Shown here: positions 1-32,440 of the stretch, in pieces
Layout of the letters: each line of letters opens with the position of its first letter
Position numbering within the stretch: position 1 is the first letter of the stretch
From: a virus
IMG/VR virus record: IMGVR_UViG_3300046683_000079
Coordinates: 1 to 32,440 of that record
Length of the DNA stretch: 32,440 nt
Direction: 5' to 3' (one strand)
Program-made: the position numbers and the translations under genes
The notes under the pieces: generated by a model
The model's database searches: none
What the model saw: only the letters and a program-made list of their open reading frames with translations
Told to the model about the DNA's origin: nothing

Positions 1-29
1 CGCGCCATTCTTTTAAACGCGGGGTTGGT

Positions 30-42
30 GCGTGACTCAGAT
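30..42. repeat. Dispersed motif, core only (#1)
   Basis: GCGTGACTCAGAT: core TGACTCA with degenerate arms; contains the GTG start of the holin candidate. Confidence 0.5.
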
Positions 43-229
43 GAATATCAATCAGGTTGCTAGCGATGTCGTAAAGGGTTTGCAGAGTGCACCGTTGCTG
101 CTAGGGGTGATAGTTCTCAATATCGTTATGGTGAGTGCCGCGACCTATTTCTTGATTAGGTTCGGCGAAGCTAATTCGGCACGCATTGAGCTTATTCTAA
201 AGAGTTGCTTGCCGTCGCCGCCGACATAG
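32..229 (+). CDS. Small single-membrane-segment protein, holin candidate
   Basis: The 65-residue product has one hydrophobic segment at about residues 22-43, a polar N-terminus and a short tail with a few charges. That size and layout suit a small phage holin, which would make the inner-membrane hole that releases the endolysin encoded at 1656. The GTG start lies inside a dispersed-motif copy and GGGG sits 7 bases upstream; ATG 42 is an alternative start. An in-frame stop at 14-16 shows the gene is not a fragment running in from the left. Holin function is inferred from topology and from the nearby endolysin, not from a recognised family. Confidence 0.5.
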   Translation: MTQMNINQVASDVVKGLQSAPLLLGVIVLNIVMVSAATYFLIRFGEANSARIELILKSCLPSPPT

Positions 230-274
230 CAGAGACAACAAGCAGGAATCGGCTCGTCAAAAATGGAGACAGTC

Positions 275-502
275 ATGTTGACGAATGATGAATACAACGA
301 GGCCATGAAGTTGCTTGCACGATTGGCCGAGCTACTGCGCAACGCCAATGGGGACAACAAGCAGGGTGTGAGTCAAACCGAAGCTGCGAGACAACAAGCA
401 GAAGCTGCGAGACAACAAGCTGAAAGCACAATTCCATCGCTTAGCAAAGCGCGACAGCATTGGCACGACACGTCTAGGCCACTCGACGAGATTGGCAAGT
501 AG
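275..502 (+). CDS. Small polar helical protein with EAARQQA repeats
   Basis: This 75-residue protein is of unknown function. It is predicted helical and carries a tandem heptad-like repeat (EAARQQA twice) in its middle, encoded by two 21-bp direct repeats. There is no membrane segment. ATG 275 is preferred over ATG 263 because GGAG lies 6 bases before 275 and nothing suitable precedes 263. A motif copy falls inside the gene and reads Val-Ser-Gln-Thr just before the repeat. It lies between the holin candidate and other small genes ahead of the endolysin. A spanin role was considered, but there is no membrane anchor or lipobox. Confidence 0.6.
   Translation: MLTNDEYNEAMKLLARLAELLRNANGDNKQGVSQTEAARQQAEAARQQAESTIPSLSKARQHWHDTSRPLDEIGK
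366..378. repeat. Dispersed motif (#2)
   Basis: GTGTGAGTCAAAC, the commonest form; inside the gene 275-502, reading Val-Ser-Gln-Thr. Confidence 0.9.
379..420 (+). repeat. 21-bp tandem repeat coding EAARQQA
   Basis: Two consecutive, almost identical 21-bp units starting GAAGCTGCGAGACAACAAGC. A shorter relative (GAGACAACAAGCAG) stands at about 231-244 before the gene, suggesting local slippage or duplication. Confidence 0.7.
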
Positions 503-551
503 CAAGCGAGTGTGCCATCACCAATCGACGGCAAACGATAAAGGATGCAAA

Positions 552-758
552 ATGACCAATTTCAAAAGCGATCTAATTGACGTGCTAGTTGAGAAGCACG
601 CAGAGACAGAAAAGGCAGTTCTTGTGTCCGAAACAGGAGACAAGGACGACGCTGAATGGCTCCCCAAAAGCCAGATTGAAATCGAGCCATCAACGAAAAA
701 AGGACAATTTACAGTCACAATGCCTGAGTGGCTAGCAAAAGAGAAAGGTTTCGTATGA
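552..758 (+). CDS. Small hypothetical phage protein
   Basis: The 68-residue acidic and lysine-rich protein matches no family I know. Its C-terminal half (residues about 35-68) alternates charged and hydrophobic residues in a way that suggests beta strands, and it ends MPEWLAKEKGFV. ATG 552 is chosen because AAGGA sits 6 bases before it; the frame is open upstream but without a better site. Its TGA stop overlaps the ATG of the next gene (ATGA), and both lie inside a dispersed-motif copy, so the two genes are probably translationally coupled. Confidence 0.6.
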   Translation: MTNFKSDLIDVLVEKHAETEKAVLVSETGDKDDAEWLPKSQIEIEPSTKKGQFTVTMPEWLAKEKGFV

Positions 759-765
759 CTCAAAC
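753..765. repeat. Dispersed motif over an ATGA stop-start overlap (#3)
   Basis: GTATGACTCAAAC; holds both the TGA of the gene ending 758 and the ATG of the gene at 755. Confidence 0.9.
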
Positions 766-1000
766 CAGGCCGAAAACGTGGAGATGGACCCCCACAAGTG
801 ACGTGATTATGCTCCGTTTGCGTAGTGCGTATGCAGACGGAGCAGTCATGATTGTGCCGTTGTCACAAGATGGTCGCGATTGGGTAGAAAATAAGCTTGA
901 TCCTGTAGATGTAGGGACACTGCATCGTGTAGAAGGGAGTATAGAAGCGATGGCAGCAGTCATGCGACAGGATGGATTAGTGGTAGAAGTGAGAGGTTAG
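755..1000 (+). CDS. Hypothetical protein starting MTQT
   Basis: This 81-residue protein is not recognised. Residues about 10-80 look like a small alpha/beta fold (short strands such as DVIMLRL and AVMIVPL, then a C-terminal helix and strand). The start is ATG 755, which lies inside motif copy GTATGACTCAAAC, overlaps the previous stop and has AAAGG about 6 bases upstream. An upstream ATG (728) in frame would overlap the preceding gene by 31 bases and has no better ribosome site. After its stop comes a 119-base gap holding a strong promoter. Confidence 0.6.
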   Translation: MTQTRPKTWRWTPTSDVIMLRLRSAYADGAVMIVPLSQDGRDWVENKLDPVDVGTLHRVEGSIEAMAAVMRQDGLVVEVRG

Positions 1001-1043
1001 CAAACAAGAGTGCGTCAAAATGTCGCATGGTGATATATTTCGC

Positions 1044-1072
1044 TTGACAAGTGATATATAATATGATATACT
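1044..1072 (+). promoter_or_regulatory. Sigma70-type promoter with extended -10
   Basis: TTGACA at 1044-1049 and TATACT at 1067-1072 are separated by 17 bases, and TG stands one base before the -10 hexamer (1064-1065), giving an extended -10. This is close to the bacterial housekeeping consensus. Transcription should begin near 1079 and read rightward into the gene at 1120 and the genes beyond it. A dispersed-motif copy lies about 40 bases downstream of the expected start, where a bound protein could block elongation or initiation. It is the only near-consensus promoter I found in the + arm. Confidence 0.75.
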
Positions 1073-1117
1073 ATCACGTTTGCTTCACCAGAGGAGGGCC
1101 AGCAAGGCTTCGGTTCG

Positions 1118-1130
1118 GTATGACTCAAAC
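1118..1130. repeat. Dispersed motif over a start codon (#4)
   Basis: GTATGACTCAAAC; ATG 1120 is inside it, about 40 bases past the expected transcript start of the 1044-1072 promoter. Confidence 0.9.
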
Positions 1131-1302
1131 TCGAATGTCAGCTTTTGAAGCTCTACGTAGCTTGATAGACCTAACGAAAATGGTAAGTGAATTAGAGAAC
1201 GGAGATGAACTCAGCCTGACAAGAGCAAGAAAAGAAGCACGAAGGTTACTTAGCGTATTAGTAGTACCAGAGAAAGGAACGACAAAACATGATCCAAATT
1301 AA
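1120..1302 (+). CDS. Small helical hypothetical protein starting MTQT
   Basis: The 60-residue, mostly helical product has no family I recognise. The frame stays open upstream to a GTG at 1051 and an ATG at 1063, but both lie upstream of the expected transcript start of the 1044-1072 promoter, so ATG 1120 is the likely start. That ATG sits inside motif copy GTATGACTCAAAC. The ribosome site is poor: AAGG ends 12 bases upstream and AGGAGG ends about 22 bases upstream. Its end overlaps the next gene by 14 bases. It is the first gene after the promoter, a usual place for an early host-takeover protein, though nothing in it proves that. Confidence 0.55.
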   Translation: MTQTRMSAFEALRSLIDLTKMVSELENGDELSLTRARKEARRLLSVLVVPEKGTTKHDPN

Positions 1303-1609
1303 TCCGCTATCGCGAGAGGAATCTAAGCGCCGTTCGGCCAATTCTCTTCGCAGTGTTGTGAGTGCGTTACAGTGGCAGGTTTGTAACTTAAAAGAAAAGC
1401 CAAATAGAGTAACAGTAAGCCGTTTATGTGAACTGTTGATTAAGATAAAGCAACGGTTCGTGCCAAGCTACGACGACGCCGAAAGATTAGAAAGTAAGGT
1501 ACGTGACGCCATGGACGACGGCGAGTTCACGGTCAGTTTGGAAGGCGACAGGTTGTTCGTTTCAGGTTACATCAAGGTTAACAAGTTGAGTAAGGGAGTC
1601 ATTTGGTAA
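1289..1609 (+). CDS. Hypothetical protein, 106 residues
   Basis: This is an unrecognised basic protein. Residues about 8-65 look helical and lysine/arginine-rich, and the C-terminal 40 residues look like beta strands with a turn (FTVSLEGDRLFVSGYIKV). ATG 1289 overlaps the preceding gene by 14 bases, with AAAGGA about 10 bases upstream. It ends 13 bases before a motif copy and the leader of the endolysin gene, so it probably shares the transcript starting near 1079. Confidence 0.6.
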   Translation: MIQINPLSREESKRRSANSLRSVVSALQWQVCNLKEKPNRVTVSRLCELLIKIKQRFVPSYDDAERLESKVRDAMDDGEFTVSLEGDRLFVSGYIKVNKLSKGVIW

Positions 1610-1622
1610 CCTGTAAATTTGA

Positions 1623-1635
1623 GTTTGACTCAAAC
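1623..1635. repeat. Dispersed motif, intergenic (#5)
   Basis: GTTTGACTCAAAC, symmetric arms, extended to 15 bp by flanking A and T; upstream of the endolysin leader. Confidence 0.92.
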
Positions 1636-1639
1636 TGAA

Positions 1640-1658
1640 ACCAAGGAGAAGCAAAGTG
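1640..1658 (+). repeat. Duplicated ribosome-binding leader, copy 1
   Basis: ACCAAGGAGAAG, then four bases, then the GTG start of the endolysin gene. The same 12 bases with the same spacing recur at 2664-2682 before the next gene. A GTTTGASTCAAAC motif lies 4-5 bases upstream in both. The unit appears to be a copied gene-junction cassette of motif, Shine-Dalgarno and start. Confidence 0.7.
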
Positions 1659-2651
1659 ACACAAAACCAAACTCAAACTAGCGAGCGTCCAGTAATCGGC
1701 CATGGCGATTTTGGCTACAACGTTAAGGAAGTTCAACACGCGCTCGACATAGAAGTCGATGGCGATTTCGGTCCTGATACCGACGACGCTGTTTCGCAAT
1801 ACCAACGCGAGAAAGACTTAGACGTTGATGGCGTCGTAGGTCCGCAGACGTGGAAAGAATTAACGAGGGAGTTTGACTTACCGCCGTACCCTCCAAAGCT
1901 GCCAACGGTATTCACGCCAGAAGTCAAGCGTATGATTACTGATACTGCAATCATTCATCCTATCGCCGATTATAATTGGGAGGATAGAGGTAAGGCGCCT
2001 GCCGGTTACATTAAAGGAATGGCGCTTGCCTACGCTCAGGCGTATGTACGTTTTGGTACAGATGATTTTCTAGCGATAGAGCTAAGTAAGGCAAACACAC
2101 ACGACAGTAGCGTTGACGCTTTGGCATGGCTTGCACAAGAGTTCGAAGACGCGAACATGAGCAATTCGCAGCGTGGTAAAAACACGTTAAGGCACTTATA
2201 CGTGCTTCTAATGGGACTAGGAATGCGTGAATCGTCTGGCGAGCATTGCTGTGGCAGGGATCAGTCGGCGAGCAATACAACGTCGGACACGTGCGAAGCT
2301 GGATTGTTTCAAACCAGTTGGAATGCCAGAAGTGCGTGCACCGATTTCATTAACTTGTTCGATCAGTATGAACTCAGTTCGCCACAGGGATACTTAAGCG
2401 CGTGGGAGGAAGACGTAAGCTGTTCTCAGAGCGATTGGGACAGCTATGGCAGTGGTGACGGTTTCATGTTTCAGGAACTGTGCAAGCGTGCTCCTACGTT
2501 CGCAGTTGAAACGTGTGCAGTAACATTGCGGAATTTAAGACAGCATTACGGACCGATCAATAGAAGGGAGGTTGAGTTACGACGAGAGGCCGACGATATG
2601 TTCAAGCGAATTGAACTGATCGTCGAAGGCGAAGTTTTTCTCGGAGTTTGA
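1656..2651 (+). CDS. Endolysin: peptidoglycan-binding domain plus lysozyme-like domain
   Basis: The 331-residue protein is the likely lysis enzyme. Residues about 12-70 form a peptidoglycan-binding domain of the PG_binding_1 type, with the repeated pattern VDGDFGPDTDDAV and VDGVVGPQTW. The C-terminal two thirds carry GMRESSGEHC (Glu192-Ser-Ser-Gly) followed by AGLFQTSWNA, which matches the catalytic Glu and following strand of lytic transglycosylase or goose-type lysozyme folds. It has several cysteines (including a CC pair) and no signal peptide, so it would need a holin to reach the wall; the protein at 32-229 is a candidate. GTG 1656 is preceded by AAGGAG. Its TGA stop is inside a motif copy. 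Confidence 0.82.
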   Translation: MTQNQTQTSERPVIGHGDFGYNVKEVQHALDIEVDGDFGPDTDDAVSQYQREKDLDVDGVVGPQTWKELTREFDLPPYPPKLPTVFTPEVKRMITDTAIIHPIADYNWEDRGKAPAGYIKGMALAYAQAYVRFGTDDFLAIELSKANTHDSSVDALAWLAQEFEDANMSNSQRGKNTLRHLYVLLMGLGMRESSGEHCCGRDQSASNTTSDTCEAGLFQTSWNARSACTDFINLFDQYELSSPQGYLSAWEEDVSCSQSDWDSYGSGDGFMFQELCKRAPTFAVETCAVTLRNLRQHYGPINRREVELRREADDMFKRIELIVEGEVFLGV

Positions 2652-2658
2652 GTCAAAC
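2646..2658. repeat. Dispersed motif over a stop codon (#6)
   Basis: GTTTGAGTCAAAC; contains the endolysin TGA stop and leads into the second leader cassette. Confidence 0.92.
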
Positions 2659-2663
2659 CAGAC

Positions 2664-2682
2664 ACCAAGGAGAAGTAAAATG
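2664..2682 (+). repeat. Duplicated ribosome-binding leader, copy 2
   Basis: ACCAAGGAGAAG plus four bases and ATG 2680; second copy of the cassette described at 1640-1658. Here the upstream motif copy also contains the endolysin stop codon. Confidence 0.7.
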
Positions 2683-3192
2683 GCGACAAGAGCACAGGCG
2701 AAGCGACCACTCCCACCAGGCGTGAAGCCAACCATTTCCAATATGGAAAGGGCTAACACTGCCGATCCACACTCGTACCTAGGCAAGATTGTGAAAGAGC
2801 TAAACGCTATTGAGACACGTCTCATATCACAGAACCCCGATGCTAAAGACAACAAGGGTCGCATCATCGGCGAAATCTATCTGTGGGACGAAATCCAGAA
2901 GATCGCCAAGTCTAAATCGGACGCATTGTGGGACGCAGCAGAGGCCGAGGGCCTGCTTAAGTACGACGATCTGAGCACGGGCCAGCATCTAGTCGCGCAA
3001 AGTCCTAGCTTTGTTGTCACCGCCAGTGTGTCAGAACCAGTACGTAGGTTCGATCCTGACACGCTGGCGAAGTGGCTATTCGATAACAAGAAGATTCCTG
3101 TGATTATCACGAAGGAACAAATCGAGCGGGCCAAAATTCCCACCAAGTCGCAGACTCGCGTGGCAATCATTGAGAAGGCTGGCGATAAATGA
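2680..3192 (+). CDS. Hypothetical phage protein, 170 residues
   Basis: I do not recognise this protein. It starts with a basic, proline-containing tail (residues 1-20), continues as a helical region (30-95) and ends with an alternating strand/helix region that includes KKIPVIITKEQIERAKIPTK. It has no membrane segment or catalytic motif. Its start has an ideal Shine-Dalgarno in a leader copied from the endolysin gene, so it is probably well expressed. Its TGA overlaps the next ATG (ATGA), implying coupled translation. Confidence 0.65.
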   Translation: MATRAQAKRPLPPGVKPTISNMERANTADPHSYLGKIVKELNAIETRLISQNPDAKDNKGRIIGEIYLWDEIQKIAKSKSDALWDAAEAEGLLKYDDLSTGQHLVAQSPSFVVTASVSEPVRRFDPDTLAKWLFDNKKIPVIITKEQIERAKIPTKSQTRVAIIEKAGDK

Positions 3193-3359
3193 AGAAGATA
3201 GAAAAGTCGTTTGGGGAGGCTGTTGACGCTTTAAGGGCGTACGTAGCAGGCGACTACAACGGTTCGGCGGAAGACAATCTCAAGCTAGAAGAGTTGCTTT
3301 GGGATGTCAAATTGGCTTACTACGAACTTCCCCGTAACAAAGAGCCAAGCATCGGTTAG
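3189..3359 (+). CDS. Small acidic protein, 56 residues
   Basis: The reading frame runs from ATG 3189 to TAG 3359 and overlaps the previous stop in ATGA form. The product starts MKKIEKSFGEAVDALRAYVA and contains the acidic helix DNLKLEELLWDVKLAYYELP. It looks like a two-helix hairpin of unknown function. Support comes from the coupled start, the clean fit between neighbours and the charge pattern. It is short enough to be missed by length-filtered gene finding. Confidence 0.6.
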   Translation: MKKIEKSFGEAVDALRAYVAGDYNGSAEDNLKLEELLWDVKLAYYELPRNKEPSIG

Positions 3360-3382
3360 CTGGGCAGCGAGCCGATGCGAGG

Positions 3383-3412
3383 CGGTCGGGTAGCAATCAA
3401 GCTACCCGACCG
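3383..3412 (+). terminator. Strong GC-rich hairpin between small genes
   Basis: CGGTCGGGTAGC (3383-3394) pairs perfectly with GCTACCCGACCG (3401-3412) around a 6-base AATCAA loop. No run of T follows on either side (next bases AGCAATTG), so it is not a textbook Rho-independent terminator. It could be a partial terminator, an RNA-processing or stability hairpin, or a translation insulator ahead of the gene at 3433. The 73-base gap holds nothing else I can see. Confidence 0.6.
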
Positions 3413-3432
3413 AGCAATTGAGGAACGCAAGG

Positions 3433-3741
3433 ATGCCATTAGTTCTACAACCTACATTCAACGAGATGTCCCGACAAGAGATTGAGTCACACTTAGAACT
3501 AGTCCGAGCTAAACGCATGGCCGCAGTTGTCACATACCATGCTGGTGTCAACGCAGCCGCGAGGCACCAGATCGCAAAGTTCCAGCAACGTGTCGCGAAC
3601 GAGTATTATCAGTTAAGCAAGGCCATCACTGTATTGGACAAAGCGTTAGCAAACTGTGAAAGGCGTATGGAAAACCTCGAAATTCTCATGACAGAGGTAC
3701 AAAATGCCCAAAGTCAAATCGTCGAGACTGACAGCGAATGA
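3433..3741 (+). CDS. Coiled-coil hypothetical protein
   Basis: The 102-residue protein is almost entirely helical, with heptad spacing in residues about 12-100, and should form a coiled coil or helical bundle. No family is recognised. ATG 3433 has AGGAA about 7 bases upstream; a TTG at 3418 is in frame but lies at the foot of the 3383-3412 hairpin. A motif copy (GATTGAGTCACAC) is inside the gene. The 3' end overlaps the next gene by 38 bases. Confidence 0.6.
   Translation: MPLVLQPTFNEMSRQEIESHLELVRAKRMAAVVTYHAGVNAAARHQIAKFQQRVANEYYQLSKAITVLDKALANCERRMENLEILMTEVQNAQSQIVETDSE
3480..3492. repeat. Dispersed motif, one arm changed (#7)
   Basis: GATTGAGTCACAC inside the coiled-coil gene 3433-3741. 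Confidence 0.75.
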
Positions 3742-3952
3742 CAATAGCGTTGATGGTGAGTTCACCGTATTTTGGTGGGACTTAAGGAATAACATTTACC
3801 GGACGGCAGAGCGTGTTAACGCAATAGTGGCGATGAATGAGGCGGAGAAGTTAGCAAAGGCGAGATATGTAAAGCGTGTTATGATTACGAATGGTGAAGG
3901 CGAAACAGAGTTCGAATGGCAAAAGGGAAAAGGAGTCACACATGGAGTTTAA
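3704..3952 (+). CDS. Hypothetical protein, 82 residues
   Basis: This protein has a small alpha/beta pattern: two strands around FTVFWWDLRNN, a helix with EAEKLAKARY, then strands KRVMITNGEGE. That resembles many small phage proteins of unknown function. ATG 3704 has GAGGT about 6 bases upstream and overlaps the preceding gene by 38 bases. It overlaps the following gene by 11 bases, and that gene's Shine-Dalgarno lies within it, so the three genes are probably co-translated. Confidence 0.55.
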   Translation: MPKVKSSRLTANDNSVDGEFTVFWWDLRNNIYRTAERVNAIVAMNEAEKLAKARYVKRVMITNGEGETEFEWQKGKGVTHGV

Positions 3953-4217
3953 TCAGTTTCAGAAAGAGCTACGCGATCGTGGCATTGAGGGTCAGACAGC
4001 ATACATGATGACACTCATGTACGAAAGGATCATCGATTTGTCTCAGCAAGTCGTAATGGCTTCGAGGCTGATCGATGAATTAGCTACGTCATTAGGCAAC
4101 TTCGTAGAGTTGCATGAAAACACACAGCGACAGCTTAAGACGTTGATGCGTCACGGTCGCCCTGATGGCGTCGAAGTCCACAGCGTCGCGTACGACCCTG
4201 ACGAAAGTGAACACTAG
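3942..4217 (+). CDS. Helical hypothetical protein, 91 residues
   Basis: A mostly helical protein of unknown function with a methionine-rich stretch (AYMMTLMYER) and a polar, acidic C-terminal tail. ATG 3942 is chosen because AGGAG ends 6 bases before it; the frame is open upstream to 3891 but without a ribosome site. The bases between the Shine-Dalgarno and the start form GAGTCACAC, an imperfect half of the dispersed motif. Its TAG stop shares its G with a full motif copy. Confidence 0.6.
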   Translation: MEFNQFQKELRDRGIEGQTAYMMTLMYERIIDLSQQVVMASRLIDELATSLGNFVELHENTQRQLKTLMRHGRPDGVEVHSVAYDPDESEH

Positions 4218-4229
4218 TGTGAGTCAAAC
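4217..4229. repeat. Dispersed motif filling a gene junction (#8)
   Basis: GTGTGAGTCAAAC; its first G is the last base of a TAG stop and the next ATG begins 2 bases after it. Confidence 0.93.
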
Positions 4230-4231
4230 TC

Positions 4232-4744
4232 ATGAAGAAAGTATCAGGCTTTCTCACAAACGATGGTTCGTTTTTCCCTAGTGAAGACGAAGCCAGACTA
4301 TACGACGCAATGGCTGCACTCACATTTGCAGTCACCAACGTAGGTGCAAACCCCAAGGCAGTGTTCGTCATTCTCGATGGCTGTGCTGCCCAAGTCATGG
4401 AGTATCTCAATGCCAAGCAAGCCCACCAAGAAGCCGAAACAGCTAATCCACGAAGCCCAGGAGCACTCGGCCCAGTCGCAGCAACATCATCTTCTCTCGA
4501 TTACACCGACGGTAGGGGCGCACGCGAAGGCGACTCTACACCCGTATTCCAACAGTCGCCTGACAGCTATGAACATGTGCCCGACGTGGGGAGTGGTGAG
4601 CAGCCAGAAGAGATACCCAACTTCGGCTCGCTCAATGGCCCTGGAATACGGTCACGCGATGCACGAAGTGTTCGCAGCGATCCGCCTGTGGCAACTGGCG
4701 ACACGACAAGAGCTACCTGGCCACGCACGGGTGAAGGCGCATAA
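4232..4744 (+). CDS. Hypothetical protein with a long disordered tail overlapping the nuclease gene
   Basis: The first ~65 of 170 residues look like a folded small domain (FLTNDGSFFPSEDEARLYDA). The rest is rich in Gly, Pro, Ser and acidic residues and looks disordered. The last 335 bases overlap the nuclease gene at 4410 in another frame. The start has no good Shine-Dalgarno: motif copy GTGTGAGTCAAAC ends 2 bases before the ATG, as for the genes starting at 22185 and 28022. The N-terminal part is very likely real. Whether translation runs to 4744 is less sure, but the open frame has no earlier stop. Confidence 0.55.
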   Translation: MKKVSGFLTNDGSFFPSEDEARLYDAMAALTFAVTNVGANPKAVFVILDGCAAQVMEYLNAKQAHQEAETANPRSPGALGPVAATSSSLDYTDGRGAREGDSTPVFQQSPDSYEHVPDVGSGEQPEEIPNFGSLNGPGIRSRDARSVRSDPPVATGDTTRATWPRTGEGA

Positions 4745-5540
4745 ATTGTTCGAGCCAACACGTTGGGACGCCGCTTGGAAGTCTAGTATGACTCAATCTG
4801 ACACCGAGCGTGACGAATTGATGGTCCTGGCATATGATATCATTCATTCATCTGGATTCAAGGACGACCCAGGCGATCAGATTAGAACGCTAAATTCGAT
4901 GGAACTGGCGGCAATACAGTACATCGACTCGACTATGAAGTACATGGACAATTGGGAAATCTATGTCAAAGACAAAGACGATCCGCAAAGTTACGTAGGC
5001 ATTGAGAATGTCTTTGATGTGATTCTTACGTACGACGACGAGAAACAATACAGATTCATAGGAACGCTCGATGCTCTCACTCTCGATAAAGGCAGGAACA
5101 GTCGTCCGACGCTCGAGGACAATAAAACAGCTGCACGTCTTGACGATGGTTGGAAAGCGGCATTCATTCTCTCGCACCAAGTTTCGGGCTATCTGGCTTG
5201 TGCATCAGCACTACTTGGTCTTGATATACGTAACGCACGCATCCTTGGCCTCAAGAATAAACCGACTGGTAAAGGGGAAGATTATTGGACAGTCTCAACT
5301 TCCCGCACTGCTGAGGAATTTCACCGCTGGGCTTTCTGGTTTCGTCACACCGCCGATCAGTATGAGTTCTATAAAGACCATTACGAATACGCGCCAAGGT
5401 ATACTCATTCGTGCAATAGATACTTTCGGCCGTGTTCGCTTATATCGTTTTGTGGTGACACGTTCGAAGGGAGGCTGGAACAATGGGACCAAATGATACC
5501 AGCTGCGCTCTCGCCGTCGGAACTAGGTGTGGAGGATTAG
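4410..5540 (+). CDS. PD-(D/E)XK exonuclease, RecB/Cas4-like, probable Fe-S cluster
   Basis: This 376-residue protein fits the RecB-type nuclease family. From ATG 4410 it has NMCPTW (Cys57), GHAMH (His82, His85), GTLDAL (Asp221), EDNKT (Asp237, Lys239) and HQVSGY (the QxxxY motif, Gln257 and Tyr261). Near the C-terminus are Cys335, Cys342 and Cys348. One N-terminal plus three C-terminal cysteines is the 4Fe-4S arrangement of Cas4 and AddB nucleases. It would process DNA ends for replication or recombination with the ATPase gene that follows. ATG 4410 is chosen for GGAG 7 bases upstream; an ATG at 4344 is possible. There are 3 bases between its stop and the next start. Confidence 0.78.
   Translation: MPSKPTKKPKQLIHEAQEHSAQSQQHHLLSITPTVGAHAKATLHPYSNSRLTAMNMCPTWGVVSSQKRYPTSARSMALEYGHAMHEVFAAIRLWQLATRQELPGHARVKAHKLFEPTRWDAAWKSSMTQSDTERDELMVLAYDIIHSSGFKDDPGDQIRTLNSMELAAIQYIDSTMKYMDNWEIYVKDKDDPQSYVGIENVFDVILTYDDEKQYRFIGTLDALTLDKGRNSRPTLEDNKTAARLDDGWKAAFILSHQVSGYLACASALLGLDIRNARILGLKNKPTGKGEDYWTVSTSRTAEEFHRWAFWFRHTADQYEFYKDHYEYAPRYTHSCNRYFRPCSLISFCGDTFEGRLEQWDQMIPAALSPSELGVED
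4786..4798. repeat. Dispersed motif, one arm changed (#9)
   Basis: GTATGACTCAATC within the nuclease gene, reading Met-Thr-Gln-Ser. Confidence 0.75.
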
Positions 5541-5543
5541 CAT

Positions 5544-6524
5544 ATGTTAACGAAAAACGCGCCTATTCGCAGTGCAGGTACCCATGTTGCTACTACATCT
5601 TCGGTTCGTGTTGCGGATGTTGCGCCAAAGCGAAGCAAGATCATCGGTTCGCTCGGCCCTGTGGAAATCAAGAGCGGAGCCGAAGCACCGAATCGAATGG
5701 CCATTCTCTTATGGGGCTCTGCGACGTGCGGCAAGACGACATTCGCCGCGACTGCCCCAGGTGATAAGCTATGGATATCATTCGGCGACCAAGAACATGT
5801 ATCAGTTATGCACCGGCCTGACGTGCATGTGGCGAACGTGAGTTCAATGACGGCAAATGATCTATTCAAGCATGCACAGAGCGAGAATCCATTCGGTCTA
5901 GATCAAATTCTATCAGACAACGAGAACATTGAAACGGTGGTGTGTGACTCAATGACGGCTATTGCATTCAAGGCGTTACAGCATTCAGTAGGCAAGGGTA
6001 TAGGTTCTAGCAACAAAGGCGGAGGCTTCGTACCAACGATGGAAGCACCGGGACAAGGCGCATATGGTGGCAGAAACGCTATCGTGCTTGAGACGATTAC
6101 CGGCCTTTTGAGAGTCACGGCCAAGCATAACGTACATCTCATAATCACAGCACATGAAGATGATCCCACGACCATGGTCCAAGACGGAAAAGAGATCATC
6201 AGCTACATCGGCGTTATGCTTGGTGGCAAGCTTGTCAACAACATGACGTGGCGACTGTCTGAAATCTGGTACATGTCGATTGATCCTCATGGCGATAAAG
6301 AGAGAAGAATTGCGATCAGACCGACCAGATTACGCAAACCGATGAAGTCACGCATGTTCTCGCAGAGGGAAAAACACGCGGAATTTGTGCTGAAATACGA
6401 TGCCGATCTACCTGATAGTGCCAATGGTCAGATGACAATTGCCGGTTGGTACTATCAATGGGTGGATAGGAATGGTGCTAAAATACCACTTCCGCCACCA
6501 AAGGAGACGAAAAATGTCAAATAG
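5544..6524 (+). CDS. RecA-fold ATPase, AAA_24 / Sak4-like
   Basis: The 326-residue protein has a Walker A motif GSATCGKT (residues 58-65), a Walker B-like stretch ETVVCDSMTA, and a later hydrophobic strand HLIITAHEDD typical of AAA_24 (Sak4-like) phage recombinases. These bind ssDNA and ATP and act with an SSB-like protein in strand annealing. The gene order of nuclease, this ATPase and a DUF669-like protein is common in phage recombination modules. GGAGG lies just before ATG 5544. A motif copy overlaps the Walker B codons (Cys-Asp-Ser-Met). Confidence 0.78.
   Translation: MLTKNAPIRSAGTHVATTSSVRVADVAPKRSKIIGSLGPVEIKSGAEAPNRMAILLWGSATCGKTTFAATAPGDKLWISFGDQEHVSVMHRPDVHVANVSSMTANDLFKHAQSENPFGLDQILSDNENIETVVCDSMTAIAFKALQHSVGKGIGSSNKGGGFVPTMEAPGQGAYGGRNAIVLETITGLLRVTAKHNVHLIITAHEDDPTTMVQDGKEIISYIGVMLGGKLVNNMTWRLSEIWYMSIDPHGDKERRIAIRPTRLRKPMKSRMFSQREKHAEFVLKYDADLPDSANGQMTIAGWYYQWVDRNGAKIPLPPPKETKNVK
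5942..5954. repeat. Dispersed motif, one arm changed (#10)
   Basis: GTGTGACTCAATG across the Walker B region of the Sak4-like ATPase. Confidence 0.7.
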
Positions 6525-6771
6525 AGAAGGCTATGTGGCTGACAGAACCATGCCTTTTTGTCGCGAATGTATGCTTCCGGTAACGGTAAACCATCGCTAT
6601 CGGATAGTAAAGTACGACAGCAAAGGCGTCACCAAGTACGGTGTGAGTCATACCAACTGTGAGAATCCGACCGCAGGTACGCACAACGTGACAGGCACAC
6701 AGTTCGAGCGCAAGGATGGATTTAAGTACAAGTACATCATACCGCGAGTCGAAAAAGGTAAAGCAGAATAA
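6514..6771 (+). CDS. Zinc-ribbon-like small protein
   Basis: The 85-residue protein has FCREC (CxxC) near the N-terminus and SHTNC (HxxC) about 30 residues later, a spacing that could bind one zinc ion. The second half is basic and strand-rich (FKYKYIIPRVEKGKAE). Such proteins in replication blocks often bind nucleic acid, but no family is recognised. ATG 6514 has AAGGAG 7 bases upstream and overlaps the ATPase gene by 11 bases. The His and Cys region is encoded across motif copy GTGTGAGTCATAC. Confidence 0.6.
   Translation: MSNREGYVADRTMPFCRECMLPVTVNHRYRIVKYDSKGVTKYGVSHTNCENPTAGTHNVTGTQFERKDGFKYKYIIPRVEKGKAE
6641..6653. repeat. Dispersed motif (#11)
   Basis: GTGTGAGTCATAC across the HxxC part of the zinc-ribbon-like gene. 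Confidence 0.88.
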
Positions 6772-6819
6772 CACCAACACCTGGGACGGCAGGGTAACCT
6801 TTAACGCTTGGACTCCGAT

Positions 6820-6843
6820 CCAGTCAAGCAACCAGTCAAGCAA
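6820..6843 (+). repeat. 12-bp tandem direct repeat in an intergenic gap
   Basis: CCAGTCAAGCAA occurs twice head to tail, ending at the Shine-Dalgarno (AAGGAAG) of the gene at 6855. The 83-base gap holds no other structure I can identify. It may be a slippage duplication or a small binding site. Confidence 0.6.
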
Positions 6844-6854
6844 GGAAGCATATC

Positions 6855-7388
6855 ATGCAAGAAGACGACGAACTCGACGTTATCGAGCTAGGCGAGTCTC
6901 TGGCCGATGTAGAGAAACCCCCGGAACTTCCTCCGGGTATCTACATCGGTGAGATTACCGACGTGCAGAAGTTTACCTCTGGTAAAGGTAACCTACTGTA
7001 CTCGGTCAAGTTCACGATCCCCACGGAGGAAATTCCTGCCGATCTACAGGACCAGTTCGAGGATGGTGCGAACATGTACTGGCAGCGGCAGTTGGTTCCT
7101 ACTTCCAAGGATCGACGTGCGTTGTATAATCTTCAAAAGTTCATTGCAGCGATTGGGTTGGATACTGCTACAACTACAATCAACCCAAACGACTGGATGG
7201 GACAACGCGCTAGGCTACGTGTACGTCTCGGCCGACCTTTCGAAGGTGAGAGGCGAGCCGAAATCTATGCCATTGAGTCGGCCGAAGACGAAGTGGTGGA
7301 GACTACTACCTCACGTCGGGCTACGGCTGCGGCTGCGGAAGTTGAGGAAGTCGCACCGCGTCGTGCAGGCCGTCGCGGTACTCGGTAA
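6855..7388 (+). CDS. DUF669-like protein, putative ssDNA-binding
   Basis: The core (residues about 25-135) has the pattern GIYIGEITDV, SGKGNLLYSVKFTI, DRRALYNLQKFIAAIGL and NDWMGQRARLRVRLG. This resembles DUF669-type phage proteins, which usually follow an AAA_24/Sak4 ATPase and are thought to bind ssDNA with an OB-like fold. The N-terminus is acidic. The C-terminal 40 residues mix Glu, Ala and Thr and end in an Arg/Gly-rich basic tail (PRRAGRRGTR), unlike the acidic tips of many SSBs. The family call rests on pattern and context. Confidence 0.6.
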   Translation: MQEDDELDVIELGESLADVEKPPELPPGIYIGEITDVQKFTSGKGNLLYSVKFTIPTEEIPADLQDQFEDGANMYWQRQLVPTSKDRRALYNLQKFIAAIGLDTATTTINPNDWMGQRARLRVRLGRPFEGERRAEIYAIESAEDEVVETTTSRRATAAAAEVEEVAPRRAGRRGTR

Positions 7389-7397
7389 CTGACAAAG

Positions 7398-7424
7398 TGG
7401 CGTGTGGGTTTGACTCACACGCCA
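7398..7424 (+). terminator. Hairpin carrying a dispersed-motif copy
   Basis: TGGCGTGTG (7398-7406) is perfectly complementary to CACACGCCA (7416-7424), with a 9-base loop that contains most of motif copy GTTTGACTCACAC (7408-7420). In DNA the site can form the motif near-palindrome; in RNA it forms this 9-bp stem. No T run follows. It fills most of the 58-base gap between two genes and may be a terminator, a processing site or an operator with added structure. Confidence 0.55.
7408..7420. repeat. Dispersed motif, intergenic, within hairpin (#12)
   Basis: GTTTGACTCACAC (reverse complement of the commonest form) forming the loop and right arm of the 7398-7424 hairpin. Confidence 0.92.
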
Positions 7425-7446
7425 TTCAAACATAAGGAAACAAACA

Positions 7447-7680
7447 ATGGAAAAAGAACTCCGAGACATGATCTACAACACGCTACTTAAGGTATGGGAA
7501 ACGGAGGGTCCACCGAATGTCCCTCAGTTAGCAGCACAGTCGATTCTCACCGCGCAGGCCGACGCTCTCATAATAGATGTGCATCGTATATGTTCAAACG
7601 AAGATGAATATCATCAGTTCATCAGTTGGTTGAACAACATACGACTGGAATCAGATTTCGACAAAGACGAAGAGGCGTAA
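7447..7680 (+). CDS. Hypothetical acidic helical protein
   Basis: The 77-residue protein is helical and acidic (RDMIYNTLLKVWETEGPP at the start, SDFDKDEEA at the end) with no recognised family. AAGGA is well placed before ATG 7447. The next gene starts 1 base after its stop, so this gene, the ribbon-helix-helix gene and the one after form a tight cluster that begins after the 7398-7424 hairpin. Confidence 0.6.
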   Translation: MEKELRDMIYNTLLKVWETEGPPNVPQLAAQSILTAQADALIIDVHRICSNEDEYHQFISWLNNIRLESDFDKDEEA

Positions 7681-7681
7681 G

Positions 7682-7882
7682 ATGGAAAGCGTACTAATCA
7701 GACTGGACGAGCACATCGTCAATGGATCGGATCAGCTATTAGTGCGCATCCGTCCACAAGACAAGCGGACAGTCAATCTAGCCGCAAGGGAACTAAACCT
7801 TACTGCGTCACAGTTCGTGCGGACCTTAGTGGTTCAAGCCGCACGAACTGTTGTTGCAGAGATAGCCTCGAAGAAGGGATAA
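7682..7882 (+). CDS. Ribbon-helix-helix-like DNA-binding protein
   Basis: Residues about 18-55 of this 66-residue protein follow the ribbon-helix-helix plan: strand QLLVRIRPQDKRTV, helix NLAARELNLT, then helix ASQFVRTLVVQAART. The pattern resembles DUF1778/CopG-type small DNA-binding proteins, which dimerise and insert a paired strand into the major groove of short palindromes. No toxin gene lies next to it, so an antitoxin role is unlikely. It is the best candidate in the window for a protein that reads the dispersed palindrome, but that link is inference. GAGG lies about 7 bases before the start. Confidence 0.65.
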   Translation: MESVLIRLDEHIVNGSDQLLVRIRPQDKRTVNLAARELNLTASQFVRTLVVQAARTVVAEIASKKG

Positions 7883-7885
7883 ACG

Positions 7886-8236
7886 ATGCGAAGACGTTTC
7901 CTTCAACGAGTTGTTCGACCTGAGCGCACAGTTCGTATTGTAGCTACATTGGTCGAAGCAGAGCATTTGAAGCCAGGCGATTTGTTCTCAGATCGAGGGC
8001 CTGACTATTGGAACATGTCGAAGCTCGCGTTTGGACAGGTGTTCGTCAAGTTTAATGACGACGCTGATGCCGACGTAGGCTTCGAACCCGTTTATAGAAT
8101 AACAATCGTCCGAGAAGATATATCCAAGGTCGAGAATCGCAATGCGCATTTGATCGAGGCTGAGTTCAGTCCGTTCACACCACCAGGGATTGATTACGCG
8201 AGTTGGAGAAACAAGGTCAAGTGGAGAAGGGAGTGA
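7886..8236 (+). CDS. Hypothetical protein, 116 residues
   Basis: The N-terminus is basic (MRRRFLQRVVRPERTVRIV). The middle reads LKPGDLFSDRGPDYWN, a pattern seen in small beta-barrel phage proteins of unknown function in which a Leu-x-x-Gly-Asp turn precedes a strand. The C-terminus is polar and tryptophan-containing. AAGGGAT lies before ATG 7886. The stop is 2 bases before the helicase ATG, suggesting coupled translation. Confidence 0.6.
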   Translation: MRRRFLQRVVRPERTVRIVATLVEAEHLKPGDLFSDRGPDYWNMSKLAFGQVFVKFNDDADADVGFEPVYRITIVREDISKVENRNAHLIEAEFSPFTPPGIDYASWRNKVKWRRE

Positions 8237-8249
8237 GTATGAGTCACAC
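8237..8249. repeat. Dispersed motif over the helicase start (#13)
   Basis: GTATGAGTCACAC; ATG 8239 is inside it, giving Met-Ser-His-Thr. Confidence 0.9.
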
Positions 8250-9552
8250 TGACGACGACCGTTTCGAAGGCAGCAACCATACCGAAGAAGAAAGCACGAT
8301 CATCCATCCGTCCAGCGAGCAAGAATATGCAGTGGACATGTGTACCGATCTAAAGCAACGCATCGTATCTGTCACAGGTGGAGCGGGTACAGGCAAGACG
8401 TTCGTTCTAGGTAAGGTTTATGTGGCGTTGCGAAACGAGAAAGTAGCCCTATGCGCCCCGACTGGACGAGCGGCTAAGCGCATCCAAGAACTAACAGGCA
8501 TCAAAGCGGTCACAGTCCACAAACTACTTGAGTTCCCAATGCCATCGGACGATCCGGTCATCATCGACACGGACCCCGATGATAGTGACATTATTCATTT
8601 TGAGGAACGCAAGCCTAACGAGCCTAGGCGAAACAAGTTCAACCCGTTCGAGGAAAACGTTATCATCGTAGACGAAGCATCGATGGTAGGACCGCAACTC
8701 TATCGTCACCTTATGGATGCATTACCTAAGAAAGGCGTGATCCGTTTCTTTGGTGACAACAATCAATTGCTACCTGTAGAAGATGGCGATCCTCCATTCA
8801 GAACGTTGCTGCATAGATTTCCGTCAATCGAGTTGACGTATAATTTCCGCAGCGGCGACGCTATTGTGTCGAACGCTTATCGTGTCTTGCGTGGTTTAGT
8901 GCCGCGTAACAATGATCATTTCCATGTTGTGTATACTGATCAGCCATTGCTTCAATTGTTTAAGTTAGTCTCAGCGCATCCAGAATTAGGTAGCGACAAC
9001 AATCAAATCATTATGCCTACACGTAAAGGAAGCGTCGGGACTGGTGTAGTCAACCCAACCATTCAGCTTAGGCTAAACCGACAGAAGGAACTCCTTCGCA
9101 TACCTCGGTTTGACTCACACGACAAGCCGTTGGTAGTGCGAGCGCATGACAAATTCCTGTGGATCAAGAATGACTACGAACTGCGATTATTCAACGGTGA
9201 GATCGGACGCATCACAGAGATCGATCCCGAAGAAGGCACATTATGGCTTAACACAAACGATAGGCAACACATTGAAATCCCTCCAAGAGTACGCACGTAT
9301 AACGCATACGCACAGGCGATGACGAACTACGATCCAAGGAAACAAATAGAACTTGGCTACGCCATCACAACACACAAAAGCCAGGGTTCAGAATTCGATA
9401 CGATAGTGTATTGCATCTCACGACGTGCTCCATTTCTGTTAAACAGGAACAACTTCTATACAGCCATCACTCGCGCCAGGAACCAAGTGATAGTTATCTG
9501 TGACAGACACGCTATGGGACAATCGTTAAGAAGAGAGAGAAGAGACAAGTGA
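8239..9552 (+). CDS. SF1B DNA helicase, RecD/Dda-like
   Basis: The 437-residue protein carries a full helicase set: Walker A GGAGTGKT (47-54), motif Ia CAPTGRAAKR, Walker B VDEAS (about 144-148), motif III GDNNQLLPV, motif V THKSQGSEFD and motif VI YTAITRAR. This is the superfamily 1B set of RecD2 and T4 Dda, which move 5' to 3' on ssDNA. It probably serves replication initiation or fork progress with the polymerase downstream. ATG 8239 lies inside motif copy GTATGAGTCACAC, with GAAGGGAG just upstream; an upstream in-frame start (8203) would overlap the preceding gene. A second motif copy is internal (Phe-Asp-Ser-His). Confidence 0.88.
   Translation: MSHTDDDRFEGSNHTEEESTIIHPSSEQEYAVDMCTDLKQRIVSVTGGAGTGKTFVLGKVYVALRNEKVALCAPTGRAAKRIQELTGIKAVTVHKLLEFPMPSDDPVIIDTDPDDSDIIHFEERKPNEPRRNKFNPFEENVIIVDEASMVGPQLYRHLMDALPKKGVIRFFGDNNQLLPVEDGDPPFRTLLHRFPSIELTYNFRSGDAIVSNAYRVLRGLVPRNNDHFHVVYTDQPLLQLFKLVSAHPELGSDNNQIIMPTRKGSVGTGVVNPTIQLRLNRQKELLRIPRFDSHDKPLVVRAHDKFLWIKNDYELRLFNGEIGRITEIDPEEGTLWLNTNDRQHIEIPPRVRTYNAYAQAMTNYDPRKQIELGYAITTHKSQGSEFDTIVYCISRRAPFLLNRNNFYTAITRARNQVIVICDRHAMGQSLRRERRDK
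9108..9120. repeat. Dispersed motif (#14)
   Basis: GTTTGACTCACAC inside the helicase gene, reading Phe-Asp-Ser-His. Confidence 0.9.
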
Positions 9553-9574
9553 AAGCAAAGCAAAGGACAAAACG

Positions 9575-10126
9575 ATGACCAAGTACATAGCGTTAACAGG
9601 ACCGCACAATAGTGGTAAGACAACAGCAGCAACAGCCCTGGGTAACGCATTGATGGCACTAGGTTACACAGTTAAGCATGACAGTTTCTCGTTTCCTGTT
9701 CTTGCGTATGCTGAAAACTTACTAGACTATCCTGCGCTCGATCTGGAAATGACCGATCCAATAGAAGCGTTAAGTAACAAATCGCTTCGTGAGTTTATTC
9801 AACGCGAACAGCAGCATATGCGTTTCAACTATGGGCCGCGCGTGCTCGGCGTACTATTAAGAGCGCGTATCGAGGGCCATAAACCGCCTATGTATTGTGT
9901 CGTTGACGATGGAGTTAATGCTAACGATGTCCTAGGACTAGGCCAATACGTATTAGTTGATGTAGCTAGGAAGAGTGTCGAAAGTGCGTACCCATTCACA
10001 ATCCCTGGGGCCGATTTCTATGTACGCAACGACGGTTCAGAAGATCGGCTTCGACTTAAAATGCAGCAACTCGCACCAAGGATCATAGAAAGGCTGTCAA
10101 ATGTTGAGCAGAAATCTAACCCGTGA
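9575..10126 (+). CDS. P-loop kinase, dNMP kinase-like
   Basis: The 183-residue protein starts with a P-loop GPHNSGKT (residues 9-16) and has the small-kinase layout: a following helix, an HDSFSFPVLAYAE substrate region, an Arg-rich lid-like segment (RVLGVLLRARIEG) and strand YCVVDDGVN. This fits the deoxynucleoside monophosphate kinase type in phages, which supplies dNTP precursors, though the substrate cannot be read from sequence. The 3' end overlaps the polymerase gene by 26 bases in another frame, placing it in the replication operon. Confidence 0.65.
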   Translation: MTKYIALTGPHNSGKTTAATALGNALMALGYTVKHDSFSFPVLAYAENLLDYPALDLEMTDPIEALSNKSLREFIQREQQHMRFNYGPRVLGVLLRARIEGHKPPMYCVVDDGVNANDVLGLGQYVLVDVARKSVESAYPFTIPGADFYVRNDGSEDRLRLKMQQLAPRIIERLSNVEQKSNP

Positions 10127-12596
10127 CGAGCTAGAGTCTCAAGTCCGAGCACTTGCCGACACGCAGGGACTTGAAATTCAATGCCTAAGCAGTGGCCCAT
10201 TGGACGCGAAGGTAGCGTTCATAAGTAAGGGTCCAGGCGAATCAGAGGCACGTCAAGGTATACCGTTCGTTGGTAAGTCAGGCCAATTACTGTGGTCCGT
10301 CGTTAAACAATACGGTCTTACTCGCGATACCGTATATGTGACGAATGTCATCAAACGACAAATCGCATTCAGCGACGACGAGAAGTTTAAGATACATCCT
10401 GATGAGTTCACCAAGTGGTGTGAGCTAGTCCTATGGGAAGTCGGTCAATTGCCTAACGTCGAAGTTATTGTGCTGTTCGGCGGTGAGGCACTCGAAGCAT
10501 TTCTATGCGAAAAGGGTATCGACAAATGGCGTGGGTCTGTTATCGATCTGATCCTCCCCAATAACAAACGTGGTAAGGCAATCTGTGCAAACAATCCAGC
10601 GGATGCACTGCGTACGCCGAAGGTTGAAGTTACATTCATGATGAATTGCAAGCGGATCGAGCAAGTCCTGACTAACAAGTTCAAGCCGTATAAGGTTGAT
10701 GGGATTATCAATCCTACGTATCGTGACGCCTTAAACTTCATCAGCGATTTACAACGCAGCGATAATCCTGTGGCACTCGATATCGAAGGGCTCAATGATC
10801 AGACAGCTTGTATCGGTCTGTCGAATGATCCGCACCGTGCCATGTGTATCAATTGGCGTGATGACTCAGGCAATCGTTATTCGGTAGGACAAGAGGCTAG
10901 CATACTCACAGCGATACAAGACCTGTGTGACTCACACCGGATCGTTGCACAGAATGGTGGGTTTGACTCATACTGGTGTTGGTTACGGGACAGAATTCGT
11001 ATTAGGATTTGGTTCGATACGTTGCTTGCGCATCATACGCTTTATCCTCAGCTTCCGCATAACTTGGGATATCTCACGTCGCAGTACACAACGCATCCGT
11101 TCTACAAAGACGAAGGCGATTACTGGAAGGAAGGCGGTGACATAGACGAGTTCTGGAAGTATAACTGCAAAGATGCAGCGATCACGTATCGTGTCTATGA
11201 GCGTGAATACGATGAACTTGAACGGCAAAAGCTCAAGGATTTCTTCTTCGGTCACGTCATGCGAGCACAACCGCATTTAGTCGAGGCCACTGTCCATGGT
11301 GTAGCAGTCGATCAAACCGTGAAAGAAGTCATAGCTCGTGAAGTTAATCGATATGTTGCCGAGATGGAAAATGAATTTCATAGGTTAGTCCACGAGGCAA
11401 CAGAAGATATGGATTACAATCCCAATCCCGCATCATGGCCGCAGATGAAGGAGTTATTCTTTCGTCGGCTAAACCTCCAAGGTAAATGTACGTCAACCGA
11501 CAAGACCAATCGTAATCACATTCTGCAGAACGCGCACACGCGACCAATAGAAAAGGAGATGTTAAGTGCGCTCGACGCATGGAAAAAAGAAGACAAGTTC
11601 CGGTCAACCTATGCTACGTCGAAGGAGTCGAAAGACGGCAGATTTAGATGCGAATATAAACAGTATGGAGTTAGCAATGCACCAGGTCGGCTGTCTTCTA
11701 GCGAGCTTATTAATGGAGAGGGAGGAAATATGCAGAACCAGCCCGTTAGAGCCAGAGGCTTCTTTGTTTCTGATCCGGGCACTGTCCTCATATATTTCGA
11801 TCTGGCGCAAGCTGAAGCGCAAGTTGTTGGTTTTAGAGCGGACATTATGAAGTGGAAAGAGCAATTCGCACAAGCAAAAAAGGATGGAATCTATGACTGT
11901 CACCGAGCCCTCGCTGCCGAGATGTTCAAGGTTCCGTATGATTCTGTTCCTGTTAAGGATTGGGATGAGAACAATCATCCAACTATTCGGTACGTCGCAA
12001 AACGTTGTCGTCACGGTCTCAATTACCGAATGGAACGGTTTCGACTCGCAGAAGTCACTGAACTACCATATCACCAAGCAGCAAGAGCATTTCAGTTGTA
12101 CCATCGAACAACACCAGAGCTAGTCCCGTGGTGGGACCGTGAGTCATACGAGTTCAAGAAGACACGGACGATGTACAACGCGTTGGGGCGACGGTTCCGC
12201 GTGCTACAACGAATGGATGAAGAGGTAATGAAGTCCGTAATAGCGTTCTATCCGCAGAGTACAATCGGCGATAAAGTTGTGCAGACTTGGTACATGAGTG
12301 AAGAAGACGACGAGTGGCCCAAGGGTTATGCTCGAATTGCCATCAACGTGCATGACAATCTTGTCGGTATCGTCGAGCCTGCGTATGCTAAAACTGCATT
12401 GAAGGTGTTAAAGAAGCACGCCGAGAGCCCTATCTGGATACAAGATGTGCATATGCGCAGGCTACCAGAGCCATTGTCAATTGCAGCAGAGTTGAAGATG
12501 TCGTATCCGACTATCTGGGATGATAAGCTACATAAATTCATTGAAGATAAGAAAGGCTTGCACAGATGGTCGAACATGCAAGTCGTGAAGTTGTAG
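10101..12596 (+). CDS. Family A DNA polymerase with 3'-5' exonuclease and N-terminal UDG-like domain
   Basis: Residues 1-190 of 831 form a family 4-type uracil-DNA-glycosylase fold with GIPFVGKSGQLL. The expected GE(A/G)PG appears as SKGPG (42-46) and the HPA motif as NNPA (164-167), so glycosylase activity is doubtful. The proofreading domain has Exo I DIE (227-229), Exo II NGGFD (Asp289) and Exo III YNCKD (354-358). Polymerase motif A is DLAQAE (567-572). Motif B is AKRCRHGLNY (633-642), with His638 where Pol I has Phe762. Motif C is HDN (751-753) instead of HDE. It is the replicative polymerase, comparable in domain order to the SPO1 polymerase. Four core motif copies lie inside the gene. 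Confidence 0.9.
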   Translation: MLSRNLTRDELESQVRALADTQGLEIQCLSSGPLDAKVAFISKGPGESEARQGIPFVGKSGQLLWSVVKQYGLTRDTVYVTNVIKRQIAFSDDEKFKIHPDEFTKWCELVLWEVGQLPNVEVIVLFGGEALEAFLCEKGIDKWRGSVIDLILPNNKRGKAICANNPADALRTPKVEVTFMMNCKRIEQVLTNKFKPYKVDGIINPTYRDALNFISDLQRSDNPVALDIEGLNDQTACIGLSNDPHRAMCINWRDDSGNRYSVGQEASILTAIQDLCDSHRIVAQNGGFDSYWCWLRDRIRIRIWFDTLLAHHTLYPQLPHNLGYLTSQYTTHPFYKDEGDYWKEGGDIDEFWKYNCKDAAITYRVYEREYDELERQKLKDFFFGHVMRAQPHLVEATVHGVAVDQTVKEVIAREVNRYVAEMENEFHRLVHEATEDMDYNPNPASWPQMKELFFRRLNLQGKCTSTDKTNRNHILQNAHTRPIEKEMLSALDAWKKEDKFRSTYATSKESKDGRFRCEYKQYGVSNAPGRLSSSELINGEGGNMQNQPVRARGFFVSDPGTVLIYFDLAQAEAQVVGFRADIMKWKEQFAQAKKDGIYDCHRALAAEMFKVPYDSVPVKDWDENNHPTIRYVAKRCRHGLNYRMERFRLAEVTELPYHQAARAFQLYHRTTPELVPWWDRESYEFKKTRTMYNALGRRFRVLQRMDEEVMKSVIAFYPQSTIGDKVVQTWYMSEEDDEWPKGYARIAINVHDNLVGIVEPAYAKTALKVLKKHAESPIWIQDVHMRRLPEPLSIAAELKMSYPTIWDDKLHKFIEDKKGLHRWSNMQVVKL
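10859..10871. repeat. Dispersed motif, core only (#15)
   Basis: TGATGACTCAGGC in the polymerase gene; only the 7-bp core fits, so it may be chance. Confidence 0.4.
10925..10937. repeat. Dispersed motif, symmetric (#16)
   Basis: GTGTGACTCACAC in the exonuclease part of the polymerase gene; 36 bases from the next copy. Confidence 0.9.
10961..10973. repeat. Dispersed motif over Exo II codons (#17)
   Basis: GTTTGACTCATAC; codes for Phe-Asp-Ser-Tyr, which includes the Exo II aspartate Asp289. Confidence 0.88.
12137..12149. repeat. Dispersed motif, one arm degenerate (#18)
   Basis: CCGTGAGTCATAC in the polymerase gene. Confidence 0.55.
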
Positions 12597-12605
12597 GAGC
12601 CCACG

Positions 12606-12857
12606 ATGGACTGGCAGGCAAAACTGACAGAATGGCTCATCAACGCAGGTACTGTAGGTAGACGGCAGAGCGAATTGATTTCACGAGTGAGCACTAAGGT
12701 CGATGACCGTGAAGTGCTATCGTTTCTCAATTCGCTACTGGCCGAGGGCAAGGTGCAAAAGTTCATCTTGCCGGGAGGCGTTATTCAGTGGCGAGCTACT
12801 ACAAAGATACTGCCACCGAAAGTAGAGAAGCCAAAGGTAGATAAGTCCCTCAACTAG
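12606..12857 (+). CDS. Small winged-helix-like protein
   Basis: Residues about 1-65 of 83 read as helix, helix, recognition-like helix (DDREVLSFLNSLLAEGKV) and a two-stranded wing (QKFILPGGVIQWRA), a pattern typical of small winged-helix DNA-binding domains. The tail is lysine/proline-rich. It is the last gene of the + arm, and its TAG stop shares its G with the motif copy that separates the two arms. It may be a regulator, or a replication accessory as it directly follows the polymerase. No family name is assigned. Confidence 0.55.
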   Translation: MDWQAKLTEWLINAGTVGRRQSELISRVSTKVDDREVLSFLNSLLAEGKVQKFILPGGVIQWRATTKILPPKVEKPKVDKSLN

Positions 12858-12869
12858 TTTGAGTCAAAC
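12857..12869. repeat. Dispersed motif separating the two transcription arms (#19)
   Basis: GTTTGAGTCAAAC; starts with the G of the + strand TAG and ends one base before the - strand TGA, so it is the whole space between the convergent genes. Confidence 0.95.
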
Positions 12870-15800
12870 TCACGGCGTAGGCACTTGTAAACTCGAATGC
12901 CAAGGCTTATGCGGATCGAGGTCTTGCAACTTAATGGGTTGTCCCATGCGCCGTGAGTAATCAGCTTCGATCTTGTCGATATTGTTGTTAATCGTTCGGG
13001 CGACGTTCTGGCGATATCCCTCCAAGTAGTTCCTTACGTCTATACGATTAGTAGTGTCAACACCGTGCCGTTGCAAGAACGACATCATCTGCGGACGCTG
13101 TTGTAGTTGTTGTTGCCATGTAGGATCGTTAGCTGAATCGTTGTGTCGCATTGTTTGTATCTGTTGTGTGGAATCTTTCCAGAAGTCCAACAACGTTTTG
13201 TATCCCTGGACCGTATCCTTACGCGTACGGTTAAGTAAGTCTTTTGCGAACATCTTATACAATTCGTTCTTAGGCTCAGGTTGACTCAAACCTGCAATGT
13301 CACGTGGTAGACGCTCAAGTCCCTGTTGCCGTGCCATCTGTTCGCCAGCTTTACTTAAAGGTTTCTCTCGGCCGATTTGACGCTCGCCAGTCGTACCATA
13401 CTTCGCGGCGTATTCAACCAATCCATCGAGTACCTTCTTACGTTCGAACATCTTCTCCGATTCTCGCGTCATACCAGACGCGATGTTACGTTGATCGGCT
13501 ATGTTTGATGCTAGCCCCGTTCCTAGCATTTGTCTTGTACCTGCTCCCATAGCGTTCTTGGCCATTTCCCAAGATGTTCCCCATGGATCGTCTTCACTGC
13601 GAGGGGTGTGAGCGGCAGCACTGTAAGCTTTAGTCATCGCTGCTACAAACCCTGGGTTCAGTGCATACAACGTACGCTGCAATTTTTCGGGCAGAGTTGA
13701 GTTTTGATCCTTGGCATACAGTGGGTCTCTGCGTGCATACGAACCGGCACCAGCCAAGTTGCCAAGTCCCGCCGCCTCTGTGAGGGGTGATAGAAAACCT
13801 CCGATGTTTGATGGTGGTGCAACACCTCCTGCTTCGTACGCGGCACTCAGTACAGGCGGTATCTGCGGCAACATTGCAACATCCATAAACGCATGTGCTG
13901 CGTGCCCAAAATCTTCTCGAAGGGACGAGCGTACATGCTGTTGATCGCCAAACATATGATGCATCGCAGCCCATACTATCATTTTATGAAGCACGTCTTC
14001 TTGTGGAATGGGCCATTGGTAACCGTCTTCGACCGGAGCGCCGGGCTTCGCAAAGTAAATAGTTGTAGCCTCTCTTGTTGGGTTTTGTCCATTCGTTGCA
14101 TGGTCGATATACGACTTGCCATTAGGGTCTTTGCCCATCCACATATTATAAAGATACGAAGCAGCCGTAAGCTTCATAGGTGTTATGTGCTTTACATACG
14201 TGAACGGATTAATCAGCGAGGATGGATTGGACAGACGGTTTTTCCAACCTTGTTGTGTCATGCCTCCGAACGGAAGTTTTCTGTTGGCTTCATTTGCCAT
14301 TTGATATGCAGTTAAGAACGGTCGTGCAGCTTGTCGTCCAGCATAGTTAATCGCTCCGCCGATACCAGGTTCGCGTGGTCCAGGATCGAATCTTTCGCGT
14401 GCGCCACTTGGCATGAAAGCACGTCCACCAGTTCGAGGGTTACCTGATAATTCATTCGATTCGTGAACCAATTGTTCTAGCGGTGCTCGGCCTAGATTTC
14501 CTTCAACATATGCGAAGTGCGCAGCATTGCGACCCGCTTCCAGTGTATGCTTGAAAGCATTTAGAATAGGTGCAGCCCTACGTACCAGAGCGGAGTTTGC
14601 TCCCGGCATCACGCTGCCCATACCTCGAGCATTTTCCATAGCAGACTCAGCTTGAGTCATACGGCTTCCAGAAACGCCTCCCATGTGTTGTGTTCGAGCA
14701 TATGTAGTGTTGGCGTGCCATCGCACCATTGCGCGTGCCATAGCTTCGGCGACTGGACGAATCGCTTGGCCACCATAGGTTCGACCGAACCATCCGTTAC
14801 CGCCATGGAGAATAGCTTGTGCTATGTAATCTGTAAGCTGTGGAATTAATTGTGAGGGTATGGCGTGGATCACACTTCCACGTCCGAGGGGAATACGTGC
14901 ATTTTGTCCACTAACCAACGTCCATGCTTTCGGGAGGTTCAGTAGCCCTGGCGCCTGACGGCCTAGTGGATTTGCACCCGTTAGTGCTTGCATCTTGCCT
15001 CTAAATCCTGGGGCTCTGCCAGCTTGTCCCACTGTAGTTTGCATGATCGACCAGTTACGCAGCATGTCAGTCGTTGGTCCGAATACTGGATTGAAATAAC
15101 CAGTTGTGCCTTGCCTGTAACCGTTCGCCAACGTGTTCCATGCACGCGAGAACCAACCACCTTTCCCATAAGGATCGTGGTTAAGCCAATCAGCAACATT
15201 ACGATTCTCGGCTACGTAATGCTCCATTACGCCGTCGCGTCTGAAACTAACTTGGTTAGGTCTTGCGTCAGGATTCAATGTGAAGTGCTCAGGATCAACA
15301 TGTCGTAAGATGATACGCCCGTTAGGCGTTCGAAGCAAAGCGTCGGCAGCTTCACGACTAGCCTGATTGCTAAGTGCTGCACGTACATTGGCAGAAGTCA
15401 CGTCCTCGGCATTTCTGAATATGTTTCCGCGAACTGCTTCTGTGTTAGCGTCTGCACGATTTGCTTCGTAGATACGCTCGGCACCAGATACACGTTTGCT
15501 CCATGGTACTTCGTTCGGATGGTTCATGTTCAAATCGGCATGTTCTTGTCCCGTGATCATTCCCATTTCGTGCTGGAAGCGTCGAGTTTCTTCTACATGC
15601 TCCCTGAACGCATCACGTAACGATACTAGTCCAGGATCGGTATGTTCCATGTTTCGTACTAAGTTCTGAGCGTCGGCCATCGTCAAGCCTCGCACGCGTA
15701 CAGGTCCAGCTTGTGGTGTAGCACGTCCCGCAACAGTACCAGGATTGTTAGTCACGTGGCGAATGTCATCGATGGTATCCATTGCGTGCATGTAATCTTG

Positions 15801-18764
15801 GAATGTAGGATGATTCTGAGCGGCACGCTCGATTTCAGGGAACGACATACGGGTACTGTAAGTTATATTAGGCAGGTGCGTCTCACCTTTCAAAGCTGCA
15901 TTCGTAGCATGTTGCTGTGCTGTCGCACCAGTGCTCACGTCGTTGGTCACGCGTATGCGATCCAGTTCCGCTGGGTTGACACCAGCACGGCCCATGAATC
16001 GTTCTAAGGCCGCGTTTGCGTCATCGCTTCTACGGGCAAAGTCGATAGCACTAGGACGCACAGCGTATCCAGGAACAGGTGCAGGCGCAGGCGGGAGCCA
16101 TCCGCGTCCACCAGGTGGTGGAGTTTGAGTCATACCGACAGGAGGCGTAGGCGGCATAGGGGACGCAGGCGGCGTAGGAGGCGTAGGAGGCGCGGGCGGT
16201 GTTGCACGAACGCCTCCCGGAGAACGTACGGGTGGTGCTTGAGGCGGTGCGACAGGCAACGGAGGCATACCGACAGGTGGTGTTGTCAATGGTGTATGGC
16301 CTACCTGGGCAGTCGGCAATGGAGGCATTCCTGCGGGAAGTGCCGTTAACGGCAATCCTTGGCCTACGCCAGGCAATGCCCTAGACGCAGGTGCAACTTT
16401 ACCTAAAAGTTCTTCCCTAAGACGTTGCTCAAACTGTTCGGCCCATCTCGTACGTTCAGTAGGTGGTCCGGCTGCACCGCCCCGTCGCCAATCTCTGTAT
16501 TGAGTTTCCATCTCCGGAGTGAATTCTATCTTAGGTGCGCCCGGCAACGGAGGCATCCCATGAGGTATTTCAGTTATCGGCTTCGCGAACCGACCGCCTA
16601 CAATCCGTGGAGGAAGTTGGCGCATCATTCCTATCAATCCTGCGCCACCAGCCAAATGACCAGGGGCAGGCAATTCCTCAGGGTGCGTAAGGATTTGTTT
16701 AACGTTGCTTGCAGCTTCCTCTCCGAATCGCTTACTCCATCCAGCGAACGGTGTGTCGCTTTGAAGGTGTGGTCCATGCCCTGGGTAGAGTTTCACTCCA
16801 CCTGTATAGGGAGCTTCACCTTCGGCAAGGTCTGGCGCAGGATATTCTACAGGCTCTTGCGTCATTGCCTCGGGGGTTAACGCAAAGCCTTTACTAGCGC
16901 CGACCATAGGACCGGACAAAGCAACATCGGCAGCGGAAATTGTCTGCGGTAGCCCATTAGCTCCAACAACAACATGCTTCACACTATGCGCATCGGGATG
17001 CAGCGGAATATGTCCCTGCGGTATCTCGCTGAATTGAGGTATTTCAGGAAACCCAAATTCGGGAGCTTTCGGAGGCGCTTCTTCTTTACTCTTGGTCAGG
17101 AGAGATTTCAATTCCTCGATGAGCGGTTCCGTCGGCGACGCTTGTGGAGTCTCCGGAACGACTGCGTATTGCTGTTTTTCAGTACCTTTCGGCTTCGCAG
17201 GCTCTGCTGTCTCTTTCAAAGATTCAAGCAATGCGGCTATGTCTGGTTGTTCCTGTCCTGCTTGTGCCGTTTCAGCTTCGGTCGCCGGTATAGCTACGTC
17301 TGGCGCAGCCGGAGAAGGTTTGGAAACTGTTAATGTTAATCGCTTTTTGCCATCGGACCCTGTAACATACTCGGCGGTGTGAGGCTCAGCCATACCTTCG
17401 CCGGTCCTGCCGACTCTACCGCCGACGCCAACGTTGGCACCTACAGAACCGGCCATGCGAATGTGTGCAGGGTCTTGCTGAAACGCCTTTCCAGTTAAGA
17501 ATGATAAGCCATATTCGCCTGCGTGCCTATGCAGATAATCGAGTACTGGCCCACGTTGGATATCTGCACTGACACCAGATTGGTGACCGCTACTACCGGG
17601 AGGGGCAGCAAGTCCACCCTGATTGTTGGGATTGGGATAGTAAACTTTCCCTCCCCATGCCACAGGTCGTTTAATGTAATCAGCACGATACTGTGCTTGT
17701 GTTTCAGGTGTGCGATACAAATCGCGGATTACGGCACGCTGTCCGGTTGCGCTCTCGGCAGCTTGAATGGCACGAGATAGTCTATTAGCAAATTCAGGAT
17801 GAAGACCTTGAGTTATTAAGTTGCGGCCTCTACTCGAAAGGAAACCAAATGATTCGACGGCACCAGCTAGACCCTGACCTTGACTTACAGTTTGACTCAC
17901 ACCAGGCGTAGGTGTTGCCTTCGGTGATTGCCATACATCAGGCAAATCGGTTTCACGCGGTGGCCATTCGTCGCCAGAAGCAATAGGCGCAGTTGGTGCG
18001 AAGCGTTGTTCCTGACCACGACCTTCTGGTATTGGTGGAGATATAGCTTCTGGATCACGTTCCTCCCACCAGTTTGGTGTCGTAGTTGATCTGGGAGTCA
18101 GTATCTCTATGTTTGGCTGAGCGTTACCAGCAAACCTTGGCAAGTTGAGTCGTCGTCCTTCCTCATTGAAATACGACTCCATTGTGCCATCAGCTAAACG
18201 TATCTGAAAGCCTGGTTGGCCAGAGCTAAATTGTCTCCCTGCTAAACCACCAGAAGCATTACCAGTTATTGGTCCGACACCATACCGCGACGATAGGTCA
18301 GAGCCGTGCAAAACCGCATCGAGTACGTCCCGCTTGAACTTTTCTACGTCTGCCTGCGTGATGGGAACATACGTTGTACCTGGATAATAACCACGCTGGC
18401 CATACGTAGGCTTGTCCCATAAAGCCTGTTCGAGCGAGTGTCCTCGATGCTGCGCTCTGTTGAATGCACTTTCGGCTTGAATAATCTGCGCCTCAAGCGA
18501 CGATTTAGGATTAACTTCACCGTGAACCATACTGGTTAGTCTATTGACCAACGCAGGATTGTTGTTGATTTCGTCAATAAACTGCCGACGGTCAATGCCA
18601 CCAGGTACAATTCGTGCAGGATCAATCGGCACCACCCCAGGTATGACTGGGGCGGTTGCCGATGTATCGGAAGTATCCTTCCACGGGTCTCTACTTGGGA
18701 CTTCGTCCGTAGTGATATCAGGAGTTTCGGTCTCTTGCGTCAGGTCTTCTTCGTCGTCGGCCAT
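12870..18764 (-). CDS. Giant virion (ejection-type) protein with M15 peptidase domain
   Basis: At 1964 residues this is the largest gene. Residues about 75-135 (GEVNPKSSLE, ESAFNRA, GYYPGTTY) resemble a cell-wall hydrolase or lysozyme-like segment, tentatively. Residues about 315-440 are a zinc peptidase of the M15 / D-Ala-D-Ala carboxypeptidase type: SGHQSGVSAD (His394, Asp401) and DPAHIRM (His434). Residues about 770-900 are a proline-rich linker. A later region has FNPVFGPTTDMLRNW, similar to large polyvalent-protein domains (LPD38-like, tentative). Such proteins are packed in podovirus heads, ejected, and help cross the envelope, as T7 gp16 does with its transglycosylase domain. CAGGAGA precedes ATG 18764. 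Confidence 0.8.
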   Translation of the reverse strand: MADDEEDLTQETETPDITTDEVPSRDPWKDTSDTSATAPVIPGVVPIDPARIVPGGIDRRQFIDEINNNPALVNRLTSMVHGEVNPKSSLEAQIIQAESAFNRAQHRGHSLEQALWDKPTYGQRGYYPGTTYVPITQADVEKFKRDVLDAVLHGSDLSSRYGVGPITGNASGGLAGRQFSSGQPGFQIRLADGTMESYFNEEGRRLNLPRFAGNAQPNIEILTPRSTTTPNWWEERDPEAISPPIPEGRGQEQRFAPTAPIASGDEWPPRETDLPDVWQSPKATPTPGVSQTVSQGQGLAGAVESFGFLSSRGRNLITQGLHPEFANRLSRAIQAAESATGQRAVIRDLYRTPETQAQYRADYIKRPVAWGGKVYYPNPNNQGGLAAPPGSSGHQSGVSADIQRGPVLDYLHRHAGEYGLSFLTGKAFQQDPAHIRMAGSVGANVGVGGRVGRTGEGMAEPHTAEYVTGSDGKKRLTLTVSKPSPAAPDVAIPATEAETAQAGQEQPDIAALLESLKETAEPAKPKGTEKQQYAVVPETPQASPTEPLIEELKSLLTKSKEEAPPKAPEFGFPEIPQFSEIPQGHIPLHPDAHSVKHVVVGANGLPQTISAADVALSGPMVGASKGFALTPEAMTQEPVEYPAPDLAEGEAPYTGGVKLYPGHGPHLQSDTPFAGWSKRFGEEAASNVKQILTHPEELPAPGHLAGGAGLIGMMRQLPPRIVGGRFAKPITEIPHGMPPLPGAPKIEFTPEMETQYRDWRRGGAAGPPTERTRWAEQFEQRLREELLGKVAPASRALPGVGQGLPLTALPAGMPPLPTAQVGHTPLTTPPVGMPPLPVAPPQAPPVRSPGGVRATPPAPPTPPTPPASPMPPTPPVGMTQTPPPGGRGWLPPAPAPVPGYAVRPSAIDFARRSDDANAALERFMGRAGVNPAELDRIRVTNDVSTGATAQQHATNAALKGETHLPNITYSTRMSFPEIERAAQNHPTFQDYMHAMDTIDDIRHVTNNPGTVAGRATPQAGPVRVRGLTMADAQNLVRNMEHTDPGLVSLRDAFREHVEETRRFQHEMGMITGQEHADLNMNHPNEVPWSKRVSGAERIYEANRADANTEAVRGNIFRNAEDVTSANVRAALSNQASREAADALLRTPNGRIILRHVDPEHFTLNPDARPNQVSFRRDGVMEHYVAENRNVADWLNHDPYGKGGWFSRAWNTLANGYRQGTTGYFNPVFGPTTDMLRNWSIMQTTVGQAGRAPGFRGKMQALTGANPLGRQAPGLLNLPKAWTLVSGQNARIPLGRGSVIHAIPSQLIPQLTDYIAQAILHGGNGWFGRTYGGQAIRPVAEAMARAMVRWHANTTYARTQHMGGVSGSRMTQAESAMENARGMGSVMPGANSALVRRAAPILNAFKHTLEAGRNAAHFAYVEGNLGRAPLEQLVHESNELSGNPRTGGRAFMPSGARERFDPGPREPGIGGAINYAGRQAARPFLTAYQMANEANRKLPFGGMTQQGWKNRLSNPSSLINPFTYVKHITPMKLTAASYLYNMWMGKDPNGKSYIDHATNGQNPTREATTIYFAKPGAPVEDGYQWPIPQEDVLHKMIVWAAMHHMFGDQQHVRSSLREDFGHAAHAFMDVAMLPQIPPVLSAAYEAGGVAPPSNIGGFLSPLTEAAGLGNLAGAGSYARRDPLYAKDQNSTLPEKLQRTLYALNPGFVAAMTKAYSAAAHTPRSEDDPWGTSWEMAKNAMGAGTRQMLGTGLASNIADQRNIASGMTRESEKMFERKKVLDGLVEYAAKYGTTGERQIGREKPLSKAGEQMARQQGLERLPRDIAGLSQPEPKNELYKMFAKDLLNRTRKDTVQGYKTLLDFWKDSTQQIQTMRHNDSANDPTWQQQLQQRPQMMSFLQRHGVDTTNRIDVRNYLEGYRQNVARTINNNIDKIEADYSRRMGQPIKLQDLDPHKPWHSSLQVPTP
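13279..13291. repeat. Dispersed motif, one arm changed (#20)
   Basis: GGTTGACTCAAAC near the 3' end of the giant virion gene (Leu-Ser-Gln-Pro). Confidence 0.75.
14650..14662. repeat. Dispersed motif, one arm changed (#21)
   Basis: GCTTGAGTCATAC in the giant virion gene (Met-Thr-Gln-Ala). Confidence 0.7.
16123..16135. repeat. Dispersed motif (#22)
   Basis: GTTTGAGTCATAC in the proline-rich linker of the giant virion gene (Met-Thr-Gln-Thr). Confidence 0.88.
16136..16198 (-). repeat. Proline-codon minisatellite inside the giant virion gene
   Basis: Degenerate 9- to 12-base units (GGAGGCGTA and variants) encode PPTPP-type repeats. A motif copy encoding Met-Thr-Gln-Thr adjoins it on the right. 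Further left and right the same linker repeats GMPPLP several times. It is probably an extended flexible linker between the hydrolase part and the rest of the ejected protein. Confidence 0.6.
17890..17902. repeat. Dispersed motif (#23)
   Basis: GTTTGACTCACAC in the linker before the M15 domain (Val-Ser-Gln-Thr). Confidence 0.9.
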
Positions 18765-18778
18765 TGACGAATCTCCTG

Positions 18779-18791
18779 GTTTGAGTCAAAC
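18779..18791. repeat. Dispersed motif, intergenic (#24)
   Basis: GTTTGAGTCAAAC; shares a G with the TAG of the gene 18791-19144 and precedes the Shine-Dalgarno of the giant gene. Confidence 0.93.
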
Positions 18792-19144
18792 TAGTAAGCT
18801 TTGCCACCACCCATGTTTTTCTGAGCTTCGGCTAGCTCTTCTTCGGTGGATTGCCCAGGCTCGCCTTCTTCTTCATCAGCACCGCCTGGCATTGGCATAC
18901 CTTGTGGCATTCCCTGTGGAGGCATAGGCATACCTTGAGGCATCCCAGGAGGCATTTGTCCACCACCCATAGGCATCCCTCTGCCACCACCACCACCCAT
19001 GCCACCACCCTGGCCTCCCATCATTTGCTGTAAAATCATAGGTACAAGCTGTGGGTTAGCCTGTATCTGCTGTATTGCGAATTGAACAGCCTGTGGAGGC
19101 AGTCCCATTTGTGTTAGGATTTGCATGATCATTTGAGGGTTCAT
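18791..19144 (-). CDS. Met/Gly/Pro-rich low-complexity protein
   Basis: The first 40 of 117 residues form an amphipathic helix pair rich in Met and Gln (MNPQMIMQILTQMGLPPQ). The middle is low complexity with GMP and MPMP repeats and a glycine run, and the C-terminus is acidic (ADEEEGEPG). No family is recognised. The start has GGAGG and overlaps the stop of the preceding gene in ATGA form. Its TAG stop shares its G with a motif copy. Its position beside ejection-type genes suggests a virion or chaperone role, which is inference. Confidence 0.6.
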   Translation of the reverse strand: MNPQMIMQILTQMGLPPQAVQFAIQQIQANPQLVPMILQQMMGGQGGGMGGGGGRGMPMGGGQMPPGMPQGMPMPPQGMPQGMPMPGGADEEEGEPGQSTEEELAEAQKNMGGGKAY

Positions 19145-19365
19145 TTCTTGTCCTCCTTCTTATCAGCCGTTGCAGCTTTGACTGCCCACATCGCAGCCTC
19201 TTCGTAAGCAGTCTGTGCCAGTGCGGCCAGTCGTGGATCGAGATGTTTAAGTTCCTCGCATATGTCGATAAGATCAGCTGTGTAGCGTTTGATCTTATCG
19301 ACTACGTTATCCTTGCTAGGGTTGAACGACTCACGAACGCGCTGCGCCCCAAGACTACCTGTCAT
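19141..19365 (-). CDS. Acb2/Tad1-type hairpin protein, candidate anti-CBASS sponge
   Basis: The 74-residue protein has RVRESFNPS, a helix DKIKRYTADLIDICEEL, a short turn and a second helix LAALAQTAYEEAAMWAVKAA. The helical hairpin with EAAMWAVKA matches my memory of the Acb2 group, including T4 Vs.4 with its EASMWACRAV segment. Acb2 hexamers bind cyclic oligonucleotides and block CBASS immunity. Known members are about 70-95 residues, so the length fits. It is the middle of three genes joined by ATGA overlaps, with AAGGAGG before its start. Sequestering activity here is inferred from family resemblance only. Confidence 0.65.
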   Translation of the reverse strand: MTGSLGAQRVRESFNPSKDNVVDKIKRYTADLIDICEELKHLDPRLAALAQTAYEEAAMWAVKAATADKKEDKK

Positions 19366-19589
19366 TTGTTCCTCCTTAGTGCTGCCTGAATAACATCGTC
19401 AACGCTACGTGACGACTTGTGTGAAGCTAACTTGGTTAGTTCTGGATGCCCTTCATGTACGTACTCTGGCAAGCCAGTAATGCCATGGCTCTTGCTAATG
19501 AAATCTGCGCCAACCTTCGGACTGACATCGGTTTTGCCAGCTTGGGTAGCGTACATAAAACGCCGCTGTGCATTACTGACGACAGGCAT
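19362..19589 (-). CDS. Small phage protein with SNAQRRFM motif
   Basis: The 75-residue protein begins MPVVSNAQRRFMYATQAGK and continues with VSPKVGADFISKSHG and LPEYV. This pattern (SxAQRRxM, then a lysine-rich loop and a LPE turn) recurs in many small tailed-phage proteins of unknown function. GTAGGAGG lies before the start, so expression should be high, and the TGA overlaps the start of the Acb2-like gene. It may assist head or ejection-protein assembly, but nothing proves this. Confidence 0.65.
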   Translation of the reverse strand: MPVVSNAQRRFMYATQAGKTDVSPKVGADFISKSHGITGLPEYVHEGHPELTKLASHKSSRSVDDVIQAALRRNK

Positions 19590-19604
19590 TGTTACCTCCT
19601 ACTA

Positions 19605-19617
19605 GTTTGACTCAAAC
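19605..19617. repeat. Dispersed motif, intergenic (#25)
   Basis: GTTTGACTCAAAC, symmetric; upstream of the three coupled small genes that include the Acb2-like gene. Confidence 0.93.
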
Positions 19618-19627
19618 CAAAGCCAAA

Positions 19628-20674
19628 TTAGAAACTGCTATCGCCTCCGCTAAAGAAATTGCTAAACGTGTCGGACGCCTGCTGATCGCTCAACCCGAAA
19701 CCTGTATCGCCTGACACATTACCGCTATCGGCACCACCACTAGTAGGCACAAGTCCGTACTGCGGTTGCTGACCGCTACTTCCACCACCACCACCGCCAC
19801 CACTGCCCTTAAACGCGCCAATCAGTGATGCAAGTCCCTTCAAGTCTGGTGCAGTATCGGCAATGCCTTTCGCATACGCATTGTAAGCATTACCAATATT
19901 GCCTGCCGAGTTTTGTAACGCTTGCAGAATCCCTTGGCTCTGCTGTTGTTGTAGCGTAGATAGTGCCTGTGGCGTATCTGACATCCGAATAGGAGCACCA
20001 CCACCCTGCATCATTGTTTGTTGCAACTGTTGCAGCACTGGCAAGTATTTGCTTTGGTGCTGTTGCTGTAGAGAAGCCTCCAACGGTATTGATTCTTTGT
20101 AAGCCTCTAGTTGGTTAGCTGCAACGTTACGACCCTGTGCGTCGTCGGCGGCTTTTAGTATGGCTGGGAGATCAGCGCCTCGGCCTTGACGTATTAGTGT
20201 GCGTCCAACATCCTGAGCCTGCCTACCCGAAGCCATTTGGTTGGCAAGTTGCATTTTTGACGCAAGTGTGTCCTCGAGCGCAGCCCGACTCGGTGGTTGA
20301 TCGTAACGAAATCCTGCTAGTGCAATATTGTAGTCAGGCTTTGCAGCTTCACCGCGAGCGGCAGCATCTTCGAGAATTTGTCGATTGCGTCGCGCGTCTA
20401 CAGTAAGAGATTTCAGTTGTTCGTTTTGACCTGCGGAAATAATTTCAGCCTGTAGAGGCGATAGAACCGTTTCCCATGAATTTGTCGCTCGATTGTACCG
20501 TTGCTTATTACCGTAAGCATCGGTACGTGTAGCAGTTTGCAGATCATATTGCTGTGCAGCGTTACGCTCCTGAAAGCGTAGGTTCATTAGATTGATGATC
20601 GCAGCTTCACCTGCGGATTGCGATTGTGCAGCGGCTCCGGCTAAGCCAGCGACTGCGCCTAAGATTTCAGCCAT
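19628..20674 (-). CDS. Ala/Gln-rich virion protein, probable ejection protein
   Basis: Residues 1-20 of 348 form an alanine/glycine-rich helix (MAEILGAVAGLAGAAAQSQS). Residues about 20-245 are helical with many Gln, Ala and Arg, and the C-terminus has a glycine run followed by Ser/Gly/Asp-rich sequence. This is typical of podovirus internal (ejection) proteins, which form a trans-envelope channel. Its start lies 2 bases after the stop of the 502-residue gene, with GAGGAAC as ribosome site inside that gene's end. Family assignment is by composition and position. Confidence 0.55.
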   Translation of the reverse strand: MAEILGAVAGLAGAAAQSQSAGEAAIINLMNLRFQERNAAQQYDLQTATRTDAYGNKQRYNRATNSWETVLSPLQAEIISAGQNEQLKSLTVDARRNRQILEDAAARGEAAKPDYNIALAGFRYDQPPSRAALEDTLASKMQLANQMASGRQAQDVGRTLIRQGRGADLPAILKAADDAQGRNVAANQLEAYKESIPLEASLQQQHQSKYLPVLQQLQQTMMQGGGAPIRMSDTPQALSTLQQQQSQGILQALQNSAGNIGNAYNAYAKGIADTAPDLKGLASLIGAFKGSGGGGGGGSSGQQPQYGLVPTSGGADSGNVSGDTGFGLSDQQASDTFSNFFSGGDSSF

Positions 20675-20676
20675 GG

Positions 20677-22185
20677 CTATTGTTCCTCTTCGTCTAACTT
20701 GTTATGTGTCTCTTCCGGTGTTTCCTGTGGAGTAGCAGGCAAATTACTTTCGATAAGCGGATCGTAACGCTGTTCGTTATACTTTGGATTGGACAGGTCG
20801 AATTTCGTAGGATCAGGTGGAGCATTCATCTTCTCGTACATGTCCTTTAATACTTGTGGCACAATCATTGATTTGCCGCTCTCCGGCGTAACGACTGGTG
20901 GAGTTTGACTCACACTTGGTGTTGGCACAGGTACTTGTGCTGCTCGAGGAATGATCCCGTATTCCGCCAAATTGTTGTTAATGGCTCGTGCAGAAGTCTC
21001 AGCCATGCTACTCGGGAGGGGTTCAGCTACACGATTGACTCGCGATAACAATTCAGTTAGCATTGCCTCCGACATTCCTGGAACCGCATGGGGCTGTTCG
21101 CTCATTCTATTTGACGGCGGAGGGGCCGGAGGCGATTCGTACATCCTTCGTATTATCTCCGGCACCCATGAAGACATACTTCGTGGAGGCGTGTCGGGGG
21201 GTGCGTATTCGCGTGGTATCGTCATACGTGAAGCGTTGTAACCGGCTAACACTTGCGGCAGCCATGTAGGGTTCTGGTTTCGCCCTACAGGCACCGTGTT
21301 CCCAGGCACTAATTTGTACTTCTCAGGACCGCTGATTGTAGGAGACGGCTGCTCGTAATCCGCAGTTGTGGCTACAGCGTGTGTTGGATTTCTTTCGCTA
21401 CCCATAGCTATGAAATCAGGATTTTCCGCCTTCCACTGTGACTCTAGAAATTTCTGTTCCCGTAATCCAGAAGCACGTCTTTCAGCATCCGTGAGATCGA
21501 TAGGCTCACCTTCGTACGACGGATAGCCATGCTTCGACTGGTACGCTATTCCTGCTTTAGTCTTCAAGAAGGGTTGATCCATGCCTACGGTTTCGGCTAG
21601 GTTATAGTCTCCCTTCATCATACGTTTGATCAGTGCATCCGAATACTGACCACTCGCAGGATTATTGCCAGCGTACATTGCCAATACTGCTGGTAGTTGA
21701 TAACTCAGCGGAACGTGTGGCTGTTCCCCGGGTTGTCCAGGTTGTCCTGTTGACGTTGTTGGTGGAGGCAATCCTGGAACGCCAGAAGTACCTCCGGCAC
21801 GAGTTGCGCGCTGACCACCTTCCTTAACGCCTAAGCCACGCAGTTCTTGTTGTTGTTGTAGCAGTCGGTCATGTTCCGCTGCGCGTTCTTTAATGCCTTC
21901 TGGTGTATGTGCAGGGAACTTGTACTGGTAACGTTGACTCCCACCCACAGTACCTGGGATGTTTATAGCGTCCTTTGGTACGGTCCCTGGAACCGTTCCG
22001 CGAGGCGTGACTGCATACGAATCCTGTGGAAGTAACAATTCAGGATGCGCGTTACGTGCCGCAGCATTGAGCGGCACGTATTTGTACCCTTTGGGTGGCG
22101 GCGGTAGTTCTTGAGGCTGCTGCTGTTGCTGCCCTCGACCTAATTCGAAGATACTCGGCAGCCCGAAACCGCTTTTCTTGGCCAT
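20677..22185 (-). CDS. Proline/glutamine-rich virion protein
   Basis: A 502-residue protein with a Gln-Pro run near the N-terminus (GRGQQQQQPQELPPPPKGYK), low-complexity Pro segments (residues about 340-365) and few predicted regular elements. A VSQTPP segment is encoded across a motif copy. It looks like a disordered internal virion protein. There is no clear Shine-Dalgarno: motif copy GTGTGAGTCAAAC, in the gene's direction, ends 2 bases before the ATG and directly follows the previous gene's TAA. This is the same arrangement as at 4232 and 28022. Confidence 0.55.
   Translation of the reverse strand: MAKKSGFGLPSIFELGRGQQQQQPQELPPPPKGYKYVPLNAAARNAHPELLLPQDSYAVTPRGTVPGTVPKDAINIPGTVGGSQRYQYKFPAHTPEGIKERAAEHDRLLQQQQELRGLGVKEGGQRATRAGGTSGVPGLPPPTTSTGQPGQPGEQPHVPLSYQLPAVLAMYAGNNPASGQYSDALIKRMMKGDYNLAETVGMDQPFLKTKAGIAYQSKHGYPSYEGEPIDLTDAERRASGLREQKFLESQWKAENPDFIAMGSERNPTHAVATTADYEQPSPTISGPEKYKLVPGNTVPVGRNQNPTWLPQVLAGYNASRMTIPREYAPPDTPPRSMSSWVPEIIRRMYESPPAPPPSNRMSEQPHAVPGMSEAMLTELLSRVNRVAEPLPSSMAETSARAINNNLAEYGIIPRAAQVPVPTPSVSQTPPVVTPESGKSMIVPQVLKDMYEKMNAPPDPTKFDLSNPKYNEQRYDPLIESNLPATPQETPEETHNKLDEEEQ
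20903..20915. repeat. Dispersed motif (#26)
   Basis: GTTTGACTCACAC in the proline-rich virion gene (Val-Ser-Gln-Thr). Confidence 0.9.
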
Positions 22186-22187
22186 GA

Positions 22188-22200
22188 GTTTGACTCACAC
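22188..22200. repeat. Dispersed motif filling a gene junction (#27)
   Basis: GTTTGACTCACAC; directly follows one gene's TAA and ends 2 bases before the next ATG on the - strand. Confidence 0.93.
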
Positions 22201-23112
22201 TTAGAACACTGCGGATGTCGTCGGCGTGGTCTTGTTAGTCGCCTGCGCGTTCGGATCGATGACACCGGCCTGTGCAGTAGGATCGAACGGTAGGTTCTGC
22301 GCACCTTGACCAGCACCAGCGATGGCAGCCAGACCCTGTGTGTTAAACAAGTTCGCGGAGCCGATCTTGCCCTGTAGTGACGTATTGAAGTCTCTCATAA
22401 AGTCACTAAAGTTCTGATCAGCCTGCGTGCCGAACGTGTTAGGATCGAATCTAGTACCTAGTTTTAGAGTCTGTGCCGATGTACGTCCTTTGTTCGCGAT
22501 GTCATCAAGAGCTTGTTGCTCCGACGAAACAAGACCAGTACCTGCCGATCTAATCGTTGCTAGCACACCAGGGTCTTGACGAGTGAGTTCGGCTTCCGCT
22601 GATGTCTGACCCGCGGGAGTAATAACACCGCGTGATAGCATATTCTGAATGATTGCATCAGCAGCCGAACGTTGCGTTGCATCGATGCCAGCCACGTATG
22701 GGTCCATGATGCTGAATGGAGCTTTAGACGCACCGTAGTTCGGAGAGAACAATGCATCAATGCCTCGTCCTGCTTTTGCTTGCGCCGCAGCAGTGTCGGC
22801 ATCATAGATTTGTTGACCTATACCACTAAACGACGCCCCCGGATTCGGATCAGTTGGCGAGATACCAGCAAGTGTTGATGCAATTCTGGCATCAATACTT
22901 GATTGATATTCACTAGGATCGAGTCCCTGTTGCGCGAAGAAGTCTTGCGCAGAAGCCCGACCAGCAGTAGCCGAAGAGCCACGCAGAGCCGCAAGATCAG
23001 CTTTGGTCTGCGCGTCTTTAGCATCTTGAATTTGTTGCTGTCGTGCAGCTTCTGCTTCCTTCATCGACTCGACTTGTGCGCTGTTGTCCGGAGGCATGGA
23101 TGGTGCTGACAT
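22201..23112 (-). CDS. Ala/Gln-rich virion protein, probable ejection protein
   Basis: The 303-residue protein begins with a Glu/Gln/Ala coiled-coil stretch (KEAEAARQQQIQDAKDAQ), then mixed helices with QDFFAQQGLDPSEY and QQIYDADTAAAQAKAG, and a polar C-terminus. Composition and place between the tail genes and the giant protein suggest an internal or tail-lumen protein. CAGGAG is present before the start. The stop is followed at once by a motif copy. Confidence 0.55.
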   Translation of the reverse strand: MSAPSMPPDNSAQVESMKEAEAARQQQIQDAKDAQTKADLAALRGSSATAGRASAQDFFAQQGLDPSEYQSSIDARIASTLAGISPTDPNPGASFSGIGQQIYDADTAAAQAKAGRGIDALFSPNYGASKAPFSIMDPYVAGIDATQRSAADAIIQNMLSRGVITPAGQTSAEAELTRQDPGVLATIRSAGTGLVSSEQQALDDIANKGRTSAQTLKLGTRFDPNTFGTQADQNFSDFMRDFNTSLQGKIGSANLFNTQGLAAIAGAGQGAQNLPFDPTAQAGVIDPNAQATNKTTPTTSAVF

Positions 23113-23116
23113 TTTA

Positions 23117-23638
23117 CTACTCCTGAGTTTGAGTCGTACTCGGCTTCATTTTGAGGCGGTTTAGATGATAAAGCTTACCGACAGGCTCAAAGCCTATGCT
23201 TTTGAGGTAACGTTCCATTCCTTCTTCATGCAATCCTCCCGTATGACTTGCCTGAATTAGCTTCGCCCTGCGTGCTATGGCCCAGTCGCGATAGGCCAAA
23301 GTGAGCTTCTGAAGGTTCAAAATCGACCGATATTCAGGCACAATATACAGAAAAACGTCGTTTGTGACCAGTTCCCATGAGAACAAAAGAGGAACACAGT
23401 ATGCCATAATGCCACCGACAAGCTCTTCTGCGTCGTTCAAAAGTATAAAAACTGTAATTGCGCCGTCGTTCGTGAGGTTGTTTCTAAGCAGAAATTCGAT
23501 ACGAGTCGGGTCTACAGATGCACCTTTATAGTTAGGCAACATTGGAACAAAGACACATGCTGCCTTCACGAGGTCAGGAATATCCGTCTCGGTGAATCGG
23601 CGTAAGTGCGTTTTGCGCGTTTCAGATTTGTCGGTCAT
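23117..23638 (-). CDS. GNAT-like acetyltransferase in the virion module
   Basis: The 173-residue protein has the GNAT order: helix ETDIPDLVKAACVF, strands ITVFILLNDAEELVGGIMAY, strand DVFLYIVPEYR, helix with LQKLTLAYRDWAIARRAK, then YLKSIGFEPVGKLYHL near the C-terminus. This resembles the N-acetyltransferase-like proteins often found beside podovirus internal virion genes. The acetyl-CoA loop (usually Arg/Gln-x-x-Gly-x-Gly/Ala) is not preserved: SILNLQ stands there, so enzymatic activity is doubtful. The last codons span a one-mismatch motif variant. Confidence 0.65.
   Translation of the reverse strand: MTDKSETRKTHLRRFTETDIPDLVKAACVFVPMLPNYKGASVDPTRIEFLLRNNLTNDGAITVFILLNDAEELVGGIMAYCVPLLFSWELVTNDVFLYIVPEYRSILNLQKLTLAYRDWAIARRAKLIQASHTGGLHEEGMERYLKSIGFEPVGKLYHLNRLKMKPSTTQTQE
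23127..23139. repeat. One-mismatch motif variant at a gene junction
   Basis: GTTTGAGTCGTAC, core changed to TGAGTCG, in the last codons of the GNAT-like gene. Not counted among the 35. Confidence 0.5.
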
Positions 23639-23652
23639 GATAGCCTCGGTAT

Positions 23653-25620
23653 CTAGAGCCTTGCATTCGCCGATGCACGATAACCATTTACGTATGAATT
23701 TCCTATTATCGAAGAGGTCAAAACTTGTCTAACACCGTAAAGTGTTATACAGTCTATAGTCGTACCTCCTACATTGGCTGATCCACTACCCGATACGGTT
23801 GGATCAACGCCGATTGCACCAATTGTAGGTGCTCCACGCATTGTGACAGGAAGCGACATCCCAGCGATCGTGAAGGCACCTGCTACCTGCGCATAGAAAC
23901 CTAAGCTAAACGGTATCCATTGAAAGTAACGTTGGCACGCTGCAAGCTCTTGATCGTAAGTCGGCAACACTATCGCCTGTTGTCCACTTGCTGGTAAAAT
24001 CGTTCCCGGAACCACAATAATCCCAGTTATGCGAAACACATCCGACGTTGCAGCGACAGCGTTAACTTGCCCAGGCGCCGCAACGTAATTACCTGCCAAC
24101 CAATTATTAGCCGACGGTGCTGTATACGTGGTTCCGCAAGCCATTGCAAAATCAATTTCTATACCAAGGGTGTTATCTGTATTCCAAGTTCCTGTCGTAT
24201 CACCTGGAATAGTTATGGTATTATATTGATAGACATCTGAGACAGCCTGAGTATAGGTTGCAACATAAGAACGATTGCTGGCAAGGTTACGAACTGCTAC
24301 ACTGTAAATGCCAGTTCGATGATGTGCCGTCCAGAAACCTATCGATATAGGCTGAGGATTCGCAATGCCCCACGCCAATCGCCGCGTCCGCAATCCTTCC
24401 ATTCTTTGAACTGCACCTAACGCAAAATCACCGGCTCCCATAACTGTCTGTGCCGTAGTAACAGCAATACCTATAGAGCAAGGCATACCATTTATAGCAC
24501 CACTCGTATATTGCGCCGCGCTTAACGTCATAGTACCAGTAAAATTTATTAGCCATCCATCACAAGTATATTTACCTGTTGTAGTTACCGGAGTCGTACC
24601 ATTTTCTTGACTTATGTCCATTCCACCATTGATCGAAAGAATCTCAGGTCGCCCTACAACTGTTGTCCCTACGAACGCCGTCGTAGCAACTTTTGTTGAA
24701 CTGTCACCAGCCGTAGGTGTTGGAGCGGCTGGCGTACCTGTAAACGTCGGGCTGGCTATCGGAGCCTTCAACGCATCTTGCGAATCGACATAAGTGATAC
24801 TAGCTTTCAGCGCATCCTGTGAATCAACGTAGGTGACCGCCGCCTTAGATGTGTCGCTCGGATGAATGTGATCTTGTCTAGAATATAAATTCGAAATACC
24901 GGGAGCAGCAGGACCGTCCATTATAGGATTAGCGTTACCTGGTGCAGGCATTCCACTTCCACCAATCGAACCTGCAACGAACGCAGTAGTAGCGATAGTA
25001 GTATCATTGGTTGCCAAAGCTGGCGTTGGTGCTCTCGGAACACCTGTAAACGTAGGTGATGCTATTGGTGCTTTCGTCGCATCCTGTGCGTCAACATACG
25101 TTATCGAAGCACGAGACGTATCGGAAGGATGGCCGTGATCACCACGAGCATAAGTTTGACTCACACCAACTACTGCGGGACCGTTCATTAGTGGCGGAGT
25201 ATTACTCGGCACAACTGGATCAAGTCGAGCGTCCACTTCATCAATCGCAGCCTGAACGTTTGTAGCTGTCAATCCACTTGTGCCATTAGCGTACGAAATC
25301 GTCGCTGCGGTGCCTGTCGTGATGACTCCAAAGCCCCAATACGACGGATGCGCAGCTCGATCTTGTGCAAATGTCGTCGGTGCCGCGGCGCTGTTGTTAG
25401 CGACTAGACAAGACCAAACAGTGCCTAAATCCGAGTCAATCGCCACGTCGCCGACAGCATAACTTGTCGAATTTATCCAATTCATCATTCCGGCAACGGC
25501 CATAACGCCGTACATCTGCGCGTCGATTGAGTCGAACGTAGCAGATAATTGCGTAACCCATGGCTCCGACATGAAGTCAGGGACTGGAAATCGAAAGTAT
25601 TTTGTGTAGTGCGTGGTCAT
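23653..25620 (-). CDS. Tail fibre protein with duplicated repeat
   Basis: The N-terminal ~130 residues of 655 include DFMSEPWVTQLSATFDSID and SGLTATNVQAAIDEVDARL, typical of phage fibre shafts. Residues about 140-216 and 230-317 form a duplicated unit: a DHGHPSDTS or DHIHPSDTS turn, YVDAQDATK or YVDSQDALK, IASPTFTG, APTP and IATTAFV. The remaining ~335 residues look beta-rich and are probably the receptor-binding part (Trp/Tyr, ITGIIVVPGTILP). It overlaps the nozzle gene by 4 bases. A motif copy (VSQT) lies at the start of the first repeat. The receptor is unknown. Confidence 0.8.
   Translation of the reverse strand: MTTHYTKYFRFPVPDFMSEPWVTQLSATFDSIDAQMYGVMAVAGMMNWINSTSYAVGDVAIDSDLGTVWSCLVANNSAAAPTTFAQDRAAHPSYWGFGVITTGTAATISYANGTSGLTATNVQAAIDEVDARLDPVVPSNTPPLMNGPAVVGVSQTYARGDHGHPSDTSRASITYVDAQDATKAPIASPTFTGVPRAPTPALATNDTTIATTAFVAGSIGGSGMPAPGNANPIMDGPAAPGISNLYSRQDHIHPSDTSKAAVTYVDSQDALKASITYVDSQDALKAPIASPTFTGTPAAPTPTAGDSSTKVATTAFVGTTVVGRPEILSINGGMDISQENGTTPVTTTGKYTCDGWLINFTGTMTLSAAQYTSGAINGMPCSIGIAVTTAQTVMGAGDFALGAVQRMEGLRTRRLAWGIANPQPISIGFWTAHHRTGIYSVAVRNLASNRSYVATYTQAVSDVYQYNTITIPGDTTGTWNTDNTLGIEIDFAMACGTTYTAPSANNWLAGNYVAAPGQVNAVAATSDVFRITGIIVVPGTILPASGQQAIVLPTYDQELAACQRYFQWIPFSLGFYAQVAGAFTIAGMSLPVTMRGAPTIGAIGVDPTVSGSGSANVGGTTIDCITLYGVRQVLTSSIIGNSYVNGYRASANARL
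24670..25203 (-). repeat. Tail-fibre protein-level duplication
   Basis: Two similar units encode residues about 140-216 and 230-317 of the fibre, each with an HxHPSDTS turn, a YVD(A/S)QDA(T/L)K helix and a SPTFTG strand. The second unit contains an extra YVDSQDALK. Only the first unit keeps a dispersed-motif copy. Confidence 0.75.
25154..25166. repeat. Dispersed motif (#28)
   Basis: GTTTGACTCACAC in the first tail-fibre repeat (Val-Ser-Gln-Thr). Confidence 0.9.
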
Positions 25621-28022
25621 CGTTTGTACTGCCCCTCTGAATACAGGAAGGAGAAGTCGTTAACCTGTAAGGTTTTCGTAGATGTTCCGAACACCTTAAC
25701 CTTTAGGATTTTGAACTTGACAGGGAATCCCCATAGCCTGGGATCGTCTGCCACACGTCCGCCGCCGTAAGGACCGTCGTCATAGCCAAATCCTCGCATG
25801 GAGTTACCAACGAACTCAACCATCAATGCAGGATTATACATTATGTTGCCATTGTCGTCTTTGTAGAGTCCATCCACATAGACTTCGACAGTGAATCTAG
25901 CTACTCCAATTGCAGTTGCTGCAACGAAACGTAACTGCTTAATTTTCATCGGCTCACGGCCGGACATCCAAGGCAATTCCATCTCGAACGGAATTGAAAT
26001 ACCATTGTATATCGCCCACCACGAAGGATTGGCTGCTATGTCGTCAGCCATCGAAGTTGTTCCGCTGGTATGACTCACACTGCAAGTATAGCTCTTGGCT
26101 CCGTCGCCTGTAACTGCTGCCGTAGTAGTTGGAACGTACGCCCCCATGCTCTGGCTGGCTTCCAACTGATTGCCGAATATGACTACGCCAGTCGTTCCGT
26201 CGCCGTCATATATACTTGCGTCTGACGACCCATCGCCTTGCAACAAGGACAGACGCAAATACACTCCCGTTTCGGCGTTGTTCATATTTATGGTGTGACT
26301 CACACGCCACCAACCGTTCAACATCTGAATGGCGTTATAGCTTTGTGTAGCTGTTCCAGCAACCGTAGGTAAATCGAACTCGCCCGTGACTAAATTAAAT
26401 CTAACAGTGACACCAGTCGCCGTCGTCGGATTGGAATAAGCTCGAAGCGAGACATAAGTCTTGCCAGCGTTGTTCTTCAAATAAATAGATCGCGTATACG
26501 TTACACCGGCGACGACTGTTACAAGTTGGTCCAGTTTATGCTGCGAGCCAATCGTAGTATCTTCCTTAAGCAGCCATGCATTATTGCTATTTAGCGGATC
26601 AATCGTGTTGGGCGCCCATAGAACTGTCGCGGCGGTAATAGTCCAAGGCGCTACGTTGAATGTATCAGACTGCAACGCGACGTTCGTCACCATACTACGC
26701 ACAAGTTGACCAGCCGTAAATACTGTACTTCTCGCCCAATTCTTATCACGGTCATTCATCCGATCAGCGTGATAATTCTCATTTGCAAAGACAGCATTTC
26801 CGTGCTGGAATATCTTTGTGCCCGTCGAGTAGAACACACGTCCTAAGAACGATTGACACGCGCATGACCAATTTGTGGGGAAATTAAATTCTGACCATGC
26901 ATCGTAATGCAATCCTGTACTGCCAGTATGGACTAGGCAACGCCCATTCGGATTGAACAAAATCGTGTCATGCCATAGCGAATCGTAAACCATAAAGCAT
27001 TGTTCAAGCTGTTGCAAGTCGGTCAAGTTACCGATAATTGATCGGTACAACGGCTCGATACGATCACTGACATGCTGTGAATTAATCAAGCCACTGAACA
27101 GATTTCGCTTGGCGTCGCTGAAACCATCAAGTCCGGCGAAGATCAATTCTTGTTCGATAAATGTCATACACCGATGCCCGAGAAGACCGAACTTGGGCAG
27201 CGTATCAGGAAACGTAGGTGAATGTATACCTGACGCATTGTATACGCCAAGCGTCACAAGAATAGTCTGACCCTGAAAGAATATAATCAGATACGAGCGA
27301 AAACCGATCATTCCGCGAATTGACACGGCCCCTTGAGGCGCGTACGCACCCACGTCAATGCTGATTGCATCGTTCGGGACAGGATCACCAGGGAATGTAC
27401 CACTTGTACCAACTGCAGTAATGTAGATAGTAGTAGGACTGCCAGGAATACCACCGACGCAGTGGTAATTGCTGGCGACGCATCCATACTTACCGATTGG
27501 TACATTGACGTTGCTCCCTGTCGCAAGGTCTTGCAAATAAGTAACCTTAAACACGCTAGATATCGATAGCGGCTTATCCTTACCGTTATGGATTATCAGT
27601 GTATCCTTAAACGGCACGAAGTTGACGGTCGTGAATGCTGAGCCCCATGCCGACGGAGCACCAGGCAACAACGCAGCAATCGCAGTGCTCCAAATAGTCG
27701 TTACAACACCTGAATCGGAAACGGTTACGATGTTCCCTGATGTGGCGACAACAATCAAACGGCCATTGAAGTATATCTTGTCTAGAATTGTTCCACCTGC
27801 AGGTAATGAAGCTGCTACATCGGCAAACCAACTACTACCATATCGTAGTTGTTGGCCACCAGATGGAGCGCGTCTGAAATTCTTCAGAGTGACAGCAAAC
27901 CGCGGAGCCATACTATATTCGTCGTCAACGGCGTTCAAGCCTCCGCCAAAACCTTTCAGCGTGAGGCTCTTGAGACGAGACTTAGCCGTTCGCTGCTTTA
28001 GAATTTGGTTCGGAAATAGCAT
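25617..28022 (-). CDS. Tail nozzle protein with inserted carbohydrate-binding-like domain
   Basis: The N-terminal ~430 residues of 801 (SLTLKGFGGGLNAVDDEY, LKNFRRAPSGGQQLRYGSSW, FAGLDGFSDAKRNLF) match the beta-propeller nozzle type of podovirus tails (P22 gp10-like, SU10-type). Residues about 435-640 look inserted: SDTFNVAPWTITAATV, VVAGVTYTRSIYLKNNAG and LNGWWRVSHTINM form a jelly-roll pattern of carbohydrate-binding modules seen in phage tail proteins. The C-terminal ~160 residues return to nozzle-like sequence. It would close the tail and may touch surface glycans. There is no clear Shine-Dalgarno; a motif copy ends 2 bases before the ATG. Confidence 0.72.
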   Translation of the reverse strand: MLFPNQILKQRTAKSRLKSLTLKGFGGGLNAVDDEYSMAPRFAVTLKNFRRAPSGGQQLRYGSSWFADVAASLPAGGTILDKIYFNGRLIVVATSGNIVTVSDSGVVTTIWSTAIAALLPGAPSAWGSAFTTVNFVPFKDTLIIHNGKDKPLSISSVFKVTYLQDLATGSNVNVPIGKYGCVASNYHCVGGIPGSPTTIYITAVGTSGTFPGDPVPNDAISIDVGAYAPQGAVSIRGMIGFRSYLIIFFQGQTILVTLGVYNASGIHSPTFPDTLPKFGLLGHRCMTFIEQELIFAGLDGFSDAKRNLFSGLINSQHVSDRIEPLYRSIIGNLTDLQQLEQCFMVYDSLWHDTILFNPNGRCLVHTGSTGLHYDAWSEFNFPTNWSCACQSFLGRVFYSTGTKIFQHGNAVFANENYHADRMNDRDKNWARSTVFTAGQLVRSMVTNVALQSDTFNVAPWTITAATVLWAPNTIDPLNSNNAWLLKEDTTIGSQHKLDQLVTVVAGVTYTRSIYLKNNAGKTYVSLRAYSNPTTATGVTVRFNLVTGEFDLPTVAGTATQSYNAIQMLNGWWRVSHTINMNNAETGVYLRLSLLQGDGSSDASIYDGDGTTGVVIFGNQLEASQSMGAYVPTTTAAVTGDGAKSYTCSVSHTSGTTSMADDIAANPSWWAIYNGISIPFEMELPWMSGREPMKIKQLRFVAATAIGVARFTVEVYVDGLYKDDNGNIMYNPALMVEFVGNSMRGFGYDDGPYGGGRVADDPRLWGFPVKFKILKVKVFGTSTKTLQVNDFSFLYSEGQYKR
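26068..26080. repeat. Dispersed motif (#29)
   Basis: GTATGACTCACAC at the downstream edge of the inserted domain of the nozzle gene (Val-Ser-His-Thr). Confidence 0.88.
26293..26305. repeat. Dispersed motif, symmetric (#30)
   Basis: GTGTGACTCACAC within the inserted domain of the nozzle gene (Val-Ser-His-Thr). Confidence 0.9.
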
Positions 28023-28024
28023 AG

Positions 28025-28037
28025 GTTTGACTCACAC
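28025..28037. repeat. Dispersed motif, intergenic (#31)
   Basis: GTTTGACTCACAC; ends 2 bases before the nozzle ATG in place of a Shine-Dalgarno. Confidence 0.93.
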
Positions 28038-28048
28038 TTGGATTGCCA

Positions 28049-28738
28049 TTAAGGATACGAAACCCACTGATCAGGAACACCACCGTATTGAGAGTCGCTG
28101 AAGTTGATATCATGACTCGAAAGTTGCGACATGATATCCTTGTACTTCATTTCCATCATATTCTTGCACATGTCGGCAGCCGCAGCATTCAAATCATCGC
28201 CCGCCAGTGTCGTGTATGCCGTGCTGTATGCTAGCAAATCACGATCCAAGTATATTGTGTCTTGCCAATCCCATGCATCATTCTGCACAGGATAGAACTT
28301 GGCATACACATTGATCTTGCCGGTAGCAGTCTTCGGAAGCAAATATATTTTCTTCTTGTTGTACAAAGGGTTGCTTACGTTCAGCGCATCCCAGTAAATA
28401 ATACCGTTCCCACTTAACATATTCGACTGAAATGGACTAATATGACGTGGCCGCATACTTAAATTCGTGCGGCTACCATCACGACGGACTGCAATAATGT
28501 CTTCAAAGTCGAGAACATTAAGCAAGTCATCCGTAACGGCTGTTCCAGTGGAACCGTCAAGTGTCAATTGTACCCAGTTACAGTAATGACGCCAGTTGTA
28601 CTTCTTGAATAGCATGTTAAATCCGCGAATGCAGTCCGAGAAACAACGATCATCGGAGTACATTTGCACGCCTGGGCCTGTCACTTCGCCCACGATTTCT
28701 TGTGCATCATCGACGATGTTACGAATCGTAGCAGTCAT
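28049..28738 (-). CDS. Head-tail adaptor protein, SU10/P22 gp4-like
   Basis: The 229-residue protein has TATIRNIVDDAQEIVGEV at its N-terminus, CFSDCIRGFNMLFKKYNW, a central strand region and LAYSTAYTTLAGDDLNAAAADMCKNMMEMKYKDIMSQL at the end. This is the helix-strand-helix plan of adaptor proteins that bind under the portal in short-tailed phages. ATG 28738 is preferred because this start matches the usual beginning of the domain. A GTG at 28771 would add 11 residues but lacks a ribosome site. A large hairpin lies just upstream. The nozzle gene follows it, as expected for this order. Confidence 0.65.
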   Translation of the reverse strand: MTATIRNIVDDAQEIVGEVTGPGVQMYSDDRCFSDCIRGFNMLFKKYNWRHYCNWVQLTLDGSTGTAVTDDLLNVLDFEDIIAVRRDGSRTNLSMRPRHISPFQSNMLSGNGIIYWDALNVSNPLYNKKKIYLLPKTATGKINVYAKFYPVQNDAWDWQDTIYLDRDLLAYSTAYTTLAGDDLNAAAADMCKNMMEMKYKDIMSQLSSHDINFSDSQYGGVPDQWVSYP

Positions 28739-28780
28739 GATAAATCTCGCCACGTCCGAGAGGAGATACACTGTATATAG

Positions 28781-28821
28781 GATATAAGAGTACGCTCGCT
28801 GCGCTCGCGTACTCTTATATC
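28781..28821. terminator. 15-bp perfect hairpin between virion genes
   Basis: GATATAAGAGTACGC (28781-28795) is fully complementary to GCGTACTCTTATATC (28807-28821) with an 11-base loop. It is the main structure in the 93-base gap 28739-28831, one of the few junctions in the - arm with a gap but no dispersed motif. On the - strand the stem is followed by CTATATACAG, so there is no clean U tract. It may be an attenuating terminator that lowers transcription past the head genes, or an RNase processing site. Confidence 0.65.
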
Positions 28822-28831
28822 GTGTCCATTC

Positions 28832-29521
28832 TTATGCGTAGAACTGCTGAATGCCGTGAAGACCACCATTATTGGCAGCATTCACCCAATTGTCACCCAT
28901 CATATCGACGGAAATCTGTCTGCCGTTGACAGCCACAACTGGCGTAAACGTTCCACGTGGATCGCCGGTGGTACGCGTCGCCGGATCGGTTAGATCAGGC
29001 AACGTGAATGCCGACGCAATGGAAACGATCACACCGGATTCACTCGACGAGAAGATGTTACCTTTGTACGGTAGACCTAATGCCGCACCTGATCCAACCG
29101 AATACGTAATGGCGTTTGTCGAAGGCGTGATGTTTCGTGATTTGATAATACGATAGAACGCTTTCTTCCCTACTAGGGCAGTCGCTGCGGCAGCTGAACC
29201 AGTGAACCGCTCGATCATTGGCTGGCCTAGGTAGTCCGTACCGTAAACGTCGATCACGTTAGCATTGCCAGGAACACCACTCGGCGTGACGGTTATAGTC
29301 CTACCGTACGTCGAATCCACAACTATTGGATTTGTCGGAGCGGCATCGGTATTTGCTGCACTGTTAGCTGCAACAGCAGTTTGGTAAACCGTACCGCTAG
29401 CTGTTGCAGGTGAACCCAAGTCGAACGTTCCAGGTTCGTTTTCGATAACCGAGCAGGCGAACTGACATGCCTTGACATACATGTTGACGCCACTTTGAAA
29501 GAACTTCCTATCGCGATCCAT
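28832..29521 (-). CDS. Virion protein of unknown function, beta-rich
   Basis: The 229-residue product starts with a helical segment (NMYVKACQFACSVIENEPG) and is otherwise rich in Thr, Ala, Gly and Val with strand-like repeats (RTITVTPSGVPGNANVIDVYGTD cut to its key strands: ITVTPSG and NVIDVYG). Composition suits a head decoration or tail-associated beta protein. No family is named. GGGAG precedes the start, which overlaps a weak motif copy. The gene ends before the 28781-28821 hairpin. Confidence 0.55.
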   Translation of the reverse strand: MDRDRKFFQSGVNMYVKACQFACSVIENEPGTFDLGSPATASGTVYQTAVAANSAANTDAAPTNPIVVDSTYGRTITVTPSGVPGNANVIDVYGTDYLGQPMIERFTGSAAAATALVGKKAFYRIIKSRNITPSTNAITYSVGSGAALGLPYKGNIFSSSESGVIVSIASAFTLPDLTDPATRTTGDPRGTFTPVVAVNGRQISVDMMGDNWVNAANNGGLHGIQQFYA

Positions 29522-29530
29522 GACTCACTC
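29518..29530. repeat. Dispersed motif, arms degenerate (#32)
   Basis: CCATGACTCACTC; covers the ATG of one gene and the TGA of the next on the - strand. Confidence 0.55.
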
Positions 29531-29956
29531 TCCCTTCTCGATGACCTGTTCGTTCAACAGAATAGGTCCGGTTTTCGCAGTGGCCATTTGAATGACCATG
29601 CGTTCCATGTCCACCATGGCACCGTGACGTGCTGCATCGTCTTGTGCAGACATCATTCTGCCGAGCGGACTGTTCGGATCAGCCAGACCCTCCATGTTGA
29701 TGATGCGAGGCTTGCGATCCAAACCATAGTACGCAAGCGTTTTCTTGTCGCGAACACGTATCACGTGCCCTCGGGGAAAGTAGACCATGTAACCCGCAGG
29801 CTCCTCCATGATCACTTTCTGCATCTCATGCGATTGCCTACCAGTGGCGGTCGCACTTCGCTTGTTGGGAACCATACGATAGACTTCACGCTTGACTTTG
29901 CCTTGTAGTTCGCGAACCACAAAGGACAATCGAGCGCCGTCTTGTGCTGGGAACAT
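29525..29956 (-). CDS. Virion-module protein of unknown function
   Basis: This 143-residue basic protein follows the capsid gene. It has a strand-rich middle (GYMVYFPRGHVIRVRDKKTL) and a helical C-terminus with many Met (QDDAARHGAMVDMERMVIQM). It may be a head-completion or capsid-associated protein by position. AAGGGAG lies before the ATG. Its TGA stop is inside motif copy 29518-29530 and lies 3 bases from the next gene's start. Confidence 0.5.
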   Translation of the reverse strand: MFPAQDGARLSFVVRELQGKVKREVYRMVPNKRSATATGRQSHEMQKVIMEEPAGYMVYFPRGHVIRVRDKKTLAYYGLDRKPRIINMEGLADPNSPLGRMMSAQDDAARHGAMVDMERMVIQMATAKTGPILLNEQVIEKGE

Positions 29957-29970
29957 GTTAAACTCCCTTA

Positions 29971-29983
29971 GTGTGAGTCAAAC
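29971..29983. repeat. Dispersed motif, intergenic (#33)
   Basis: GTGTGAGTCAAAC between the capsid gene and the next virion gene. Confidence 0.93.
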
Positions 29984-29993
29984 CCAATGTGGG

Positions 29994-30962
29994 TTAGTTG
30001 GTCAAGTACGCGTGGGTTCGGTAGTTCCTCCACGTGCAAAGCTGACCTTCCCACACTACGCGGCGGCCGGTCGCATCCATCGACCACGGAGCGACAAGCT
30101 TCTTAATCTTCATATTGACGCCGCGAAGCACATGCAACGTCATGTATCCGTCGTTGACGAAGTACGCGACGTTGGGAGAGAGTTTTTCATCGAACAGGAG
30201 AGGGATTCCGTTATGCGTCGTGCCAACGATCCCAAGATTAACCAATTTTTTGCCAGTTCCGGTTGCCTGTAGATCGATGTGCTGCTTGTCTCTGGCAGCG
30301 GCCTTGTGCATTCGGTAGATATTTCTACCGGCGAAGATGACAGACGGTTGCGGTGAGCTTTGACCGTCTGTAGATCGATTAAGGTCGAGTTCCGTGATGT
30401 CATCGAAGGCTTCCTCGATGTTTTCTGGCGTCAGTGTTCCTTGGAAGTCGTATGCGGATGTCCGCCATTGGGACTCCGCGGCCATGCTAATACCCCCAAC
30501 AGAACCACTGGTAGGATCGACAGGAATAAGATTTCCCAGTCCGTTAGGATCGGTGCCAGCACCCACAGAAGTATGATAAGCAGCAAATTGGCGACTAATA
30601 GATTCGTCGAGAGCCATAATCTTGCCCTTGATGATCTTGAATATCGCCGCACGTCCTTGGTTCTCATCTTCTTCCTGATCCGAAATGATCAGCGATCCAA
30701 CCACGCGTGACATGAAGTGGTTCACGGTGATGAATTCGTTGGTCTGGTTGACCGGCACAGTATCGTAATACTGCATCGATGTAACGTTCGGGTTGAGGCC
30801 CGTGATTAACGGGTTGCTGATCTGAGGCCCGCCGTCCTCAACGACCACACGCTTTTTTGCGTGCAAATACGCCGAGACGGTGCCGCTGATGGCCGAGGCC
30901 ATGATCAATTTCGCACGACTACGCGTGAGCATTGCATTCACAACCGTGTCGAGAGTAGCCAT
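29994..30962 (-). CDS. Major capsid protein (probable HK97 fold)
   Basis: The 322-residue protein follows the scaffold-like gene, the usual place of the capsid gene. It has an N-terminal helical arm (ATLDTVVNAMLTRSRAKL), LIISDQEEDENQG and KIIKGKIMALDESISRQFA as a spine-helix-like region, VIFAGRNIYRMHKAA, and a C-terminal beta region (NVAYFVNDGYMTLHVLRG, WEGQLCTWRNYRTHAYLTN). This suits an HK97-fold capsid subunit of a podovirus-type phage. The fold is inferred from pattern and position. AGGAGA precedes ATG 30962, with a fully palindromic motif copy just before it. Confidence 0.7.
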   Translation of the reverse strand: MATLDTVVNAMLTRSRAKLIMASAISGTVSAYLHAKKRVVVEDGGPQISNPLITGLNPNVTSMQYYDTVPVNQTNEFITVNHFMSRVVGSLIISDQEEDENQGRAAIFKIIKGKIMALDESISRQFAAYHTSVGAGTDPNGLGNLIPVDPTSGSVGGISMAAESQWRTSAYDFQGTLTPENIEEAFDDITELDLNRSTDGQSSPQPSVIFAGRNIYRMHKAAARDKQHIDLQATGTGKKLVNLGIVGTTHNGIPLLFDEKLSPNVAYFVNDGYMTLHVLRGVNMKIKKLVAPWSMDATGRRVVWEGQLCTWRNYRTHAYLTN

Positions 30963-30982
30963 TTTGAAACTTTCTCCTGTTC

Positions 30983-30995
30983 GTGTGAGTCACAC
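30983..30995. repeat. Dispersed motif over a stop codon (#34)
   Basis: GTGTGAGTCACAC, fully symmetric; holds the scaffold gene TGA and precedes the capsid gene Shine-Dalgarno. Confidence 0.93.
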
Positions 30996-32123
30996 CACGC
31001 CGAGTTGGTCGAGTGTGTCACGTAAGATTTGGTCGTAGGAGGCATTCACCGGAGCGACGTTGTTTGTACCATAGTTCAACGGCGCTCCGCGTCCTGCCGG
31101 GAGATTACGACGCATGGAATTACCATTTGGGCGTTGCTGTCCCTTGTTTTGGTTCATGCGCATCATGTTAAGTTGAATTTTCGCCCATACCTCCCCCAAA
31201 GACATATTCTGAAACTGAGGTTCGCTCAGTACAGCATGAAATATGGGAATGTATTGACGAGCACCAGGGTTCTCGTTGAAGAATCCATGTACCTCACTTT
31301 CTGTTTGACGAAGCTGAGCCTGTGCAGCTTGCGTACGTTGCTGTTGGATTTGTTCTTGTTCGGTTCTCTGCCGAATTGGTGCAGTTACCTGCGAGATTTC
31401 CTGTCGAACGATATCGACGAGCGACTTTGCGTCAACGCCACCTGGCGCTATACCAATCTTTGATACATCCACACCGGCCGTTGCAGCCATAGTAAGAAGT
31501 TTTCGAATTGTAGCAACGGGATCGCGCTTTGCCTCAGCCGCGAGTTGCAACGCTTGAATTTGCTCTCCGTCATTAAGACCGAGACGCGCACCTGTACCGT
31601 TTCTGTCGCGTAACTGTTCTTGTAGTTGTGTGACACGTCCGTGAAGCTCTTGGCCGATCTCAACTGCACGATTAAGTCTATTGGTTACGTCCTGCGCTCT
31701 GTGAGTTTCCTGAGCAAGCTGAGCACGTGCTCGAACGTTGTCGGTATAGAGCCGTGCTTCCATACCTGCACGGGCAACAACCTGACCGTTCGGACCGACG
31801 AAATTTCCGCGAGCATCCTGGGTAATTTGTCCAGGTTGGAATTGAGGCTGCTGGCGCTGCGGTTGTTGTCCTGGCTGCTGACGCTGGACTTCTGGCTGGT
31901 ACGCGGGCTGTCGCTGTTCGACCCGCTGGTCGATGTCTTGACTTTCGCTTTCAAAGCTTTCGTTTCCCTGTTCAAATGCGGATTCGTCCATGCCGAGATT
32001 GTCGAGAACCATATCCATGGCTTCGGAGCCAGGACCATTGTCGCCGCCAGTGTGATCCATACCACCCTGACCACCCATACCGCCATTTGATTGCGAAAAG
32101 CCTTCGCCTGATGTCATCGACAT
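30990..32123 (-). CDS. Capsid scaffolding protein, Gln-rich
   Basis: The 377-residue protein has an acidic, Gly/Met-rich start (GGMGGQGGMDHTGGDNG), a Gln/Pro-rich segment (residues about 72-100), then long helices with heptads (LAQETHRAQDVTNRLNRAVE, LHGRVTQLQEQLRDRN) and a polar C-terminus. Lying directly before the capsid gene, with this composition, it is the expected scaffold that shapes the procapsid and leaves on packaging. CGGAGA precedes ATG 32123. Its TGA stop (codons GTG TGA) lies inside motif copy GTGTGAGTCACAC. Confidence 0.7.
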   Translation of the reverse strand: MSMTSGEGFSQSNGGMGGQGGMDHTGGDNGPGSEAMDMVLDNLGMDESAFEQGNESFESESQDIDQRVEQRQPAYQPEVQRQQPGQQPQRQQPQFQPGQITQDARGNFVGPNGQVVARAGMEARLYTDNVRARAQLAQETHRAQDVTNRLNRAVEIGQELHGRVTQLQEQLRDRNGTGARLGLNDGEQIQALQLAAEAKRDPVATIRKLLTMAATAGVDVSKIGIAPGGVDAKSLVDIVRQEISQVTAPIRQRTEQEQIQQQRTQAAQAQLRQTESEVHGFFNENPGARQYIPIFHAVLSEPQFQNMSLGEVWAKIQLNMMRMNQNKGQQRPNGNSMRRNLPAGRGAPLNYGTNNVAPVNASYDQILRDTLDQLGVV

Positions 32124-32135
32124 GTGCTATCTCCG

Positions 32136-32148
32136 GTTTGAGTCAAAC
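32136..32148. repeat. Dispersed motif, intergenic (#35)
   Basis: GTTTGAGTCAAAC; shares a G with the TAG of the partial portal-like gene and precedes the scaffold gene. Confidence 0.93.
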
Positions 32149-32440
32149 TACTGTAAATTGGGAACGCTCTGGCCCCCTGGTGAAGCGCCTGGCATTCCAC
32201 TCGGTCCGGGCGGTACCATTGGTTTCGGCGGTACTCCTAATTTCGGAGCACCTGCACCAGCACCTTGCGGTTGAGCTTGTCCTGAATGCAACGCTGCAAC
32301 ATGCTGCAACAGGAAACTCTGAATCTGTTGATCCGTTTTACCTTGCTGTTTCATTGCGACGACTTGTTGCTTGATTTCTGGTGGCAAGTTTGCCAGAATC
32401 TGTGCTATTGGATTTTGCCCCTGTGCGCCCTGTTGAGGTT
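32148..32440 (-). CDS. C-terminus of a partial gene, probable portal protein
   Basis: The frame is open from the right edge of the window to TAG at 32148-32150, giving the last ~97 residues of a longer protein. It includes IAQILANLPPEIKQQVVAMK and a Gln/Pro/Gly-rich tail. A TTG at 32387 could be read as a start, but the open frame continues beyond the window, so I treat this as a truncated gene. A Gln/Pro-rich C-terminal tail directly before scaffold and capsid genes is the usual portal position; the portal call is positional only. The TAG shares its G with a motif copy. Confidence 0.55.
   Translation of the reverse strand, partial: PQQGAQGQNPIAQILANLPPEIKQQVVAMKQQGKTDQQIQSFLLQHVAALHSGQAQPQGAGAGAPKLGVPPKPMVPPGPSGMPGASPGGQSVPNLQ

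Follow-up and report, generated by a model that had tools for sequence, protein, structure and literature searches.

The stretch of DNA analysed here (the window; 32,440 nucleotides, IMG/VR record IMGVR_UViG_3300046683_000079) is a 32-kb piece of an uncultured phage with a genome of about 44 kb. Like a group of related soil phages, it has a short palindrome roughly every kilobase, for the most part between genes, and the spelling of the palindrome changes by branch among these phages. On the sequence evidence, this pattern points to a genome-wide DNA-binding system, for which an 83-aa winged-helix protein encoded at 12606..12857 (+ strand) is the leading candidate reader.

A sequence-only reading of the window had counted 35 copies of TGASTCA and 26 of the longer form GTDTGASTCAHAC, and both counts are exact. 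Dinucleotide shuffles yielded a mean of 5.5 copies of the core (largest 11) and 0.01 of the longer form. With codon-preserving gene shuffles and shuffled intergenic bases (300 trials) the means were 5.6 (maximum 14) and 0.26 (maximum 3), respectively. The site is sharp, the 26 exact copies of GTNTGASTCANAC being accompanied by five copies with one mismatch (0.6 expected) and seven with two (5.0 expected). The asymmetric 13-mer or its complement accounts for 10 copies and GTTTGASTCAAAC for six, again as read. The mean spacing of 0.94 kb that had been given applies to all 35 TGASTCA cores but not to the 26 strong sites, for which it is 1.27 kb; some sites lie as little as 36 bp apart.

All 26 sites are given on the + strand. 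Seven are GTTTGACTCACAC, at 7408..7420, 9108..9120 (within the helicase gene), 17890..17902, 20903..20915, 22188..22200 (occupying the gene junction from 22185 to 22201), 25154..25166 and 28025..28037. The spelling GTTTGAGTCAAAC is found at 2646..2658, 12857..12869 (exactly between the convergent gene ends at 12857 and 12870), 18779..18791 and 32136..32148, and GTGTGAGTCAAAC at 366..378, 4217..4229 (its first base being the last base of the gene that ends at 4217) and 29971..29983. Two copies each are present of GTATGACTCAAAC (753..765 and 1118..1130, the latter 45 bp beyond a promoter-like element at 1044-1072), GTTTGACTCAAAC (1623..1635 and 19605..19617) and GTGTGACTCACAC (10925..10937 and 26293..26305). 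The others are GTGTGAGTCATAC at 6641..6653, GTATGAGTCACAC at 8237..8249, which covers the called helicase start at 8239, GTTTGACTCATAC at 10961..10973, GTTTGAGTCATAC at 16123..16135, GTATGACTCACAC at 26068..26080 and GTGTGAGTCACAC at 30983..30995, with the capsid gene downstream. The sites at 10925..10937 and 10961..10973 lie within the DNA polymerase gene (10101..12596, + strand).

The letters of the two half-sites combine freely. Self-complementary pairs make up 9 of the 26 window sites against 10.4 expected, 13 of 40 in the related genome G001 against 17.1, and 77 against 88.6 when G001 and seven other sequences are pooled, which argues for a DNA site suited to a dimer and against a stem in RNA. 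An RNA hairpin serving as a terminator or processing site is therefore disfavoured, and although some sites in G015 and G011 appear by eye to lie within longer terminator-like stems, we regard it as hardly credible: the stem is mispaired in 17 of the 26 window copies, and copies are also located inside genes and between convergent genes. The sequence-only reading had further proposed a hidden polarity, the central base being fixed whenever one arm is GTG and the other AAC. This holds in the window (10 of 10), in G001 (18 of 19) and in locus L167 (6 of 6), but results in L148 (6 of 10) and L115 (4 of 10) are mixed, and polarity as a general rule was abandoned. Orientation relative to transcription, described as mixed, is indeed so, at 7 to 3 in the window and likewise over 16 relative loci.

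Because the window is only a fragment of the genome, the claim that the palindrome is genome-wide could not stand on the window itself and needed relatives, where the pattern is in fact present. Conservation was found in all 17 related records searched, with 1 to 40 copies. Exact copies number 25-40 in 10 of these records and fewer in the other seven, among which G002, G008 and G015 use another spelling. Of the two outcomes that the sequence-only reading had named as counting against it, a copy number in the range of codon-preserving shuffles and loss of the sites in relatives, neither was observed. Between relatives the spelling shows drift, and in remoter branches the palindromes are unrelated ones, namely CTACAN5TGTAG (48, 41 and 41 copies) and CTTTAASTTAAAG (28 copies), L244 having the former and L214 the latter, giving three unrelated spellings within one genome plan. 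Methylation of GANTC was rejected as the reason for the site. GANTC is the core of CcrM-type methylation and occurs in 1 of the 36 GTGTGNNNCACAC sites of G015.

Spelling was compared with protein distance for genes within the fetched loci, 36 of 75 loci being kept once those with fewer than five sites or with near-identical helicases had been dropped. No protein tested in at least 30 loci tracks spelling clearly beyond relatedness. The largest partial value given the helicase is 0.18 (Sak4) among those proteins, and a kinase present in 14 loci gave 0.46. Single-residue covariation across 35 loci (those with fewer than seven sites dropped) produced no winner either; the top columns, in DNA polymerase, Sak4 and helicase, resemble clade markers, and relatedness explains most of the signal. 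Loci L142 and L145 have five proteins that are 75-91% identical, yet their spellings differ. If the reader were a host protein and the spelling followed the host, both this pair and the lack of a tracking phage protein would be accounted for. However, the three unrelated spellings in one genome plan would then call for three host factors in the same use, and we consider a host reader quite improbable.

Placement is predominantly intergenic, with 28 of 40 sites between genes in G001 (6.2 expected), 32 of 38 in G010 (4.9 expected) and 32 of 36 in G011 (3.5 expected). The sites lie on both transcription arms and at gene ends, and in a listing of 189 sites away from record edges they often abut a stop codon and leave the next ribosome-binding site free. 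Around 34 promoter-like elements (at least 11 of 12 matches, near-identical contexts removed) a site is found at 0 to +80 in 17 cases and at -110 to -38 in eight, and none of the 34 element cores contains one. In five of six genomes the main divergent region has a lower site density than noncoding DNA elsewhere. Extra density at the control region was not found in those five, and sites may flank promoters only because noncoding space is available there. The open reading frames of the control region, compared by eye in four genomes, included no shared gene.

Some long genes hold internal sites. That at 10925..10937 in the DNA polymerase gene is kept at the same codons in relatives, being present in 31 of 35 distinct sequences against 1.9 expected (identical sequences and loci gapped in that stretch excluded), and is under selection as DNA. 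Spacing is more even than that of shuffled gene junctions in all six genomes of the window's group, for instance with a coefficient of variation (CV) of 0.54 against 1.06 in G010, and in G043 it is more even than random (P 0.014). G032 (CV 0.89) and G030 (CV 0.87), which belong to two branches that use other palindromes, show no greater evenness than random spacing.

The winged-helix gene directly follows the DNA polymerase gene in the window. Its model (pLDDT 85) gave MarR-type winged-helix fold matches, the best with an E-value of 0.0095, and the matches include AspA, the centromere-binding protein of pNOB8. Loci spanning SSB to 2.5 kb past the polymerase were surveyed (72 kept, on about 49 contigs; for L206, L214, L232 and L237 the survey E-values derive from profiles that included these sequences, and independent values exist). 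A standalone winged helix was found in 59 of the 72, and all 59 hold at least six site copies. In 12 others it is part of a frame of 410-501 residues, on the C-terminal side in 11, and three of the four such frames that were scanned carry DUF3987. Moderate palindrome sets accompany the fused form in four of the 12 loci, so the standalone form is not required; in the other eight none was detected. None of the tested loci that have a palindrome set lacks a winged helix in some form, including those where no ribbon-helix-helix (RHH) protein was found, and L214, L232 and L244 have the standalone form and no RHH match. Winged-helix distance follows spelling no better than relatedness does (rho 0.28 over 31 loci; partial 0.08), and the link between protein and site is one of co-occurrence, which follows phylogeny.

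The second candidate reader is a 66-aa TacA1/DUF1778-like RHH protein at 7682..7882 (+ strand; model pLDDT 93). RHH proteins such as NikR and MatP bind short palindromes. The model matched RHH folds with weak E-values (best 0.36), including one weak match to MatP, and the protein has profile matches to DUF1778 chains (E 0.0009-0.004). All 75 helicase-linked loci have an RHH protein; in four remote loci none was found. It had been our first choice and was moved to second on account of palindrome-bearing branches without an RHH match, among them four records of 43-48 kb that hold 28 to 48 dispersed palindromes. Conversely, L218, L234 and L238 match RHH, yet no palindrome set was detected there, and L142 and L145 share 91% RHH identity and the beta strand while differing in spelling. 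For the remote RHH matches, too, survey E-values derive from profiles that included the matched sequences, and independent values exist. On 31 shared loci RHH distance tracks spelling slightly better than winged-helix distance (0.32 vs 0.28), but over 36 loci it correlates with spelling at 0.25, with a partial value of -0.12 once the helicase is taken into account. The winged helix co-occurs with the palindromes better than RHH does, and we judge the RHH protein an improbable reader. A CI-like repressor was also rejected, HTH_3 having a match in 6 of 25 records and the control regions of four genomes showing no shared gene by eye.

The reading we tentatively prefer is that the 13-mers are stoperator-like operators of a phage-encoded dimeric DNA-binding protein, most likely the winged-helix protein at 12606..12857. 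A symmetric dimer would bind the 13-mer with one subunit per GTNTGA half-site. Protein bound beside a promoter would act as an operator, protein bound between genes would block the path of RNA polymerase in the manner of a stoperator, and binding throughout the genome could repress both arms or time them together. In favour of this reading are the dyad symmetry with free half-site combination, the intergenic placement, the selected site in the polymerase gene, the sites around promoter-like elements, the co-occurrence with a winged helix and the drift of spelling among relatives; the mixed orientation, unlike that of stoperators, counts against it. An architectural role would suit the even spacing and the sites within long genes no less well, and the main rival, possible though unlikely, is that the bound protein folds, condenses or segregates the genome or readies it for packaging, in the way of MatP at matS or of centromere-binding proteins at their sites, intergenic DNA being merely where a fixed sequence is tolerated. 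The conserved polymerase-gene site, the control region without extra density and the fold match to AspA agree with genome organisation, whereas the spacing in G032 and G030 and sites as near as 36 bp do not.

A role in a replication step would draw on the position of the winged-helix gene behind the polymerase gene and on the match of the winged helix to part of the DUF3987 ATPases behind DNA polymerase in remoter relatives. Against this, initiation would have no evident use for sites scattered over both arms and placed at gene ends, and most fused-form loci lack a detected palindrome set; such a role seems to us improbable too. The sequence-only reading had offered repression or silencing, genome organisation or packaging, replication or segregation, and immunity marking as possible roles, with a comparison to phage L5. 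A predicted protein-binding DNA system is well supported by the intergenic placement, even spacing, conservation in the polymerase gene and drift of spelling, the listed roles being candidates. Immunity is weakened, since none of 25 records, of which some may be fragments, matched integrase family PF00589 or PF00239, and a capsid search of the GTDB collection confirmed no relative. No host could be confirmed in that collection through a prophage or auxiliary gene.

In the cluster A mycobacteriophages L5 and Bxb1, stoperators are described as 20-30 sites of 13 bp across the genome, with stoperator spelling and the repressors varying between relatives (PMC6550527). The likeness is in number, the window having 26 short sites, in a spelling that varies between relatives and in a placement mostly not at promoters. 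However, stoperators are described as asymmetric, oriented with transcription and bound by a monomeric two-domain repressor in temperate phages (PMC9283540), whereas the sites here are palindromic, mixed in orientation, evenly spaced in the window's group and up to 48 in number, in records without the integrase matches sought. The T1-like phages Stevie and TLS are reported as lytic with dispersed, mainly intergenic 22-bp repeats of unknown role (PMC4319613, PMC11447400). Those repeats are similarly placed but, as reported, asymmetric, oriented and of another sequence and phage group. SPBRE of Bacillus phage SPbeta was likewise a repeated intergenic element first found by reading sequence, and was later shown to be bound by the master repressor MrpR (PMC10516654); in that account it differs in having about ten promoter sites, a temperate phage and a reader of tyrosine-recombinase fold. 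Escherichia coli matS, a 13-bp target in 23 repeats through which one protein organises a domain (PMC3330122), resembles the single reader proposed here, yet its described domain is an 800-kb chromosomal one with tens of kb between sites, and the sequence and protein are different.

More broadly, virulent soil phages may, although we think this unlikely, carry an undescribed genome-marking system in which a solo winged helix, formerly part of a replication ATPase, reads a palindrome about once per kb and the spelling is a lineage identity code. Such a code would sort co-infecting relatives or organise the genome for expression and packaging; it would exist in at least three unrelated lineage spellings, and the marking would be strong enough to reshape DNA polymerase sequence. 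Dispersed operator-like repeats have long been noted in phages. With dozens of relatives showing several spellings, one genome plan, a conserved in-gene copy and two candidate proteins, the role of such repeats in a phage that shows no obvious prophage state becomes testable by a few binding assays. Among GenBank phages capsid identity is at most 23.5% (five records), and the best palindromes of four records of 40-45 kb have 3 to 6 copies against 2-4 in shuffles, the six copies being in OP947158.

The excess of sites reported by the sequence-only reading is upheld. Within the 32,440 bases of this virus record TGASTCA occurs 35 times and GTDTGASTCAHAC 26 times, where dinucleotide shuffles gave 5.5 and 0.01. 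The control that had been called for, with codon-preserving shuffling of genes and shuffled intergenic bases, yielded 5.6 and 0.26 copies (maxima of 14 and 3). The site is nearly all-or-none, GTNTGASTCANAC being found 26 times exactly and five times with one mismatch, beyond which only background is seen. A hidden polarity had also been claimed for sites with one GTT and one GTG half. This holds in the window, where C adjoins the GTT half in all 10 mixed sites, in the closely related record G001 (18/19) and in locus L167 (6/6), but not as a general rule, with 6/10 in L148 and 4/10 in L115. G001 comprises 44,355 bases and 40 sites, and its proteins matching those of the window are 96-100% identical.

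The proposed search of relatives found GTNTGASTCANAC in all 17 records searched, at 1 to 40 copies, and the reversed pattern in none. Several low counts reflect changed spelling of the site rather than its loss. The main spelling is RTTTGASTCAAAY in related records G002 and G008, GTGTGWNWCACAC in G015, GTGTGANTCACAC in G011 and GTATGASTCATAC in locus L120; in G010 the site is lengthened to TTGTGTGASTCACACAA. Among 75 helicase-linked loci, L169 (5.1 kb) and L173 (4.0 kb) contained no site. Remoter relatives, identified by DNA polymerases of 42-50% identity, carry quite different palindromes, with CTACANNNNNTGTAG present in 48 copies in G031 and 41 each in G032 and G033, and CTTTAASTTAAAG in 28 copies in G030; the window's sites are absent from all four. 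Other remote relatives hold moderate sets of CAACANNTGTTG, CAACGNNCGTTG or TTATACGTATAA, or none detected, and because the detectors were exact 10-mer palindromes and 9-mers, degenerate sites could have escaped them.

Selection on the DNA is evident within the DNA polymerase gene, where 31 of 35 distinct sequences have a site at the same codons against 1.9 expected under uniform synonymous choice, a figure that real codon bias would alter somewhat. Among the four exceptions, a single base separates L127, L120 and L163 from a site, and L143 has none. At the 13 loci whose genomes most commonly have T as third half-site letter, the polymerase residue is Phe in eight and Cys in five (the window's own lineage, L109 and L161), and Phe is found in 0 of 30 other loci. 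In L164 and L166 the polymerase site reads GTGTGACACACAC, with Thr replacing Ser. In these loci it is the protein that conforms to the DNA site. If selection acted on an RNA stem, the two half-sites should tend to be equal, yet self-complementary pairs number 9 among the window's 26 sites (expected under free combination, 10.4), 13 among the 40 of G001 (17.1) and 77 over G001 and seven other sequences (88.6). An RNA stem as the unit is thus disfavoured, and since such pairs are no commoner than under free combination, each half-site is predicted to be bound independently of the other, as a symmetric dimer would do.

By our own gene calls, which missed some small genes, intergenic sites number 14 of 26 in the window (1.8 expected), 28/40 in G001 (6.2), 23/31 in G002 (4.5), 27/39 in G008 (7.4), 32/38 in G010 (4.9), 32/36 in G011 (3.5) and 31/36 in G015 (6.3). 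A stop codon often lies inside the site, or its last base is the site start. Of the 189 sites mapped across five genomes, 119 separate co-directional genes, 39 fall within genes, and divergent and convergent gaps contain 26 and 5. By eye, some G015 sites (L100:3281, L100:14862, L101:124) are embedded in GC-rich inverted repeats that extend beyond them; T runs follow in some cases, which looks as though a terminator had formed around the site.

Among 34 promoter-like elements from the window's group with 11 or more of 12 matches, 17 have a site at 0 to +80, eight have one at -110 to -38 and none has one within the core; for the 149 elements with 10/12 matches the corresponding numbers are 31, 14 and 3. 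A perfect consensus promoter in G001 (6785-6757) is preceded by a site that lies 17 bp from its -35 box on the upstream side. Such flanking sites would fit a roadblock or flanking operator. However, sites are sparser in the control region than in the remaining noncoding DNA of five of six genomes, so the flanking may reflect where room is available. We tentatively prefer a role in transcription, in which the dispersed sites would act like stoperators, as roadblocks or as operators beside promoters, over genome organisation, which we consider rather unlikely. Spacing is more even than that of shuffled gene-junction contents in six of six genomes (CV 0.54-0.78 versus 1.06-1.17; P <=0.003), and more even than random in G043 (CV 0.65, P 0.014), but not in G032 and G030, which have other palindromes. 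The other alternatives overlap in part: a function in replication appears improbable, recognition by the ribbon-helix-helix (RHH) protein is given similarly little weight, and recognition by a host protein seems slightly less probable still.

The group shares two small DNA-binding proteins. One of them, the 66-aa RHH protein (7682-7882; model pLDDT 93), has TacA1, AtaR, Arc and similar proteins as best fold matches, with weak E-values, and its profile matches DUF1778 chains. The 83-aa protein (12606-12857) is modelled as a winged helix (pLDDT 85) with MarR-type matches (best E 0.0095). As first-choice reader of the sites the RHH protein is set back by its lack of a match in G030-G033, though palindrome sets are present, by L218, L234 and L238, where it matched though no set was detected, and by L142 and L145, whose RHH proteins are 91% identical with the same beta strand and yet differ in spelling. 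Among 72 loci spanning the region (about 49 contigs), the winged helix stands alone in 59, all with at least six site copies and three without an RHH match. In 12 it lies within a 410-501-residue frame, C-terminally in 11, the frame being DUF3987 in three of four scanned; moderate palindrome sets were found in four of these loci (L220, L226, L245, L249) and none was detected in eight. L233 has neither form. Some form of winged helix therefore accompanies every palindrome set seen in the 72 loci, which the RHH protein does not, although this is co-occurrence along the phylogeny, not proof. Within the fetched loci, to whose genes the comparison applies, winged-helix distance tracks spelling no better than relatedness does (rho 0.28, partial 0.08, 31 loci); RHH distance gives a slightly higher 0.32 on the same loci, and 0.25 (partial -0.12) over 36. 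In remoter relatives (L249:8346-9611, L245:10935-12191, L218:11017-12288) a DUF3987 ATPase encoded behind the DNA polymerase contains the winged helix, and in the window's group the winged helix is found without the rest; the solo form may be the remaining domain of a replication ATPase.

The nearest known kind is the stoperators of cluster A mycobacteriophages, described as 20-30 sites across the genome with spelling varying between relatives (PMC6550527), and the likeness lies in dispersed sites spelled differently among relatives. We do not place the present sites among them, because neither asymmetry nor a single orientation was found. Asymmetric intergenic repeats without an assigned role are reported from T1-like lytic phages (PMC4319613, PMC11447400), as are unexplained asymmetric motifs between genes from Nostoc phages (PMC4916379), and SPBRE is given as a repeat of this kind whose repressor was found later (PMC10516654). 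No published description of the window's palindrome was found in the literature searched, by means other than motif letters.

The gene set is that of a tailed phage, with DNA-metabolism genes (exonuclease, Sak4-like annealing protein, helicase, nucleotide kinase, DNA polymerase) on one strand and virion genes (major head, tail and, in G001, terminase) on the other. A virulent life style is likely, since tyrosine and serine integrase families had no match in 25 records. By capsid, 207 IMG/VR relatives were found, of which 80 were kept; the GTDB collection gave no confirmed capsid relative, and capsids of GenBank phages (five records) are at most 23.5% identical. The major capsid protein (29994-30962) is 82-97% identical to those of G002, G008, G010, G011 and G015, whereas identity to the window's phage is 55-72% for their DNA polymerases and 34-54% for their scaffold-like proteins, a contrast that may be partly search bias because these records were found by capsid. 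L085:7238-7999 encodes a protein of 253 aa that begins with a signal peptide-like stretch and has VPGP...RRK at its C-terminus; it has no confirmed relative in the GTDB collection. By eye this C-terminus resembles PEP-CTERM sorting tails as in Bradyrhizobium-like bacteria, and may hint at the host. A GNAT acetyltransferase-like protein, recognised by eye, lies among the virion genes (23117-23638), and annotated acetyltransferases are also found among virion genes in MW202489 and Bradyrhizobium phage OP596615.
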